64,000 nucleotides of DNA from Verrucomicrobiia bacterium. Its GTDB lineage: Bacteria > Verrucomicrobiota > Verrucomicrobiia > Verrucomicrobiales > Akkermansiaceae. The notes beneath the pieces were generated by a model that saw nothing but the letters and a program-made list of their open reading frames with translations, was not told the DNA's origin and did not search any database. Shown piece by piece: positions 1 to 64,000 of this stretch (position 1 is its first letter; every line of letters starts with the position of its first letter). Position numbers and translations under genes: made by a program. The stretch spans positions 1 through 64,000 of the forward strand of contig JAUIJD010000002.1 in assembly GCA_030431475.1 (NCBI GenBank), written 5' to 3'.

Positions 1-1274
1 CGCACCGGCTCGCGCGGGTCGCCGTGGATGCGGAAGGGCGGGCCGCTTTGGCCGAGACGGATGTTGCGGACGTGGATGCCGCGGATCGGGGTCAGGCGCT
101 CCTCATAGGTCGGGACGAGGTCCTTCCACTGGTAGAGGACGTCGGTTTCGATCCCGAGGACGCTCTCCTTGACCCTCTCGGCGGTGATGTTCTCGAAGTG
201 GACGTTCTCCACGAAGCCGCCGCGTCGCAGGTTGGTCTTGATGAACAGCAGGTTGAATGGCGGGTGCTTCTCGTTCGGGGTGAAGTGGCAATCGTGGATG
301 TAGATGTTGCGGATGCCGCCCGACAGCTCGCTGCCGATCGCGGCGAGCTGGTGACCCTGGCGGATCGTGCAGCGGCGCATGACGAGGTTCTCGGTCGGCG
401 TGTCGAGCCGCCATGCATCCTGGTTGCGGCCGGACTTGATCGCGATCGCGTCGTCGCCCTGGTCGAAGATGCAGTCCTCGATGAGGATGTTGCGGGTCAT
501 CTCGGGGTCGACGCCGTCGTTGTTGTGACCGTGGGCCTGAATGTCGACCCGGCGGATCACGACGTCCTCGCAGAGCAGGGGATGGATGGTCCAGAACGGG
601 CTGTCGCGGATCTTCACGTCCTCCATCAGGACGTGGCGGCAGCGGTTGAACTGGATGAACTGCGGGCGCAGGTTGGAGTCGTCCACGGCCATCTGCCGGT
701 CCTCCACGGGCACGCCTTTCGCGGCCATGTGGTAGAGCTTCGCCAGCGCCTGCATGTGGGCCGGCGGACGGCTGAACCAGGTCTTCCAGACGGTCATGGT
801 GGCATCGAGCGTGCCCTTGCCGGTGATGGCGACGTCTTCGCACTCGAAGGCATAGACGAGCGGTGAGTAGTTGTAGCACTCCATCCCCTCCCAGCTCGTC
901 CGTACCGCCGGCAGGTAGTCCTCTGGATCAGGGCTGAAATGGAGTTCCGCGCCCTCCTCGAGGTGGAGGTTCACCCGGCTCTTGAGGTGGATCTTTCTGG
1001 TCTGCCACTTCCCGGACGGCACGACGACCCGCCCGCCTCCCGCCTCGTGGCAGGCGGCGATCGCCTGGGCGATGGCCGCGGTCGTCCGATCCGGGTCGTC
1101 CGGCCGGGCCCCATGGTCGGTGATGGGAAAATCGCGGTCGGGAAAGACGGGGATGGTGATCGCCGGCATCTCGAAGGGCGCCTCGACCTCGATCTTCTGG
1201 TGACGAACGCGGCCCTCGGCGTTCAGTGCGAGGACGGCGAGGAGTGCAAGCGGGGCGATGAGAAAGCGAGTCAT
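1..1274 (-). CDS. Glycoside hydrolase family 28 (polygalacturonase-type), C-terminus cut by window edge
   Basis: About 424 codons are visible, starting at ATG 1274-1272 and running off the left edge. The start is followed by a signal peptide (MTRFLIAPLALLAVLALNAEG). The protein is a right-handed parallel beta-helix pectinase of GH28, which hydrolyses galacturonic-acid linkages in homogalacturonan or rhamnogalacturonan. The four GH28 motifs are present: NNDGVDPE (residues 251-258, replacing the usual NTDG), GDDAIAIKSG (D274, D275), QGHQ (H308, where the family usually has GHG) and IKTN (K346, the RIK position). The early DHGARPDDPDRTTAAIAQAI stretch is the usual N-terminal pectate-lyase-like cap. 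It lies 81 bp downstream of the GH78 gene in the same orientation but has its own upstream motif in that gap. The exact substrate (PG versus RG hydrolase) cannot be fixed from sequence. Confidence 0.93.
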   Translation of the reverse strand, partial: MTRFLIAPLALLAVLALNAEGRVRHQKIEVEAPFEMPAITIPVFPDRDFPITDHGARPDDPDRTTAAIAQAIAACHEAGGGRVVVPSGKWQTRKIHLKSRVNLHLEEGAELHFSPDPEDYLPAVRTSWEGMECYNYSPLVYAFECEDVAITGKGTLDATMTVWKTWFSRPPAHMQALAKLYHMAAKGVPVEDRQMAVDDSNLRPQFIQFNRCRHVLMEDVKIRDSPFWTIHPLLCEDVVIRRVDIQAHGHNNDGVDPEMTRNILIEDCIFDQGDDAIAIKSGRNQDAWRLDTPTENLVMRRCTIRQGHQLAAIGSELSGGIRNIYIHDCHFTPNEKHPPFNLLFIKTNLRRGGFVENVHFENITAERVKESVLGIETDVLYQWKDLVPTYEERLTPIRGIHVRNIRLGQSGPPFRIHGDPREPV

Positions 1275-1315
1275 GGCGAAGCGGAATCGAGAAAGCTTGT
1301 CACAAGAGGATGGAT

Positions 1316-1340
1316 CTGTCGCTAACCCCGGGAGATTACT
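1316..1340 (-). promoter_or_regulatory. Copy of a 25-nt upstream motif (before GH28 gene)
   Basis: On the minus strand this reads AGTAATC, then nine nt (TCCCGGGGT), then TAGCG-ACAG. The same half-sites with the same nine-nt spacing occur upstream of three other secreted-protein genes (9503-9527, 19170-19194, 20274-20298). It ends 41 nt before the GH28 start codon. Whether it is a promoter or a regulator site is inference. Confidence 0.4.
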
Positions 1341-1355
1341 TCGGAGGGATGGACC

Positions 1356-4300
1356 TCACAGGCCATCGATGCGAAGGCGGATGAAGTACCTCGGGTGGTT
1401 GTCGGTCTCGATCGTGGCACGCAGGTGATCGGTCCCATCAATGGTTTCCGGAATTGCCGGGAGCAGGTCCCAATCGCCTAGATCGAGCGTCAGGTCCTCG
1501 GTGCCGATGATGCTGTAGCCGAGTTCGGCGCGTGGGGTGGGGTAGGCGATCGAGACCGCGCCGCCACTGGCTTCAAGCTGCGGGCGCGAAGCGCTGGAGT
1601 CGGCCCGCGGATCGAAGCCCAGCGCGTACTCGACGGCGTTGGCCAGACCGTCGAAGTCCGGGTCCGCCGTATCGGCTGCGTCGGGATCGGACGCCCAATC
1701 AAGACCGAAATGGTGCACCTTCCAGGCGTCGATGGGTGAGTCGGAGCCATCGACGCGGACGATGGTGTGGGTGCCCGATCCGGTCCAGGGAACCCGGACG
1801 TGTTCACCTTCAACGGTGCCGGTCACCTCGATCCCGTCGATGAAGACGATGGGGTTTGCGGTCGCGCCCTTGGGGACCGCGATCGTGGCGAGGACATTCG
1901 CCGGAAGACTGAGGTCCATCCTGTATCCCGCAGATCCGTTCTCCCACTTGACGAAGACCTCTCCCCGATCGGTGGGGAAGCGGCCTTCGGCACGGTCGAG
2001 CGAGGCGCCGAAGTCGAGCGGCTTGATCTCGATGTCACCGTACTGGGAGGAAAGCGGTTTCACCCCGAGAATGTAGCGAAGATAGCCCTCGAGGCCGGCG
2101 GCGCCCCAGGCGTGCGAGAGACTCTGCCCCGTGGTGTCGGCGTCCCAGGACTCCCAGGTGGCGGTGGCCCCGAGGCTGAGACAGCGCGCCCAGCCGTTCC
2201 AGGTGTCGTTGGTGAAAAGCTCGACGAGATGCTCTCCTTCTCCCGCCTCGCCGACGGCCCGGACGAGCCACGGCAGGGTCACCATTCCCACGCTCATCTC
2301 CAGCTCCTTGACCTTCGAGACCACGCTTGCCTGTTGGGCGGCGGGCACGGTGCCCAGCGCCAGCGGGAACATGTTGGCGTGCTGCGAAACGTGGGAGCTT
2401 GGCGATCCGCCGGAGTCGAGACCATCGACATAGACGCCGCTGCCGTTGATCAGTTGGGTGTTCATCGCCGTCTCCAACGCGTCGGCGCGCGTCCAGAACA
2501 GGTTGCGGTCGGAGGTGTTGCCGAGTTCCCCGGCGATCTTCGCCATCACCTCGTAGCCGGCGTAGGCCCAGCCGTTGATCACGGTGCGGGCCGCGGTCAT
2601 GTCGTAGCCGAAGCGCATGGTCGCCGGCCAATCGACGATGCCGTAGAGATACGGGCCGCTGCCTCCGCTGAGGTTCGTGATCAAGCCGGTGCCGGAATCG
2701 CGGTGGGCGTGCATGTAGTCGGCGATGGACTTGAGCTTCGCGTAGTTGTCCGAGAGGAAGTCCAGGTCGCCGGTTTCGAGGTAGTAGTTCCAGACCCACG
2801 GCAGATAGGCCTGCGTGAAATCCGGGATGTCGCGGGCGCCGTCTCCATTCGGATAGACCGCATTCATGCGGCCGCTGTCTCCGGGCCCGGACCAGTGCTG
2901 GTCCATCGACTGGAGGAACTCATGGAGCGAGCGCCGCGTCAGACGGCGCTCGTTCATCACCGGCATGGCCACCGTGCTCTGGATCGCGGCGTCACCGAGG
3001 AAACCGCCCTTCTCGCGCGTCGGGGTGTCGACGAAGGCCTCCTGGGCGCAGGTGAAGAGCGAGTGCTTCATCAGGTCCCACACGGCGTCCAGGGTCGGGT
3101 CCGTGGATTCGAAGGACGACAGGGAGTCATCCATCTCGCTGTGGCGGTGGATGAAGGTGAAGTTGGCCGTCGTCACCGGCATCGGCGAGTTGTCGATCTG
3201 GAAGTAGCGCATGCCGAGGTACTCGGCCGGCTCGTAGAGGAAGGTTCCGCCGTTGAGGATGGCCCGGAAGGTCATGTCGGTGTTCTGACTCTTCGAGGTG
3301 TCGATCTCTCCCGAGCCGTCGATCTCGTAGCCGCCCCGCATGTGGATCGTCGTTCCGGAAACTCCGCCGGAGAACTCGATGCGGGGGACGCCGGCATACA
3401 CCTTGCCGAGATCGACGACGTATTTTCCGCCCCCGAGGTGGGTGATCGAGTCCGGGATCAGTTCGCTCTCGGCGATGCGGGTGAGGTCGGGGGCGAGCGT
3501 GCCGGTCCAGGGAGATACCGGGTGGGAACCGATGGCCGTGGCCGTGCTCCACGAGGTGTCGTTGAAGGCGGTCTCGTACCAGTCGGGGACGAGTTCCCGC
3601 GCGTCGATCTCCTCGATGTAGCCGACACCTTCACCGTTGCGCTGGGACTGGCCGGTGACCCATGCGGTGGCGCGGCTCTGCCGCCAGGTGGCGTCGGTGC
3701 CGATTTCCGACTTGCTTCCGTCGGTATAGCGCACGATCGCCTTCATGATCACGCCGCGGGCGTTGGTGGGGCGACCCTGGCCGCCGCCGAACCAGTGGTT
3801 GAAGATGGCGAACTGGTTGATCGCGTCGGCCTGGACGTGGGCGGTCACGTCATGGCCATGGTAGTATTGGTATTGCGGGTGGTGGTAGGCGGGGCCCTTG
3901 CCGATCAGAGTTCCGTTGAAATAGAGCGCGTACTTGTGGGCGCTGGAGATGTAGATCGTCGCCCGCTCGACGATCTTGTCCGGAGCCACCCACTGTTTGC
4001 GGAAGTAGGTGTAGTCGTCGTCGTCGGAGGTGGTTCGGCGGATCCACTGGGCGCCCGCCCAATTGGCATCGGTGCCGAGGCCCACCACGAACGACGCGGG
4101 AGCCGAGTAGGGGCCGACGTTTCCGTCGCGGTCCCAGGTGCGGACCTTCCAGTGCATGCGGCGGTCGCCGGCGAGCGGGCTGCCCGCGTAGGGGACATGG
4201 TTCTGGGATCGGCTTCCGACTTGTCCGCTGTCCCACAAGTCTCCGTTGTTGGCAGCAAGATTGGCCGCCGACGAGGCGACGAGGATCTGGTAGGCGGTCT

Positions 4301-6191
4301 GGATCTCATGCGGATCGGGGTCGTTCACGTGCCAGCCGAAGTAGGGTGCGGCGCCGGTGCCGACAGGCTCGACCGCATCATCGACGCGCAGCTGGCTCGG
4401 GGCCTGCGGGGCGGAGGCCCCGGGTGCGAAGGCGGGAGGACTTCCGGGATCATCGCTCTTGTGGAGGATCAGGACGAAGGTCTGCACATCCGTCCCTCCG
4501 CCACCGGATTCGGTTCCCTCGACGCGGATCGAGAAACTCTGGCCATCGGAATAGGCCGGGCCGGAGAAGTCGGTTCCGACCTCGAGATGGTCGCCGTCGA
4601 TCTGGAACAAACCGTTGTCATCGCCGCCCGGTCCGGCGACCAGGGCGAAGTTCGACGTGACGGGGATCCCTCCGATTCCGGCCGAGAGGGTGCCGATGGG
4701 GGCCGCGATCGGATCCGTGGCTTCGAAGGCGGCGTTGTCGAGATCGATCGCGTAGCTGCCGGCGGGGGAGAAGGTCGAGATCTCCAGGTTGTCGATCCGG
4801 TGGCCGTCCTCGTTGCAGCCGATCTCGAAACGGAGGGCGCCGGCGTTGCCATCCCATTGGAAGGTGTCGCTGGCGATCTCGGTGCCCCCGATCGTGGTGA
4901 CCGCCGTGACATTGCTTCCGTCGGCGAAGGAGTCGAAGCTCAGGCTGAGGGCGACGGCGAGCGGGGTGTTGTCGGTGGTCGGGATGCTGTTTCCCGTGCC
5001 CAGGCTCGACCCGTTGTCGAAGCGCTGGGTGCCGCCGTTCTGGCGAATGAGGATTCCGTAGTCGGTGTCGCTGTTGTTGACGCGGCTGGTGTCGGTGGAG
5101 TCGCCGTTCCCGGTGCCGAGGCTCCAGGCGTGCCACTCCGAACTGCCGACATCGGTCGGAGTCCAGTCGTAGGTGATGGTGATGCCCCCGGAGGCGAGGA
5201 TGTCGGCACCCGCTGACCCGCCGGCCCAGTCGTAGCGGTCTGTGGCTCCCGAGGTCGGGTCGTTGGTGGCGAGTTCGAAGCGCACGCCACCTCCCGAGCC
5301 GGAGCCCGAGTAGGCGAGCGCAAGCCGGTTGCTGTCGATCCCCTGGTCGGTGCCGAAGGATCGCAGGTAGGTCTCGCCTGCGAGGGTGCCGGACAGGCGT
5401 CCCGAGAGCGACGCGTTGTTGAACGAGCCGTCGGGCGCATCGAAGTTGTCGGCGAAGAAGGTGATGTCGCTCGAGGGGGAGAGGATCCGGAGGTCGTCGA
5501 GCGAGGCGGTGAAGTTGCCGGAGCGGACGTCCGACCAGACGCCGATGAAGGCACCTGCCGTGGTGAAGGCGGGATTGGTGTAGCTGCTGACCGCGTTGAG
5601 GCCGTCGTCGAGTCCGACCCAGCCGCCGGTGAAGTCGTCCTCCGAGGTGCGGGTGATGTAGAATCCCTTGACGTTGGAAAGATTGACGGAGGCGTCGTCC
5701 TGCTGGCCGACATCGGCCGTTCCGACAAAGCGCTCGGAGAGGAAGTCGTCCGACCCGGGTCGGAAGGTCGCGGTGAAGAGGTCCTGCCGGGTGTCGGAGG
5801 TGGAGGGGGGATTCGAGGTGGCTGTTGCGGGGGTTCCGCTCAGGGACACGGCGAGTCCGATGTTCTCGTTCCCGTTGAGTCCGGAAACCGACGTGAGATC
5901 GATGAGGGCGGTCTCGCCGATGTCGAGCGATGCCGTCTGGTGGAGGTAGAGGGATTGAATGGCACCGCCGCCGAAGAAGCCGGCGCCGGAGACTTCGAGT
6001 TCGTTGCTGTTTCCCCCATCGATGACATGGCTTGGCGCGCCACCGGTGGAAGCGCTGAAAAGAACGGGGGCGAAGGTGTAGTCGGAGGAGGAATCGCTCT
6101 CGAAATCATCTGCAAACGGCGCCGCCGTGGCCATGGAGACCATGAGGGGAATCAGGGAGATCGTGGACCGGGCGGAAGGGAGAGCTGGCAT
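1356..6191 (-). CDS. Giant secreted alpha-L-rhamnosidase, GH78
   Basis: A 1611-aa protein. I chose ATG 6191 over an in-frame ATG at 6254 because it places a signal peptide (MPALPSARSTISLIPLMVSM...) at the terminus. Order: a concanavalin-like module (about 25-235), a second one with an RYDW motif (about 244-474), a cadherin-like repeat (about 477-580), an N-terminal Fn3-like GH78 domain (PYFGWHVNDPD), the rhamnosidase lectin-like domain and the (alpha/alpha)6 barrel to about 1483, then a calcium-type motif (DPDFDGLANAVEYALGFDP) and a C-terminal beta domain ending YFIRLRIDGL. The GH78 acid motif DTPTRE..G..GDA sits at residues 1055-1067, with E1060 in the general-acid region. It should release terminal alpha-L-rhamnose from rhamnogalacturonan fragments outside the inner membrane. 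The non-catalytic modules also occur in the next protein upstream. It is much longer than the usual 900-1100 aa. Confidence 0.93.
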   Translation of the reverse strand: MPALPSARSTISLIPLMVSMATAAPFADDFESDSSSDYTFAPVLFSASTGGAPSHVIDGGNSNELEVSGAGFFGGGAIQSLYLHQTASLDIGETALIDLTSVSGLNGNENIGLAVSLSGTPATATSNPPSTSDTRQDLFTATFRPGSDDFLSERFVGTADVGQQDDASVNLSNVKGFYITRTSEDDFTGGWVGLDDGLNAVSSYTNPAFTTAGAFIGVWSDVRSGNFTASLDDLRILSPSSDITFFADNFDAPDGSFNNASLSGRLSGTLAGETYLRSFGTDQGIDSNRLALAYSGSGSGGGVRFELATNDPTSGATDRYDWAGGSAGADILASGGITITYDWTPTDVGSSEWHAWSLGTGNGDSTDTSRVNNSDTDYGILIRQNGGTQRFDNGSSLGTGNSIPTTDNTPLAVALSLSFDSFADGSNVTAVTTIGGTEIASDTFQWDGNAGALRFEIGCNEDGHRIDNLEISTFSPAGSYAIDLDNAAFEATDPIAAPIGTLSAGIGGIPVTSNFALVAGPGGDDNGLFQIDGDHLEVGTDFSGPAYSDGQSFSIRVEGTESGGGGTDVQTFVLILHKSDDPGSPPAFAPGASAPQAPSQLRVDDAVEPVGTGAAPYFGWHVNDPDPHEIQTAYQILVASSAANLAANNGDLWDSGQVGSRSQNHVPYAGSPLAGDRRMHWKVRTWDRDGNVGPYSAPASFVVGLGTDANWAGAQWIRRTTSDDDDYTYFRKQWVAPDKIVERATIYISSAHKYALYFNGTLIGKGPAYHHPQYQYYHGHDVTAHVQADAINQFAIFNHWFGGGQGRPTNARGVIMKAIVRYTDGSKSEIGTDATWRQSRATAWVTGQSQRNGEGVGYIEEIDARELVPDWYETAFNDTSWSTATAIGSHPVSPWTGTLAPDLTRIAESELIPDSITHLGGGKYVVDLGKVYAGVPRIEFSGGVSGTTIHMRGGYEIDGSGEIDTSKSQNTDMTFRAILNGGTFLYEPAEYLGMRYFQIDNSPMPVTTANFTFIHRHSEMDDSLSSFESTDPTLDAVWDLMKHSLFTCAQEAFVDTPTREKGGFLGDAAIQSTVAMPVMNERRLTRRSLHEFLQSMDQHWSGPGDSGRMNAVYPNGDGARDIPDFTQAYLPWVWNYYLETGDLDFLSDNYAKLKSIADYMHAHRDSGTGLITNLSGGSGPYLYGIVDWPATMRFGYDMTAARTVINGWAYAGYEVMAKIAGELGNTSDRNLFWTRADALETAMNTQLINGSGVYVDGLDSGGSPSSHVSQHANMFPLALGTVPAAQQASVVSKVKELEMSVGMVTLPWLVRAVGEAGEGEHLVELFTNDTWNGWARCLSLGATATWESWDADTTGQSLSHAWGAAGLEGYLRYILGVKPLSSQYGDIEIKPLDFGASLDRAEGRFPTDRGEVFVKWENGSAGYRMDLSLPANVLATIAVPKGATANPIVFIDGIEVTGTVEGEHVRVPWTGSGTHTIVRVDGSDSPIDAWKVHHFGLDWASDPDAADTADPDFDGLANAVEYALGFDPRADSSASRPQLEASGGAVSIAYPTPRAELGYSIIGTEDLTLDLGDWDLLPAIPETIDGTDHLRATIETDNHPRYFIRLRIDGL

Positions 6192-6289
6192 GATGCGGCC
6201 GGGGACGGGTTTTAGGCCCCAAGTAGCATAAGGGCGGATCGGGCGGGAGTCCATGGGATGAGTTCTGGAGGGAGGAATCGGTCGGGAAG

Positions 6290-6344
6290 GATAAAAGAAC
6301 CGCCCGCCGTCCGCGAGCCGGTGCGGCTCGCGTGCGGCGGGCGG
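6290..6344 (-). terminator. Strong rho-independent terminator
   Basis: Two nested perfect stems: an outer 10-bp arm pair at 6300-6309 / 6335-6344, a 2-nt internal mismatch, then a 9-bp stem at 6312-6320 / 6324-6332 with a GTG loop. On the minus strand the hairpin is followed by TTCTTTTAT (6290-6298). It ends transcription of the gene whose stop is at 6369, separating it from the GH78 gene. Confidence 0.88.
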
Positions 6345-6368
6345 GGAAGAGGGCCGCGGCGCGGGCCG

Positions 6369-9300
6369 CTAGTCCTCGATGCGGACGAAGTATTTCGACG
6401 CGCCGGCGAACTCGGAGGCGGGCACGGTGACCTGCCCGATGCCGCTGCCGTCGGTGGTCGGACTCAGCGGTGCGGCGAGCGCCCCGAAGCCCGACGAGAG
6501 GTCTGCGGACTTGGTCACTGTGTAGGTGGTGTTGGCCGATCCCTCGAAGTCGATGATCAGGTCGCCCGAACCGTTCCGCGTCACCCCAGTCACCACCGGG
6601 CCGAGCGGGCTGGCGTCGATGATGCGGAAGTTGTCGACCTCGGCGGTGTAGCTCGAACTCCGGATGTCGGTGTAGATGCCGACGTAGGCGGGTTGTCCGG
6701 CGAAGTTCGGGTTGGTGTAGGTGACGAGCTGGATGAGCTCGAGGTTGGTGTTGTCGTAGTAGCCGCCGACGAACTCGGTGTCCGAGATGCGGGTGATGTA
6801 GACCCCCTTCATGTCGCTCGGGGCGCCGCTGCCCTGGCCGAGGTCGGTGGTCCCCTCGAAGCGTTCCGAGCGGAAGTCTCCGCCGCGGCGGATGCCGGCG
6901 GTGAAGATGTCGGCCCGGGCGCTGCCGCCACCCGCGGCCACGCCAGCCGGGGGATTGGCGAGGGAGACGAGGACGCCGATGGTTTCATTCTGCAGCGGGA
7001 AGCTGAAGTTGACGATGTCGAGCATTACCGTTTCACCCACGCCGATCGACTCGTTGTTGTGGGCGTAGGCCGACTGCAGCGCGCCCGCGGTGTAGGTCGG
7101 ATTGCTGATCTGCAGCGTGTTGCTGTCGCCGGCGTCGATCTCGTAGACGACCGCGCCGGTGCCAACGTCGTTCGACAGCATGTCGCTGCCGGTCCAGTCG
7201 GCGGAGGAATCGGAATCGAAGGCATCCTCCCAGAGAAGCACGTAGGCGTCGTTGAGGCCGTTGAGGTCGTCGTCCTTGAAGACGGTGAGTTCAAACACGT
7301 CCTCGGAGATCTCACCGCCGCCGTCGCCCTGGATGCGGACGGAGAAGACCTGACCGTTCACCGAGTTCGCTCCGGTGAAGTCGCTTCCGACCTGCAGTTG
7401 GTCACCCACGATCTGGAACAGGCCGTTGTCGGTGTCGCCGGTGCCGGAGACGAAGCTGTAGGTGGCGGCTTGCGGAAGGCCCGAGATGGTCGACGACAGC
7501 GTGCCGATCAGGCTTCCGATCGGGTCGCCGGAGATGAAGCCGGTGTTGTCGATCACGGTGACCAGCGGCGGGGTGGTGACGGCGCCATCCACCTCGTTGG
7601 TCATGCCATACATGTGGAAGCTCTTGCCGCTGACGCCCGCGCTCGGGTGGGTGGCGGCGTCGATCACGAGGTCGGTGCCCTGGGCGGTGTAGCTCCAGCT
7701 CACGTAGCAGGCGTCATCATCGTTGAAGGTGCCGGTTGCATATCCGGGAGAGTCCTCGGGGAAGGCTCCGAAGGCCTGGATGACTTCGGCCCCGTTGGTG
7801 AAGGTGATGTCCAGCGGACGATTGCTCCCCGGCGTCCAGGAACGGATGTAGAGGCGGATGATGTAGTCTTCGCCCGGAGTCAGGCCCGAGAGGGTGTAGG
7901 TCTGGGATTCGCCCGGTTCGCCGCCATCGGTCGAGTAGGACATCGTGCTGAGCAGGTCGATGATGCCGGTGCCGGTGACCCCTCCGTCGGCCGGAGTCCA
8001 GCCGCTGAGATTGGGCGAAGTGACGGCCGAACGGGTGTTGCCGTCGCTCGGGGTCCAGTCGAAGTCGCTCAGGCTGTTCGAGGTGTCGAGCACATCGAAC
8101 ACCACGCCGTTGACCGTCGCGCCGCCGCCACCGCTGATCTTGTGGGTGTAGACCTTGCTGGCGAGGATGTCGCTGCTGGCATCGTCGGTGATCGAGACGA
8201 CCGAGACGCCTGCCGCGATGGGGAAGTCGGTGTCATCTTCCGGGTCGGTGCCCTGCGCGACTTCGAAGCCGTCGCGGCCACCGTCGTCGTCCATGTCCGG
8301 GTCGAAGGGATCGAGGAACAGGCTGTCCTCCTCCGCGTCGTCCAACTCGTCGCCGTCGGTGTCGGCAAGGGTGGGATCACCGAGGAATCCGTCGATTTCA
8401 TCGAAATCGCTGAGGGTGTCGCCGTCGGTGTCGGCCTCGGTCGGATCGATGTCGGGGTAGGAGCCGGGGTCGAGCCCGGAGAGGCCGACGCTGAGCTCGT
8501 ATTCGTCGATGTCGTAGAGCCCGTCGCCGTCGAAGTCGCCGGTGCCGGCGCCGGGGCCCGAACCAAAGAGCGTGCCGTCGAGGTCGGTCAGGTTGGGCGG
8601 ATCCGTCCACTGGAGTTCCCAAGCGTCGGGGAGGTCATCATTGTCGGAGTCGCCGGCTACAAGGGTGGTGACCTCGAGATTGTCGACGAAAAGGGTGCCG
8701 GAGCTGTAGCGATAGGCACCGAACTCCCAGCGGAAGTCCTCGGTGGCGTCGAGGGTGAAGGATTCGTTGAGGAACTCGATGCCCTCGACCGAAACGGAGA
8801 CGTTGACCGTCTCACCGGTGTTGAAGGAGGCGAACTCGAGCTTGATGTCGATCTGGGCGAAAGCGCCGGGGGTGAGGGTCAGGGCCGGTGCGTAGTCCAC
8901 GGGGCCCGACAGGTCGGCCCCGTCCACGAAGCTCAGGACGCGGTCGCCCTCGAAACGGAGTCCGTAACGGCCGTCGTCGTAGAGCTTCTCGGTGGTCGGG
9001 TCGTCATTCGCGGTGCCGAAGGAGAAAGACAGGTAGTCGTTGTTGTTGGTGAGATTCGACAGCGCGTAGTCCAGCTTGATGCGCAAGCCGTCGTCGGCGA
9101 GGATCAGCGGACTGGTTGCGCCGGACGGGTCGCCCCAGTTGTAGCGGTCGGTCTGGGGACCGAAACGCACGCCGGAGGATGCGCCGCCGGACTTGATGAG
9201 CTTCAGGGTGTCGTTCGAGAGAAGCTGCTGGGCCGCGAACGACTCGAGGTCATGCGTCGATGGCACGACCCCGGCGATGCCCGAGAAATCGGTCCGAGAG

Positions 9301-9425
9301 TTGAGCTGGAAGTCGCCGCCGTCGTCGTCGGTATTGTCGAAGTTGTCGGAGAACAAGAGGGTCTGCGACAGCACGGGTCCGGTGAGGGCGCCCGCGAGTA
9401 GGAGGGCTCGGAATGTGGGTTTCAC
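6369..9425 (-). CDS. Large modular secreted protein with concanavalin-like, TSP3 and cadherin-like domains
   Basis: A 1018-aa protein if it starts at GTG 9425, which gives a clean signal peptide (VKPTFRALLLAGALTGPVLS-Q); an upstream ATG at 9563 would add 46 residues with no secretion signal. Order: concanavalin-like module with RYNWGDPSG (about 22-250), four thrombospondin-3-like calcium motifs (DSDNDDLPDAWE, DFDGDGLYDIDEYE, DTDGDTLSDFDE, DTDGDELDDAEED; about 258-398), an uncharacterised beta domain (about 403-608), a cadherin-like repeat (about 621-718, NGLFQIVGDQLQVGSDF), a second concanavalin-like module (about 728-941, YITRISDTEFVGG) and a C-terminal domain ending KYFVRIED. I see no catalytic domain. 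Its modules are homologous to those of the GH78 enzyme but in a different order. Glycan binding or matrix attachment is a guess. The start lacks a Shine-Dalgarno; the leader is CACAAAACACCACC. Confidence 0.8.
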   Translation of the reverse strand: MKPTFRALLLAGALTGPVLSQTLLFSDNFDNTDDDGGDFQLNSRTDFSGIAGVVPSTHDLESFAAQQLLSNDTLKLIKSGGASSGVRFGPQTDRYNWGDPSGATSPLILADDGLRIKLDYALSNLTNNNDYLSFSFGTANDDPTTEKLYDDGRYGLRFEGDRVLSFVDGADLSGPVDYAPALTLTPGAFAQIDIKLEFASFNTGETVNVSVSVEGIEFLNESFTLDATEDFRWEFGAYRYSSGTLFVDNLEVTTLVAGDSDNDDLPDAWELQWTDPPNLTDLDGTLFGSGPGAGTGDFDGDGLYDIDEYELSVGLSGLDPGSYPDIDPTEADTDGDTLSDFDEIDGFLGDPTLADTDGDELDDAEEDSLFLDPFDPDMDDDGGRDGFEVAQGTDPEDDTDFPIAAGVSVVSITDDASSDILASKVYTHKISGGGGATVNGVVFDVLDTSNSLSDFDWTPSDGNTRSAVTSPNLSGWTPADGGVTGTGIIDLLSTMSYSTDGGEPGESQTYTLSGLTPGEDYIIRLYIRSWTPGSNRPLDITFTNGAEVIQAFGAFPEDSPGYATGTFNDDDACYVSWSYTAQGTDLVIDAATHPSAGVSGKSFHMYGMTNEVDGAVTTPPLVTVIDNTGFISGDPIGSLIGTLSSTISGLPQAATYSFVSGTGDTDNGLFQIVGDQLQVGSDFTGANSVNGQVFSVRIQGDGGGEISEDVFELTVFKDDDLNGLNDAYVLLWEDAFDSDSSADWTGSDMLSNDVGTGAVVYEIDAGDSNTLQISNPTYTAGALQSAYAHNNESIGVGETVMLDIVNFSFPLQNETIGVLVSLANPPAGVAAGGGSARADIFTAGIRRGGDFRSERFEGTTDLGQGSGAPSDMKGVYITRISDTEFVGGYYDNTNLELIQLVTYTNPNFAGQPAYVGIYTDIRSSSYTAEVDNFRIIDASPLGPVVTGVTRNGSGDLIIDFEGSANTTYTVTKSADLSSGFGALAAPLSPTTDGSGIGQVTVPASEFAGASKYFVRIED

Positions 9426-9502
9426 GGTGGTGTTTTGTGGGTTTGTGCCCGGGAGGCGGTTGGTCTGAGGTTCATCGGCACGATCGTCCCGCACGGCGCC
9501 AT

Positions 9503-9527
9503 CTGACAATAGCACATAGAGATTAGT
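9503..9527 (-). promoter_or_regulatory. Copy of the 25-nt upstream motif (before modular secreted protein)
   Basis: The minus strand reads ACTAATC, nine nt (TCTATGTGC), TATTG-TCAG. This is 16 of 25 identical to the copy at 19170-19194 with no gap, including all of ACTAATC and TATTG. It ends 77 nt before the GTG start at 9425. Confidence 0.5.
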
Positions 9528-9599
9528 GCTCCAGCAGGGGGCGGTGCGGCCCATCCCAAGCACGTGATCGGAGGGGGCGCGAGCGGGTGTCGACGGCCT

Positions 9600-10265
9600 T
9601 CAGGAATCGGGGAGTCGCCCCTGGTCGTGGGTGTTCCGGTACCAGTTGGCGGCCTCGACCCGGGAGCGGACGTGGAGCTTCTCGTAGATGTGCTTCACGT
9701 GGACGCGGACGGTGTGGACGGAGATTTCAAGCTTTGCCGAGATCTCCTTGTTCGCGAGGCCGTCGGCGAGGAGTTCGAGAACCTCGGACTCGCGCGGTGA
9801 GAGGGCTTCCGCCGTTTCGGAATCCGGCGCGGGCTGGTGGAAGGCCTCGACGATCCGCCGCGCGATCGCGGCACTCATCGGAGCACCTCCGCCCAGGACA
9901 TCCTGAATGGCCTCGCGGACCTCGGCGGGAGTCGAGCGCTTGAGCAGGTAGCCGGAGGCCCCCGCCTTGAGGGCGGCGAAGATCTTGTCGTGGTCGCCAT
10001 ACACGGTGACCATCACGATCTGGATGTCGGGAAGGTGGGCCTTGATCCGGGCGGTGGCCTCGATCCCGGACATGCCGGGGAGGTTGATGTCCATGAGGAT
10101 GACGTCCGGCCGGAACGCGTCGGCCTTCTTCACGGCATCCTCCCCGGTGGTCCAGACGCCCGCGCATTGCAGATGGTCGCTGGCGTCGACGATGCTGCGG
10201 AGGCTCTTTCCGAGGGCGCTGTTGTCCTCGACGATGGCGACGGTGTGGGTTTCGGGTGAGCTCAT
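9600..10265 (-). CDS. NarL/FixJ-type response regulator (REC + LuxR HTH)
   Basis: A 221-aa cytoplasmic transcription factor. The receiver domain (about 7-125) has the acidic pair E13-D14, the phospho-acceptor D59 in DVILMDINLPGMSG, and K at the LLKRSTP switch region. The LuxR-type helix-turn-helix (about 155-212) contains LSPRESEVLELLADGLANKE and SVHTVRVHVKHIYEKL. The gene starts inside the end of the sensor kinase gene (ATGA, 4-nt overlap at 10262-10265), so the two are probably translationally coupled and form a cognate pair. Given its place in a pectin locus and the sensor's periplasmic propeller, it probably controls CAZyme genes here; its binding site is unknown. Confidence 0.95.
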   Translation of the reverse strand: MSSPETHTVAIVEDNSALGKSLRSIVDASDHLQCAGVWTTGEDAVKKADAFRPDVILMDINLPGMSGIEATARIKAHLPDIQIVMVTVYGDHDKIFAALKAGASGYLLKRSTPAEVREAIQDVLGGGAPMSAAIARRIVEAFHQPAPDSETAEALSPRESEVLELLADGLANKEISAKLEISVHTVRVHVKHIYEKLHVRSRVEAANWYRNTHDQGRLPDS

Positions 10266-13051
10266 GATGTGGAAGGGGTGGGGGGTACGGGGAGCCGGAG
10301 AGTAACGATGGTTCCTTCACCCGGGCGGCTCTGGATCTCACAGGATCCGCCACTGACCGTCATGCGCCGGCGGAGGTTGGTCAAGCCGTCGCCGGAGTCG
10401 GCGTATTCCACATTGAAGCCCGCACCGTCGTCCGAAATGCGGACGATCAACTCCTCGTGCTCGACGCGGACCTCGAGGCGGATGAGGTTTGCCTGGGCAT
10501 GCTTGACCGCGTTGTTGATGGCTTCGCGGGTCGCGAGCACCACGTTGTGTCGTCTCCGGGGGCCGATCGAGACATCGGGGACGCCCGGCTGGATCGCCGA
10601 CTGGAGGGGCACGCCGACGGTCTTGAGGAATTCCTGCGCGGAGAAATCGAGGTACTCGACCAGCGAGCGGAGGCTGTCCTGGGTCGGGTTGGTGGCCCAG
10701 ACGATCTCGTCGAGTTCCCCCACGGCCTGCTGGGCCTTGGAGGTGAGTTGATCCAGCGACGGGCGGAGGCTTCGGTCGTCCGGGTTTTCGTTGGCGAGCG
10801 CCGAGAGGATGGAGAGTTCGGTGAGGCTCGCGCCGAGTTCGTCGTGCAGGTCACGGGAAATCCGCGAACGCTCGGCTTCCAGTAGCCCGCGGGTCTGGAT
10901 CTCGCGCAGCTTGCGCCGCATGCGCTGGCGGGCGACCAGCCAGCCGATGGCAACCGCGATCAGGAGTGCGCTGGAGGTGGCCAATGCGATGAACCACGCG
11001 GTCTCCCAGAAGTGGGCCCGGACGACGACCTGGAGCTCGGCGGGAGGAACCGAGGCGATCCCGTGTTCGTTGATCGCCGTGACCTTGAAGACGTAGTTTC
11101 CGGGAGGCACGGACTGGTAGTCGGCGCGGGGCACCGATCCGATCCACTGGGGGCTCGGGTCGAGGCCGACGAGCTGGGTCCGGTAGGAGACCTTTTCCGG
11201 CGCGCCGAGGCTGATGCCGATGAAGCGAAATCCGAGGCGGACCCGGCCCGGCCCGACCGTGAGGCGGGCGGTGTCGAGCCTGACGGGATTGCCATCCACC
11301 TCGGTCGGGCGGAAGTGAATCGGAGGTGGCTGGGTGTTGAGACGGATCTCGTCCGGGCGCACGCCGGCGAGACCGGCGGAGGTGGGGAACCAGAGGCGGC
11401 CGGCCGAGTCCCGGGTGATGGCCGGCTGGCCACCGCCGATGCACTCCCGGGTCGTCATCCCATCGGCTCGGTCGAGGGTCAGCCAGCGCGGCGGTGGACC
11501 CTGACCCCGGGAGTGTTGCAGCAGTTCGTTCCGGGACACCCGGATGATGCCGCCGAGCGAACCCAACCAGAGATGGTCGTCATTTCCGGCGGCGAGCGCG
11601 GTCAGCCGGTTGTCGGGGAGGCCGGTATCGGTGTTGAAGACGTGCTGCCAGCCGTCCTTCAGCAGGTGGAGGCCGTCGCCGAGGGTGGCGACCCACAAGG
11701 TCCCGTCGTCGCCGACGAGGATGCCCGAGATGGGGGAGTCCGGCTCGCCCGCGGGAGACTCGACCGTTTCGAAGCCGGCGGCGGTGTGCTTGACGACTCG
11801 TCCGTCGCCGGTGCCGGCGAAGAGCGTTCCGGAATCGCTCCAGGTCAGGCAGGTGATTCCGGCCCCTTCCAACAGTGGATGCGAGGTGAAGCTCTCGAGG
11901 GAGGTGCCGTCCCAACGACTCAGTCCGTAGCGTCCTCCGAACCAGAGGGAACCCTGCGGATCTTCGGCGATGGCGCGGATCTTCGACACGCCGGGTTCCC
12001 GGGTGAACTTCGCTTCGAGTTCCCCCGTCCGGCTGTCGAACTGGTAGAGGGAGGCATCCCGGGTCCCGATCCAGAAACGTCCGAGCCGATCTTCGTGAAT
12101 CGCGGAGACCGGACGGGTTGCCCCGGCGGAGAGTATGGGAATGCGCTCGATCCGGCCGTCGCGGAGGAGGTCGATGCCGCCGGTGCGGGGGGCGATCCAC
12201 CAGGTCCCGTCCGAGGACTGGAAGGCGGCGTTGATGGCATGGTCGTAGCGGCCTTCCCGGGAGCTGAGGTAGGTGACCCGCCGATGCCGGACGCGGATCA
12301 GCCCCCGCACCGGACTGGCAATCCACAGGTTGCCTTCCCGGTCCTCCAGGAAATCGCTGATCGCGATGTCCTGATCACCGGCTTCGAACAGGGGCACCGG
12401 CCGCGCTCCGGCGGCCTCCCGATAGACGAGGGTCCCGTCGTCCACGGTCCAGAGCCCGCCGTTCCGGCAAGCCAGGCGGGTGGGGGGATCGCTGTGGTCC
12501 CTCGTGCGGCCCCGGTCGGCGGCCCTTGCAAGCGCTTCGGCGAAGGCGCGGTCGAGTTCGGGATGGTCCGTTGCCGCACGGACTTCGTCGTTGGGAAGCA
12601 GCTGCCACAGCTGATCGTTGTAGTGGAAATGAATGCTGCCGCGGTGGTGGAAGAGGATGGAGACGAGTCCGGCGCCGATCGTCTCCCGGTCGAGGGGGAT
12701 TGAATGCAGCAGCCCCTTCTCCAAGCGAAAGAGTCTGCCTTGATAGCTCGAGACCCAGATCGATCCGTCGCCGGGCGAGAACACGCGGAACAACTGATCG
12801 GATGGGAGAAGCGATTCCTCGACCAGACCGATGGTTTCGAATTCGCGGCCGTCGAAGCGGGCGAATCCCTCGGCGGTGACCACCCAGAGGAACCCCCCAT
12901 CGCCCTGGGCGATGGAGCGGACGACGTTTCCCGGCAGGCCGTCCTCCGACCGCCAGGTCCGCGTCATGAACTGTGGCTCGGCGAAGAGCGGCGCGAGACC
13001 CGCCCACAAACCGACCAGCAGGAGAAGGCCGTGTCGGATCGACGAGTTCAC
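10262..13051 (-). CDS. Periplasmic-sensing histidine kinase with Reg_prop beta-propeller and Y_Y_Y domain
   Basis: A 929-aa protein from GTG 13051, chosen because it begins a signal peptide (VNSSIRHGLLLLVGLWAG...LFA-EP); an upstream ATG at 13162 adds 37 residues that do not look like a signal. The periplasmic part has repeated propeller blades of the W-x-G-T/S type (GTRDASLYQF, LWVATLGDGLHLLKDG, LWLGSLGGIIRV) starting with the usual RTWRSEDGLPGNVVRSIAQ, then a Y_Y_Y beta-sandwich (RLGFRFIGISLGAPEKVSYR). One transmembrane helix follows (WFIALATSSALLIAVAIGWL). The cytoplasmic HisKA_3 box is SRDLHDELGASLTELS with H736 as phospho-acceptor, then an HATPase_c domain (REAINNAVKHA N-box, SDDGAGF G1). 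The sensory half resembles Bacteroidetes hybrid sensors that bind oligosaccharides, but the regulator here is a separate protein. Confidence 0.93.
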   Translation of the reverse strand: MNSSIRHGLLLLVGLWAGLAPLFAEPQFMTRTWRSEDGLPGNVVRSIAQGDGGFLWVVTAEGFARFDGREFETIGLVEESLLPSDQLFRVFSPGDGSIWVSSYQGRLFRLEKGLLHSIPLDRETIGAGLVSILFHHRGSIHFHYNDQLWQLLPNDEVRAATDHPELDRAFAEALARAADRGRTRDHSDPPTRLACRNGGLWTVDDGTLVYREAAGARPVPLFEAGDQDIAISDFLEDREGNLWIASPVRGLIRVRHRRVTYLSSREGRYDHAINAAFQSSDGTWWIAPRTGGIDLLRDGRIERIPILSAGATRPVSAIHEDRLGRFWIGTRDASLYQFDSRTGELEAKFTREPGVSKIRAIAEDPQGSLWFGGRYGLSRWDGTSLESFTSHPLLEGAGITCLTWSDSGTLFAGTGDGRVVKHTAAGFETVESPAGEPDSPISGILVGDDGTLWVATLGDGLHLLKDGWQHVFNTDTGLPDNRLTALAAGNDDHLWLGSLGGIIRVSRNELLQHSRGQGPPPRWLTLDRADGMTTRECIGGGQPAITRDSAGRLWFPTSAGLAGVRPDEIRLNTQPPPIHFRPTEVDGNPVRLDTARLTVGPGRVRLGFRFIGISLGAPEKVSYRTQLVGLDPSPQWIGSVPRADYQSVPPGNYVFKVTAINEHGIASVPPAELQVVVRAHFWETAWFIALATSSALLIAVAIGWLVARQRMRRKLREIQTRGLLEAERSRISRDLHDELGASLTELSILSALANENPDDRSLRPSLDQLTSKAQQAVGELDEIVWATNPTQDSLRSLVEYLDFSAQEFLKTVGVPLQSAIQPGVPDVSIGPRRRHNVVLATREAINNAVKHAQANLIRLEVRVEHEELIVRISDDGAGFNVEYADSGDGLTNLRRRMTVSGGSCEIQSRPGEGTIVTLRLPVPPTPSTS

Positions 13052-13264
13052 CCCGGCACCATGGAAGGGCGCCTCCCCGGATGTCGAGCCGCAGTATGCG
13101 CACGGATCCGGGGGCGCGTCTTCGGATGATGGGGAGAACGAACGCCGGGACGGTTCTTTCAATGCTCCGGCCTCCCCCTTCTAGGTATTGTTGAAATCCC
13201 TCGATTCTCCGAGAAGTGTGTCCAGCCGCCCGGAGGTCCGGGTGCCCGCGAAAACTCCGCAGTC

Positions 13265-14896
13265 ATGCTTCCAGCCGTCCAATGCCGACTTTCCCTCGCC
13301 GTGCTGTGCGGAATGCTGTCGAGTGGGGGGCATGCGTTCGCCGACTTCGGTCTGGAGTCGGGCGACGGTCATCATGCCATCGACACCGGCGCGGGGCTGG
13401 TGTTCCGGATCCGGGACAGCGACGGGACGATCGACTCCATCCAGTGGAAGGGCACGGAGCTCTGCGGGCGCAAGGGATCGCACATCGCCTCCGGCCTCGG
13501 TTCGGACGGGACGACCGTCGACGCCCGGGAGCGCGGCGACTCGATCGTGGTGACCGTCGAGACCGACGGTTCCAACGGGGTGGTGGCGGACTTTACCCAC
13601 TACTATTTCGTGCGCCGGGGAGAGAACACGATCTGCATGGCGACCCATGCCGAGAAGCAGCCGCGGGTGGGCGAGCTTCGGTGGATCACCCGGCTCCGCC
13701 GCGATCCCTTCACGGTGGTGCCCGAGCCGTCGGACCTCGACGGGACCGTGGCGGCGGTCGAGTCGAAGGACGTGTTCCGCCTGCCGGGCGGCATCACCCG
13801 CAGCAAGTACTACGGCAACCAACGGGCCAAGGATCTCTCGATCCGCGGCGTCGGAGGCGAGGGGATCGGTGTGTTCATGATCTACGGCAACCGTGAGAGT
13901 TCGTCGGGCGGGCCCTTTTTCCGCGACATCCAGAACCAGTCCGGGGGCGAGGTGGAGGTCTACAACTACATGAACTCGGGCCACGCCCAGACCGAGGCGA
14001 AGCGATCCGGAGTGCTCTATGGTCCCTACGCGCTGTGCTTCACCGACGGCGGCGCGCCGGAGCTGCCCGACTTGGATCTCGGCGCGGAGATCAAGATCGA
14101 GGGCTGGGTGCCACGCAACCGACGGGGGGAGGTGGTGATCGGGGAGATCGCCGGCCTCGATCCGGAGTTCGAATACACGCTCGGCTTCGCCAATGAGACC
14201 GCCCAGTACTGGGCCGACATTGCCGTGCCTGGGGGCGAGGTCGTTTGCTCGGGCATGAAGCCGGGGCGCTACAAGATGACAATCTACAAGGGGGAGCTGG
14301 CGGTGCTCGAGGAAGAGGTGAGTGTGATGGCGCGGCGCACCACCCGGATCGCGCGCTGCAAGGTCACCGACGATCCCTCGGCCGACGAAGCGGTGTGGCG
14401 GATCGGCGACTGGGACGGCACCCCGCTGGAGTTCCGCAACGGGTCGAAGCTGAGTCTCATGCACCCGTCCGACCCGCGGATGGAGGATTGGAGAGACGAT
14501 GACTTCGTCGTCGGCAAGAACCAGGCCGCCGACTTTCCCTGCGGTCAGTTCGCGGATGTGAACGGCAGCCGTGTGATCGAGTTCGAGCTCGAGGAGAAAC
14601 CGCGCAAGGCGATGACGGTGCGGATCGGCATCACCGCGGCCCACGCGGGGGGGCGGCCGAAGATCGATCTCAACCAGTGGAAGGCCCGGAACCCGCCGCC
14701 CTCCAACCAGCCGCGCTCGCGGGCGATCACCATCGGTACCTACCGCGGCAACAACCGGATGTACACCTTCGAGGTGCCGGCCGCGGCCTTCGTCGAGGGC
14801 ACCAACCGGCTGACGATCTGGCCGATCAGCGGCCAGGGGGGGAGCGGTTTCCTCAGCCCCGGCTACACCATCGACTGCGTGGATCTGATCCGCTGA
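13265..14896 (+). CDS. Rhamnogalacturonan lyase, PL4
   Basis: A 543-aa secreted enzyme; the signal peptide runs to about A26 (SGGHAFA-DF). The three-domain PL4 layout is visible: a catalytic beta-sandwich (about 30-290, with KYYGNQRAKD and GVFMIYGNRESSSGGPFFRD), an Fn3-like domain (about 295-365, LKPGRY-type motif seen as MKPGRYKMTIYKGE), and a C-terminal carbohydrate-binding-like domain (about 385-543, WRIGDWDGTPLEFRNG). PL4 enzymes cleave Rha-alpha-1,4-GalA bonds in the rhamnogalacturonan-I backbone by beta-elimination. The length matches the family. It heads a plus-strand operon with the CE12 esterase 26 bp downstream. The gap to the sensor kinase is a divergent promoter region and contains a GGTATTG half-site at 13184-13190. 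Confidence 0.92.
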   Translation: MLPAVQCRLSLAVLCGMLSSGGHAFADFGLESGDGHHAIDTGAGLVFRIRDSDGTIDSIQWKGTELCGRKGSHIASGLGSDGTTVDARERGDSIVVTVETDGSNGVVADFTHYYFVRRGENTICMATHAEKQPRVGELRWITRLRRDPFTVVPEPSDLDGTVAAVESKDVFRLPGGITRSKYYGNQRAKDLSIRGVGGEGIGVFMIYGNRESSSGGPFFRDIQNQSGGEVEVYNYMNSGHAQTEAKRSGVLYGPYALCFTDGGAPELPDLDLGAEIKIEGWVPRNRRGEVVIGEIAGLDPEFEYTLGFANETAQYWADIAVPGGEVVCSGMKPGRYKMTIYKGELAVLEEEVSVMARRTTRIARCKVTDDPSADEAVWRIGDWDGTPLEFRNGSKLSLMHPSDPRMEDWRDDDFVVGKNQAADFPCGQFADVNGSRVIEFELEEKPRKAMTVRIGITAAHAGGRPKIDLNQWKARNPPPSNQPRSRAITIGTYRGNNRMYTFEVPAAAFVEGTNRLTIWPISGQGGSGFLSPGYTIDCVDLIR

Positions 14897-14922
14897 TCCC
14901 CGACGACGAAATCCAAACCACC

Positions 14923-16203
14923 ATGAGTCTCCGCCTCCGAATCCTCCGCTGCATCGCCGCCGCCGTGACGACGGGTGTGCTCGGCGCCGCTCCGGCCCGT
15001 TTTCATTTCGTGCCGTCCCCGCCCGCGGCGGAAGGTGCGGAGATGGTGAAGGACCGGGCCTTCGATGAGGAAAAGGGCTACGGTTTTCTCGGCTGCACCG
15101 ATGAAGCGGATGGAGCGGCCCGGCTCTTCGCGATCGAAATGGATGAGGGAAATCACGACGTGGTGGTGACGCTCGGATCCGAAACCGAGGCGACTTCGAC
15201 CACGATCAAGGCCGAGGCCCGGCGGCTGATGCTCCACGAGGTGAAGACCCGGCCGGGCGAGTTCGTGACGCGTCGTTTCACGGTCAACGTGCGGCGCCCG
15301 GAGCTGGAAGGTGGCCGGAAAGTGGGGCTGAAGCCCCGCGAGTGGGGGCCGCCGATCTCGCCCACCTGGGACCGGCGGCTCACGCTGGAGATCAACGGCG
15401 AGAACCCGGGTCTGGTGACGATGGAGGTGGTGCCGAACGACAAGGCGGTCACGGTGTTCCTCGCCGGGGACTCGACGGTGACCGACCAGACCGACGAGCC
15501 GTGGGCGGGGTGGGGCCAGATGCTGCCGGTCTTCTTCAAACCGGGCATCGCCGTGTCGAATCACGCCGAGTCAGGGCTCGCGTTGTTTTCCTTCGCCGGC
15601 CAGCGGCGGCTCGACAAGGTGCGGAGCCTGATGAAGGAGGGTGATTACCTCTTCATCCAGTTCGGCCACAACGACCAGAAGGACCGCCGCGAGGGGGCGG
15701 GGCCGTTCACAACCTACCGGCGAGAGCTGGGTGAGTTCATCGAGGCGGCCCGGGAGAAGGGGGGGCACCCGGTGCTGGTGACGCCGATGGAACGCCGTCG
15801 CTGGAAGGGAGGGGAGCCGCAGACGACTCTCGAGGACTACGCCGAGGCGGTGCGACAGGTCGGTGAGGAGAAGAAGGTGCCGGTCATCGACCTCCACGCC
15901 ATGAGTCTCGAGTTCTACGCCGCGCTGGGCGAGGAGGATTCGAAGCGGGCCTTCGTCCACTATCCGGCCGGGAGCTATCCCGGGCAGGACAAGGCCTTCA
16001 AGGACGACACCCATCACAACGGCTACGGCGGCTACGAGTTGGCCCGTTGCGTGGTCGAGGGGATTCGGGAAGAGGTGCCGGACCTGGCCGAATGGCTGGT
16101 GGACGGCCTGGATGATTTCGATCCGTCCGATCCGGATGCGCCGGAGACGGTGCGGATCGCCCCGTCGCCCTTCGTGCGGACCGAGAAACCGGATGGAAAC
16201 TGA
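14923..16203 (+). CDS. Rhamnogalacturonan acetylesterase, CE12 (SGNH hydrolase)
   Basis: A 426-aa protein. ATG 14923 is chosen because it begins a signal peptide (MSLRLRILRCIAAAVTTGVLGAAPA) just after the PL4 stop; the leader AAATCCAAACCACC has no Shine-Dalgarno. An N-terminal beta domain (about 26-170) precedes the SGNH domain. Catalytic blocks: AGDSTVTDQ (S184), conserved WAGWGQMLP, FGHND (N250) and KDDTHHN (D362, H365). CE12 enzymes deacetylate galacturonic acid in rhamnogalacturonan so that lyases and hydrolases can act, which suits its place between PL4 and GH2. The protein is longer than minimal CE12 enzymes because of the N-terminal domain. Confidence 0.92.
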   Translation: MSLRLRILRCIAAAVTTGVLGAAPARFHFVPSPPAAEGAEMVKDRAFDEEKGYGFLGCTDEADGAARLFAIEMDEGNHDVVVTLGSETEATSTTIKAEARRLMLHEVKTRPGEFVTRRFTVNVRRPELEGGRKVGLKPREWGPPISPTWDRRLTLEINGENPGLVTMEVVPNDKAVTVFLAGDSTVTDQTDEPWAGWGQMLPVFFKPGIAVSNHAESGLALFSFAGQRRLDKVRSLMKEGDYLFIQFGHNDQKDRREGAGPFTTYRRELGEFIEAAREKGGHPVLVTPMERRRWKGGEPQTTLEDYAEAVRQVGEEKKVPVIDLHAMSLEFYAALGEEDSKRAFVHYPAGSYPGQDKAFKDDTHHNGYGGYELARCVVEGIREEVPDLAEWLVDGLDDFDPSDPDAPETVRIAPSPFVRTEKPDGN

Positions 16204-16214
16204 GATCGCTCCCC

Positions 16215-19112
16215 ATGCGCACTGTGATCATGAAACCCCTGAAGAAAATGTTCGGGCTGCTGCTGGTTCTTTCGGCGGCGGTGTTTGCGGAGGACTCCAT
16301 CCCGCTTGAAGGGCGCTGGCGCTTCGAGATGGACCGGGCGGATGCCGGCCGGGAGGCGCGTTGGTTCGAGCGCGATCTGCTCGACCGGATCGAGCTGCCG
16401 GGGGTGCTGCAGTCCCAGGGATTCGGTGACGAGATTTCGGCGGAGACGCCCTGGGTGCTCGGGCTCGGCGGCGAGTGGTGGAAGCTCCAGCCCGAAGACC
16501 TTCGCACGGCCTTCTCGCAGCCCGGGCGGGTCGAGGTGCCCTTCCTTTCCCAGCCACCACGGCACTACCTCGGGGCTGCGTGGTACCAGCGGGAGATCGA
16601 GATTCCGGAGTCGTGGCGGGACCGCCGGGTCGAGCTGTTTCTTGAGCGTCCGCGGTGGGAATCGACGGTCTGGCTGGACGAGGACGAGGTCGGGTCGTCG
16701 CGCAGTCTGGTCGCGCCCCATGTCTTCGACCTCGGAGTGCTCGAGCCCGGGGCCCATCGCCTGACCGTGCGCCTCGACAACCGGACGATCGTCCGCGATC
16801 CGAAGGGGAATGTCGGTCACATGCCCGACTCGCACGCGGTGTCGGACGCGCTGGGTTCGACCTGGAACGGAATCGCCGGCCGGATCGAACTGCGCTCGAC
16901 GCCCCGGGTCTGGTTGTCCGACGTGCAGGCATTTCCCGATGTGGAGAAGAAATCGGCCCGCCTGCGGGTCGAGGTCGGCAACGTCACCGGCCGATCCGGA
17001 CGCGGGGTGATACGAGTGGCTGGGGTCGAGAAGGTCGTCGTCTGGGACGCCTCCGGCGGGAACCAGGAAATCGTGGTGCCGCTCGGCGAGGACGCCCGGA
17101 CCTGGGACGAGTTCGACCCGCATCTGCACCGGCTCGAGGTGGTGCTTGAGACCCCGTCGGGAACCCATGCCCGGGAGGTGGTCTTCGGGCTGCGCGAGAT
17201 CTCGTGGCAGGGGAAGGACCTCCTCGTCAACGGCCGCGTGGTGAACCTGAGGACCACCCAGTTCGGCCTCGATTTCCCGCTCACCGGCTACCCGGCGACC
17301 GATGTCGATTCGTGGAAGCACATCATCCGGCGTTGCCGGGAGTTCGGGCTCAACGGAATCCGCTTTCACTCGTGCTGCCCGCCGGAGGCGGCGTTCACCG
17401 CCGCCGACGAGCTAGGTTTCTACCTGCAGGCCGAGTGTGGCCTGTGGGCGCCGTTCTATCCGGACGGGGTTTACACGGAGTATCTCGAGGAGGAGACCGA
17501 ATTGCTGCTGGAGGCCTACGGCAACCACCCGTCCTTCATCCTGTTCTCGCCTTCGAACGAGCCGGCCGGCCGCTACACGCAGGTGACGCCGCAATGGGCG
17601 GAGCGCTGGTATGAACGGGATCCGCGCCGGCTGTATGCGGCGGGCACCGGGTGGAACCGTCCGGAGCAGGTCACCGGCGGGGCCCAGTTTGCGGTCCTGG
17701 TGCGTTTCGGGGAAGGCGAGCTGCGAAACACCACCGGATGGTTCGGCCGGGACTTCCGGGTCGCCCTGGAGGGGGTGGAGATTCCGGTGCTGGCGCACGA
17801 GATCGGGCAGTGGTGCGCGTATCCGGACTTCGACGTGATCGACAAGTTCACCGGCTACATGCGGCCCTCGAACTACCGGATCTTCCGCCGCATCGCGGAA
17901 CGCAACGGGGTGGCGAAGTTCAACGACGAGTTCGCGATGGCGTCGGGGAAATTCCAGCTCGCGTGCTACAAGGAGGAACTCGAGGCGAACCTGCGGACGC
18001 CCGGGCTCGCCGGGCACCAGATGCTCGACATCCGCGATTACCTCGGTCAGGGCACGGCGCTCATCGGCGTGCTCGATGCCTTCTGGGATCCGAAGGACTA
18101 CGTGAGCGGGGAGGTTTTCCGGCGTTTCCACAGCGAGACCGTGCCGCTGGCCCGGCTGCGGCAGCGGACCTTCACCACCGCGGAGACCTTGGAAGCGGAG
18201 GTGGAGATGTATCATTTCGGGCAAGGCCCTCTCCGCAACGCCAGACCCTACTGGCGCGTCGTCGGTGCCGACGGCGAGGTGCTGCGCGAGGGGAAATGGG
18301 ACGCCCGCGACCTTCCGATCGGGAAGAACCTCCCGGTCGGCACGGTGAAGGTGCCGCTCGCCGGACTGCCGGCGCCTGCCGCGTGCCGGCTGGTGGTCGG
18401 GCTCGACGGCACTTCGATCGAGAACGACTGGAGCTTCTGGCTCTACCCGGACGCCCCGGCCGCGCCCGCCCCGGACGGCGTGCGGGTCACCGGCGACTGG
18501 TCGGTGGCAAGGGAGCAGCTGGGCGAGGGCGGCACGGTGGTCTTCACGCCGGGCGAGGACGACCTCGATCCCGCCGCATCGCCGCCGATGAAGCGGATGC
18601 CGGTGTTCTGGAACATCCAGATGACGGTGCGCCCGCCGCGCAACCCGCAGCCGCGCTTCGATGCGATGCTCGGCTTGCTCGTCGACGCCGAGCACCCCGC
18701 GCTGGCCGGCTTTCCCACCGAAGCGCACTGCGACTGGCAGTGGACCTCGATCGTCCACAACGTGCGCTCCGTGAACCTGACGGATGCGCCGCAGGACCTC
18801 CAGCCCATCGTGTATGCGATCGACGACTGGAACCGCAACTGGCGGCTCGGCGTGATCTTCGAATGCCGGGTCGGTCACGGGCGTCTGATCGTCTCGGCCG
18901 TGCCGCTGGATCGGGATGAACCGGTGACCCGGCAGCTCCGGGCGTCGTTGCTCGACTACGCCGGAGGAGAGACGGTCCTGCCGCTGGCCGCGCTGAGCCC
19001 GGAGCGGGCCGACGCGCTGTGGAAACCCGGGAGCGGACCGGGGAATGCCCCTCCGGAACGGCGGTTCGACCCGGATCTCGACGATGGCACGGGCCCGCAG
19101 AGTGAACGGTGA
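16215..19112 (+). CDS. GH2-type exo-glycosidase (beta-galactosidase-like)
   Basis: A 965-aa protein from ATG 16215, with another in-frame ATG at 16230; either precedes a signal peptide (KKMFGLLLVLSAAVFA). The N-terminal GH2 sugar-binding jelly roll (about 30-225; LEGRWRFEMDRADAG, AAWYQREIEIPESWRDRRVE) is followed by an immunoglobulin-like domain and a TIM barrel. SPSNEPAG contains the acid/base E449 preceded by N448, and AHEIGQW supplies the probable nucleophile E529. The C-terminal part (about 690-930) resembles extra domains of polysaccharide-locus GH2 enzymes. It begins 11 nt after the CE12 stop, so it is operonic. The family covers beta-galactosidases, glucuronidases and mannosidases. Galactan side-chain trimming is the best guess from context, not from a diagnostic residue. 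Confidence 0.82.
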   Translation: MRTVIMKPLKKMFGLLLVLSAAVFAEDSIPLEGRWRFEMDRADAGREARWFERDLLDRIELPGVLQSQGFGDEISAETPWVLGLGGEWWKLQPEDLRTAFSQPGRVEVPFLSQPPRHYLGAAWYQREIEIPESWRDRRVELFLERPRWESTVWLDEDEVGSSRSLVAPHVFDLGVLEPGAHRLTVRLDNRTIVRDPKGNVGHMPDSHAVSDALGSTWNGIAGRIELRSTPRVWLSDVQAFPDVEKKSARLRVEVGNVTGRSGRGVIRVAGVEKVVVWDASGGNQEIVVPLGEDARTWDEFDPHLHRLEVVLETPSGTHAREVVFGLREISWQGKDLLVNGRVVNLRTTQFGLDFPLTGYPATDVDSWKHIIRRCREFGLNGIRFHSCCPPEAAFTAADELGFYLQAECGLWAPFYPDGVYTEYLEEETELLLEAYGNHPSFILFSPSNEPAGRYTQVTPQWAERWYERDPRRLYAAGTGWNRPEQVTGGAQFAVLVRFGEGELRNTTGWFGRDFRVALEGVEIPVLAHEIGQWCAYPDFDVIDKFTGYMRPSNYRIFRRIAERNGVAKFNDEFAMASGKFQLACYKEELEANLRTPGLAGHQMLDIRDYLGQGTALIGVLDAFWDPKDYVSGEVFRRFHSETVPLARLRQRTFTTAETLEAEVEMYHFGQGPLRNARPYWRVVGADGEVLREGKWDARDLPIGKNLPVGTVKVPLAGLPAPAACRLVVGLDGTSIENDWSFWLYPDAPAAPAPDGVRVTGDWSVAREQLGEGGTVVFTPGEDDLDPAASPPMKRMPVFWNIQMTVRPPRNPQPRFDAMLGLLVDAEHPALAGFPTEAHCDWQWTSIVHNVRSVNLTDAPQDLQPIVYAIDDWNRNWRLGVIFECRVGHGRLIVSAVPLDRDEPVTRQLRASLLDYAGGETVLPLAALSPERADALWKPGSGPGNAPPERRFDPDLDDGTGPQSER

Positions 19113-19169
19113 GGATCTTCGGACTTCGCGGATGCGGCGAGATCCGGCGCTGGACGGGGGGTATCCTCC

Positions 19170-19194
19170 ACTAATCCTCTGGGGGTATTGACCG
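19170..19194 (+). promoter_or_regulatory. Copy of the 25-nt upstream motif (before PEP-CTERM gene)
   Basis: Reads ACTAATC, nine nt (CTCTGGGGG), TATTG-ACCG in the 170-bp gap after the GH2 gene. It ends 88 nt before the PEP-CTERM start and is the best-matching partner of the copy at 9503-9527. No convincing sigma-70 -10 hexamer is seen at normal spacing downstream. Confidence 0.5.
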
Positions 19195-19282
19195 TTTTCG
19201 TCAGCCCCTTCCATGGTGGGAGGGTGCAAGCGCTTCCGCGGGAGCGCAGCCTTGAAGCTCAGACCAACCAACCAACAGACCA

Positions 19283-20131
19283 ATGACAAAACCCCTCGCC
19301 CTCTTCGTGGCTTCAACCTTTGTGGCCGGCTCTGCCAGCGCCGTGGTTCTCTACAGCGATACCTTCGACAACGGCAGCACTCCCACACAGGCCTTCGACG
19401 GATCCTCGACGCCCGAGGTGAACCTGTTGGGTGCAAGCAACGTTCTCGAGCAGTACGGGAGCGGATCCCAGGAGAACCACGTGGATCGCTGGAGGGCCGA
19501 CTCGGTCAGCGACATCAGTGGTCTCAGCTGGGATGCCAATGGCACCCGCTACAACTGGGCGACCGGTGCCCATGCCAGCACGATCGCCCTCAACGGCTTG
19601 AGGATCTCCGGTCTGATGCGCACCGGCAACGGTGGTGACTTCCTCGCCTTCGGCTTCGGCATGGACGGCACCGATCCGGTCGGATCGGGCTTCGGGACGG
19701 TGTATTCCGACCCGAGCGCCGACTGGGGCATCCGCTTCGAAAACGACCGCATGATCTCTTTCGACGGCGGCACGACCACCCCTCGCTACCGCACGGATGT
19801 CGATCCGGGTGCCTACAACTTCGGCAACTACAACCCCTTCACCTTCCAACTCGATCTGGTCTTCGACGATGGAAACTTCGACGCGGGATCCACGGTGACG
19901 GCGAGCCTGATCCTGAGTGACGGCACCACCACCCAGACCTACACTGACTTCGACACCTGGACGCTGGCAGGAACCGACGAGTTCATCATCGACATGGCGT
20001 ATCACGTCACCGGAAGCGGTGAAGGCCTGCTCTATGACATTGAGGTGGCCTCGGTTCCCGAGCCGGGTGTCGCGCTGCTCGGAGGACTGGGAGTTCTCGG
20101 TCTTCTCCGCCGCCGTCGTTCGCGTTCTTGA
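19283..20131 (+). CDS. PEP-CTERM-sorted secreted protein
   Basis: A 282-aa protein with an N-terminal signal (MTKPLALFVASTFVAGSASA), a concanavalin-like module (TRYNWATGAHAS; WGIRFENDRMISFDGG) and a C-terminal PEP-CTERM tripartite tail: VPEPG, a hydrophobic stretch (VALLGGLGVLGLL) and RRRRSRS. PEP-CTERM proteins are cleaved by exosortase and usually displayed on or released from the cell surface in matrix-forming bacteria; no exosortase gene is in this window. The body is homologous to the RYDW/RYNW modules of the GH78 enzyme and of the 1018-aa protein, so it may be a minimal version of that module. The start is preceded by CCAACCAACCAACAGACCA, with no Shine-Dalgarno. Confidence 0.9.
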   Translation: MTKPLALFVASTFVAGSASAVVLYSDTFDNGSTPTQAFDGSSTPEVNLLGASNVLEQYGSGSQENHVDRWRADSVSDISGLSWDANGTRYNWATGAHASTIALNGLRISGLMRTGNGGDFLAFGFGMDGTDPVGSGFGTVYSDPSADWGIRFENDRMISFDGGTTTPRYRTDVDPGAYNFGNYNPFTFQLDLVFDDGNFDAGSTVTASLILSDGTTTQTYTDFDTWTLAGTDEFIIDMAYHVTGSGEGLLYDIEVASVPEPGVALLGGLGVLGLLRRRRSRS

Positions 20132-20159
20132 AGCAGGCGACAAGCCGTCAATTCTCTCC

Positions 20160-20197
20160 GGCTCCGGGCTTGTTCAAGCTCGGAGCCGTTTTGTTTT
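20160..20197 (+). terminator. Rho-independent terminator after PEP-CTERM gene
   Basis: Stem GGCTCCG (20160-20166) / CGGAGCC (20181-20187), with additional internal pairing of GGCTTG and CAAGCT, followed by GTTTTGTTTT (20188-20197). It lies 28 nt after the stop codon. Confidence 0.85.
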
Positions 20198-20273
20198 GCG
20201 GCGCGTGCGGTCGGGTCCACGGTCCATCGGGACGGCCTGCAAAGTCCGCGGAGTTCGGGTATAAGCCTCAAGG

Positions 20274-20298
20274 GTTAGTCCCGTGTAGGTATTGTGAG
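20274..20298 (+). promoter_or_regulatory. Divergent copy of the 25-nt upstream motif (before Verru_Chthon A gene)
   Basis: Reads GTTAGTC, nine nt (CCGTGTAGG), TATTG-TGAG. It keeps TA-x-TC, the nine-nt spacing and the exact TATTG half-site. It ends 24 nt before the ATG at 20323. A second partial half-site (GGGGGTATT) lies at 20311-20319. Confidence 0.35.
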
Positions 20299-20322
20299 AT
20301 TCACCGCGGCGGGGGTATTCAC

Positions 20323-23300
20323 ATGGTAACCCTCATGCTGAGTTCCAAACCCGACTCCGCCCGGCGACGTGGCTTCGCCCTGGTGATCACCATTTCGTTG
20401 ATGGTCCTGCTCAGCCTTCTGGCGGTGGGCCTTCTCTCCCTGTCCAGTGTGTCGCTGCGCGGCGCTTCGCGTCAGGAGGCGATGGCCGAGGCCCGCGCCA
20501 ATGCCCGGCTGGCACTGACTCTGGCGATCGGGGAATTGCAGAAGGAACTCGGCCCGGACCAGCGGATCAGCGCGTCGGCGTCGATCCTCGCCAGCGAGGA
20601 GGATGCGGATGGCGGGGTGAGCCGTGGGTGGGTCGGGGTGTGGAATTCATGGGAAGGGGAGAACCGCTATCTTTCGAGCGTGCACGGACCTTCGGACCTG
20701 GTGCCCGATCTGTCCGATCACCGTCGGGACTCGTTCCGGCGCTGGCTGGTCTCGTCTCCCGCCGGAAAGCTCACCGACCTCGATGCCGCATCGGCGACGG
20801 GAGGTGACGAGGCGGTCGAGCTGGTGGGGCCGGGGACGCTCGGTGCGGCGGACGACGAGGCGCTCCGGGTGTCGGTGCCGCGGGTGGTGGTGTCCGGACG
20901 CCCGGATGGTGCGGGCGGGGGGCTGTCATGGTGGGTCTGCGACCAGAGCCAGAAGGGGCTGATCCGGGCCGGGCGGGCGGATGAGGATCTTGAGGGGATG
21001 TCGGCCGTGATGGATGAGACGGAGTCGCCGTCTTCGATCGGCGAGGAATTCTACGAGGCGATCGGAAGGCCGCTGGATCCCGACGAACTCCGCCGCGCCG
21101 TGGTTTCGGCGGGTTCGCTCGAGTTGGTCACTTCCGCCGAGGATGTGGGCCGCCATTTCCACGACCTGACGACCGACGCGCGGTCGGTGCTGGCCGATGT
21201 GCGCGAGGGGGGGCTCAAGCGCGACCTGAACCTGCTCGCGGACCGCTACGACGCGGACTTCTCCAGCCGCAACGGTCTTCCGCTTTCGGAGGACTACATG
21301 CTCTACGATTTCGGCGAGTTGCACCGGGTGCCGCTTCATGACCTGCTGACCTACTACTCGCTCTACAAGGCCCGCCCGGCGGGATCCCGGGGCGCCTTGG
21401 TGGCGAGCGGACGCGACAAGCCCTACGTTCCGAGCATTTCCGCGAAGGAATGGAGTGCCGACCGGAACGCACTCACCACCAATCTCTATCGCCAGCCGGT
21501 AATGGTGAAGCTGCAACTCGCGATCTGGGCGCGGGCGGAGAAGAGCGGCAGCAAGCCGGAGCGCCCCTACCGCCTCAAGCTGCGCTTCAGCCCCATCCTG
21601 ACGCTGTGGAATCCCTACAACGTGCCGCTGACGCTGAACTCAAGCGGCAGCGACGGGTTGCGGGTCGACATCCTGGGCATCTCGGCCGACATCGCGGTGT
21701 GGCCCGAATATGTGGCCGGCTCCGACCGCGGACGCGAATCCTCTTCCCTCGGCGGATTGACGACCGGGCGGGGCGATGACGCCAGCAATTCCGAGGAGCT
21801 GGCGAAGATGGTGATCGAGGACCAGATCGTCTTCGCGCCCGGCGAGGTGCGCGTGTTCTCCCTCGACAAGGTCTATGAAAGCCTCACCACGGAACGTGAG
21901 TTGAAGCCGGGCTACTGGCCGATCTCGGGCAACGAGGTGGACTACTACGACATTCGTATCAGCCGTGGTGGTTCGGTGGGGGTGACCTACGACAGCGACT
22001 CGGTGACCTTCAAGCCGGACCAGATGATCGGGGTGGGTTTCGCCGGAGGCACGGCCGACACCAGCGTGACCGACCTCAAGTACTCGCAGGGGGTGTCGAT
22101 CGAAGTGCGCCCCGACTACCCGGGCAGCGAGACCAGCTGGCGGACTCAGGCGCTCTACTCGCGCCGGGCACCGATGAAGCGGCCCGACGAGCGCACGGCG
22201 GCGGAGATGAACGAGTTCAACCAACTCGTGTTCGGGCTCGGGAGCTTCCTCGACGGGGAGGAGCTGGCGTTCCGTGGCGGCGAGGGTGGGGGCAAGTTCA
22301 TCCGCAAGCCATACAGCATCCGTAATCTGGAGTCGCCGGAGGGAGAGATGGTCGCGGTCTTCAGCTACGGCGTTGCCGGGGAGGACGAGGTCATTTCCAA
22401 TCTCCTCGGTCGCAACCCGCGTTTTCCGTGCCGGCCCTTCCTTCACAGCCTGCCGACGGTCGCCTCCCCCTGGATCCAGGATGTGACCACCGCGGCCCTC
22501 TACAACCTCGGCTGGAACTGGCGCATCGAGGACGGCGAGGCCGCGAGCAACGAGATCGTCGTCGACGGGGTTCGCGGGCGTTTCGGAGGCGGCTGGTCGG
22601 CGGCCTACGGGCAGGACCGGGTGGTGCAGTATGAGATTCCGCAGCGCCCTTTCCACTCCCTCGCGCACTTTGCCCATGCCTCGCTCGGAGGGTGGTCAAT
22701 CGCTCGGAATCACCCCACCGATCAATCGGGGGGACTGCAGCCGCATGAAACGACGACAGCCCATGGGCAGGGGGGGCTCTTTCCTGCCGTCAGCATGCCG
22801 GTGGGCAACTCCTACGCGCATCCGCTGATTCCCAAGGATCAGGCATTCACGACGTGGAACACGCGGAAGTATCACGATGTGGAGCGAGAGGAGCCCTTCG
22901 TGGATCACTCGTATCTCGCGAACTACGCGTTGTGGGACGAGTATTTCATGTCCTCGATCGCGGACCGCAAGCGGGGGCTTCACGAGAGTTCGGAGTTCGA
23001 GGCGGCGTCCGCGTCGCAACTGGCCGAGGCCTTCTTCGGCGACGAGGGGGAGTCGCTTCCGAATCATCGTTTCGTCCCGGTGGCCGATGCGAGCTGGAGC
23101 GAGCTGCGGTCCGAGATCTTCCGCGGCAGCAGGCCCGACGACCGGGCGCATGAGATCATCGCCCGCTACCTTCTTCTGGACGGTGGTTTCAACGTCAACT
23201 CGACCTCCGTGGCGGCCTGGGAGTCGCTGTTCGCGTCGTTGAAGGGGCGGCCGACCCTGAGCATCCCCGGCGATGCCGACAGCCTTCGTTTCGAAACACG

Positions 23301-24003
23301 GGACCACGACGACGAAACGCCGGTCGTGACCTTCGGCGTGGGGACCGACGAGGCGATTCCCGCCGACTCGGACCTGCGCAGCGACGGCTTCGCCCCCGAG
23401 CAATGGACGGGCTCTTTCACCTTGAACGACGGACAGATCCGGGAACTCGCCGAAGCCATGGTCGAGGAGGTGAGGAAGCGTGGCCCGTTCCTTTCGCTAT
23501 CGGACTTCATGAACCGCCGGCTCGACAGCGATTCCGAGCTCGCGCTCAAGAGAGCGCTGCAGGCGGCGATCGACGAAGCCGGTCTCAACCGCCAGGTCGA
23601 TTCCTCCCGGACCGCCGACATGGGCAGACCATCGTATTTCATGGCCACCTTGAGGCAGCGGGACCGGGATCCGATCGAGTTCCGCGAGGCGGCGGAGGGT
23701 GCGGTGATCCAGGGATCGACCGCCTACATCGACCAGGCCGACATCCTCCGCTCGATCGACACCAGGCTGGTTCCCCGTGGCGACACCTTCGTGGTCAGAA
23801 CCTGTGGCGAGTCCACCGATGCGAACGGAGAGGTCGTCGCCCGCGCCTACTGCGAGGCGGTCGTCCAGCGGATGCCGGCCTATCTCGACGAGGCGGATGA
23901 TCCCGAGGTCAAGGCGGGGGACCTGAGCAGCCCGGTGAACCAGAGGTTCGGGCGTCAACTGCGAGTGGTTTCCTTCCGCTGGCTCTCTCCCGATGAAGTC
24001 TGA
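20323..24003 (+). CDS. Verru_Chthon cassette protein A (prepilin-like, very large)
   Basis: A 1226-aa protein from ATG 20323, with an alternative ATG at 20335. The N-terminus is a class-III prepilin-like segment: basic SARRRG, then FALVITISLMVLLSLLAVGL, then ARANARLALTLAIGELQKEL, the hallmark of the TIGR02600 Verru_Chthon cassette A family of Verrucomicrobia. The glutamate expected at mature position 5 of type IV pilins is absent (FALVIT). The remaining 1150 residues are not assignable to an enzyme family by eye. In other genomes this protein is described with partners B, C and D; none is visible here. Instead two small secreted paralogues follow directly. Function is unknown; assembly or secretion of an envelope structure is a plausible but unproven idea. 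Confidence 0.85.
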   Translation: MVTLMLSSKPDSARRRGFALVITISLMVLLSLLAVGLLSLSSVSLRGASRQEAMAEARANARLALTLAIGELQKELGPDQRISASASILASEEDADGGVSRGWVGVWNSWEGENRYLSSVHGPSDLVPDLSDHRRDSFRRWLVSSPAGKLTDLDAASATGGDEAVELVGPGTLGAADDEALRVSVPRVVVSGRPDGAGGGLSWWVCDQSQKGLIRAGRADEDLEGMSAVMDETESPSSIGEEFYEAIGRPLDPDELRRAVVSAGSLELVTSAEDVGRHFHDLTTDARSVLADVREGGLKRDLNLLADRYDADFSSRNGLPLSEDYMLYDFGELHRVPLHDLLTYYSLYKARPAGSRGALVASGRDKPYVPSISAKEWSADRNALTTNLYRQPVMVKLQLAIWARAEKSGSKPERPYRLKLRFSPILTLWNPYNVPLTLNSSGSDGLRVDILGISADIAVWPEYVAGSDRGRESSSLGGLTTGRGDDASNSEELAKMVIEDQIVFAPGEVRVFSLDKVYESLTTERELKPGYWPISGNEVDYYDIRISRGGSVGVTYDSDSVTFKPDQMIGVGFAGGTADTSVTDLKYSQGVSIEVRPDYPGSETSWRTQALYSRRAPMKRPDERTAAEMNEFNQLVFGLGSFLDGEELAFRGGEGGGKFIRKPYSIRNLESPEGEMVAVFSYGVAGEDEVISNLLGRNPRFPCRPFLHSLPTVASPWIQDVTTAALYNLGWNWRIEDGEAASNEIVVDGVRGRFGGGWSAAYGQDRVVQYEIPQRPFHSLAHFAHASLGGWSIARNHPTDQSGGLQPHETTTAHGQGGLFPAVSMPVGNSYAHPLIPKDQAFTTWNTRKYHDVEREEPFVDHSYLANYALWDEYFMSSIADRKRGLHESSEFEAASASQLAEAFFGDEGESLPNHRFVPVADASWSELRSEIFRGSRPDDRAHEIIARYLLLDGGFNVNSTSVAAWESLFASLKGRPTLSIPGDADSLRFETRDHDDETPVVTFGVGTDEAIPADSDLRSDGFAPEQWTGSFTLNDGQIRELAEAMVEEVRKRGPFLSLSDFMNRRLDSDSELALKRALQAAIDEAGLNRQVDSSRTADMGRPSYFMATLRQRDRDPIEFREAAEGAVIQGSTAYIDQADILRSIDTRLVPRGDTFVVRTCGESTDANGEVVARAYCEAVVQRMPAYLDEADDPEVKAGDLSSPVNQRFGRQLRVVSFRWLSPDEV

Positions 24004-24007
24004 ATCC

Positions 24008-24730
24008 ATGCTGAAATTGCCCTCCATCGCCTTCGTGGCCGCGATCGTCACGATGGGCTGCCTCGTGCCGGCCTTCGCCCAGCAGAACGCCAAGGTCACG
24101 GTCCGCTCCGCCATGTTTCCCGGAGCCGGGATCGAGGATTCACTGGTGCTCTACACCGGTGAAGGCAAGGAGGGGGCGGAGGTTCCGGTGTGGGGAGGAA
24201 AATTCTCTCCCGAGTTCAAGCTGCCCCGGCAGGAAGTCTGGCGTTTCGGTGAATGGGAAACCGGGACCAACGACCAGGGCAAGGTGGTTCCGGTTTTCAA
24301 GGAGCGCGGACGGGTGAAGCCACCGGCCGGACAGCGGCTTTGGCTGGTGTTCTTCCGGGAGAAGGCCGAAGCGGATTCGCCACTCAAGGTGAGGGCGTTC
24401 AGCGTGGACCAGGGGTCGCTCAAGGAGGGCGGGGCGGTGGTGATGAACCTGTCCGTCAACCCGGTCGGTGCGCAGATCGGAGACCGCAAAGTGAGTGTCA
24501 AGCCGGGCAGTCAGGCGGTCGTCGAGCCTGGCTCGAAACGCGGACAGAGCTACCCGGTGAAGTTCTTTTATCCGCACAACGGGCAGCTCCGGCCGTTCGT
24601 GGCCACGACCTGGTTTCACGGGGAGCGCCGGAGGCGGTTGGCGATCGTGCTGCAGGCGGGGGAAGGGACTCCGCCCAAACTCCTCACGGTGGACGACATT
24701 GCCGCGAAGGAAGATGAGCCGGCTCGCTGA
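24008..24730 (+). CDS. Small secreted protein of unknown family (paralogue 1)
   Basis: A 240-aa protein. ATG 24008 gives a compact signal peptide (MLKLPSIAFVAAIVTMGCLVPAFA); an in-frame ATG at 23993 overlaps the end of the Verru_Chthon A gene. I do not recognise a family. The mature part is beta-rich with short signature stretches RLWLVFFREKAEAD, GGAVVMNLS, VKFFYPHNGQLRPFVATTW and FHGERRRRLAIVL. It is clearly homologous along its length to the next gene (SSVWLVFHQKESEA, GGVAVLNLS, RPFVTTNWFLGEKRRRLAVIL). It directly follows Verru_Chthon A and is probably co-transcribed with it. Confidence 0.75.
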   Translation: MLKLPSIAFVAAIVTMGCLVPAFAQQNAKVTVRSAMFPGAGIEDSLVLYTGEGKEGAEVPVWGGKFSPEFKLPRQEVWRFGEWETGTNDQGKVVPVFKERGRVKPPAGQRLWLVFFREKAEADSPLKVRAFSVDQGSLKEGGAVVMNLSVNPVGAQIGDRKVSVKPGSQAVVEPGSKRGQSYPVKFFYPHNGQLRPFVATTWFHGERRRRLAIVLQAGEGTPPKLLTVDDIAAKEDEPAR

Positions 24731-24776
24731 TCGCTGGAGGGCGTCACGCCCCGGATGTCACCGCACGGATAAGACC

Positions 24777-25502
24777 ATGATCATGAACAAGATGGGAAAG
24801 CGGCACCTGCTGGTGCTTGGTGGAGTGCTCTTGATGGCGATCTGCCGGGGTGAAACCGATGGACCGGTCACGGTCCGCGCCGTGATGGTGGGGTCGTCTC
24901 CCGATGAAAAAGCCTCGGTGGTGTATCTCCAAGATCGCACGCCCGTGGAACCGCTCCCCATCGGCAACCGACGGTTCTCGGAGAAGTTCCAGCTCTCCCG
25001 GGAGAAGCCCTGGGTGTTCGGGTTCTGGACGAACGTGGCGGGCTCGAAAGCGTTTCAGGAGGAATGCCGGATCGATCCGCCCGCCGCTTCGAGCGTGTGG
25101 CTGGTGTTCCATCAGAAGGAGTCCGAAGCGTTGTCGGATGGGGGCGAAACCTCGGCTTCCCTGAGCGTTCAGGTGCTCGATTCGTCGGCGGTCCAGGAGG
25201 GGGGCGTGGCGGTGCTGAATCTCTCGGATGCGGAGATCGAAGCGGAGATTCGCGAGCAGACGAGCAGCGTGGAGGCCGGCCGGCAGTGGGTGATGACCCC
25301 CGGCGGGGAGATGGGGGATCGCTACGCGGTGAGATTTCACATGCTCCAGAACGGTCGGAAGCGTCCCTTCGTCACGACCAACTGGTTCCTCGGGGAGAAG
25401 CGTCGGCGCCTGGCGGTGATCCTTGACGAACCGGGGAGGACCGTGCCGAAGCTGATCGCCATCGACGAGATCGACGCGAGGAGCGATGACTCGGGCGGCT
25501 GA
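24777..25502 (+). CDS. Small secreted protein of unknown family (paralogue 2)
   Basis: A 241-aa protein from ATG 24777 (a second ATG lies two codons later), with signal peptide KRHLLVLGGVLLMAICRG. It is a tandem paralogue of the preceding gene: both share VTVRA/SAM near the mature N-terminus, FS-x-x-FKLPRQ / FSEKFQLSRE, W-x-FGEWETG / WVFGFWTNV, LVFF/H-x-x-x-EA, NLS, and the C-terminal R-R-R-LA-I/V-L. No catalytic motif is evident. Together with the Verru_Chthon A gene it forms a three-gene set that could act as one unit in the cell envelope (inference from proximity only). Confidence 0.75.
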   Translation: MIMNKMGKRHLLVLGGVLLMAICRGETDGPVTVRAVMVGSSPDEKASVVYLQDRTPVEPLPIGNRRFSEKFQLSREKPWVFGFWTNVAGSKAFQEECRIDPPAASSVWLVFHQKESEALSDGGETSASLSVQVLDSSAVQEGGVAVLNLSDAEIEAEIREQTSSVEAGRQWVMTPGGEMGDRYAVRFHMLQNGRKRPFVTTNWFLGEKRRRLAVILDEPGRTVPKLIAIDEIDARSDDSGG

Positions 25503-25571
25503 TGCACTGTGTCGCCGGTCGGCACCGCCTTTCCGGAGTTTCTTCGAACCCTATTCGCCCACGCGAGACTC

Positions 25572-27926
25572 ATGACCCGCCATTTGACCCTGCTTTCCGT
25601 CATTCTAACGACCGCCCTTGCCGGGGCCGAACCGCTCGAAGTCCGGGTGTCCCCGGTTTCGAAGCCGGACGGGGAGGGGTTCCACATGGGCACGGCTACG
25701 AACCCGGCCGGCGAGACGATCGGGATCAACAGCCGTTACCTCACCCGGGATGGCAAGCCGTGGATGCCGGTGATGGGTGAATTTCACTTCAGTCGCTGCC
25801 CGGCCGCGGAATGGCGCGAGGAATTGCTGCGGATGAAGGCGGGGGGGATCGACATCGCGGCCAGCTACGTCTTCTGGAACCACCACGAGGAGGTTGAGGG
25901 CGAGTGGGACTGGTCGGGTCGGCGGAACCTGCGTGAGTTCGTTCGCCTCTGCGGCGAGACCGGCATGCTGGCGGCGATCCGGGTCGGCCCGTGGTGCCAC
26001 GGGGAGGTGCGCAACGGAGGCGTGCCCGACTGGGCGCTGGAGAAGGAGTGGAAGCTGCGCTCGGAGGATCCGGCCTATCTCGAGCAGGTGCGACGGCTCT
26101 ATGGACAGATCGCCAAGCAGCTCGAGGGGCAGCTGTGGAAGGACGGCGGCCCGGTGGTGGCGATCCAGGTGGAGAACGAGTACCGCGGGCACGGAGGGCA
26201 CCTGATGCACCTGAAGGAGATCGCCCGGGAGGTCGGGCTCGACGTGCCTCTCTACACCCGGACCGGGTGGCCGGCGCTCGCCTCGCCGGTGCCCTTCGGC
26301 GAGATCGCCCCGCTTTTCGGCGCCTACGCGGAGGGCTTCTGGGACCGCAAGCTGCGCTCGATGCCCGGCAAGTACTGGGCGGCGTTCCGGTTCATGGAGA
26401 CCCGCACCGACGCGGCGATCGCGACCGAGCAGCTCGGGGACCGGGCGATCCGCGACGAGGAGGACGCGAACCGCTATCCCTATCTGACCTGCGAGCTCGG
26501 CGGGGGGATGATGAACAGCTACCACCGCCGGATCCGGATCCAGCCCGAAGACATCGAGGCCGTGGCCCTCGTGAAGGTCGGCTCGGGCGGCAACCTGCCG
26601 GGGTACTACATGTATCACGGCGGCGTGAATCCCGAGGGGAAGCTCACCACGCTGAACGAGGCGCAGGCCACGCCGATGACGAACTACAACGACATGCCGG
26701 TGAAGAACTACGACTTCCAGGCGCCGCTGGGCTCCTTCGGGCAGACGCGCGGGCACTATCACCGGCTGCGTCGGCTGCACCTTCTGTGCCGGGATTTCGG
26801 TGGCAAACTGGCGACGATGCCATCCTTCCTGCCCGAGGAGACCCCGGGTGAAGCCGGCGACACCGCGACCCTGCGGTGGGCGGTTCGATCCAATGGGGAT
26901 TCCGGCTTCCTCTTCGTCAACAATCACCAACGGGGTGCGGAGCTTCCGGCGCATGAGGACGTGCAGTTCGTCATTCGCGGAGGCGCGGAAGAGCGGCGGA
27001 TTCCCTCGGAGCCCTGCAAGGTGGCGCCGGGCTTGAGTTTCGTCTGGCCCTATCGGCTCAATCTCGTCGGGGGGCTGAGGTTGGAACATGCGAGCGCACA
27101 GCTGATCTGTCGCTGCGACGAGGAGGGGGATGTCACCCTGTTCTTCGCCGAGACCCCCGGGGTGCCGGCCGAGTTCGTCCTGTCGGACGGAAGCCGGAAG
27201 GTCCTTGAGCCGGGTCGTGGCGTGGGGATGCGGGTGACGAGCGGAGCGCATGAGGTGCGGATCGTGCTGCTGGACGACGCCGACTCGCGGGCTCTCTGGA
27301 AAGGCTCCGTGGCCGGGCGCGACCGGGTGGTGTTGAGCCGGGCGGACGTCCTGTTCGACCGGGATGGGATGCGATTGCGCGCTGAGAATCCGGATCATCT
27401 CGCGGCCCGGGTTTTCCCGCCACTCTCCGGTGCCGGGGAAAGCGACGGGGTGTTCGAGTCGGTCCGCCTGGATCCACCCGATACCGGCGAACTCGAGGTC
27501 GGTCTGACGCCTTTGCGGCAGGCCGGACCCGCCCGCGAGGTGGGGAAAGGGAAGCAGGGAGTGGCGGAGGCGCCCGGCGACGGTGATTTCGAGAACGCTG
27601 CGGCTTGGGAGATCACCCTGCCCGCCGACTTCGATCTGTCGGCGACCGATGCGTTGCTGAGGATCTCCTACCGAGGGGATGTGGCCCGGGTGAAAGTCGG
27701 AGACCGGTTGGTGATGGATGATTTCTACAATGGATCTCCGCTCGAGCTTGGGCTCAATCGTCACGCCGGAGCGCTCGAAAGCGGCGAGAGGATCGTGCTC
27801 GAGATTCTCCCGGTGCGGGCCAATGCGCCGATCTTTCTCCCGGACAAGCCCGAGGAAGGCACCTTGCTGGAGCTGGACTCCGTGAGGCTGGTGCCGCGGC
27901 TTTCGGGGAAGATCCCGAGCCGGTAG
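25572..27926 (+). CDS. Beta-galactosidase, GH35
   Basis: A 784-aa secreted protein from ATG 25572 (signal MTRHLTLLSVILTTALAGA); an upstream ATG at 25509 would only lengthen the leader. The GH35 TIM barrel begins with SRYLTRDGKPWMPVMGEFHF and contains AIRVGPWCHGEVRNGG, IQVENEY (acid/base E203) and LTCELGGGM (nucleophile E308). C-terminal beta domains follow. GH35 enzymes remove terminal beta-galactose, here most likely from galactan or arabinogalactan side chains of rhamnogalacturonan-I. It lies 69 bp downstream of the two unknown paralogues on the same strand. Confidence 0.93.
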   Translation: MTRHLTLLSVILTTALAGAEPLEVRVSPVSKPDGEGFHMGTATNPAGETIGINSRYLTRDGKPWMPVMGEFHFSRCPAAEWREELLRMKAGGIDIAASYVFWNHHEEVEGEWDWSGRRNLREFVRLCGETGMLAAIRVGPWCHGEVRNGGVPDWALEKEWKLRSEDPAYLEQVRRLYGQIAKQLEGQLWKDGGPVVAIQVENEYRGHGGHLMHLKEIAREVGLDVPLYTRTGWPALASPVPFGEIAPLFGAYAEGFWDRKLRSMPGKYWAAFRFMETRTDAAIATEQLGDRAIRDEEDANRYPYLTCELGGGMMNSYHRRIRIQPEDIEAVALVKVGSGGNLPGYYMYHGGVNPEGKLTTLNEAQATPMTNYNDMPVKNYDFQAPLGSFGQTRGHYHRLRRLHLLCRDFGGKLATMPSFLPEETPGEAGDTATLRWAVRSNGDSGFLFVNNHQRGAELPAHEDVQFVIRGGAEERRIPSEPCKVAPGLSFVWPYRLNLVGGLRLEHASAQLICRCDEEGDVTLFFAETPGVPAEFVLSDGSRKVLEPGRGVGMRVTSGAHEVRIVLLDDADSRALWKGSVAGRDRVVLSRADVLFDRDGMRLRAENPDHLAARVFPPLSGAGESDGVFESVRLDPPDTGELEVGLTPLRQAGPAREVGKGKQGVAEAPGDGDFENAAAWEITLPADFDLSATDALLRISYRGDVARVKVGDRLVMDDFYNGSPLELGLNRHAGALESGERIVLEILPVRANAPIFLPDKPEEGTLLELDSVRLVPRLSGKIPSR

Positions 27927-27936
27927 GACGGTCCGA

Positions 27937-28572
27937 ATGGGGTTGACCGGGATCGAAGGCGTCTGGTCCTTTGTTCGGAGTATGAGTGAGGAAATCGAGA
28001 AGCACTGGAGCCGGCATCCGATGATCGTGCTGCTGCTGGGGGCGGGGATTTCCTCGCTGCTGGTGCCGGCGTATCAGGCCAACGGCTTGAAGCAACAAGA
28101 GGAGGAGGCCCGGCGGACCCGCTTCATCCGTGAGATCCACCAGTTCGACGGCGAGGTGAACACCCACCTGAATTCACTGACGACCGCGATGGAGCTGACG
28201 CTGAAGCTGGACGGGCAGGGGGAGGGTGTCGATCCGGCCAACTTCCGGAGCCGCGCGATGGATGCGTATGCGGACTTCGACCGGGTGGCGTGGTGGAAGC
28301 TCGATGCCCTGTGTTCGGAGTATGCCAGCTCGGCCGCGGCGACACCGCATCGGCAGGAGGCGATGTGGGGGGAGGTGGCGGCCTATGAAGCGGTGCTGGC
28401 CGAGCGGGCCGAGCTTTTCGCTCCGGCGTGGTCGATGATCTTCGGCGATGGTGATGGCGATGAGGGGGTGACCGTGGAGTGGTTCCGGAACGAGCTCCGC
28501 CCGCAGCAGGAGACGTTGATCCGGAAGGGGCAGGGGCATCTGATGGAGATGATCCGGATCGTGAACGAATGA
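27937..28572 (+). CDS. Small membrane-anchored protein of unknown function
   Basis: A 211-aa protein from ATG 27937; ATG 27982 (MSEEIEKHWSRHP) is an alternative that leaves the same topology. One transmembrane segment (MIVLLLGAGISSLLVPAY) is followed by a charged, probably helical region (NGLKQQEEEARRTRFIREIHQF) and an alpha-helical C-terminal half ending RKGQGHLMEMIRIVNE. I do not recognise a family and see no catalytic motif. It starts 10 nt after the GH35 stop and converges on uxuA, so it is probably the last gene of the plus-strand run. Confidence 0.7.
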   Translation: MGLTGIEGVWSFVRSMSEEIEKHWSRHPMIVLLLGAGISSLLVPAYQANGLKQQEEEARRTRFIREIHQFDGEVNTHLNSLTTAMELTLKLDGQGEGVDPANFRSRAMDAYADFDRVAWWKLDALCSEYASSAAATPHRQEAMWGEVAAYEAVLAERAELFAPAWSMIFGDGDGDEGVTVEWFRNELRPQQETLIRKGQGHLMEMIRIVNE

Positions 28573-28600
28573 GATCGGCACCGACGGCTCCGCGGTCGGG

Positions 28601-29761
28601 TCACGGCATCGCGCGGAGCATCCCGCGGATCTCGGCGAGGCCCTTGAGGCGGCCGATCGCGGAGTAGCCGGGGGTGATGCCCTCGGGTTTGTCGAGGTCG
28701 TCCATGATGACCAGGCCGTGGTCCGGGCGCCAGGGGACGGAGTCTGGAGAAGTACGGGATTTCTGGTAGCTGAGGAGCACGGCCAGCAGGTCGGTGGTGC
28801 CGTCGAGGTGGCCGGCCTCGTGGAAGGAGCCGTCGGCTTCCAGAGTCGTGCTTCGCAGGTGCAGGGCGTGGAGGCGGTCGGCGAATCGTGCGACCATGGC
28901 GGGCAGATCGTTGTCGGGACGGGCGCCGAGGGATCCGGTGCAGAAGCAGAGTCCGTGCGACGGGCTGTCCGCGAGGTCGAGGATGGAGGCGAGTTGGGCC
29001 TCGGTGGAGACGATGCGGGGCAGGCCGAGGACGGGGAAGGGCGGGTCGTCCGGGTGGATGGCGAGCTTCACCCCGACCTCTTCGGCGACCGGCAGAATGT
29101 AATCGAGGAAGCGCTCGAGATGGGCGAGGAGCTGGCTTTCGCCGATGCCCTCGTAGCGGGCCAGCATGGTGCGGATGTCGTCGAGGGTGAGACCCCATTT
29201 TACGCCGGGAAAGACGTCGATGATGGAGGCGATGAAGCGCTGGCGGGCGGGTTCATCGAGGGTGCCCCACCAGGCGGCGGCCTGCTCCCGGATCTCGGGC
29301 GGATGGTCGTATTCCGCCCCCGGGCGCTGCAGAGCGTGGAGATCGAAGGCGGCAAAATGGACCGGATCGAAGCGCATCGAGCGCGAGCCGTCCGGCAGCA
29401 TGAAGGCCATGTCGGTGCGGACCCAGTCGAGGACCGGCATGAAGTTGTAGACGACGGTGCGGATGCCCTCGGCGGCGACCGCACGCAGGCTGGAGGCGTA
29501 GTTCTCCAGAAGGCCTGCGAGATCGCCACGACCGGTCTTGAGATCCTCGTGGACGGGGATGGACTCGACGGCGGTCCACCGGAGCCCGGCCGCCTCGACG
29601 AGCTCCCGGCGTTCCCGGACGGCGGTCCGCGGCCAGGCTTCGCCGTAGGGAATGTCGTGGAGCGAAGTGAAGACCGCCGACGCTCCGGCCTGTCGGAGAT
29701 GGGCGAGCGGGACGGGGTCGGCGGGGCCGAACCAGCGCATGGAAGCGTCGAGCGGGAGCAC
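28601..29761 (-). CDS. uxuA: Mannonate dehydratase
   Basis: A 386-aa cytoplasmic enzyme, the only intracellular sugar-catabolic gene visible in the cluster. It converts D-mannonate to 2-keto-3-deoxygluconate in the glucuronate branch of hexuronate degradation (EC 4.2.1.8). UxuA-like stretches run throughout: MRWFGPADPVPLAHLRQAGA, VESIPVHEDLKTGRGD, VVYNFMPVLDWVRTD, KLAIHPDDPPFPVLGLPRIV, GLCFCTGSLGARPDNDLP and FHEAGHLDGTTDL. Length is typical for the family. It is transcribed away from the GH43 gene, sharing a 183-bp divergent promoter region (29762-29944). In context it fits use of glucuronic acid that the GH115 enzyme could release. Confidence 0.93.
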   Translation of the reverse strand: MLPLDASMRWFGPADPVPLAHLRQAGASAVFTSLHDIPYGEAWPRTAVRERRELVEAAGLRWTAVESIPVHEDLKTGRGDLAGLLENYASSLRAVAAEGIRTVVYNFMPVLDWVRTDMAFMLPDGSRSMRFDPVHFAAFDLHALQRPGAEYDHPPEIREQAAAWWGTLDEPARQRFIASIIDVFPGVKWGLTLDDIRTMLARYEGIGESQLLAHLERFLDYILPVAEEVGVKLAIHPDDPPFPVLGLPRIVSTEAQLASILDLADSPSHGLCFCTGSLGARPDNDLPAMVARFADRLHALHLRSTTLEADGSFHEAGHLDGTTDLLAVLLSYQKSRTSPDSVPWRPDHGLVIMDDLDKPEGITPGYSAIGRLKGLAEIRGMLRAMP

Positions 29762-29944
29762 GGCGTCATTGAACCGGGACGGAGAGGGGTTGTCGATGGC
29801 ATCGCGGGGCCTCTACCCAGAACGGGGGGGCATTTTCCTGCGGCACACGGTCGCGAGTTCGGGTAGGGTGCCGGACTTTCCCAAGATGCAGCGACCGGGA
29901 CGGTGCCCATCGCTGACACCCGACCCATCCCTGCTCTCCAACCC

Positions 29945-32071
29945 ATGAAGAAGCTCCTGATTGCCCTGCTCCTTGTCGCCCTCAGCTCGTCCGTCCCGGC
30001 ATCGGACGAGGGGGGGTATCTGTTTGTCACTTTCCGTGGCGAGGGAACCCCGATGACCGAACAGGTGTACTTCATGATCAGCGAGGACGGGCTCGACTGG
30101 ACGGCGCTGAACGGGGGTGAACCGGTGCTGGTGAGCGATGTCGGGGAGAAGGGCGTGCGGGATCCCTACATCCTGCCCTCGCCCGACCGCTCGAAATTCT
30201 ACCTGATCGCCACGGACCTCTCGATCCATCTGAATGGCGACTGGGGCCGGGCCCAGACCGCGGCGAGCAAGTCGATCGTGGTGTGGGAGACGGAGGACCT
30301 CGTGAACTGGTCCGAGCCAAGGCTGGTGAAGGTCGCGCCCGACAACGCCGGCTGCACCTGGGCGCCGGAGGTGATCTACGACGAGGAGCGGGGCGAGTAC
30401 ATGGTCTTCTGGGCCTCGAAGACGGCGGACGATAACTTCTCGAAACACCGGATCTGGGCGGCGCGGACGAAGGACTTCAAGGAGTTCGGTGAGCCTTTCG
30501 TCTACATCGAGAAGCCGACCACCGTGATCGATACCACCATCGTCCGCGAGGACGGCATCTACTACCGCTTCACCAAGGACGAGAAGCACAAGGCGATCAC
30601 GCTCGAGCACAGCCGAGACCTGATGGACGGCTGGAAGGAGGTGGAGGACTTCTCACTCGGCAAGCTGACCGGCTACGAAGGGCCGACCTGCTTCCGGCTC
30701 AAGCCGAAGACGGACGGCGGCGAGGGCGACTGGTGCCTGCTGCTCGACTGGTACGCCACCGGGCGGGGCTATCAGCCGTACGTGACCGACGACCTGATGA
30801 GTGGAAACTTCATCGAGCGCGAGAAGATGCATTTCCCCTTCCACCCGGTGAGGCACGGGACGGTGATGCCGGTGACCCGCGAGGAGATGGCCCGGCTCGG
30901 CCGGAAATGGGGCAAGCTCGAGGTCGGATCGACCTCGCCGTCGGTGAAGTCGAACAATCTCGTGCTGGACACCGGGGCGCGGACGATCGAGGTGCCGGTA
31001 CTTCCGGGGACGGACCTTTCGGATTTCGATCCCGGCCTGAAGGCGAGCTTCGGTACCGAGGTGGCGCCCGCGGGACCGCAGGACTTCTCGAAGGGACCGG
31101 TCGGCTACACGGTGGGCGGCGAGGACTATCAGGTCTCCGTCGTCGAGAACCACAACCCGGTGCTGACCGGCTACTTCGCGGATCCCGACGTGATCTGGTC
31201 GGAGAAGGAGCAGAAGTACTACATTTATCCGACCAGTGACGGCTTCGACGGCTGGTCGGGGACGTACTTCAAGGCCTTTTCCTCCCCGGATCTGGTCCAC
31301 TGGAAGGACGAGGGGGTGATCCTCGATCTGAAGAAGGACGTCGACTGGGCCGACCGGAACGCCTGGGCGCCCTGCATCATCGAGAAAAAGATGAACGGTG
31401 GGTTCCGCTACTACTACTATTACACGGCGGCGCAGAAGATCGGGGTGGCCGCGGCGGATCACCCGACCGGTCCGTTCCGGGATCTCGGCAAGCCGCTGAT
31501 CGACTTCCGGCCCGAAGGGGTGAACGGCGGTCAGGAGATCGATCCGGATGTCTTCCAGGACCCGGTGTCCGGCAAGTGCTACCTCTACTGGGGGAACGGT
31601 TACATGGCGGTGGCCGAACTGGAGGACAACATGGCCGCGATCAAGAAGTCGACCATCCGGGTGATGACGCCCGACCCGACCTTCCGCGAGGGAGTGCACG
31701 TGTTCCATCGCAAGGGCATCTATTATTTCCTCTGGTCGGAGGACGACACCCGCAGTCCGAACTACCGGGTGCGCTACGCCATGGCCGAGTCGCCGACCGG
31801 GCCGTTGGAGATCCCCAAGGACAACCTGGTGATCGCTCGCGAGGACGGCGAGGGGATCTACGGCACGGGCCACAATTCGACCGTCGGAGTGCCCGGGACC
31901 GACGAGCGCTATCTCGTGTATCACCGGTTCACGTATCCGCAGGGGATCGCGATGGGTGATCGCGCCGGTTTCCACCGGGAGGTGTGCATCGATCGGATGG
32001 AGTTTGAAGCCGATGGAGGGATCCGGCGTGTGACGCCGACGCATCAGGGTATCGAGCCGGTGTCGCGGTAG
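29945..32071 (+). CDS. Tandem GH43 beta-propeller enzyme (arabinan/galactan side-chain hydrolase type)
   Basis: A 708-aa protein from ATG 29945 with signal peptide MKKLLIALLLVALSSSVPAS. It contains two five-bladed GH43-type propellers. The first (about 24-330) shows VRDPYIL, TVIDTTIV and GYEGPTCF as the base, pKa-modulating Asp and acid Glu positions. The second (about 400-700) shows GYFADPDVIW, EIDPDVFQD and REGVHVFHRKG. Both domains therefore keep the three acidic residues expected of active GH43 enzymes, which is notable because one member of a tandem is often degenerate. GH43 members act on arabinose, xylose or galactose linkages; the exact activity is not readable. The N-terminal domain is homologous to the single-domain protein at 52390-53367. 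Confidence 0.88.
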   Translation: MKKLLIALLLVALSSSVPASDEGGYLFVTFRGEGTPMTEQVYFMISEDGLDWTALNGGEPVLVSDVGEKGVRDPYILPSPDRSKFYLIATDLSIHLNGDWGRAQTAASKSIVVWETEDLVNWSEPRLVKVAPDNAGCTWAPEVIYDEERGEYMVFWASKTADDNFSKHRIWAARTKDFKEFGEPFVYIEKPTTVIDTTIVREDGIYYRFTKDEKHKAITLEHSRDLMDGWKEVEDFSLGKLTGYEGPTCFRLKPKTDGGEGDWCLLLDWYATGRGYQPYVTDDLMSGNFIEREKMHFPFHPVRHGTVMPVTREEMARLGRKWGKLEVGSTSPSVKSNNLVLDTGARTIEVPVLPGTDLSDFDPGLKASFGTEVAPAGPQDFSKGPVGYTVGGEDYQVSVVENHNPVLTGYFADPDVIWSEKEQKYYIYPTSDGFDGWSGTYFKAFSSPDLVHWKDEGVILDLKKDVDWADRNAWAPCIIEKKMNGGFRYYYYYTAAQKIGVAAADHPTGPFRDLGKPLIDFRPEGVNGGQEIDPDVFQDPVSGKCYLYWGNGYMAVAELEDNMAAIKKSTIRVMTPDPTFREGVHVFHRKGIYYFLWSEDDTRSPNYRVRYAMAESPTGPLEIPKDNLVIAREDGEGIYGTGHNSTVGVPGTDERYLVYHRFTYPQGIAMGDRAGFHREVCIDRMEFEADGGIRRVTPTHQGIEPVSR

Positions 32072-32132
32072 AGGCGCGTGGGGCGGGTCTTTCTCGCGAC
32101 CTTTCAGGCCGCGGGGTGCTTCGGAACCGCGA

Positions 32133-32343
32133 CGCCCCGGGGCCGTTGGCCCCGGGCTTTGTTCTGTCGACCCTTCGGGCCGATCGGCCCGGTAGCCGGA
32201 TTCTACCGGGTGAGGATTGGGAGTGGCGGCCTCCAGGCGCCCTGAGCCGGAGTGGCGCTTGTCGAAGCGCCATGCGCCGGGTGGGCGATCTCCGGTCGCC
32301 CAGCGGCTGGCTTCGGGCTGTGGCCTGTCGGCCCTTCGGGCCG
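32133..32343. repeat. Cluster of short hairpins in the convergent gap between GH43 and GH115
   Basis: The 280-bp gap 32072-32351 has no gene but is full of inverted repeats: a 9-bp stem (32136-32144 / 32148-32156), the palindrome GGGCCGATCGGCCC (32177-32190), CCCGGTAG / CTACCGGG (32188-32210), TGGCGCTT / AAGCGCCA near 32251-32270, GGGCGA / TCGCCC near 32282-32300, and CGGCCC / GGGCCG (32329-32343). An 18-nt unit, TGTCG[AG]CCCTTCGGGCCG, occurs twice in direct orientation (32165-32182 and 32326-32343, 17/18 identical). The first hairpin may also terminate the GH43 transcript. Confidence 0.6.
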
Positions 32344-32351
32344 TGGCTGGA

Positions 32352-34868
32352 TCAGTCGGGAAGACGGGTTTCGGGCGGGCCGTCGTAGGAAGGGGTGAGG
32401 CCTCCGAGGTCGATCACGATCTTGTCGACGACGATGCCGGGAGCGCTGGCGATGAGTTCGAGGGTGTGCCAGCCGGGCTTGAGTTCGGAGGGGAGTTTCT
32501 TCGCGAGGTAGGTCGCGTTGGAGAGCACCTCGCGGTTCCAGGCGTCGGACTTCGGTTTCGGGTCGGGCGCCCGGAGTTCGATCGGGTCGCCGTCGTCGAG
32601 CGTGATGGCGACACGGCGCTCCTTGCCCTCGACCGGGTGGGTGGGAAGCAGACGCAGGCGGAGGGTGGCGGGGCCGCCGGTTGAGACGTGGAAGCGGTAG
32701 GAGACGCTCGGTTCTCTCTCGAGCGTGGCCGGCAGGGGGGTGATGGCGTTTCCCGTGCGTCCGAGACCGGGGACGATCTGCCAGCCTCCGTCGTCGGCAT
32801 CCCGTCTGCCGGTGAAATGGCCGGCGTGGATGGAGACCACACCACCGTGTTCGAAGAAGCCGGGGCCTTCGAGTCCGGCGGGGGGCGTGGGTGGGGTTGA
32901 GGTTTCCTCGACCGGAGGAGAGTCCGCGATCTTCAACTCCTTCAGTTGCTGTGCGAAAGGTGTGGGCTGGAAGCGGATCCAGTCGCGACGGGAGACGCCG
33001 TGGGCGGTGATGATGTGGCGCCATTTTCCGTCGGACACGCCTTCGTTGTAGCGGCGGGTGAGGTCGTGGATCTCGCGGTCGGCGGCCTTGGCGTCTTCGA
33101 GCGCCTCGGGGTGACCGCGACGGGTGAGTTCGAGGCCGAAGTATCGCCGGTTGGCGGCGTCGGCGCAGGCGATCGGATAGGTGATCAACTGGAAGGCGGC
33201 ATCCTGCGCAGCCTCGGGGAGGCGGGCCACGGTCTGCGTGGCGTCGTGCCGCAGGGCCTGACAGGCGTCGAGGCGGTCGTTGATTTCGCGGGTGGTCATC
33301 GCGCTCGGCTGATAGGGCGTGAGCGAGAGGTGCCACTGGAGGTGCTCCGGCTTGCGGGCGGTGGCGAGGTGCTGGTGGCGCCGCCAGAGATCGGCGACGG
33401 CCTGTGCATGTTCGACCCCGAAGCACTCGGCGGTGAAGCGTTTCAGGAACCCGACGGCGGATTCCGGGCCGTGGTCGTCGGCGTGCCAGGCGAGGTCGAG
33501 GAACCACGCGGTGGAGAGTTCGTGGCCCTTGAGGTCGCCGACGTTGCCGATCCAGACGTCGCATGCACCGAGCTCCCAGGCGCGCTTCATCTCCGACCAG
33601 ACGAGGGCGGTCGATTGCGAGTCGAACCACAGCCACGACAGCGGGCTGCCAAGGTAGGAGAGGTGGTAGTAGACGCCGCTGCCTCCGGGGCGGGCGCGTT
33701 CGGCTTCGGTGGCGAAATGGCGGATGTAGCCGAAGTTGTCGTCGGGCCAGACCAGGGTGACGTCGTCCGGCACGTCGAGCCCGGCCTGGTAGTCGTCGAG
33801 GACTTCCTTGTAGGGGCAGAAGATCTGGCCGATCTCGGCGAGGTCACGGTCGAGGTGTTTGGAAAGGAGGCCGCGCTGGTCGTCGAAGATGCGCTCGAGG
33901 GTGGCGATGCGTTCCTTTTGTCCCCTGGGGCCGACGATCGCGCTGTCGTGGATGCCGCGCATGCCGAGGGTGAAGAGGCTTTCGCCGGCGGCTCGTTGCC
34001 TCACCCGTTCCTCCCAGTAGCCGAGCACCTCGTCGCGGTGGGTGAGGTAGTTGTAGTGGCTTTTGTCGGTGGCCCACTCGCCGACGTTGTTGCGCAGCAT
34101 CGGTTCGGCGTGGGAGGAACCGACGACGATGGCGTGGTTGTCTGCGGTCTCGTTGTTGCCCGGGACCTGGAAGAAGGGCGTGGTGCAGGGGTGCATCGCG
34201 GGCCAGATCGCGTTGGCTCGGAGGCGGAGGAGGAGTTCGAAGATCCGGGCGTAGGTCTCGGGGCCGAGCTTGCCGGTCCCGGGGTCGTGGGTCTTCGTCG
34301 CCCACGGGTGGAGGCCCCAGCCTTCGTCGTTGAGGAAGATGCCGCGGTATTTCACGGCGGGGGATTCGGTGGGCCCTTCGCCGGGAGCGAGGTGGAGGGA
34401 CTCGCGCTTCTGGACCGGCACGTCGGCCCACCAGTGCCAGGGCGAGACGCCGATTCGACGGGAAAGATCGTAGATGCCGTAGGCGAGGCCGCGGGGGTCG
34501 GAGCCGGCGATGGTGAGGGTGTCGGCGGTGGCGGTGAGCCGGTAGGTTTCCCAGTGGTCGGTGGCGGTGAGGCGGAGGGAGACGAGAGGGGATGCCGGCT
34601 GAAGTCGGCGCACCGTGAGCTGTGGCCGGACGCCGGTGACGCGCTCGATGTCGTCGGCGAGGTCCTCGGCGGCGAGGCGGACGACCTCGGGGGCGTCGGC
34701 CGGGAGGTGGATGGCGGCGGCCTTGCCGTCGGCGACGAGCGGGAAGCTGTCCGGTGAAGCCGGGGTGAGTTCGAGGGCGGCGTGGGCGGTGGCGAGGAGA
34801 AGCGGCAGGATGCCGCTGGAACGGACTGCGGCTGGAAGCCGCAGCCACCTTGAAGTGAGGAGGCGCAT
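32352..34868 (-). CDS. Alpha-glucuronidase-type enzyme, GH115
   Basis: An 838-aa secreted protein; the start ATG 34868 is the only one giving a signal peptide (GILPLLLATAHA). GH115 layout: an N-terminal domain (HLPADAPEVVRLAAEDLADD, DPRGLAYGIYDLSRRIGVSP), then the barrel with RGIFLNDEGWGLHPWA, NAIWPAMHPCTTPFF, HAIVVGSSHAEPMLRN, TLGMRGIHDSAI and WPDDNFGYIRHF, then helical and C-terminal beta domains. Family enzymes release (4-O-methyl-)glucuronic acid from xylan or arabinogalactan/rhamnogalacturonan side chains. It is the last gene of the minus-strand cluster. Oddly, codons for about residues 5-22 are a copy of the REP-like repeat found in the neighbouring intergenic gaps. Confidence 0.9.
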   Translation of the reverse strand: MRLLTSRWLRLPAAVRSSGILPLLLATAHAALELTPASPDSFPLVADGKAAAIHLPADAPEVVRLAAEDLADDIERVTGVRPQLTVRRLQPASPLVSLRLTATDHWETYRLTATADTLTIAGSDPRGLAYGIYDLSRRIGVSPWHWWADVPVQKRESLHLAPGEGPTESPAVKYRGIFLNDEGWGLHPWATKTHDPGTGKLGPETYARIFELLLRLRANAIWPAMHPCTTPFFQVPGNNETADNHAIVVGSSHAEPMLRNNVGEWATDKSHYNYLTHRDEVLGYWEERVRQRAAGESLFTLGMRGIHDSAIVGPRGQKERIATLERIFDDQRGLLSKHLDRDLAEIGQIFCPYKEVLDDYQAGLDVPDDVTLVWPDDNFGYIRHFATEAERARPGGSGVYYHLSYLGSPLSWLWFDSQSTALVWSEMKRAWELGACDVWIGNVGDLKGHELSTAWFLDLAWHADDHGPESAVGFLKRFTAECFGVEHAQAVADLWRRHQHLATARKPEHLQWHLSLTPYQPSAMTTREINDRLDACQALRHDATQTVARLPEAAQDAAFQLITYPIACADAANRRYFGLELTRRGHPEALEDAKAADREIHDLTRRYNEGVSDGKWRHIITAHGVSRRDWIRFQPTPFAQQLKELKIADSPPVEETSTPPTPPAGLEGPGFFEHGGVVSIHAGHFTGRRDADDGGWQIVPGLGRTGNAITPLPATLEREPSVSYRFHVSTGGPATLRLRLLPTHPVEGKERRVAITLDDGDPIELRAPDPKPKSDAWNREVLSNATYLAKKLPSELKPGWHTLELIASAPGIVVDKIVIDLGGLTPSYDGPPETRLPD
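34801..34844. repeat. REP-like paired-hairpin element, copy 1 (inside GH115 signal-peptide codons)
   Basis: Hairpin 1 is AGCGGCA-GGA-TGCCGCT (34801-34817), then an 8-nt spacer, then hairpin 2 CTGCGGCT-GGA-AGCCGCAG (34826-34844), then CCACCTT. Both stems are perfect. It has the same 17+8+19 architecture as the copy at 37726-37769 but lies inside the reading frame. Confidence 0.85.
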
Positions 34869-34885
34869 GATGTTCTCAGGTGGGA

Positions 34886-34930
34886 GGCGGCAGGATGCCG
34901 CCGGGACCGCCTGCGGCAGGATGCCGAAGC
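34886..34930. repeat. REP-like paired-hairpin element, copy 2 (gap between GH115 and PL1 genes)
   Basis: Hairpin 1 GGCGGCA-GGA-TGCCGCC (34886-34902), an 8-nt spacer, then a variant hairpin 2 (CTGCGGCA-GGA-TGCCGAAG from 34911) and CCACCTTA. It ends 5 nt from the stop codon of the PL1 gene (34935-34937). In the second hairpin the stem has partly converted toward the sequence of the first. Confidence 0.8.
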
Positions 34931-34934
34931 CACC

Positions 34935-37715
34935 TTACGGTGCGGTCTCGACGCGGTAGAAGGCGCGAGAAGCGGTGGCGGCGGGGTCGATGAAGGTCTC
35001 GGTGGCGTTGGTGCCGGGTTTGGTCTGGCCCGGAACATCGCTCCACCCGGAGAGGGTTCCGGATTTCCGCAGCGTGAAGTCCCGCCCGGCGGGGAGGAAC
35101 ATGTCGAGTTCGACGGTGGCGCCGGCGCGGCGAATGTCCTTGATGCGCAGGGCGAGGTGCGGATGGCCGGAGACGGCGACGCCGATGGTGCGGGTCATGG
35201 TCACGCTGTTGCCCGTGACGGTCACCTCGATCTCGGCAAGCCCGGTGTAGCCCGCAGTCGGGGTGAACTCGGCGATGTCACGGTCGGTGGTGGTGGTGCC
35301 GTGGGTGGTCGAGACGACGGCGAAGGAGGGATTGGTGAAGCCCCGGCCGAGCGACGAGAGGTCGAAGCGCAGTGGGGTGTCGGGCGCCGTGTGGTGGTGG
35401 GTTTGCGCCATCCAGTTCAGGTAGTCCTCGAGGCGGGTGAAGCCGTCCTGGTCGGGATCGGCGTGGGCTTCCGAGAAGTCGGGCGACTGGAGATCGGAGC
35501 CGTGAAGTTGCTCCCACCAGTTCGGCATGCCGTCGCCGTCGCCGTCCCAGTCGGCGGGGCGGGATTCGCCCGGGTAGTTCTCCCAGCCGCCGACGTCGGC
35601 CTGCGAGTTCGGCAGCCCGGGCGACCCGCCGTAGGGACCCTGGCCGGTGTAGGTGAAGGTGCCGGTGCGGGTTTCCTCGATCACGCGGGCGTCGTGTTCG
35701 TCGAGCATCGGCCGGGTGCAGCCGACGTCCGAGAGGACGCGGCGGTAGGCCTCCGCGGCGGTGTGGGTGGTGACGTGGGAGTCGAAGAAGGGCGCGGTGA
35801 CCCACACCGGATACTCCGTCGGGACCGAGCCTCCGTTGCTGCCGGCGACCGTGCGTCCCGCGGCCTGGTCGGCTTCGGTGAAGTAGCCGGGCATGACGTT
35901 GCCGCTCATGTAGTACTGCTGGGTGCCGGGGAAGTTGTCGTAGGTCGGGTTGAGCGCGGTGAAGATCGTGCTGGCGGCTCCAGGCTTGTAGTAGTTGTTG
36001 ACGAAGTTGACCTCGTGGGCGCCGCCGTCGGTGGTGCGGTTGCCCCAGTTGTAGACGACGTTGTTGCGGATATCGAGCCGGCCGGCGAACTCGCCGTCGG
36101 CGTCGAGCCCGCCGCCGAGCGACCAGTTGCGGCCTTCGTTGTGGGCGAGAAGATTGTGGTGGTAGCTGCCGATGTCGCCGCTGATGGTGGCGGCGTAGCC
36201 GTGTTCGGTGCCGGGCGGGTAGTTCTGGTGGCCGGCGATGTTGAGGCATTCGGAGATCAGGGTGTTCTGGAGGGTGATGTTGCCGGCGCCGCGGCCGCTG
36301 AAGGCCTCGTCGATGGACCAGCTGATCGAGCAGTGGTCCATGATGGAGTGGTCGCATCCGGCGAGGCCGCCGCCATCGATGGTGGCGCCGCTGATGTCGC
36401 CGGGGCGGTTGCGGATGAAGCGGACGATGGTGTCGTCGGACCCGCTCAGGCCGAGGGCGTAGCCGCGGATGGAGATGCCCTTGCCTGGCGCGGTCTGGCC
36501 GGCGATGGTGACGTGGTCGTCGCTGAGCGTGAGTTTCCGCACGAGCGTGATGAGCCCGGGAATGTCGAAAACGATCGTGCGCGGGCCGTCGACCTCCTCG
36601 ATGGCGTGGCGCAGGGTGCCGGGAACCGGGGTGGCTCCCTCGGCGTAGTCTTCGAGCGAGGTGATGTGAACGATATCGCCGCCTCGACCGCCGCGGGCGA
36701 AGCGCCCGTAGCCCTCGGCTCCGGGGAAGGCGAGCGTGCGGGGGCGGAAGGACCAGACGGTGCCGCGGGTCGTTTCCGAAGCCGTGTTGATCTGATCCAC
36801 GCGCCAGTAGTAGGTGGCGTGCGGATCGGCGACGGCGACCGTGTGGGCGGTGGAGGTCGGTTCGCCGAGGGTGATCAGGGGGGTGGTGGCGTTGGCCACG
36901 GTGTCGCGGTCGGTGCCGAAGTAGAGGGCGTGGGTGGCGGTGTCGCCGGCGAGCGCGGCGTCCCAGGAGAGGGTGACCGTGCCGTCGTCGGCGTCGAGGT
37001 GACCGTCGCGGTCGGCCGGCGAGGGGTTGCCGGCGGCCTGATACAGGTTGGGCGTATCGACCTCGAAGCCGTTGATCATCGGGTTGCCGATCGTGAAGGC
37101 GCCGGATGCCGGCTCGGCGTCGAAGAGAAAGGTGGTCGTGTCGGCGGGTCCGGTGACGTTGAAGGTGAGGTAGGAGATGGCGGCGGAGACCTTGTCGGCG
37201 GCGTTGACCGTCTGAGGGAGGTCGTCGTGGGCGAGCGTGCCGTTGACGTGGACATCCAGCGGGGCGACGGAGCCTGGAGACCACCCGCCGTCGGCGCCGT
37301 TGTGGTAGGTCAGCAGCGTGTGTTCGCCGGCTTCGAGGCCGGTGATCGTCATCTCCAGCTGCCCGCCACCGGCGAAGGTGCGGGGATCGACGGTGAGGCC
37401 GTCGCCGATGAGCTTGGCGTTGCCGCTGGCGGCGGCGTTGTCGTAGAGGAAGGTGATGCCGGTGCCTCCCGCCGATTGAGAGGTGGCGGTCTGGGCGAAG
37501 GTGACCGTGACGCTCTCGCCGGTGGTCGTGGTGAACGTGCGGGCGATGGGTGCGGTGCCGCTGGCCGAGGTGGCGCCGTCGTAGGAGCCCTGGCTCCACT
37601 TGGTGAAGCCCGGTTCGGTGTAGTTGTCGCCGTTCTTCGTGTCGCGGTTGATGTCGACCCTCAGCTCGCCGGCGGTGAGGGCGAGGGGAAGCAGCAGTGG
37701 AAGGAGGCGGTGCAT
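34935..37715 (-). CDS. Secreted pectate lyase-type enzyme (PL1-like) with N-terminal binding and Fn3-like domains
   Basis: A 926-aa protein with signal peptide MHRLLPLLLPLALTAG. Order: a beta-sandwich domain (about 17-225), an Fn3-like domain (about 240-325, ending YYWRVDQINTASETTRGTVW), then the parallel beta-helix lyase beginning LAFPGAEGYGRFARGGRGGD (about 328) with the conserved LRHAIEEVDGPRTIVFDIPG and VTIAGQTAPGKGISIRGYAL, then calcium-type repeats (DWDGDGDGMPNWWE; DPDQDGFTRLEDYL) and a C-terminal domain ending RAFYRVETAP. PL1-type lyases cleave polygalacturonate by beta-elimination with calcium. It is more divergent from the other two PL1 proteins here than they are from each other. 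Confidence 0.87.
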   Translation of the reverse strand: MHRLLPLLLPLALTAGELRVDINRDTKNGDNYTEPGFTKWSQGSYDGATSASGTAPIARTFTTTTGESVTVTFAQTATSQSAGGTGITFLYDNAAASGNAKLIGDGLTVDPRTFAGGGQLEMTITGLEAGEHTLLTYHNGADGGWSPGSVAPLDVHVNGTLAHDDLPQTVNAADKVSAAISYLTFNVTGPADTTTFLFDAEPASGAFTIGNPMINGFEVDTPNLYQAAGNPSPADRDGHLDADDGTVTLSWDAALAGDTATHALYFGTDRDTVANATTPLITLGEPTSTAHTVAVADPHATYYWRVDQINTASETTRGTVWSFRPRTLAFPGAEGYGRFARGGRGGDIVHITSLEDYAEGATPVPGTLRHAIEEVDGPRTIVFDIPGLITLVRKLTLSDDHVTIAGQTAPGKGISIRGYALGLSGSDDTIVRFIRNRPGDISGATIDGGGLAGCDHSIMDHCSISWSIDEAFSGRGAGNITLQNTLISECLNIAGHQNYPPGTEHGYAATISGDIGSYHHNLLAHNEGRNWSLGGGLDADGEFAGRLDIRNNVVYNWGNRTTDGGAHEVNFVNNYYKPGAASTIFTALNPTYDNFPGTQQYYMSGNVMPGYFTEADQAAGRTVAGSNGGSVPTEYPVWVTAPFFDSHVTTHTAAEAYRRVLSDVGCTRPMLDEHDARVIEETRTGTFTYTGQGPYGGSPGLPNSQADVGGWENYPGESRPADWDGDGDGMPNWWEQLHGSDLQSPDFSEAHADPDQDGFTRLEDYLNWMAQTHHHTAPDTPLRFDLSSLGRGFTNPSFAVVSTTHGTTTTDRDIAEFTPTAGYTGLAEIEVTVTGNSVTMTRTIGVAVSGHPHLALRIKDIRRAGATVELDMFLPAGRDFTLRKSGTLSGWSDVPGQTKPGTNATETFIDPAATASRAFYRVETAP

Positions 37716-37725
37716 GAGAGGATCA

Positions 37726-37769
37726 GGCGGCAGGATGCCGCCGTGACGGCCTGCGGCTGGAAGCCGCAG
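37726..37769. repeat. REP-like paired-hairpin element, copy 3 (gap between the two PL1 genes)
   Basis: Hairpin 1 GGCGGCA-GGA-TGCCGCC (37726-37742), an 8-nt spacer, hairpin 2 CTGCGGCT-GGA-AGCCGCAG (37751-37769). Both stems are perfect. It fills most of the 62-bp gap and ends 8 nt from the stop codon (37778-37780) of the upstream gene. Confidence 0.85.
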
Positions 37770-37777
37770 CGACCACG

Positions 37778-40700
37778 CTACGGGGTCACGAGGACACGGT
37801 AGAAGCGGGTGCCGTGGGTGGCGCCGCCGGGGTCGGTGAAGGGCTGGACGGTGCCGTTGCCGGTCTTGGCGGCCCCGACGTCATGCCAGGAGTCCGACTC
37901 GAGGCTGTCGGACCACTGAAGCTGATAGGTGTGGCCCTCGAAGGTCGGGAGCGAGAGGGTGAAGTCGTTGCCGCTGATACCGAAGGTTTCGAGATCGAGT
38001 CCGGAAGAGTCGATGATGATCCCGTTGTTGATCAGGTTGGCCGGGACCTCGCCGTCGGCCGTCAGGAGGTCGAGCACGCCGTTGTTGTAGAAGGTGTCGG
38101 TGGTGGAGAGCACGGAGCCGGACGTGAGGCGGGCGGTGCCGTTGTTCACCACGACGCCGTCGAGCAGCAGGGTTCCCGAGCTGCAGAGCAGGGTTCCGTC
38201 GTTGGTGAGTTCCCCCCGGATCGTTCCGGGGCCGAGCAGGGTGGCGCCGGGGGCGATCTGGACGCTTTCGGTTTCGAGTGTGCCGCCGTCGAGTTCGAGC
38301 ACGGCTCCGTCCTCGACCTCGGTGCCGCCGGTGATCGTGAGCGACCCGGGTAGCGCGAGGGTGCCGGACTCGACGAGGATGGAGCCGGGGTAGTCGGAGG
38401 TCCCGCCGAGGCAGAGGCGTCCGCTGCCGACCTTCTCGATCCGAAGTCCGGAGAGGTCGCCGCCGTTGGAGATGGTGCCGTCGAAGCAGGTGTCGAGGCC
38501 GAGGGCGCCGATGCGGTAGGTGGTGGAGGTGGTGCCGGAGCCGGACTGGCGGCCGTTGAGGTGGGTGCCGGAGCCGCCGGAGAGGGCCCCGAGCTCGATG
38601 AGCTTGTCGCCGTTGCGGTTGGTCAGGGTGGCGCCGGCGCTGCCGAGGTCGAAGTGGGCGGCGGGGCTGCCGAAGTTGACGTCCTGGGCGGCGACCGTGC
38701 CCGAGTTGAGCCTCAGCATTCCCGAGCCGGTGCCGAAGTCGAGGGTGCCCGAAAAGCCGGACATCGGGCCCTTGAGGCTGAGGATGCCGGCCACCCCGGA
38801 GAAGTCGACGGTCGGGAAACCCGTGCTCGCGAAGGTGGCTCCGTAGTCGTCGACGATCGTACTATTGCCGCCGTAGGAGGAGGCGACGGCGCAGTCTCCG
38901 GTGATGAGGAAGGAGTTGTCGAGGAAGGTCGCGGAGCCCGGGAGCTGGAGTTGGCCGCCGGACATCTCCACCAGTCCGGTGCCGAGGCCGACGACGGAGT
39001 TCGTGAGAATGAGGTTGCCGCCGGAGATCCGGGTGCCGCCGGAGTAGGTGTGGGTCGAGGTGCCCGACAGGGTCAGGGTGCCGGGACCCGACTTCTCGAG
39101 GGACATCGGGCCGGCGAGATGGCCCGAGCCGGTGAAGTTGTAGCTGCGGGTGGCGTTGTCGACGATGACATCGCGGGGTTGCAGCTCGCCGATCAGGTTG
39201 ACGGTGCCGTTGGAGGCGGCATCGGTGAAGCGGGCGAGGTCCAGGTTGTAGAAGGTGCTGCCGCTGAAATTGGCGGTGCTGTTGAGGTCCCAGTCCCAGC
39301 CGGAGTTGCCTTGCCAGGTGAGGTCCGCCGCGTTGCCGGTGACCTCGAGCCAGACGTAGCCGCCGGCGGTGCCGCTGGCGGTGCGGTTGACCGAGAACGA
39401 CTGCCGGATGGTCGGCGGGGCCTCGGTCTCGACAAACATGCTCATCGCGCCGACGCGGTAGAGCGGCACGCCGGGAGCGCAGTCGATCAGCTTGTAGATT
39501 CCGGCTCCGAGCACGCCGTCGGCGAAGCGGATGTGGAAGGTGTTGTCGCCGCTCATGTCGGCGTAGCCGCCGGTGATGTGGAGCCGGTCGTTGTCGCCGG
39601 CGGGTGAGTCGGAGAGGTCGAAGTAGAGCTCGTTGTTGTCGATGTCGATCCCGCCGCCGATCGTGAGATCGTCCGGGTCGGGGGACACCATGGCGCCGGG
39701 ATCGAGCGTGGCGAAGCCGCCGATGTCGAGGCTGCCGGCGACCAGGGCGCCGTCGCGGACCACGAGGTCGTTTCCGATCGAACCGTCGCCGTCGAGCGTC
39801 GTGCCGGTGCCGACGTACACGGTCGAGCTGTTGGCGAGGGAGCCGGGAAGGTGGATGGAGCCGCCGTAGATGGCGGTGACGCCGCTGTAGGTGTTGTCGC
39901 CCGACAGCGTCAGGGTGCCGTTGCCGTACTTGTCGACACCCGTGGTTCCCGTGAGGCCGTCCATGATGACGCCGGCGAACTCGGTGTCATCGTTGAGCGC
40001 GCCGATTTGCCAGGTGGTGGTGCCGCCGAGGTAGGCGCCGCGAAGGCGCGAGTTGGCGTCGCCGCTGAGGGCCCCGATGCCGTACGGATTGCCGCCGGAA
40101 TTGTTGCCGTTGAACAGGTCGATGCCCGAGAGGTGGACACGGGCGTTTGGGAAGCCGTTGAAGTCGCCGGGGTTGTCGCTGAAGACGATGCGTCCGCCGT
40201 TTCCGGGGGCGGTGGCCCCACCGGAGATGTTGACGTTCCCGGTGCATCCGGCGGACGAGCCCCGGAGGTAAGCCCGGCCCTCGGTGCCGAGGGTGGAGGG
40301 CGAGAAGATGTTGAAGGTGCCGCCGCCGGAGAAGGATCCGTTGATATTGATGCGGGAGGAAAGGTTCAGGTTTCCGACCGCACCCGCCTCGACGACGATG
40401 TCGGGTTCGAGGGTGAGATAGTTGCTGCCGGTGTTGTCGTTGAGCGTGCTGCCGCCGGTGAAGCGGATGGGGCCGCCCCCGAGATTGCCGCCGTTGTTGA
40501 GCACCGTCTCGCCACCGTTGAGGTAGGTGCCGGTGGCCGAGCTGACGAAGGTGTCGAGCGTGAGGGAGGTGTCGGAGGCCTTGGTGAGACTGGTCGCGAC
40601 GGAAAGGGTGCCGGGTCCGGTGAAGTGGTAGTCCTGCGAGCCGGTGACGGTGACCGAGTTCGGCGAACGGGTGCCGCTGATGGCGACGGGCGAGGCATCG

Positions 40701-42508
40701 CCCCGGTCGTCGAAGAGGGCATTGTCGCCGTCGTTGAAGGAGGTCGGCGAATCCGTGGCCCAGTTGAACGTGGCGGTGTCCCAGGTGTTGCCGGCGAGGC
40801 CTCCCTCCCAGTGGATGTCGCGGGGCAGGGCGCTGACCGTGACCAGCAGGGCGAAGGGTTGGGTCCACGAAGAGCCGTCGTTGACGGTGAAGTCGAAACC
40901 GGCGCGCCCGTCGAAGTTCAGGGTCGGCGTGAACGTCACGATCGGGCCGGTGGCCGACGGAGTGGTCCCGTTGGCGGCGAACTGCTGGATGCTGCCGTTC
41001 GACACCGAACTAATGCTGAACGCGGCGTTGGACGCGAAGCCGTAGGTGTAGCGCCGGAGATCGACGGTGATCGAGGAGGTGACTGCCGTGGTGTTCTTGG
41101 CGACGACTCCGTGGGGGATGGATTTGAAGTGAAGATACTCCTCGAGATAGGTGTAGCCGGTCGGCGTGCCGGGCGGGAAGAAGGTGCCGGCGGTGCTGGC
41201 GAAGGCCGTGTTGTGGTCCTGGACGACGGGGTTCGAGCCGAGCGCGGACTCCCAGATGTCGGGCATGCCGTCGAGGTCGGTGTCGAGCGGCGGGGCGGTC
41301 GATTCGAGCGTGCCGAAGCCGCTGTTGGACACGGGCAGGTCGGACTCGCGGGAGATGCGCGAATGAATCTGGTTGGCGACGTTTCCGAAAAGGAGCGTAT
41401 CGACCTCGTCGCGCAGGGTGCCGGCGTGGTTGGCGCTCATGCGCACGGCGCCGGCCTGGGAAAGCACCTTCTTGTAGGCGGTGAGCGGGTCGTCGATGGT
41501 CGCGGCGATGTTTCCCGAGGCACCGGCGAAGGGGGTGGTCGCCTTCACGTAGCGGTTGGCTCCGGACGGGTCGCCCGGCTGGAACTCCGAGCCGCGGACG
41601 ATGGCGTAGCCCTTGTCGGTGCCGTTCAGCAGCCCGTCGCCGTCGGCGTCGTGCAGGCAGTCATCGAGATAGAGCGAGAAATTCGGGTTGCCGTTGCGGT
41701 CGACGGTCGCCTTTTCGAGAGCGTAGTTGTCGGTGTAGGTCGGCGGTGACAGGAAATAGGAGCCGATGACGTTCGCTTTCCACGGGGCCGGGGTCTGGGA
41801 GTCGCCCATGATGAAGCCGATGCCCCAGTCGAAGGTCACGTTGTTGATCCACTCGAGCAGTCCGTAGGGCCGGGCCTTCGGGTTGCGGGTGTGATGGTGG
41901 GCCCACAGCGAGTCGATGCAGGACCCGCGGTCGAGATCCCACAGCCCGCCGGCGTTGTGGCTTTCCAGTCCCCAGGCGCTGAGCGAGCGCTGCATGGTGA
42001 ACTTGTCGAGCGTGCTGTTGAAGAAGGAGATGTTCTCGTCGGTGCTGAACTGCATCGAGACGTGGTCGACGATGGAGTCGTGGGCCGAGGAATCGACGTT
42101 AAGGCAGTCGCCGCCGCCGCCGTACTTGCCGTGGCGGATGCGGAGGTTGCGGATCACGCAGTTGTCGCCGGTGATGCGCACCGTGCCGTCGCGCAGGCCG
42201 ATGCCGTCGCCGGGAGCCGTCTGGCCGGCGATGGTGACGTTGTCCTGGACGATGCGGAGGTTCGAGCCGGGAAGCGAGATGTAGCCGCTGACCGCGAAGA
42301 CGATGGTACGGCCGGCCGAGGGGGCGGTTTCCACGGCCTCGCGCAGTGAGCCGGCACCGTTGCTGTTGAGGTTGGTGACGACGTAAACGTCACCGCCGCG
42401 GCCGCCGTTGGCGTGTCCGCCGAAGCCCTCGGCGCCGGGGAAGGCCGGGATCTGGGCAAGGACGGGGAGGGCGAGGAGGGTCAGGAAGCTGGAGAGGATT
42501 CGGGTCAT
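37778..42508 (-). CDS. Pectate lyase (PL1) fused to autotransporter-associated beta-strand (PATR) repeats
   Basis: A 1576-aa protein from ATG 42508 (signal MTRILSSFLTLLALPVLA); an ATG at 42568 would read through the REP-like repeat. Residues about 20-560 are a PL1 lyase nearly co-linear with the protein at 55823-57490 (AFPGAEGFGG, GGRGGDVYVVTNLNS, VTIAGQTAPGDGIGLRDGT, HHHTRNPKARPYGLLEWINN, DTDLDGMPDIWESALGSNP). Residues about 590-1500 are repetitive beta structure with PATR-type units (GNGTLTLSGDNTYSGVTAIY, GPGTLTLSGTSTHTYSGGTR). It ends in a C-terminal domain (YQLQWSDSLESDSWHDVG ... RFYRVLVTP) shared with neighbours. No autotransporter beta-barrel is present. A surface-attached pectate lyase is the likely role. 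Confidence 0.9.
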   Translation of the reverse strand: MTRILSSFLTLLALPVLAQIPAFPGAEGFGGHANGGRGGDVYVVTNLNSNGAGSLREAVETAPSAGRTIVFAVSGYISLPGSNLRIVQDNVTIAGQTAPGDGIGLRDGTVRITGDNCVIRNLRIRHGKYGGGGDCLNVDSSAHDSIVDHVSMQFSTDENISFFNSTLDKFTMQRSLSAWGLESHNAGGLWDLDRGSCIDSLWAHHHTRNPKARPYGLLEWINNVTFDWGIGFIMGDSQTPAPWKANVIGSYFLSPPTYTDNYALEKATVDRNGNPNFSLYLDDCLHDADGDGLLNGTDKGYAIVRGSEFQPGDPSGANRYVKATTPFAGASGNIAATIDDPLTAYKKVLSQAGAVRMSANHAGTLRDEVDTLLFGNVANQIHSRISRESDLPVSNSGFGTLESTAPPLDTDLDGMPDIWESALGSNPVVQDHNTAFASTAGTFFPPGTPTGYTYLEEYLHFKSIPHGVVAKNTTAVTSSITVDLRRYTYGFASNAAFSISSVSNGSIQQFAANGTTPSATGPIVTFTPTLNFDGRAGFDFTVNDGSSWTQPFALLVTVSALPRDIHWEGGLAGNTWDTATFNWATDSPTSFNDGDNALFDDRGDASPVAISGTRSPNSVTVTGSQDYHFTGPGTLSVATSLTKASDTSLTLDTFVSSATGTYLNGGETVLNNGGNLGGGPIRFTGGSTLNDNTGSNYLTLEPDIVVEAGAVGNLNLSSRININGSFSGGGTFNIFSPSTLGTEGRAYLRGSSAGCTGNVNISGGATAPGNGGRIVFSDNPGDFNGFPNARVHLSGIDLFNGNNSGGNPYGIGALSGDANSRLRGAYLGGTTTWQIGALNDDTEFAGVIMDGLTGTTGVDKYGNGTLTLSGDNTYSGVTAIYGGSIHLPGSLANSSTVYVGTGTTLDGDGSIGNDLVVRDGALVAGSLDIGGFATLDPGAMVSPDPDDLTIGGGIDIDNNELYFDLSDSPAGDNDRLHITGGYADMSGDNTFHIRFADGVLGAGIYKLIDCAPGVPLYRVGAMSMFVETEAPPTIRQSFSVNRTASGTAGGYVWLEVTGNAADLTWQGNSGWDWDLNSTANFSGSTFYNLDLARFTDAASNGTVNLIGELQPRDVIVDNATRSYNFTGSGHLAGPMSLEKSGPGTLTLSGTSTHTYSGGTRISGGNLILTNSVVGLGTGLVEMSGGQLQLPGSATFLDNSFLITGDCAVASSYGGNSTIVDDYGATFASTGFPTVDFSGVAGILSLKGPMSGFSGTLDFGTGSGMLRLNSGTVAAQDVNFGSPAAHFDLGSAGATLTNRNGDKLIELGALSGGSGTHLNGRQSGSGTTSTTYRIGALGLDTCFDGTISNGGDLSGLRIEKVGSGRLCLGGTSDYPGSILVESGTLALPGSLTITGGTEVEDGAVLELDGGTLETESVQIAPGATLLGPGTIRGELTNDGTLLCSSGTLLLDGVVVNNGTARLTSGSVLSTTDTFYNNGVLDLLTADGEVPANLINNGIIIDSSGLDLETFGISGNDFTLSLPTFEGHTYQLQWSDSLESDSWHDVGAAKTGNGTVQPFTDPGGATHGTRFYRVLVTP

Positions 42509-42525
42509 GGGTGAAGGGGTTGGGC

Positions 42526-42568
42526 GGCGGGACGGTCCCGCGCATTCGGGGCTGGAAGCCGCAGCCAC
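42526..42568. repeat. REP-like element, decayed copy 4 (gap between PL1-PATR and esterase genes)
   Basis: The right arm GGA-AGCCGCAG-CCAC (about 42554-42567) of hairpin 2 is intact, but its left arm is degraded (TCGGGGCT). Hairpin 1 is replaced by a different small palindrome, CGGGAC-G-GTCCCG (about 42529-42541). Orientation and position just after the upstream gene's stop codon (42571-42573) match the other copies. Confidence 0.55.
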
Positions 42569-42570
42569 GG

Positions 42571-44757
42571 TCAGAACCGGTGGTGGAAGGGCGCGGCGGG
42601 CAGGCCCTCGGAGTTGAAGAGGTTGGCGGTGTCCGGGTTGTCGGCCCAGGCGTAGCGGACCTCGGCCGGATGCTCGATGGCGCGGTGGCGGACGATCACC
42701 TCGTCGCCGTCGATGCGGGCGTCAGCCCAGTGAAACTCCCCGTCTTCCCCGGCGAGGGCGAAATGTTTCAGGACCCGGCCTTTGGCGACGAGACCGTCGG
42801 CGACGTGGTCGAAGGTGAGGTGGACCGCACCCGACTCGACGGTTGCGGATTTCAGTGTGGGACCGCAGGGGACGAAGGGACGCCCGTAGGTATGGGCGAG
42901 AGCGAGACGGGCGAGCCGGTGGCCGACGTCCTGCTTGTTGCGCGGGTGGATGTCCTTGGCGTCGCCGATGTCGGTGGTGACCGCCATGCCGGTGTTGGGC
43001 AGGGAAAGGGAGGCGGCCTGTGAGGCGCGCATGGTGGCCAGCGAGCTGTCGGCCGGCTCCGGTTGGGCTTCCTTGTAGGCGGCGAGCTGGACGAAATAGA
43101 AGGGGAAGTCGCCGCGCCCCCAGCGACCGCGCCAGTCCTCGATGAGGGCCTGCTGGAGTCGGGGATAGAGCTCGCGGGTGTCGAGGTTCGACTCGCCCTG
43201 GTACCAGATCGCACCGCGAATGCCGTAGGGGATGACCGGATGGATCATGCCGTTGAAGAGCACGGTCGGGCTGTGACGATGAAGGTAGGGGTTCGGGTGC
43301 TCCGGACGTTTCCGCTCCCCGAGGGCCTCGCCGTATTTCAGGAAAAGGTCCGGGTGGTCGCGGAAGTAGCGGTAGCGTTGGTTGAGGTTCTTGAGCAGAG
43401 GAGCGATCTCGTCGTCGGAGCCGAGCATCGAGCGACTGGTCCAGGCCTCGATCTTGCTGCCGCCGTAGGCACAGGTGATGAGACCGACGGGGACCTTCAA
43501 CTCGGCATGGAGGTCGCGACCGAAGAACCAGGCGGCAGCGGAGAAATCGGCGACGGATTCCGGGGTGGCGAGGGTCCAGGATCCCGCGACGTCCGGCTGG
43601 GGATGTTCGCGGAAGGTGGCCGCGGCGGTGAAGAGGCGGATTCCGGGCACGTCGGCCCGGGTGAGCTCCTTCTTCCAGTCGCGGGTCCCGGCGTAAGGGA
43701 CGCGCTCGGTCGGGGCGACGGTGAACTCCATGTTCGACTGACCCGAGCAGAGCCAGACCTCGCCGATCATGACATCGGTGAAGGTCTTCGTGGTGGCGGC
43801 GGCGACCTCGAGGGTGAATGGACCGCCGGCCGGCTGGGCGGGGAGTTTCACCGACCACGTGCCATCATCGCCGGAAGTGGTCGTGGCCCGGTTGCCCGCG
43901 AGGGAAACCGTGACCGAGGTTCCGGGGCGGGTGCGGCCCCAGACGGGGATCGGGGCGTCGCGCTGGAGGACCATGTGGTCGGCGAAGACATGCGGCGTCC
44001 AGCAGTCGGCGTCGCGCAGGTAGGAACCGAGATCGGTGCCGTCGAGTTGACGCAGCTGGTCGGCGAGAACGCGCGCATTGAAGGCGGCGCCATCGGGCGA
44101 GGTGTGGGTGTGGTCGGGGGTGGCGAAGAGGCGGTCGACCTCCTCTTTCCCCAGGGCATCGTAGTGCTCGGCGAGCACGCGGTTGAAGGGAACGAAGGGC
44201 ACCTTCTCCTGCTCGGCGACCTGGCGTGCCCAGAGCGCGTAGTCGCCGCCGCTGCGGCGGATCCGGCCTTCACCGTCGCGCTTGTTGCGGGGGATGAGCG
44301 AGACGATGATGGGATGGGCGCCGGCTTTCCTCGCGGTCTCGCAGTAGTTTCGCAGATACCAGCCGTAGGTCCGCACCGTCTCGCGCTCGCCCGTTTGCTC
44401 GACCACGCCGCGCTCGGTCTCATGGCCGGAGCCGGGGATGCTGGCCCTCGGGCGGTTTCCGGTGAACATGTCGCCGCCATCGTTGTGGCCGAACTGCATC
44501 AGCACGTAGTCGCCCTTCCGGATGTTGGCGAGAATCGCGTCCCAGCGGCCTTCGTTCAGAAAGGAACGGCTGCTGCGGCCGCCGATGGCACGGTTGACGA
44601 CCTCGATCTTCGCCGGGTCGAATTCGGCCACCAGCGGGTCGCCCCAGCCCATCTGACCACCACTCTGGGTGCGGACGGTGGAATCACCGATGATCCACAG
44701 CGTCGGCCTGGCGCCCGCGGTGAGCGCCATCAACAAAACAAGCAGCAGAATCCGCAT
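42571..44757 (-). CDS. Fusion of CE12 rhamnogalacturonan acetylesterase and sialate O-acetylesterase-type (SASA) esterase
   Basis: A 728-aa protein from ATG 44757 (signal MRILLLVLLMALTAGA). Residues about 18-245 are a CE12 SGNH domain: IIGDSTVRTQ (S26), AIGGRSSRSF, FGHNDGG (N92) and TPDHTHTSPDG (D215, H218). Residues about 253-728 are a second SGNH-type domain of the SASA family: FADHMVLQRDAPIPVWG, LCSGQSNMEF (S341), GAIWYQGESN and a DIHPRNK Asp-His block. Both domains keep their catalytic residues, so the protein is probably bifunctional, removing acetyl groups from different positions of pectin. In most bacteria these are separate genes. It is 51 bp downstream of GH106 in the same cluster. 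Confidence 0.9.
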   Translation of the reverse strand: MRILLLVLLMALTAGARPTLWIIGDSTVRTQSGGQMGWGDPLVAEFDPAKIEVVNRAIGGRSSRSFLNEGRWDAILANIRKGDYVLMQFGHNDGGDMFTGNRPRASIPGSGHETERGVVEQTGERETVRTYGWYLRNYCETARKAGAHPIIVSLIPRNKRDGEGRIRRSGGDYALWARQVAEQEKVPFVPFNRVLAEHYDALGKEEVDRLFATPDHTHTSPDGAAFNARVLADQLRQLDGTDLGSYLRDADCWTPHVFADHMVLQRDAPIPVWGRTRPGTSVTVSLAGNRATTTSGDDGTWSVKLPAQPAGGPFTLEVAAATTKTFTDVMIGEVWLCSGQSNMEFTVAPTERVPYAGTRDWKKELTRADVPGIRLFTAAATFREHPQPDVAGSWTLATPESVADFSAAAWFFGRDLHAELKVPVGLITCAYGGSKIEAWTSRSMLGSDDEIAPLLKNLNQRYRYFRDHPDLFLKYGEALGERKRPEHPNPYLHRHSPTVLFNGMIHPVIPYGIRGAIWYQGESNLDTRELYPRLQQALIEDWRGRWGRGDFPFYFVQLAAYKEAQPEPADSSLATMRASQAASLSLPNTGMAVTTDIGDAKDIHPRNKQDVGHRLARLALAHTYGRPFVPCGPTLKSATVESGAVHLTFDHVADGLVAKGRVLKHFALAGEDGEFHWADARIDGDEVIVRHRAIEHPAEVRYAWADNPDTANLFNSEGLPAAPFHHRF

Positions 44758-44808
44758 GGGGAGACGTTGCACCCTTCACCGGTTTTGCGCGATAACCCGT
44801 TGGGGGAG

Positions 44809-47337
44809 TCAGGGTTTCAGGGGAATCAGCCGGACCGGCCCGAGGAGCCCCGAAGGCAGCGGTTTCCAGCCCGAGGCGTCGAAAGGTTTGTAGTCGATGT
44901 TGACGAAGTTGATCTCGTGGAAGGCCTTCCACTCGACACCGCGGCGGTCGGCGTCGGCGATGCGGTTGGCGGCAAGGTTGGTGACCTCGATCTCGAGGGT
45001 GTTTTCGCCGTCTTCCAGCACCCCGGAAACATCGAACCGATGGGGCGGGAAGAAGGAGCTTCCGAGCGGCTTGCCGTTGAGGGTCACGCGGCAGGTTTCG
45101 GCGACCTTGCCGAGGTCGAGCAGGAAGGGGCCGGGCGATGCTTCGAAGGTGGTGCGGTAGCGGACGGTGCCGGAGAAATTGCGCGCCGTCTCGCCACGGG
45201 ACGTCCACGAGTCGAGCGAGTCGCTGGTGAAGGCGTCGGGCAATTCGGGGCCGCCTTCGATGAACTCGACCTGCCACGGGCCGGCGACGGGGACGGGATC
45301 CCCTGCAGCGGTGAAATCGATCCAGGCCCGGGCGATGTTGGGGGTGGTGGTCGAGGTGCGCAGCAGGCGGGTTTCGCCGGGCCCGAGGTGGAAGCGGATC
45401 CGGCCGTCGGTGACGCGGGGGGTTCCGTTGCGTCCGGGACGCGAGGGGTCGATGAAGAGCGCCGAGGCGAAGGGGGTGGTGAGGGCGATCGATTCGTCGA
45501 TGAGTTCGTCCGTGTGGTTGACGAGGAACCAGGAGTGGCCGTCGTCGGTCGAGCGGCGGACGAAACGGATGCCGTGACGGGTCATTGGTTCGGGATGGAT
45601 GTCGTGTTCCCCCAGCGCGCGGAGCAGGGGGGCGGGATCGCCGGGTTCGTCCGGATCGGGTTCACCGGCCAGCGAGAGGATGGTGGCGCCGCCCTTCTGC
45701 AGCGCGGTGCATTTCTCGTCAAAGGACTCGGGCGAGCGGACGTGCTCGGGGATGAGGAGGAGGTCGTAGCGGTTGCCGCCGAGCAGGATTTTTCCGTCCT
45801 CGACCCGGGACTTCTGCAGCAGCCGGTCCGAGACGAAGTCGCAGGGGATGCCTTGCTCCCACAGCATCATCGCGATGCGGTGGAAGGCGGAGCCGTGCAG
45901 CCACTCGTTCTGGTTGTGGATGGTGAAGAGCGGAAGCTTGTCGGCGGGTTCCGCCCACAGATCATCAACCGGGAAGTAGAGCAGGACGGAGGTGTCCGGA
46001 CGGCCCGACTGGAGTTCCGTCTGGACGGTTTGGATGTAGTGATTGAAGGCCGGGAGGTCGCGCCACAGGCCGCCGTTTTCGCCCATGTGGGTCGAGGCGT
46101 AGAACAACCAGCCGGGCCAGACGGCATCCTCGGGCGAGTAGGGGATGCCGTGGAAGAAGAGATGGTTCACGCCGCCGAGCCACAGGAAGTCGGCCGCCGC
46201 CTTGAGTTCGGCAGGCTTCACCTGGAAGTGCTCGTCGAGCCAGGTGAACGACTCGGCGGAGACGAGCTTGCGGCCGGTCACGTGGGCGGCCGAGGCGGCG
46301 AACTTGAGCATCGGGATCTGCTCGTCCTCGACGTGGCGGAAGATCTCGGTCTCGGGGATGTCGGCGACGGCGTAGTGGTCGAGCAGGTTGCCGGGCGAAC
46401 CATGGGCCTGGTTGCGGGTCAGCGAGCCGCGCTCGTTGGCCCAATCGTGCCACGTCTCGAGGTACTGGCGGTGGAGGCGGTCGAGGGTGGCGCGGTAGTC
46501 GTGGTGGATGTCGGCGATCTCCCGCGGCTGGCCTTCGCCGAAGAACGCGGGCAGGCGGTCGGCGAAGTCATACCCGTGGTCGGTGCGGAAGGCCTCGACG
46601 AAGTCCGGCGTCCAGGCCGCCCCGTAGTACTCGAAGGAATCGTGGAAGTGGGCGCGGGGTTGGGGAGCACGCAGGCGGTCGAGGGGTTTGTCGAAGTGGG
46701 CGAGATACTTTGCCAGCGAGTCGGGCGAGAACGGATCGACCACCGGCCCGGCCGCGCCGGGGGCGGCGCGCTTGACCTTCTGGATCGGGGACTTGGTGAA
46801 GATGCCGTAGAGGCGGGCGCCGCCTTGCGGGGCCTCCCAGCGCAGGATGCCCTTCCGGACGTGGTCGAGCAGATCGACCGGGTCGCCCTGCTCCGGCCAG
46901 GCCCGGAGCAGGAGTCGGTCGCCGGCGGGAAGCTGGAGCTCGACCGGGCCGGCCGGGAGTTCCTTCTCGACCGGGATCAGCGAGTGCGAGGCCATTTCCG
47001 GCGTCACCCAGGGTCCGCCGAAGGGCCAGCCGGTGCCCGTGGTGAGGTCGAGCCCGAGGCCGAGGCGCGCGCATTCCTTCGAGGTGTGGTCGAGCATGGC
47101 CGTCCATTCCTTGGAGAGAAACTCGAGGTCGCGGTCCTCGTAGCCCTTCGCGCCGTAGATCGGGCAGATCTCGACGCCGCCGATGCCGGCTTCGGCGAAG
47201 GACTCGAGCTGGCGGGTGAGGTTCTTTTCATCGACCCCGCTGCCGAGCCACCACCAGCGCGTCCAGGGCTTGGCGGTGTCAGGTTCGGCCGAGAGCGGGG
47301 CGGCGAGGGCGAGCAGGGAAAGAAGGAACAGGCGCAT
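44809..47337 (-). CDS. Alpha-L-rhamnosidase, GH106
   Basis: An 842-aa protein. ATG 47337 is chosen because it starts a signal peptide (MRLFLLSLLALAAPLSA) in the divergent promoter region; the open frame extends further upstream into the opposite operon without secretion features. GH106 hallmarks: KPWTRWWWLGSGVDEKNLTR, GIGGVEICPIYG, LGLDLTTGTGWPFGGPWV, HDSFEYYGAAWTPDFVEAFR, KLVSAESFTWLDEH and GVNHLFFHGIPYSPED, followed by a C-terminal jelly roll (GTVRYRTTFE, CRVTLNGKPLGS). The enzyme removes alpha-L-rhamnose from rhamnogalacturonan oligosaccharides. It is slightly shorter than many GH106 members. It is first in the minus-strand cluster and diverges from GH105. Confidence 0.92.
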   Translation of the reverse strand: MRLFLLSLLALAAPLSAEPDTAKPWTRWWWLGSGVDEKNLTRQLESFAEAGIGGVEICPIYGAKGYEDRDLEFLSKEWTAMLDHTSKECARLGLGLDLTTGTGWPFGGPWVTPEMASHSLIPVEKELPAGPVELQLPAGDRLLLRAWPEQGDPVDLLDHVRKGILRWEAPQGGARLYGIFTKSPIQKVKRAAPGAAGPVVDPFSPDSLAKYLAHFDKPLDRLRAPQPRAHFHDSFEYYGAAWTPDFVEAFRTDHGYDFADRLPAFFGEGQPREIADIHHDYRATLDRLHRQYLETWHDWANERGSLTRNQAHGSPGNLLDHYAVADIPETEIFRHVEDEQIPMLKFAASAAHVTGRKLVSAESFTWLDEHFQVKPAELKAAADFLWLGGVNHLFFHGIPYSPEDAVWPGWLFYASTHMGENGGLWRDLPAFNHYIQTVQTELQSGRPDTSVLLYFPVDDLWAEPADKLPLFTIHNQNEWLHGSAFHRIAMMLWEQGIPCDFVSDRLLQKSRVEDGKILLGGNRYDLLLIPEHVRSPESFDEKCTALQKGGATILSLAGEPDPDEPGDPAPLLRALGEHDIHPEPMTRHGIRFVRRSTDDGHSWFLVNHTDELIDESIALTTPFASALFIDPSRPGRNGTPRVTDGRIRFHLGPGETRLLRTSTTTPNIARAWIDFTAAGDPVPVAGPWQVEFIEGGPELPDAFTSDSLDSWTSRGETARNFSGTVRYRTTFEASPGPFLLDLGKVAETCRVTLNGKPLGSSFFPPHRFDVSGVLEDGENTLEIEVTNLAANRIADADRRGVEWKAFHEINFVNIDYKPFDASGWKPLPSGLLGPVRLIPLKP

Positions 47338-47401
47338 GGGTTTCGCGGTGAGCTTGGCGGGTTGGTCCAGCATCCGGAATCCCGCATTTGTGGCAAGGGG
47401 G

Positions 47402-47428
47402 CAATTGCCCTCCCCGAGAGGGGTATTG
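47402..47428. promoter_or_regulatory. Inverted-repeat candidate operator between divergent GH106 and GH105 genes
   Basis: The 169-bp gap between the two start codons contains CAATTGCCCTC (47402-47412), a 5-nt spacer, and GAGGGGTATTG (47418-47428). The arms are inverted repeats matching at 9 of 11 positions. An overlapping perfect 12-bp palindrome, GGGCAATTGCCC, lies at 47399-47410. Its symmetry and position suit one regulator controlling both operons; which regulator is unknown. Confidence 0.5.
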
Positions 47429-47506
47429 ATGAAGTGGTGGCAGCGTGGCTTTCTCAGGACGATCCTTGCACCAGCCTTCCGGTGCGAGGGCCGTCGCATT
47501 CCCATC

Positions 47507-48625
47507 ATGAAGCTCATTCCCGCCGCTCTTGCCCTCACCAGTCCGCTGTTCCTGCCCTTGGCGGGCGCCGAAAGCAGCGACCCTTTCGACGGGTGGCCGG
47601 AGGGCGCCGCGCCCGAGGTGGTGGGGGAGCGGGTCGCGAAGGACTTCTTCACCCGCAAGTTCCGCTATCAGACGAACCCGGCGAAGGCGCATCACGGCCT
47701 GATCTATCCGGAGGCCTGCGTGTGGTATGGCGCGCTGACCTTCGCCCGCGAGGCGGGGAAGGAGGAACTGCAGAAGGATCTGATCGAGCGCTTCAAGCCG
47801 TATCTCACGCCGCCGGAGTCGCAGCACGTCAATCACCGCAACCATGTCGATTACCGCATGATCGGAGCGGTGCCCCTCGAGATCTACATGATTGATGGCG
47901 ACGAGAGCTGCCTGAAGCTCGGCCAGGGTTTCGCCGACGCGCAGTGGAGCGAAACCACCGACGACGGGATCACCGCCGAGGCACGATACTGGATCGACGA
48001 CATGTACATGATCCCTATCATCCAGATGCAGGCATTCCGGGCGACCGGAGAGAAGCGGTATCTGGATCATGCGGCGAAGGCGATGGTGGCCTACCTCGAC
48101 AAGTTGCAGCAGCCCAACGGTCTGTTTCACCACGGACCCGACTCGCCCTATTTCTGGGGCCGCGGCAACGGCTGGGTGGCGGTCGGAATGGCGGAGGTGC
48201 TGCGGTCGATGCCGGAGGATCACGCCGATCGGGAGCTCATCCTCAAGGGCTACCGCCGGATGATGACGGCTCTGAAGAAGCATCAGGGCGACGACGGCAT
48301 GTGGCGGCAGTTGATCGACAAGCCCGACTCGTGGCCGGAAACCTCGGCCTCCGCCATGTTCGCCTTCGCCTTTGTGAACGGCGTCAAGCATGGCTGGCTG
48401 GACACGGCCGAGTATGGCCCCGCCGCGAGGAAGGTGTGGATCGCGCTGGTCGGTTATCTCGATGACGACGGGCGGATCCGCGAGGTCTGCATCGGCACCG
48501 ACAAGGGCCACAGCGAGAAATTCTACGACGACCGGCCGCGCGCGACCGGCGACCTGCATGGTCAGGCGCCGATGCTGTGGACGGCGACCGCGCTCCTCAG
48601 AAAACCCGAGACTTCCGAACCATGA
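47507..48625 (+). CDS. Unsaturated rhamnogalacturonyl hydrolase, GH105 (YteR-like)
   Basis: A 372-aa protein from ATG 47507 (signal MKLIPAALALTSPLFLPLAGA). The (alpha/alpha)6-barrel GH105 signature is clear: YWIDDMYMIPIIQMQ with D164 as the probable catalytic acid, HHGPDSPYFWGRGNGWVAVG, and DKPDSWPETSASAMFAFA. GH105 enzymes hydrolyse the unsaturated delta-4,5-galacturonyl residue left by rhamnogalacturonan lyases, so this enzyme acts downstream of the PL4 and PL1 products. It is the first gene of a six-gene operon, and its stop overlaps the next start (ATGA at 48622-48625). Many family members are cytoplasmic; here a signal peptide puts it in the periplasm or outside. Confidence 0.93.
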   Translation: MKLIPAALALTSPLFLPLAGAESSDPFDGWPEGAAPEVVGERVAKDFFTRKFRYQTNPAKAHHGLIYPEACVWYGALTFAREAGKEELQKDLIERFKPYLTPPESQHVNHRNHVDYRMIGAVPLEIYMIDGDESCLKLGQGFADAQWSETTDDGITAEARYWIDDMYMIPIIQMQAFRATGEKRYLDHAAKAMVAYLDKLQQPNGLFHHGPDSPYFWGRGNGWVAVGMAEVLRSMPEDHADRELILKGYRRMMTALKKHQGDDGMWRQLIDKPDSWPETSASAMFAFAFVNGVKHGWLDTAEYGPAARKVWIALVGYLDDDGRIREVCIGTDKGHSEKFYDDRPRATGDLHGQAPMLWTATALLRKPETSEP

Positions 48626-50097
48626 CCGCCCGCACTTTCCTCCTCGCCTGCTTCACCCTCGGCTCCGCCTTCGCGGCGGAGTTCAAAGCCAACGACTACG
48701 GCGCCAAGCCGGGCGAAGGCAACAACACCGAAGCCATCCAGAAGGCCATCGACGCCGCGGCCGAGGCCGGCGGCGGCACCGTGGTCTTCGACGAGGGGCT
48801 CTACCCGAGCGGGGCGCTTTTCGTGAAATCGGGCGTGACCCTGCACCTCGACGAGGGAGTGACGATCCAGGCGATTCAGGACGATGCGCTCTATCCCGAC
48901 AAGCCGACGCGGGTCGCGGGCCTTGAGATGGAATGGCCCGCCGCCCTGGTGAACGTCTATGAGGAGGAGAACGTGAAGATCACCGGCAAGGGGGCGATCG
49001 ACGGCAACGGCAAGTACTGGTGGCACAAGTTCTGGGGGGAGGACGGCAAGAGCGGCATGCTCGGCCCCTACCGTGACAAGGGCCTGCGCTGGGCCGTCGA
49101 CTACGACTGCAAGCGGGTGCGGGCGCTCGCGGTCTTCAAGTCGAAGAATGTCGATATTCGCGACGTGAGCGTCCTTCGCTCGGGCTTCTGGAGCATCACC
49201 CTGACCTACAGCGAAAAGGTCGTGGTCGATGGCGTGAAGATCCGCGCGAACATCGGCGGATTTGGTCCGAGTTCCGACGGGGTCGACATCGATTCCTCGA
49301 AGGACGTGCTGGTCCAGAACTGCGACATCGACTGCAACGATGACAACATCTGCCTCAAGGCCGGTCGCGACTCGGACGGGCTGCGGGTCAACCGTCCGTG
49401 CGAGGACATCACCATCCGCAACTGCATCACGCGCTCCGGTCACGGCATGCTGACCCTCGGTAGCGAGACCTCCGGCGGGATCCGCAACGTGACCGTCGAG
49501 AACATCACCGCCATCGGCACCAGCAACGGGGTGCGGATCAAGTCGGCCCGGGTCCGGGGCGGCGGCGCGGAGAACATCAAGCTGACCGGCCTCAAGATGA
49601 TCGGCGTGGCGAATCCGCTGCAGTTCGAACTCAACTGGTATCCGGCATACAGCTACCCGGAGATTCCGGACCACGTGGACCAGGACAACATGCCGCGCCA
49701 CTGGAAGGTCCTCACGACCCGTGTCGACCCGCCGGAGAAGGGCATCCCGATGGTGCGCAACATCGAGATCCGGGACCTGCACGCGACCGGTGCGGACACC
49801 GCCATCCATGCCAACGCCTATCCGGAGAAGCCGATGACCGGCATCCGCCTGCGGAACGTCACCATCGAGGCGAAGGAAGCCGGGCAGATTTCGAATGCCG
49901 CCGACTGGAGCTTCGAGGACGTCACCCTCCGCGTGGTCGGTGGTGGTGAGGTGAAGCTTGAGAACTGCGAGGGGGTCGAGCCGCCCGCGACCGGGGAGCT
50001 TTCCCGGGAGGAATGGAAGGCGGCGAAGGAGAAGGCGGGAGATGCCGACCACGGCGCGGTCCAGCTCGGAGTGGGGAACGACTCGGACGACGAGTAA
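48622..50097 (+). CDS. Glycoside hydrolase family 28 (polygalacturonase / RG hydrolase type)
   Basis: A 491-aa secreted protein from ATG 48622 (signal MTARTFLLACFTLGSAFA), translationally coupled to GH105 by an ATGA overlap. GH28 motifs: SSDGVDIDS (D219), CNDDNICLKAG (D240, D241), SGHGM (H274) and VRIKSAR (R305, K307). Unlike the GH28 enzyme at the left edge, this one keeps the canonical GHG and RIK residues. The C-terminus is unusual, with an acidic tail (GNDSDDE) after a lysine/glutamate-rich helix. It should hydrolyse alpha-1,4-galacturonic linkages or exo-linked galacturonate on RG fragments. Confidence 0.93.
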   Translation: MTARTFLLACFTLGSAFAAEFKANDYGAKPGEGNNTEAIQKAIDAAAEAGGGTVVFDEGLYPSGALFVKSGVTLHLDEGVTIQAIQDDALYPDKPTRVAGLEMEWPAALVNVYEEENVKITGKGAIDGNGKYWWHKFWGEDGKSGMLGPYRDKGLRWAVDYDCKRVRALAVFKSKNVDIRDVSVLRSGFWSITLTYSEKVVVDGVKIRANIGGFGPSSDGVDIDSSKDVLVQNCDIDCNDDNICLKAGRDSDGLRVNRPCEDITIRNCITRSGHGMLTLGSETSGGIRNVTVENITAIGTSNGVRIKSARVRGGGAENIKLTGLKMIGVANPLQFELNWYPAYSYPEIPDHVDQDNMPRHWKVLTTRVDPPEKGIPMVRNIEIRDLHATGADTAIHANAYPEKPMTGIRLRNVTIEAKEAGQISNAADWSFEDVTLRVVGGGEVKLENCEGVEPPATGELSREEWKAAKEKAGDADHGAVQLGVGNDSDDE

Positions 50098-50110
50098 GGA
50101 AGATCGATTC

Positions 50111-52393
50111 ATGAACGCAAAAGCAAGTGCACTGCTGCTGGGTGCGGCCCTCACCGTTTCGCTCGGAGCCCGCGAGGTCCGTCCGCTGGACGAGGGCTGG
50201 GATTTCCATCAGGGAGAGGCCGAAGGGGCGCACGAGCCCGGCTTCGATGTGGGTTCGTGGGAGGAGGTCGACGTGCCCAACGACTGGAGCATCGCGGGCG
50301 AGTTCAAGGAGGACGCGCCCTGCGGCGGAGCCGGCGGCTGGCTGCCGACCGGCGTCGCGTGGTATCGCAAGACCTTTGAGGCCCCGGCCCACGAGTGCGC
50401 GGCCTGGGTCGAGTTTGATGGTGTGATGGCCAACAGCGAGGTCTGGCTCAACGGCGAGAAGGTCGGAGGACGCCCCTACGGCTACTCCACCTTCCGCTGC
50501 GACCTGAGCGGAAAGCTCAAGGAGGGTGACAACGTGCTGGCGGTGCGGACCGACACCTCCGCGCAGCCGGCATCGCGCTGGTATGCCGGCTCGGGCATCT
50601 ATCGGCACGTCCGCCTGGTGCTGACCGATGCCATCCATGTCGTTCCCAACGGGGTGCACGTGAAGACTCCCGAGGTTTCGAAAGAGAAGGCGGTGATCGA
50701 GGCCGGAGTCGAACTGTCCCGCGACGAGGACGTGACTCTCGCGGCACGGATTCTCGATGCGAAGGGCGAGGAAGTCGCTCATGCGAAGGGCGAGCTGCGG
50801 TTCGAAATCGCCAACCCCGACCTGTGGAGCGTCGATGATCCGGTGCTCCACCAGCTCCAAGTGGCGGTCTTGAAGGGGGACGAGGTGCTGGATCGGGTCA
50901 GCGTGCCCTTCGGCATCCGCGACGCGGAGTTCCGCGCGGATACCGGGTTCTGGCTCAATGGGGAGAACCTCAAGATCAAGGGCGTCTGCCTGCACCACGA
51001 CGGGGGAGCGGTCGGTGCCGCGGTGCCGCTCGACGTGTGGAAGCGCCGGCTCACCATCCTCAGGAGTCTCGGGGTGAACGGCATCCGCACGGCCCACAAT
51101 CCGGTCGATCCCGGCTTCCTCGACCTCTGCGATGAAATGGGTTTCCTGGTGATGGACGAGGCGTTCGATTGCTGGACCAAGGGCAAGAACTCGCACGACT
51201 ACCACCGCCACTTCACCGAGTGGTGGGAGCGCGATCTGCGGGAGATGGTCCGCCGCGACCGCAACCACCCGAGCATCGTGCTCTACAGCGTGGGCAACGA
51301 GATCCGCGACACCCACGACGCCGGGCATGCGAAGAAGATCCTCGCGGATCTGGTCCGCGTCTGCCACGAGGAGGATCCGACCCGACCGGTGACCCAGGCG
51401 CTTTTCCGTCCGAACGTGACGAAGGACTACGACAACGGTCTCGCCGACCTGCTCGACGTGATCGGGACCAACTACCGCGACACCGAGCTGCTCGACGCGT
51501 GGAAGGACGACCCGAGCCGGAAGATCATCGGCACCGAGCAGGGCCACGAGCGCAGCACCTGGTTCCACTGCCGCGACCATGCGCCGCACGCCGGGCAGTT
51601 CCTGTGGTGCGGCATCGACTACCTCGGCGAGTCCCGCACCTGGCCGGTGACGACCTTCAACGCGGGCCTCCTCGACCGCACCGGCTGGGTCCAGCCGCGT
51701 GGCTGGGAGCGTGCGAGCTGGTGGAGCGACGAGCCGATGGTGAAGGCCTTCCGACGCGTCGCCGCGACCGAAGCGACCCCGCCGGATCCCGGCTACGAGG
51801 TGGTCGAGTGGAAGCGCCGTCAGGTGCTCTTCCCCGACTGGAATCCCGAGAAGGAGGGCGAGCAGCATGTCGAGGTGTACACCAACGCCGAAGAGGCCGA
51901 GCTTTTCCTCAACGACCGCTCGCTCGGCACCAAGCGGGTGAAGAAGGACATCGCGGTGGTCTGGAAGGTGCCTTTTGAAACAGGCACCCTGAAGGTGGTC
52001 GCCCGGACGGACGGCAAGGAAGTCGCGAGCGACGTACTGAAGACGGCCGGCGAGCCGGCGAAGCTCCAGGTGCGCTCGGATGTGGAATCGCTGAAGCCCG
52101 GCTTCGAGCGGGTCGCGCACGTCGAGGTGCGGGTCGTCGATGCCGAGGGTGCGGTCTGTCCGCGGGCCTCGAACCTGCTGCGCTTCGAGATTGAGGGCGC
52201 CGGTGAGTTGGTCGGTCTGGACAACGGTTCGATCACCAGCCACGAGTCCTTCGTCGGTAGCGAGCGCTCGGCGTTCCAGGGACGCGCTCTGGGCATCGTG
52301 AGGGCGACCGGTGACGAAGGAAAGGTCACCGTGAAGGTCTCCGCCGACGGGCTGGAACCGGGATCCGTCACCCTCGACCTCGAAGCCGAATGA
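50111..52393 (+). CDS. GH2 beta-galactosidase (with extended C-terminal beta domains)
   Basis: A 760-aa protein from ATG 50111, preceded by a good Shine-Dalgarno (TAAGGAAG at 50096-50103), which is unusual in this window. Signal peptide MNAKASALLLGAALTVSLGA. GH2 domains: the sugar-binding jelly roll (VPNDWSIAGEF, GVAWYRKTFE), the Ig-like domain, and the TIM barrel with LKIKGVCLHHDGG, GVNGIRTAHNP, LYSVGNEI (acid/base E397) and IIGTEQGHE (nucleophile E476). C-terminal domains of the DUF4982/invasin-like type follow (QVLFPDWNPEKEGEQ; VDAEGAVCPRASNLLRFEI). Likely action is on beta-galactose side chains. It overlaps the next gene by ATGA. Confidence 0.92.
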   Translation: MNAKASALLLGAALTVSLGAREVRPLDEGWDFHQGEAEGAHEPGFDVGSWEEVDVPNDWSIAGEFKEDAPCGGAGGWLPTGVAWYRKTFEAPAHECAAWVEFDGVMANSEVWLNGEKVGGRPYGYSTFRCDLSGKLKEGDNVLAVRTDTSAQPASRWYAGSGIYRHVRLVLTDAIHVVPNGVHVKTPEVSKEKAVIEAGVELSRDEDVTLAARILDAKGEEVAHAKGELRFEIANPDLWSVDDPVLHQLQVAVLKGDEVLDRVSVPFGIRDAEFRADTGFWLNGENLKIKGVCLHHDGGAVGAAVPLDVWKRRLTILRSLGVNGIRTAHNPVDPGFLDLCDEMGFLVMDEAFDCWTKGKNSHDYHRHFTEWWERDLREMVRRDRNHPSIVLYSVGNEIRDTHDAGHAKKILADLVRVCHEEDPTRPVTQALFRPNVTKDYDNGLADLLDVIGTNYRDTELLDAWKDDPSRKIIGTEQGHERSTWFHCRDHAPHAGQFLWCGIDYLGESRTWPVTTFNAGLLDRTGWVQPRGWERASWWSDEPMVKAFRRVAATEATPPDPGYEVVEWKRRQVLFPDWNPEKEGEQHVEVYTNAEEAELFLNDRSLGTKRVKKDIAVVWKVPFETGTLKVVARTDGKEVASDVLKTAGEPAKLQVRSDVESLKPGFERVAHVEVRVVDAEGAVCPRASNLLRFEIEGAGELVGLDNGSITSHESFVGSERSAFQGRALGIVRATGDEGKVTVKVSADGLEPGSVTLDLEAE

Positions 52394-53367
52394 TCGCGCG
52401 CCTGTTGACGCTTGGCCTGGGTCTTGCGGCTTCCCTCTTGGCGGCGGAGGACGAGGTCTTCGTGCTCTCGTTCTTCCGCGGCAATGGCGAGGCGGGGGTA
52501 TTTCTGGCGGCGAGTGATGACGGTCTGAAGTTCAGGGCGCTGAACGACGACAAGCCCGTGTTTTCCCCGCCGGCCTGGCCGAAGCAGGCGCTCACCCGGG
52601 ATCCGTCCATCCTCTTTCACGACGGCACCTTCCACATGGTCTGGACCAGCAACTGGGAGGGCCGGGTGTTCGGCTACGCGACTTCCGAGGATCTCGTGAA
52701 GTGGTCGGAGCCGGTCAGGGTGCGGCCGTTTCCCGAGGACCTCGACGAAAAGGACCAGCCGCTCAATGTCTGGGCGCCGGAGATCCATCGCGACGAGCAG
52801 GCGGGGGATTTCTTCATCCTGTTCTCCACGACCACCCCGCGCGAGCGCGACGACGGCGACAGCAAGACCCCGCATGACCTGGATCACCGGAGTTACGTGG
52901 TCCGGACCAGGGACGGCAAGTCGTTCAGCGATGCCCGCTTGTTCTACGACCCGGGGTTCACGGTCATCGATCCGGTCGTGCATCCGGACCCGGAGAACGA
53001 GCGCTGGGTGATGGTGGCGAAGAAGGAGCTGATGCGCGAGGACGGCGGCAAGAACCTGCGGCTTGCCTTCGCGGAGGCGGGCAGGCGGCCTTTGCGATTC
53101 GGGGAATTGTCGGAGCCGATCCTGGGGCCCGGTTCGCCCATTCGCCCAGGCGAGCAGGTCGAGGGGCCGAGCCTGCTGCGACACGACGGGCGCTGGTTCG
53201 TCTATGCCGACGCCTTCACCAGCCACCACTACTCCTGCATCAGCTCGGAGGACCTCGAGACGTGGAAGGATGAGACCGATCGTCTCGACATGCCGCCGGA
53301 CCTGCGTCACGGCACGGTGTTCAAGGCACCGAGAAAGTCGGTGGGGTGGCTTTCCGCCGGCGAGTGA
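52390..53367 (+). CDS. GH43-like five-bladed beta-propeller protein
   Basis: A 325-aa protein, translationally coupled to the GH2 gene (ATGA at 52390-52393), with a short signal peptide (MIARLLTLGLGLAASLLAA). The propeller shows the GH43 acid residues at the expected places: ALTRDPSILFHD, FTVIDPVVHPD and QVEGPSLLRHDGR. It is homologous to the first domain of the tandem GH43 protein at 29945-32071 (shared FRGxGE, SDDGLKFRAL/SEDGLDWTAL and RDP stretches). Substrate is probably an arabinose- or galactose-containing side chain; a GH43-related family with other specificity cannot be excluded. Confidence 0.82.
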   Translation: MIARLLTLGLGLAASLLAAEDEVFVLSFFRGNGEAGVFLAASDDGLKFRALNDDKPVFSPPAWPKQALTRDPSILFHDGTFHMVWTSNWEGRVFGYATSEDLVKWSEPVRVRPFPEDLDEKDQPLNVWAPEIHRDEQAGDFFILFSTTTPRERDDGDSKTPHDLDHRSYVVRTRDGKSFSDARLFYDPGFTVIDPVVHPDPENERWVMVAKKELMREDGGKNLRLAFAEAGRRPLRFGELSEPILGPGSPIRPGEQVEGPSLLRHDGRWFVYADAFTSHHYSCISSEDLETWKDETDRLDMPPDLRHGTVFKAPRKSVGWLSAGE

Positions 53368-53426
53368 AATCCGGTATGTCCCAAGCCGCACTGGCGACGA
53401 ATCGGGATCGGGTTTTTAGTGGGTTC

Positions 53427-55826
53427 ATGAAGGATTTCAAATCGACGCTCATCGCCACCGCCTGCCTCGGGGTGATTCCGGTGGCGGCGGAGCCGGTGGT
53501 TCCGGACACCGCAGCGCAGACTTTTCCGCTGACTCGCGTCCGGATCACGGGCGGGCCTTTCGCCCATGCGACCGAGGCGAACCGCCTCTACCTCCTCGCT
53601 CTCGAACCCGACCGTCTGCTGGCGCCGTTCCTGCGCGAGGCCGGCTTGGAACCGAAGGCGGAATCCTACGGGAACTGGGAGAACACCGGCCTCGATGGTC
53701 ACACCGGCGGGCACTACCTCACGGCTCTCGCGAACATGATCGCCTCGGGCGAGGATACGCCGGACGGGGAACTCCGACAACGCCTCGACTACATGCTCGA
53801 CGAGATGGAGCGCTGCCAGAAGGCCAACGGCAACGGCTACATCGGCGGGGTGCCGGGCAGCAAAAAGCTGTGGGAGGACGTGGCGGCCGGGAGGATCGAC
53901 GCCCACGGATTCGGTCTCAACGGGAAGTGGGTGCCGTGGTACAACGTGCACAAGACCTTCGCGGGCCTGCGCGACGCCTGGCAGGTCGCCGGGGTGGAAA
54001 AGGCGCGCACGATGTTCGTCGGAATTGGCGACTGGTGTCTCGAGTTGATTTCCGACCTCAGCAACGAGCAGATGCAGGACATGCTGCGCTCCGAGCATGG
54101 CGGCATGAACGAGGTGATGGCGGATCTCTACGCGGTCACCGGGGAGAAGAAGTATCTCGAGGCGGCCCGCCGCTTCGACCACAAGGCGGTGCTTGATCCG
54201 CTGATGGAGGGGCGGGACCAGCTCACGGGGCTCCACGCCAACACGCAGATCCCCAAGGTGGTCGGCCTCGCCCGGGAGGCGATCCTCGACGACGACCGTC
54301 GCGCGGCCGATGGCGCCCGCTTCTTCTGGAAGGCGGTCACCCAGGACCGCAGCGTCGCCTTCGGCGGCAACAGCGTGAACGAGCACTTTCACCCGCTCGA
54401 GGACTTCCGGGGATTGCTCGAGAGCCGCGAGGGGCCCGAGACCTGCAACACCTACAACATGCTGCGGCTTACCGAGCGCTTGTTCGTGATGGAGCCGAAG
54501 GCGGGCTACGCCGACTACTACGAGCGCGCGCTTTACAACCACATCCTGTCGTCGATCCACCGCGAGGAACCCGGCTACGTGTACTTCACCCCGATTCGTC
54601 CGAACCACTACCGCGTCTATTCGGAGCCCGACCAGTGCTTCTGGTGCTGCGTCGGCAGCGGCATCGAGAACCCCGGGAAGTACGGGGAGTTCGTGTACGC
54701 CAGGGATCGCGACGGGCTCTTCGTGAACCTCTTCATTCCATCGGTCCTGACGATCGCCGAGGGAATGAAGCTTCGGCAGGAGACCGAGTTTCCCTACGAG
54801 GAATCGACGCGCCTGAGCTTCGAACTGAAGAAACCATCGACCTTCACCCTGCGCCTGCGCCATCCCGAGTGGCTGGCGGCCGAGGCGCTGTCGGTGCGGC
54901 TCAACGGTGAGAAGTTCGAGGTGGAGAGCGCCCCGCAGAGCTACGCGGAGATCCGTCGCGAGTGGAAGGATGGCGACCAGATCGAGGTCGATCTGCCGAT
55001 GAAGACCCGGCTCGAGCGCTTGCCCGACGGCTCCGACTGGGCGGCGATCCTCCGTGGGCCGGTGGTACTGGCCTCACCGGCGGGTGCGTCGCATCTTGCC
55101 GGGCTGAGGGCGAATGCCGAGCGCATGGCCCATGTCGCCCACGGGCCGATGGTGCCGCTCGACCAGGCGCCGGTGCTGGTCGGCTCCGAGGAGGAGGTCG
55201 CCGCGCGGCTGAAGCCCGATCCCGACGCCGGCCCGCTGCATTTCCGCCTGACGGAGGTGGTGACGCCCGAGCCGGACGGCGGTCAGCGCCTGATGCCCTT
55301 TTTCGACCTCTACGACCAGCGATACCAGATCTACTGGCGCCTGACCTCGAAGGAGGAACTCGCTTCGATGAAGGAGCGGATGGCGGCCGAGGAGAAGCTG
55401 AAAGCGGCGCGGGAGGCGGCAACGCTCGATCGTGTGGCGCCCGGCGAACAGCAGCCGGAGGTCGAGCACGGATTCAAGGGCGAGCAGACCGAGACCGGCA
55501 TCCACGAAGGGCGAAGGTGGCGGCACGGCCAGTGGTTCGAGTACACCCTCGACACGCGGGGCGAGAAGGAGGTCGATCTACAACTCACCTACTGGGGAGG
55601 CGACGCGGGGCGCGCCTTCGAGATCCTCGCGGACGGCCGCGTGATCGCCACGGTCGAATTGACGGGTGAGCGGCCCGGCGAGTTCATCGAGCGGCGTTAC
55701 CCGGTGCCCGAAGCGGTGATCTCGGCGTCCGGAGGCGGGAAGATTACCTTCCGCTTCGCCGCCACCCGTCAGGTGGCCGGTGGCGTCTTCGATGTGCGGC
55801 TGATGAAACGGGGAGCAGGCCAGTGA
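53427..55826 (+). CDS. Beta-L-arabinofuranosidase-type enzyme, GH127/GH146 (DUF1680)
   Basis: A 799-aa secreted protein from ATG 53427 (signal KSTLIATACLGVIPVAA). The (alpha/alpha)6 barrel shows WENTGLDGHTGGHYLTALA and VPWYNVHKTFAGLRDA. The cysteine-glutamate metal/catalytic set of the family is intact: PETCNTYNM (E338, C340) and CFWCCVGSGIEN (C407, C408, the nucleophile Cys pair), with NSVNEHF (E319) near the acid/base position. Family enzymes release beta-L-arabinofuranose from pectic or glycoprotein arabinans. C-terminal beta domains (about 620-799) include a charged linker MKERMAAEEKLKAAREAATL. It lies 59 bp after the GH43-like gene, and its stop overlaps the next start (GTGA). Confidence 0.92.
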   Translation: MKDFKSTLIATACLGVIPVAAEPVVPDTAAQTFPLTRVRITGGPFAHATEANRLYLLALEPDRLLAPFLREAGLEPKAESYGNWENTGLDGHTGGHYLTALANMIASGEDTPDGELRQRLDYMLDEMERCQKANGNGYIGGVPGSKKLWEDVAAGRIDAHGFGLNGKWVPWYNVHKTFAGLRDAWQVAGVEKARTMFVGIGDWCLELISDLSNEQMQDMLRSEHGGMNEVMADLYAVTGEKKYLEAARRFDHKAVLDPLMEGRDQLTGLHANTQIPKVVGLAREAILDDDRRAADGARFFWKAVTQDRSVAFGGNSVNEHFHPLEDFRGLLESREGPETCNTYNMLRLTERLFVMEPKAGYADYYERALYNHILSSIHREEPGYVYFTPIRPNHYRVYSEPDQCFWCCVGSGIENPGKYGEFVYARDRDGLFVNLFIPSVLTIAEGMKLRQETEFPYEESTRLSFELKKPSTFTLRLRHPEWLAAEALSVRLNGEKFEVESAPQSYAEIRREWKDGDQIEVDLPMKTRLERLPDGSDWAAILRGPVVLASPAGASHLAGLRANAERMAHVAHGPMVPLDQAPVLVGSEEEVAARLKPDPDAGPLHFRLTEVVTPEPDGGQRLMPFFDLYDQRYQIYWRLTSKEELASMKERMAAEEKLKAAREAATLDRVAPGEQQPEVEHGFKGEQTETGIHEGRRWRHGQWFEYTLDTRGEKEVDLQLTYWGGDAGRAFEILADGRVIATVELTGERPGEFIERRYPVPEAVISASGGGKITFRFAATRQVAGGVFDVRLMKRGAGQ

Positions 55827-57490
55827 AGCAGGGGAGCTGGAGACTCCGAGTGTATCGTTGGCCCGCAGTTGCGGCTCTGCTTCCGCTTGCCGCAGTGGCC
55901 GAAGAACTCCCGGCCTTTCCGGGAGCGGAGGGTTTCGGGGCGATGGCGAAGGGCGGACGCGGCGGCGATGTGTACGTCGTGACCCAGCTCGGGTCGTCCG
56001 GGTCCGGGTCGTTCTACGAGGCGGTGACAACCGTCCCGCCGGAGGGCCGCACGGTCGTCTTCGAGGTCAGCGGCGAGATCCATCTCGCGGGCCGCATCAA
56101 GACACGCATCACCGGGAACCGCCTGACCGTGGCCGGGCAGACCGCGCCGGGCGACGGCATCCTGCTGCGCGACGGAACGCTGCGCCTTTCCGGCGACGAC
56201 CTGGTGCTCCGGCACCTGCGGATCCGGCACGGACGGGGTGGCTCGGGCGGCGACTGCCTGAATCTCGACTCGGAGTGCGAGAACGCGATGCTCGACCACG
56301 TGTCGCTGCAGTTTGGCAAGGATGAGAACATGTCCTCGTTCAAGCGTCCTCCGGAGAACGTGACCCTCCAGTGGTCGCTCAATGCCTGGGGTCTGGAGAC
56401 CCACTCCTGCGGCGGCCTGTGGGATCAGAATCACGCGACCTGTCACCACTCGTTGTGGGCGCACAACCACACCCGCAACCCGAAGGCGCGACCGGGAGGC
56501 CTGCTCGAGTGGACCAACAACGTCGTCTTCGACTGGGACATCGGCTTCATCATGGGCGACTCGGCGACGCCGGCGTCGTGGAAGGCGAACGTGATCGGCA
56601 ACTACTTCATCTGCCCGCCCGGCAACCTCCGGAGCACGCCGCTGGAGAAGGCGCGGCTCGACCGTCATGGACGGCCGAACTTCTCGGTGCATGTTTCCGA
56701 CAATCTTCACGACCACGACGGTGACCGCCGGCTCGATGGCGAGGACCGCGGCTGGGAGATCGTGCGCGGCGAGCCTTTCGACGAGCGGAAGAATCCGAAG
56801 GGCAACTATATCCGGCTCGAGGATCCGGTCGAGGGCTCGGGGCGGCTGGTCATGGATTCCCCACGCCTGGCCTACAAGAAGGTCGTGTCGGACGCCGGGG
56901 CGCTTCGTCTCGATCATGGCTTCGATGACGGGTTGCGGGACGAGGTCGATGCCCGGTTGATCGAGAACGTGGTGGAGCTGAGAGCCAACCACATCAAACG
57001 GGCGAGCGATCTCGAGGGGGTCGGCAACGAGGGCTTCGGGGTATTCCGCGAGGCGCGGGCGATGCCCGACGGTGACCGCGACGGCATGCCGGATGCCTAC
57101 GAGGCGGTGCTCGGAAGTGATCCGCAGGAGCAGGACCACAACGAACTGGTCCGCGGCGAGAGCTACCTGCCGGAAGCTTCACCGGGGGGCTACACCCGGC
57201 TGGAGGAATACCTGCACTTCAAGGCCGTGCCCCATTGCTTCGTGGTGGCGAAGCGCGGGGTGACGGTGGACCTCGACCTCTCGCGCTACACCTCGGGCTT
57301 CACGCGCTCTCCGGAGTTCGAACTTACGGAGGTCGTCGGCGGCACCGCGAAGCAGGGGGGCGCGGGCGGCAAACTGGTGCGATTCAAGCCGAACCGCTTC
57401 GGTCGGGCCGGTTTTACATTCACCGTCCGGGATGCCGACGGCGACGCATGGACCCGCCCGTTCGCGATCTGCGTGATCGAGCCCGGCTGA
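55823..57490 (+). CDS. Pectate lyase, PL1-like
   Basis: A 555-aa protein beginning at GTG 55823 inside the GH127 stop (GTGA overlap); the signal region is WPAVAALLPLAAVA-EELP. Beta-helix lyase motifs: AFPGAEGFGAMAKGGRGGD, LTVAGQTAPGDGILLRDGT, HNHTRNPKARPGGLLEWTNN and DWDIGFIMGDS, then a calcium-type motif DGDRDGMPDAYEAVLGSDP and a small C-terminal beta domain. It is the closest paralogue of the N-terminal half of the PATR-fusion lyase at 37778-42508, but lacks the PATR repeats and the shared C-terminal domain, so it is presumably a soluble version. It is the last gene of the operon; the tRNA gene begins 10 bp further on. Confidence 0.9.
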   Translation: MKQGSWRLRVYRWPAVAALLPLAAVAEELPAFPGAEGFGAMAKGGRGGDVYVVTQLGSSGSGSFYEAVTTVPPEGRTVVFEVSGEIHLAGRIKTRITGNRLTVAGQTAPGDGILLRDGTLRLSGDDLVLRHLRIRHGRGGSGGDCLNLDSECENAMLDHVSLQFGKDENMSSFKRPPENVTLQWSLNAWGLETHSCGGLWDQNHATCHHSLWAHNHTRNPKARPGGLLEWTNNVVFDWDIGFIMGDSATPASWKANVIGNYFICPPGNLRSTPLEKARLDRHGRPNFSVHVSDNLHDHDGDRRLDGEDRGWEIVRGEPFDERKNPKGNYIRLEDPVEGSGRLVMDSPRLAYKKVVSDAGALRLDHGFDDGLRDEVDARLIENVVELRANHIKRASDLEGVGNEGFGVFREARAMPDGDRDGMPDAYEAVLGSDPQEQDHNELVRGESYLPEASPGGYTRLEEYLHFKAVPHCFVVAKRGVTVDLDLSRYTSGFTRSPEFELTEVVGGTAKQGGAGGKLVRFKPNRFGRAGFTFTVRDADGDAWTRPFAICVIEPG

Positions 57491-57500
57491 GCGGGACGGG

Positions 57501-57575
57501 TGGTACACGGGGACGGGATCGAACCGCCGACCGACCGGGTGTAAACCGGTTGCTCTACCGCTGAGCTACCCGTGC
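57501..57575 (-). tRNA. tRNA-Val (anticodon UAC)
   Basis: A 75-nt cloverleaf including an encoded CCA: acceptor GCACGGG / CCCGTGT, D-arm GCTC...GAGC, anticodon stem ACCGG / CCGGT with loop TTTACAC (anticodon at 57541-57543), T-arm GGCGG-TTCGATC-CCGTC. The terminal acceptor pair is a G-U wobble (G1-U72). Its 3' end faces the CAZyme operon, 10 bp from the PL1 stop codon. Confidence 0.95.
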
Positions 57576-57684
57576 TTTCGGGGAGGAGGGGAGCGTGGCC
57601 GGGCGTTTGGATCAAGTGATTTGTGGAGCGGAGTGCGGGACATTGCCGCTTGTCGATCGGGGCGAAAGCAGGTGGATTCCCAGC

Positions 57685-58506
57685 ATGAAGGCTCTGATGC
57701 TCGCCGTGTTCGTTTGCTCCGCTCCGGGATTTGCCGCGGAAACGTATCTGCTCAAGGAGCCGGACGAAAAGCTCTCGCTGAAGGTCGAGACCCTGTCGGT
57801 GGCGAAGGGGGCCGTGACCACCACCCGAACGTCGGGAGCCACGAGAACGCATCACCAGGCGGATGTGGTCCGATGGAGGGAATGGAAGCGGACCTTCCGT
57901 CCCGATGCCCTCGGGGGCAAGGTGCACTATCACATGCTGCGTGACGAGGTGGCGACGCGGCTCGACGGAGAGGACGACGTCAAGGCCGGCCCGCTGCACG
58001 GGAAGGTGACCGTCGGCCAGCGCAACGGCGCCGGCAACTGGACCTTCACGCTGCTCGAGGGTTCGGCGGTGGGAGCACAGGTGGATGAGCTCGAGGCCAT
58101 GGAGGCGATCGAGAACCGACGGTGGTTGCCGAATCGCAAGGTGGCGATCGGGGAGACCTGGGAGTTCACCCCGCAGTTCGTGCGCGACACGCTCCGGCGC
58201 GATGTGAAGCAGGCCGTCGCCGTCGGGGTCATGGAGCTGGTCGCCGTCGATGAGAAGCCCGGCGGAGGTCGGCAGGCACGGATTAAGGTGGTCATCCGGG
58301 CGGGCGGCGAGGAGGTCAAGTCGTCCCGCGAGGTCGTCGGTGCCGAGGGCCTGCTCGCCGGCGAGATGACCGTCGAGCTCGACCGCCCCGGCGCGATGGT
58401 GCTGCGCCTGAACGGCACGATGATCAGTGAGGCGAAGGTGGGAGCGAGCGACGCCGTGGCCCGGATCCCGGTGACCCTCCGTTTCGAGTCCGAGCCGCTG
58501 CCCTGA
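57685..58506 (+). CDS. Secreted protein of unknown function
   Basis: A 273-aa protein from ATG 57685, which starts a signal peptide (MKALMLAVFVCSAPGFAA-ET). The mature protein is beta-rich with no motif I recognise. Features are a charged stretch WREWKRTFRPDALGG, a central VGQRNGAGNWTFTLLEG, and a near-terminal AGEMTVELDRPGAMVLRLNG repeated-strand region. It could belong to a verrucomicrobial hypothetical family for periplasmic beta-barrel-like proteins, but nothing in the sequence proves a function. It lies between the tRNA and the symporter gene, transcribed with the latter's orientation. Confidence 0.75.
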   Translation: MKALMLAVFVCSAPGFAAETYLLKEPDEKLSLKVETLSVAKGAVTTTRTSGATRTHHQADVVRWREWKRTFRPDALGGKVHYHMLRDEVATRLDGEDDVKAGPLHGKVTVGQRNGAGNWTFTLLEGSAVGAQVDELEAMEAIENRRWLPNRKVAIGETWEFTPQFVRDTLRRDVKQAVAVGVMELVAVDEKPGGGRQARIKVVIRAGGEEVKSSREVVGAEGLLAGEMTVELDRPGAMVLRLNGTMISEAKVGASDAVARIPVTLRFESEPLP

Positions 58507-58531
58507 TCCGGAGGGGTTCCGGTCTTGCCGG

Positions 58532-58547
58532 TTGGCACGGGAGTTGC
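58532..58547 (+). promoter_or_regulatory. Sigma-54 (-24/-12) promoter candidate
   Basis: TTGGCAC (58532-58538), five nt, then TTGC (58544-58547): the GG and GC dinucleotides are exactly 12 bp apart, matching the TGGCAC-N5-TTGC consensus. It lies just before the AGCS symporter start (58563), which would leave only a few nt of leader, so the transcript may be nearly leaderless or the match may be fortuitous. Confidence 0.45.
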
Positions 58548-58562
58548 CAGCCTGCGCGGAAC

Positions 58563-60320
58563 ATGTCCGCAATTCGCCCGTTCCGCTCCCTGTTTTCGGT
58601 CGTTCTGGCGGCCTTTGCCCTGCTCCTGCCATCGGTGGGGAACGCCCAGGAATCCGGGCCTTCGCTGGACGAACGTCTGGACGCCGTGCTCGAGCCGGTG
58701 GCGGTCTGGGCGGACCGGATCGTTTTCTACTCCGTGCCCATCCTGGGGGAGAATGTCCCGATCGTCCTGATCCTGCTGGCGACGACCGGCCTGTTTCTCA
58801 CCCTTTATTTCAAGTTCATCAATTTCAGGGCCTTCGGTCTCGCGCTCCGAACGGTGCGCGGACGCTACTCGTCGAAGGATGATCCGGGGCAGATCACCCA
58901 CTTCCAGGCCCTGTCGACCGCGCTTTCGGCGACGGTGGGCCTCGGCAACATCGCCGGAGTGGCGGTGGCCATCGGCGTCGGTGGGCCGGGCGCGGTGTTC
59001 TGGATGATCATCATGGGCCTGCTGGGGATGACCTCCAAGTTCGCCGAGTGTACGCTCGGGGTGGCCTATCGCGACATCGACGACGAGGGCCGCGTCCACG
59101 GCGGGGCGATGCGCTATCTCGAGAAGGGCATGCGGGAACACGGCGCCGGGGGGCTCGGCAAGGTGCTCGCCATCCTCTTCGCGGTGGCCTGCGTCGGCGG
59201 AGCGCTGGGTGCCGGCAACATGTTCCAGATGAACCAGTCCGCCGAGCAGATCGGCGAGACCTTCGGGGTCTTCCAGGACGGGCAGAGCTGGCTGCTCGGC
59301 GTGATCGTCGCGGTCATGGTCGGCGCGGTGATCATCGGCGGCATCGTCTGGATCGCCCGCGTCACGGAGGTGCTGGTGCCCTTCATGACGATCATCTACG
59401 TGTTGGCCTGCGTGATCGTGCTGGCCGGATATCTCTCCGACATTCCGGAGGCGCTGGCGACCATCTTCCGGGAGGCGCTTTCCCCCGAGGCGGGGATCGG
59501 CGGTTTCATCGGCGGGCTGATCCAGGGGATCAAGCGCGGTGTGTTCTCGAACGAGGCCGGCCTGGGGTCGGCGGCGATCGCCCACGCCCCGGTGAAGACC
59601 CGGCGTCCGGCGAGCGAGGGCGTGGTGGCCCTTCTCGAGCCGTTCACCGATACGGTCGTGATCTGCCTGATGACCGCGCTGGTGATTGTGACGACCGGCG
59701 TTTGGAAGGCGGATGCCAACATCAATGGTGAAACGGTGATGCGCGAGGCCGCCTCGGCCAATGCCCCGGTCGTCCGGCAGCTGGTCGACGGGGATCTGAT
59801 CCACATCGTCGATCAGGAACTCGAGGACGACAGGTGGATGGAGATCGAGATGAAGGACCGGGATGCCGGGGGCTTCGTGCTCGCCGAAAGCGTCACGGAA
59901 CGATCCGGATGGTCGGGCGGGATCTGGCTCACCTCGCGATCCTTCGGCTCGGTGATTCCGTGGTTCCCCTACGTGCTGGCGGTGGCGGTGTTCCTGTTCG
60001 CCTTCTCGACGATGATTTCGTGGTCCTACTACGGCGAGCAGGCGATCTACTACCTCGTCGGCGGCAACAAGGGGGTGATCATCGCCTACAAGCTCGTGTT
60101 CTGCGGGTGCGTGGTGATCGGGGCGGCGGCTTCACTGAAGAATGTGCTGATGCTCTCGGACGCGATGTACTTCGCCATGGTCCTTCCCAACCTGATCGGC
60201 CTCTACTTCATGCTGCCGCGGATCCGGCGCGAGCTGAACCGATTCGTTGCCTTCGCCGGTCGGGTCGATGCCGGTGCCAGCCTCGAGGAGGCCGACCGGG
60301 CCGAGCAGGGAAGCGCTTGA
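58563..60320 (+). CDS. Sodium:alanine (amino acid) symporter, AGCS family
   Basis: A 585-aa inner-membrane transporter. AGCS landmarks: GQITHFQALSTALSATVGLG, NIAGVAVAIGVGGPGAVFWM, GMTSKFAECTLGVAYR, GIKRGVFSNEAGLGSAAIAH, and FAFSTMISWSYYGEQA, with about ten hydrophobic segments. Typical family members are about 450-480 aa. The excess here comes from an N-terminal signal-like extension ending SVGNAQ and a hydrophilic insert of roughly 60 residues (DLIHIVDQELEDDRW...SVTERSG) before the last helices. Substrate is alanine or glycine by family; cation is usually sodium. The helicase gene starts 31 bp downstream. Confidence 0.92.
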   Translation: MSAIRPFRSLFSVVLAAFALLLPSVGNAQESGPSLDERLDAVLEPVAVWADRIVFYSVPILGENVPIVLILLATTGLFLTLYFKFINFRAFGLALRTVRGRYSSKDDPGQITHFQALSTALSATVGLGNIAGVAVAIGVGGPGAVFWMIIMGLLGMTSKFAECTLGVAYRDIDDEGRVHGGAMRYLEKGMREHGAGGLGKVLAILFAVACVGGALGAGNMFQMNQSAEQIGETFGVFQDGQSWLLGVIVAVMVGAVIIGGIVWIARVTEVLVPFMTIIYVLACVIVLAGYLSDIPEALATIFREALSPEAGIGGFIGGLIQGIKRGVFSNEAGLGSAAIAHAPVKTRRPASEGVVALLEPFTDTVVICLMTALVIVTTGVWKADANINGETVMREAASANAPVVRQLVDGDLIHIVDQELEDDRWMEIEMKDRDAGGFVLAESVTERSGWSGGIWLTSRSFGSVIPWFPYVLAVAVFLFAFSTMISWSYYGEQAIYYLVGGNKGVIIAYKLVFCGCVVIGAAASLKNVLMLSDAMYFAMVLPNLIGLYFMLPRIRRELNRFVAFAGRVDAGASLEEADRAEQGSA

Positions 60321-60351
60321 TCGTGGCGGCCCCCGACGCATCCTTGACGGC

Positions 60352-62427
60352 ATGGCGCGCGAGTTCAACCTGACCAGCCGACCGAAGAAGGGGGCATCGG
60401 GAATCGACTACCGGGCGGAGCTCAACGAGGAGCAGTTCGCCGCGGTGACGTCGGCGCCCGGGGCGGCGCTGGTGATCGCCGGCGCGGGGTCGGGCAAGAC
60501 GCGGACGCTGACCTACCGCGTCGCCTACCTGCTCGACCAGGGTGTCGATCCGCGGCACATCCTGCTGCTGACCTTCACCAACAAGGCGGCCCGCGAGATG
60601 ACCGAACGGGTGCGCGAGCTGGTGCCGCACGACCTCTCTCCACTGTGGAGCGGCACCTTCCACTCGATCGGCAACCGCATCCTCCGCCGCCACGCCGAGG
60701 ACCTCGGGCTGACCAAGGCCTTCTCCATCCTCGACCGGGACGACCAGAAGTCGCTGCTTTCCGGGGTGGTCGGCGGCATGGACATCGACACCAGCGTGCG
60801 GCGATTTCCCAAGGCCGATGTGTTGGCGACGATGTTCAGCCTGGTGGAGAACACCGGGGTGGAGCTGAAGGCCTTGATCGAAACCCGCTACCCGTACTTC
60901 GAGGACTGGACGCGGGAGATCATTGAAGTCCACAAGCGCTACACCAAGCGCAAGCTGCAGACCAATTCGGCGGACTTCGACGACCTGCTGGTGCTCACGC
61001 TCAGGCTGTTCAAGGAGCAGCCCGACGTGCTGGCGCTCTATCGCAAGAGGTTCCGTCACGTCCTGGTCGACGAGTATCAGGACACGAACGCCGTCCAATG
61101 CGAGCTGATCGACCTGCTGGCGGCCGACGGCGGTTCGGTGATGGCGGTCGGCGACGATGCCCAGTCGATCTACTCGTGGCGAGGGGCCGACATGGAGAAC
61201 ATCCTGACCTTTCCCGAACGCTACGACGGGTGCCGGGTGTTCAAGATCGAGACCAACTACCGCAGCGTGCCGGAGATTCTCGAACTGTCGAACACGGCGA
61301 TCCGCGCGAACCAGGCGCGCTTCGAGAAGGACTTGCGTTCGGCCCGGGCGGCGCTGGGGACCAAGCCGGCGCTGGTTCCGCTGGAGGATCCCTCGACCCA
61401 GGCGCGCTTCATCGCCCAGCGCCTGTTGCAGCTGCGCGACGAGGAGGGGGTTCCGCTGGAGGAGATGGCGGTGATCTACCGGGCCCACTTCCAATCGCTG
61501 GAGATCCAGATGGAGCTGACCTCGCACGGGATCCCCTTCGCGATCACCAGCGGGCTCCGCTTCTTCGAGCAGGCCCACATCAAGGATGTCGCCGCGTTTC
61601 TCCGTTTCGTGACCAACCGGCGCGACGAGACCAGCTTCAAGCGCATCGTCCTCCTGCTCCCCGGAATCGGGGCGAAAGGGGCGGAAAAACTGTGGCGGGC
61701 GTGGCTGGATACCGGCTGGGCGGGGCGCGAGGAGACGCCGGACTGGCCGGAGGTGCTGGGGGGCTTGAAGGGGGTGCCGAAGAAGGCGGCCAACCACTGG
61801 GAGCAGCTCGGCTACATCTTTGCCGAGATGACCCCGGACGGTGAATTCGCGACACCGTCGGACATGGTCTACAGCGTGCTCGAGGGGATGTACGACGAGC
61901 ATCTGAGGTCCAGCTACGACAATTACGAGAACCGTCGTAGCGACATCGAGCAGCTGATGAGCTACGGTGGCGGCTTCGACGATGTGCTCGATTTCCTCTC
62001 CCAGCTTTCGCTTCTCGGATCGGCCGACGGTGAGCCGGGCGGGGACCGGACCGAGCCGGACCGGGAGAAGGTCACGCTCTCATCCATCCACCAGGCCAAG
62101 GGCCTCGAATGGAAGGCGGTCTTCGTCGTCTGGCTGGCCGAGGGGCAGTTTCCGAACGGCCGGGTGATCGAGGCCGACGATCCCGACATGATGGAGGAGG
62201 AGCGGCGGTTGTTCTACGTGGCGGTGACCCGGGCGAAGGATGAGCTCTACCTGAGCTATCCGATGGTGAACCCGAAGAGCTATTCGGGCGACGTCATCCA
62301 GCGCCCGTCGCGCTTTCTCGAAGACTTTCCGAAGGAAATGGTCGAGGAATGGAAGGTGCGGTCGTCCTGGGAGGAGCCGGACTGGGACGAGGCCGAGTGG
62401 AAAGGCGAGGTCGACGAACCGTTCTGA
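60352..62427 (+). CDS. UvrD/Rep/PcrA-type superfamily 1 DNA helicase
   Basis: A 691-aa cytoplasmic ATP-dependent 3'-5' helicase from ATG 60352; an upstream open frame overlapping the symporter is not convincing. Motifs: Q-motif LNEEQFAAV, Walker A GAGSGKT (44-50, K49), motif Ia LLLTFTNKAAREM, Walker B VDEYQDTN, motif III VGDDAQSIYSWRGA, motif IV ETNYRS, motif V SSIHQAKGLEWKAVFV and motif VI RRLFYVAVTRAKDELYL. Such helicases act in nucleotide-excision and recombination repair. Which paralogue it is (uvrD, pcrA or rep) cannot be assigned from sequence alone, so no symbol is given. Confidence 0.93.
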   Translation: MAREFNLTSRPKKGASGIDYRAELNEEQFAAVTSAPGAALVIAGAGSGKTRTLTYRVAYLLDQGVDPRHILLLTFTNKAAREMTERVRELVPHDLSPLWSGTFHSIGNRILRRHAEDLGLTKAFSILDRDDQKSLLSGVVGGMDIDTSVRRFPKADVLATMFSLVENTGVELKALIETRYPYFEDWTREIIEVHKRYTKRKLQTNSADFDDLLVLTLRLFKEQPDVLALYRKRFRHVLVDEYQDTNAVQCELIDLLAADGGSVMAVGDDAQSIYSWRGADMENILTFPERYDGCRVFKIETNYRSVPEILELSNTAIRANQARFEKDLRSARAALGTKPALVPLEDPSTQARFIAQRLLQLRDEEGVPLEEMAVIYRAHFQSLEIQMELTSHGIPFAITSGLRFFEQAHIKDVAAFLRFVTNRRDETSFKRIVLLLPGIGAKGAEKLWRAWLDTGWAGREETPDWPEVLGGLKGVPKKAANHWEQLGYIFAEMTPDGEFATPSDMVYSVLEGMYDEHLRSSYDNYENRRSDIEQLMSYGGGFDDVLDFLSQLSLLGSADGEPGGDRTEPDREKVTLSSIHQAKGLEWKAVFVVWLAEGQFPNGRVIEADDPDMMEEERRLFYVAVTRAKDELYLSYPMVNPKSYSGDVIQRPSRFLEDFPKEMVEEWKVRSSWEEPDWDEAEWKGEVDEPF

Positions 62428-62430
62428 GGC

Positions 62431-62444
62431 GGACCACGCGGTCC
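62431..62444. terminator. Short hairpin between convergent helicase and permease genes
   Basis: GGACC-ACGC-GGTCC in the 17-bp gap between two stop codons. The stem is five G/C-rich pairs with no T-run on either side, so it is at best a weak bidirectional terminator. Confidence 0.3.
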
Positions 62445-63233
62445 TCACCGCTTCGCGAACAGGCTGGCGGCGATGGACAGGCCGATGGCGGCAACGATGA
62501 ACCGGACGACCTTGGCGGGCACCCGTTGGGCGAAATGGGCGCCGAGGAAGTAGCCGGGCACCGAGCCGACGAGGAGGATCAGCGCGAGCCGTCCGTCGAA
62601 GCTGCCGGTGAGGAGGAAGAACAGCATCGCCGCGGTGTTGCAGAGCAGCGCGAGGAGATTCTTGAGGGCGTTCATCCGGTTCAGGTCGCGGATGCCGAGC
62701 AGGCCGAGGCCGGCCAGCATCATGATCCCGATCCCGGCGCCGAAGTAGCCGCCATAGACGGCCACCAGCGACTGGAAGGCATTCCCCCAGCGCGGTGGTT
62801 GGTCCGGATCCCGGTCGCCGGCGTGGGCGAAGGCCCAGCGGCGGATGGGTTCGTTGGCGAGGAAGAGGATGGTGGCGCCCAGGATGAGCCAGGGGACGGC
62901 GGCCTCGAAGACCGATTCCGGAAGGCGGACGAGCAGCAGCGCGCCTGCCAGGCCGCCGACCAGCGACACGATACCCAGCGGCAGGATCCAGGACCGCATT
63001 TCCCGCAAACGGTGGCGGAAGGCCCAGACCGAGCCCGGCATGCCGAACCACAGGGCGACGGTGGAGGTGGTGTTGGCCATCACCGCCGGGAGGCCGGCGG
63101 CGAGCAGGGCCGGAAAAGTCAGCATGGTGCCGCCCCCGGCGATCGCGTTCATCGCGCCGGCGAGGAAGCCGGCGGCGAGGACGATCCAGTCGGAGGCCGT
63201 GAACACAGGCGGCTTTTTCGGGGGAATCGACAT
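62445..63233 (-). CDS. TauE/SafE-family sulfite exporter-type permease
   Basis: A 262-aa membrane protein with about seven to eight hydrophobic segments. The family's N-terminal signature is clear: FLAGAMNAIAGGGTMLTFPA followed by ANTTSTVALWFGMPGSVWAF. A second related repeat lies in YGGYFGAGIGIMMLAGLGLLG and NLLALLCNTAAMLFFLLTG. The family exports or imports small sulfur- or carbon-containing anions (sulfite, sulfoacetate and others); the substrate is not readable here. It converges with the helicase gene (17-bp gap) and diverges from recN (123-bp gap). Confidence 0.9.
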   Translation of the reverse strand: MSIPPKKPPVFTASDWIVLAAGFLAGAMNAIAGGGTMLTFPALLAAGLPAVMANTTSTVALWFGMPGSVWAFRHRLREMRSWILPLGIVSLVGGLAGALLLVRLPESVFEAAVPWLILGATILFLANEPIRRWAFAHAGDRDPDQPPRWGNAFQSLVAVYGGYFGAGIGIMMLAGLGLLGIRDLNRMNALKNLLALLCNTAAMLFFLLTGSFDGRLALILLVGSVPGYFLGAHFAQRVPAKVVRFIVAAIGLSIAASLFAKR

Positions 63234-63356
63234 TCCTGTCGATCAGCACTTTCGAAAGGTCGGCGTTCCGGTCGAGAGGAAGGTCGATGCTTCGGAAGCA
63301 CGGCCCGGTATTGATTCGTCGGACCTCGCAGGCATACTCCGGCGACGACCGACGCC

Positions 63357-64000
63357 ATGCTGACCCTGCTGAAGATTCGCAACCTCGCCTTGGTGGATGA
63401 ACTGGTGTGGGAGCTCGGCGAGGGGCTGGTGGCGGTGACGGGCGAAACCGGCGCGGGGAAATCGGTGATCGTCGGGGCCCTCAAGCTGGTGCTGGGCGAG
63501 CGGGCCGACAAATCCCTGATCCGCACCGGGGAGGATTCCTGCACGGTGGAGGCGGTGTTCGAACTCGAGGAGTCCTCGGAGGTCGATGCCGTGCTGGAGG
63601 AGGGCGGGCTTGAGCCCTGCGACGGCGGCCTGCTGATCGTCCGGCGCGTCATCGGAGCCCGGGCGAACCGCCAGTTCGTCAATGATTCGCCCGTCACGCT
63701 GAGCCTGCTCAAGCGGATCGGCGAGCGGCTCGTGGATCTCCATGGGCCGCACGATCACCAGTCCCTGCTTTCGACCGAGCGTCAGCTCGTGATGCTGGAT
63801 GCCTACGCCGATGTGGAGCTGGGGTCGTTCCGCGACGCCTGGCAGGCATGGCGCGAGAAGCAGTCGGAACTGGAGGACCTGCGGGAGGCCGAGTCGGCGG
63901 GCGAGCAGGAGCTGGAACTGCTGCGGCACCAGGTGTCGGAGATCGACGCCGCGGAGCTGAAACCGGAGGAAGAGGAGGAGATCACCGATCGCTGGCGCCG
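63357..64000 (+). CDS. recN: DNA repair protein RecN, 5' part (cut by right edge)
   Basis: 214 codons are visible from ATG 63357 before the window ends. The sequence is an SMC-like ATPase N-terminus: MLTLLKIRNLALVDELVWE, Walker A GETGAGKS (29-36), the RecN-typical GALKLVLGERADKSLIR, RRVIGARANRQFVND and ERLVDLHGPHDHQSLL, then the start of the coiled coil (ESAGEQELELLRHQVSEIDA). RecN tethers DNA ends during double-strand-break repair. A GGTATTG half-site (63307-63313) lies 43 nt before the start. Confidence 0.95.
   Translation, partial: MLTLLKIRNLALVDELVWELGEGLVAVTGETGAGKSVIVGALKLVLGERADKSLIRTGEDSCTVEAVFELEESSEVDAVLEEGGLEPCDGGLLIVRRVIGARANRQFVNDSPVTLSLLKRIGERLVDLHGPHDHQSLLSTERQLVMLDAYADVELGSFRDAWQAWREKQSELEDLREAESAGEQELELLRHQVSEIDAAELKPEEEEEITDRWR

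Follow-up and report, generated by a model that had tools for sequence, protein, structure and literature searches.

We begin by considering the C-terminal tags that have already been described for secreted proteins. The type IX C-terminal domain (type A; PF18962 / TIGR04183) is a seven-strand Ig-like beta sandwich. The PEP-CTERM tag (PF07589) is a 24-residue motif with a membrane helix and a basic end, and according to the figures drawn from PMC1569441 fewer than ten residues follow the motif in 87% of cases. Four large proteins in the DNA studied here were originally predicted to share a C-terminal domain that resembles one or the other of these tags. The resemblance extends to the mostly terminal position, to the diversity of the hosts, most of them predicted to be secreted, and to the slot occupied in some PL1 lyases, where some Bacteroidota copies have the type IX domain; the new domain, called the tail in what follows, nevertheless belongs to neither family. 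It is a real and numerous domain family, near-confined to one phylum in the genomes sampled.

The window, that is, the whole stretch of 64,000 nucleotides under analysis, is the first 64 kb of contig C81 in a genome of 4.73 Mb and 109 contigs. The translations confirm that the four proteins lie where they had been placed and end in the strands that had been read for them (Table 1). Their main domains include a GH78 rhamnosidase and two PL1 lyases, assigned by NCBIfam PelZ, one of them with PATR repeats (Pfam, NCBIfam).

Table 1. Proteins of the window that carry the tail, and the features at their C-termini
Feature	Position	Strand	Basis
Secreted GH78 alpha-L-rhamnosidase, host gene	1356..6191	-	Pfam PF17389, PF25788, PF08531, PF05592, PF17390
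GH78 C-terminal tail domain, ends ...RYFIRLRIDGL	1359..1592	-	profile match 1365-1586, E 4.5e-9
D-x-D-x-D-G (TSP3-like) linker immediately upstream of GH78 tail	1578..1700	-	translation; genome-wide pattern
1018-aa secreted modular protein, host gene, GTG start	6369..9425	-	translation, Pfam scan
Tail domain of 1018-aa modular protein, ends ...KYFVRIED	6372..6605	-	profile match 6363-6590, E 1.4e-14
Secreted PelZ-like PL1 lyase with TSP3-like part, Big_9-like part and tail, host gene	34935..37715	-	Pfam/NCBIfam; Big_9 E 0.026, below cut-off
PL1 lyase tail domain, ends ...AFYRVETAP	34938..35165	-	profile match 34938-35138, E 2.8e-17; modelled as separate six-strand domain after low-confidence linker
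Secreted PL1 lyase with PATR beta-strand repeats, host gene	37778..42508	-	Pfam, NCBIfam, translation
PL1-PATR tail domain, ends ...RFYRVLVTP	37781..38008	-	profile match 37784-37990, E 1.4e-21; model pLDDT 91.5

Pairwise, the four tails are only weakly alike: BLASTP gives E 6e-6 between the two PL1 tails and E 0.016 between those of the GH78 enzyme and the 1018-aa protein, and lists no match for the remaining pairs. A profile built from 30 tails of the same genome, with these four left out, recovers all four (E 9e-19, 1e-14, 2e-10 and 9e-4; the GH78 tail is the most divergent) above every one of 2000 shuffled sequences, the best of which scores E 0.28. The common domain is confirmed by this leave-out profile, a partly circular test in that the 30 tails were found with the four-tail profile and aligned together with the four. 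Scanning the window in all six frames, with a minimum open frame of 50 residues, gives these four tails only, in agreement with the claim that its other secreted enzymes lack the domain. The D-x-D-x-D-G motif had been placed upstream of the tail in three of the proteins. It does adjoin the tail of the GH78 enzyme, but in both PL1 lyases it follows the catalytic domain and other domains intervene; the motif is also present in PL1 relatives without a tail (L153, L154).

How numerous is the domain in the whole genome? At E<=10 the four-tail profile finds 38 matches; 30 of these loci were fetched, and in 29 the match closes the frame. A profile of 34 aligned tails gives 94 matches at E<=0.01. Re-scored in the fetched DNA, these yield 88 distinct domains in 87 ORFs (90 rows before duplicates in C36 and C98 are removed). 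Terminal copies number 73, among them one incomplete match with 34 residues between its end and the stop (C23:61195), and 72 of them end within ten residues of the stop codon. The other 15 of the 88 are internal; this class takes in those 11 of the 90 rows whose ORFs run off the fetched DNA, each with more than 50 residues beyond the domain. The expectation that the domain always stands at the extreme C-terminus therefore fails, and the fold does not need a free end, since 15 of 88 copies are internal. Two clear tails (C28:74606 and C81:181100, both ending in proline) were lost on re-scoring and fell among the 171 background ORFs used below.

Some arrangements deserve mention in their own right. 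Four internal copies (C36:43999, C106:15987, C53:15600, C18:51636) have TSP3-like D-x-D-x-D-G stretches within about 20 residues downstream. In C70:21578-27397 (L048) two copies lie near the end of one protein, in the order domain, TSP3-like stretch, domain, stop. In C6:175-1476 some fifty further residues, several of them Cys and His, follow the tail, which may reflect a frameshift or a lengthened tail.

The 34 aligned tails are 64-81 residues long and follow one pattern, with a Y-x-L-x-x-S-x-D-L-x-x-W strand, a variable middle and R-F-Y-R-V near the stop, often with a final proline. The F-x-R motif is near-invariant in this alignment. It was found in 69 of the 73 terminal tails, and there its conserved F stands at a distance of 6-14 residues from the end. 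The last residue is proline in 44 of the 73, and positions -2 and -3 hold proline in 3 and 8. C-terminal proline is reported to be enriched in some phyla and depleted in others (PMC7246954); because the bias differs between phyla for unrelated reasons, ORFs of the same stretches are the proper comparison, and there a final proline occurs in 23 of 171 (p 7e-13 against the tails), or 21 of 169 when the two missed tails are taken out. A D-x-D-x-D-G motif lies within 70 residues upstream of 44 of the 73 terminal tails, as against 72 of 780 random windows taken from the tail-bearing proteins themselves.

We turn our attention to the proteins that carry the domain. A crude signal-peptide heuristic is satisfied by 56 of 66 full-length tail ORFs. 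Among interior windows it is satisfied by 9 of 290, and among other ORFs by 22 of 107, a figure that includes the two missed tails. The tail had been expected only on proteins with signal peptides, which is mostly the case by this heuristic, but 10 of the 66 miss the rule; about five of the ten, including the 1018-aa protein, look by eye as if they bear a signal peptide from another start codon. The union of unrelated main domains with a common tail is borne out genome-wide by 62 Pfam families in 54 scanned proteins (54 of the 73 terminal ORFs, the shorter ones). Among the 25 of 62 families listed, most are extracellular enzymes or binding modules and 13 occur in a single protein each; they include LamG, sulfatase, GDSL lipase, subtilase, BNR, GH9, GH30, GH43, PL8, PL14, NAGLU and CBM6, with di-haem peroxidase and endonuclease/phosphatase among further hosts. 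The hosts are often long, the tail-bearing stop-to-stop frames spanning 247-3159 residues.

Across the phylum, the tail is matched at E<=0.001 in 178 of 387 Verrucomicrobiota genomes, and in 157 of the 311 of good quality. This search scored at most 15 candidates per genome, so that the counts for single genomes are floors; five tail-rich genomes counted in full hold 45 to about 100 candidate copies each, and in four complete genomes other than the window's the number of matches at E<=0.01 ranges from 45 to 101. Outside the phylum, 11 genomes were reached through loci named Bacteroidota, Planctomycetota, Ignavibacteria, Hydrogenedentota and Bacillota: eight have no match, two have one each and one has two, the best at 4.8e-4. 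Thirty loci with the best match of a genome were fetched, of which 29 matched and one (L122) is the window's own. From the other genomes of the phylum 28 of 29 best matches were recovered, and 16 of the 28 end in P and the rest in E, D or R; all 28 are terminal, a figure biased because it takes the best match per genome with a profile built almost wholly from terminal tails. Within the window's family, 12 small-genome members of genus g2 have no tail match at E<=0.001. Small genomes of this family (2.2-3.5 Mb) have 0 to 7 matches, and the window's genus has at least 15 candidates in 7 of 7 genomes. The number of tails seems to shrink with the secretome.

The next question is "does the tail belong to a family that is already known?" When the four whole proteins are scanned, the tails stay free of any Pfam or NCBIfam match, even with the threshold relaxed to E<=1. 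The 34 tails alone give sporadic matches only (best E 0.0046), with no model covering the tail. PF18962 and TIGR04183 have no match at E<=1 on the four proteins or on the 34 tails, and PF07589 has none at E<=1 on the 34; the PEP motif, the membrane helix and the basic cluster are absent from the 34 aligned tails. PF00041 (Fn3) matches none of the 34 in the Pfam scan, and a weak fn3 match in P0002 lies at residues 448-529, outside the tail. PF00754 matches two of the 34 (best E 0.0089). In a comparison with PDB sequences, a glucanase/chitosanase binding module of 137 residues aligns co-linearly, through its residues 61-118, with profile positions 12-69 (E 0.024). Viral contigs hold no relative of the PL1-PATR protein. 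Identity with a known generic Fn3 or carbohydrate-binding domain was the outcome named as fatal to the prediction of a sorting signal. By sequence there is no such match. The modelled fold, however, resembles Fn3, and the tail shows some weak similarity to one half of an F5/8 type C domain. We find no account, in the open-licence full-text literature searched, of a tag that moves or holds very large verrucomicrobial hydrolases. The tail domain is so far unnamed, with no Pfam-A or NCBIfam model and no description in that literature.

For the predicted fold we use two AlphaFold2 models, built from 8 and 9 sequences, one of the PL1-PATR tail (pLDDT 91.5) and one of the Big_9 and tail pair of the PL1 lyase (pLDDT 90.5, with a low-confidence linker). 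In both, the tail is predicted as a compact domain with 5 and 6 main strands, ending in R-F-Y-R-V. The 50 structural matches listed for the tail model are mostly Fn3-type chains at Z 5.7-6.6, values that may mean only a common strand arrangement; fold searches of the PDB and of viral models give nothing at E<=0.001, and for the two-domain model most of the best-scoring matches fall on the Big_9 part. The Fn3 chains matched by the tail include monobody or tencon types of 86-96 residues, which align only as far as residues 74-78, a point that we take to lie before the last Fn3 strand. As this last strand is missing in the models, the R-F-Y-R-V strand appears as an open edge, and the tail seems to be an Fn3-like sandwich lacking its final strand.

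The PL1 lyases allow the tail to be compared with the type IX domain on related proteins. Relatives of the catalytic domain from named genomes were examined at 41 of 79 loci, and ends that were not scanned with Pfam were judged by eye. In the genome collection the closest named relatives of the window's PL1 lyase are those of an Akkermansia MAG (79% identity) and of Haloferula sp. BvORR071 (71%), and on these grounds the window's genome is regarded as verrucomicrobial. In an alignment of 12 relatives, identity to the window lyase downstream of the catalytic domain is 30-54% in row-by-row comparison. PF18962 matches each of six copies from Bacteroidota or Ignavibacteria that were selected by appearance, and in five the score exceeds the cut-off. 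This domain follows Big_9 directly in four of the six; CBM6 lies between in L157, and L222 has no Big_9 match. The verrucomicrobial tail likewise follows Big_9 directly in the window lyase and in the Akkermansia MAG (L152), and after a linker of about 45 residues in Haloferula (L211). In a Verrucomicrobiales MAG (L197) and a subdivision 3 MAG (L208, whose tail is a weak match at E 0.024), some 150 residues separate the Big_9-like part from the tail. Some related PL1 lyases thus carry one kind of tail at the position that the other kind holds in others; this does not prove that the two share a function. Four verrucomicrobial copies (L153, L154, L213, L214) have no tail, and ten Flavobacterium copies and that of Fodinibius stop after Big_9 without a type IX tail (by eye). 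Since tail-less copies exist in both phyla, both kinds of tail are dispensable for a PL1 lyase. The window also contains a frame (55670-57487, +) that ends in a Big_9-like strand (FTFTVRDADGDAWTRPFAICVIEPG) and has no tail, like the tail-less Flavobacterium copies.

We then ask whether the tail keeps company with one set of export genes, as had been proposed. No such set was found: exosortase is also present in tail-negative genomes, and SprA (PF14349) is absent from 20 tail-rich genomes, the window's (G000) among them. Both controls, a Flavobacterium and a Bacteroides genome (those of L155 and L169), do contain SprA. PorV (PF19572) is found in none of the 387 genomes, a result that carries no weight because no control genome matched either. 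We reject membership in the type IX system, given the lack of any PF18962 or TIGR04183 match and the absence of SprA from the 20 tail-rich genomes. Exosortase is encoded twice in the window's genome; among the genomes of the phylum it occurs in 168 of the 178 with a tail and in 124 of the 209 without one, uncorrected for phylogeny or genome size; ten tail-positive genomes have no detected exosortase. It is associated with the tail, but its presence in 124 of 209 tail-negative genomes and the lack of a membrane helix in the tail lead us to reject it as the partner.

PEP-CTERM and exosortase coexist with the tail in this genome, and the window itself has a PEP-CTERM protein (19283-20131, +; frame end VPEPGVALLGGLGVLGLLRRRRSRS). 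Over the whole genome 38 PEP-CTERM ORFs score above the Pfam cut-off. For 12 of the 38 a domain ORF is no more than 400 bp away, where the null mean is 1.0; two of these 12 neighbours (C53, C35) carry an internal copy. At E<=0.15 the count is 14 of 43 (null mean 1.2). Weak PEP-CTERM matches also adjoin at C68:33572 and C20:12673, the latter at E 7.6 and outside the counts given here. Small PEP-CTERM genes often stand directly beside large domain genes, for example at C34:6987-8849, C53:1111-6000, C105:11747-15843 and C55:12681-14297; several such pairs have the PEP-CTERM gene upstream on the same strand. In four other complete genomes, 9 of 150 listed PEP-CTERM ORFs adjoin tail matches against about 1.8 expected, a count that covers 149 of 300 tail matches and 150 of 206 PEP-CTERM matches and leaves out G251:1649490 (in-frame stop); in G254 the count is 0 of 71 among the matches listed. 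Pairing with PEP-CTERM is therefore rejected as a general rule, being strong in the window's genome, weaker in the four others and absent in one of these four.

What could the tail do? We give about an even chance to its being a phylum-specific sorting or surface-retention domain, which we consider the likeliest reading. The large hosts, judged secreted by the signal-peptide heuristic, would cross the inner membrane by Sec, and a putative receptor in the periplasm or outer membrane would recognise the free end of the small Fn3-like domain and then send the protein across the outer membrane or hold it at the cell surface. The face recognised would probably be the last strand, R-F-Y-R-V, with the terminal residue, mostly proline, and a partner could add a strand to the apparent open edge where the last Fn3 strand seems to be missing. 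A fuller version of this proposal, which is tentative and on balance unlikely, is that Verrucomicrobiota would own an outer-membrane sorting route of their own, analogous to type IX and separately evolved, in which strand addition to the incomplete Fn3-like domain and a grip on the F-x-R-...-Pro end would export or display large hydrolases and adhesins, as many as about a hundred of them in a single genome.

Another reading, possible though somewhat doubtful in our view, is that the tail serves as a generic accessory domain: a small module, Fn3-like or half of a discoidin domain, with glycan, exopolysaccharide or the cell wall as its ligand, which happens to stand mostly at C-termini and has no dedicated sorting machinery. 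The 15 internal copies among 88, the Fn3-like predicted fold, the weak likeness to the glucanase/chitosanase module (E 0.024), the PF00754 matches on two of 34 tails (best E 0.0089) and the many polysaccharide-active hosts all agree with it. A binding module would not be expected, however, to end within ten residues of the stop in 72 of 88 copies or to have a conserved last residue (P in 44 of 73), and subtilases, di-haem peroxidase, endonuclease/phosphatase and GDSL lipases need not share one glycan. The fixed position and the conserved last residue make a recognised end likelier than a plain accessory module; the odds of a recognised end are kept about even because of the 15 internal copies and because no partner gene was found.

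The terminal proline, the length of many hosts (frames of 247-3159 residues) and the frequent calcium-type TSP3-like linker upstream would also suit a C-terminal folding or stability cap, in which a compact domain with a terminal proline would shield long multidomain proteins against tail-specific proteases and against carboxypeptidases acting in the periplasm or outside the cell. Such a cap has no obvious need of the near-invariant F-x-R motif, and other long secreted proteins of the window end without a tail, so we consider it quite improbable. Membership in the PEP-CTERM/exosortase pathway, with the tail proteins handled together with small PEP-CTERM partners, appears very improbable. The adjacency in the window's genome (12 of 38, null 1.0) and the excess of exosortase in tail-positive genomes (168 of 178, as against 124 of 209) speak for it; against it stand a tail with no PEP motif, membrane helix or basic cluster, the weaker adjacency elsewhere (9 of 150 listed, about 1.8 expected; 0 of 71 listed in G254) and the ten tail-positive genomes with no detected exosortase.

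Verrucomicrobiota are important degraders of polysaccharides in seas, soils and guts. The tail may be an address label for the export or surface attachment of their large secreted proteins. A single profile gives a common handle on the hosts, with which the question of export becomes testable, and annotators could recognise a domain that occurs in 178 of the 387 genomes of the phylum sampled and has no Pfam or NCBIfam model.

It remains to compare the tail with the known systems. With PEP-CTERM it has in common that it marks the C-termini of many secreted proteins of one genome that are unrelated in their other parts, and that it lies close to the stop (within ten residues in 72 of 88 domains, beside the 87% with fewer than ten given for PEP-CTERM in PMC1569441). 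It differs in being a folded beta domain with neither a membrane helix nor a basic end, and the PEP-CTERM frames of the window's genome are mostly 200-350 residues long, as against 247-3159 for those with the tail.

With the F5/8 type C module (discoidin / CBM32, PF00754) the tail shares a Y...S.D...W ... F-x-R-V pattern, and most of it is co-linear with the C-terminal half of the module. The match is not significant (E 0.024, 0.0089), the tail of 64-81 residues is about half of a full module of about 120-140, and the predicted fold is nearer to Fn3; descent from a halved discoidin domain is possible on this sequence likeness. The predicted fold of the tail resembles Fn3 (PF00041), at a Z level that may mean only a common arrangement, and its six strands can be read as A-B-C-C'-E-F, whereas no Pfam match is obtained on 34 tails and the tail is shorter, apparently lacks the last strand and is mostly terminal.

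The type IX domain differs from the tail in sequence, with no match between the two. It is a seven-strand sandwich, and the tail models have 5 and 6 main strands of Fn3/Ig-like arrangement (Z <=6.6). The tail also comes without SprA in the 20 tail-rich genomes, has another motif (Y-x-L-x-x-S-x-D-L-x-x-W ... R-F-Y-R-V, often with a final P) and is internal in some copies. Both measure about 70 residues and form a beta sandwich, a predicted one in the case of the tail, and both are found at the C-terminus, the tail in 73 of 88 copies. Each is carried by numerous unrelated hosts in one genome that begin with a Sec signal peptide (for the tail, in most cases and by the heuristic), and each has a corresponding place in related PL1 lyases. 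By this analogy, the tail would work like a type IX C-terminal domain in position and use while being a different domain.
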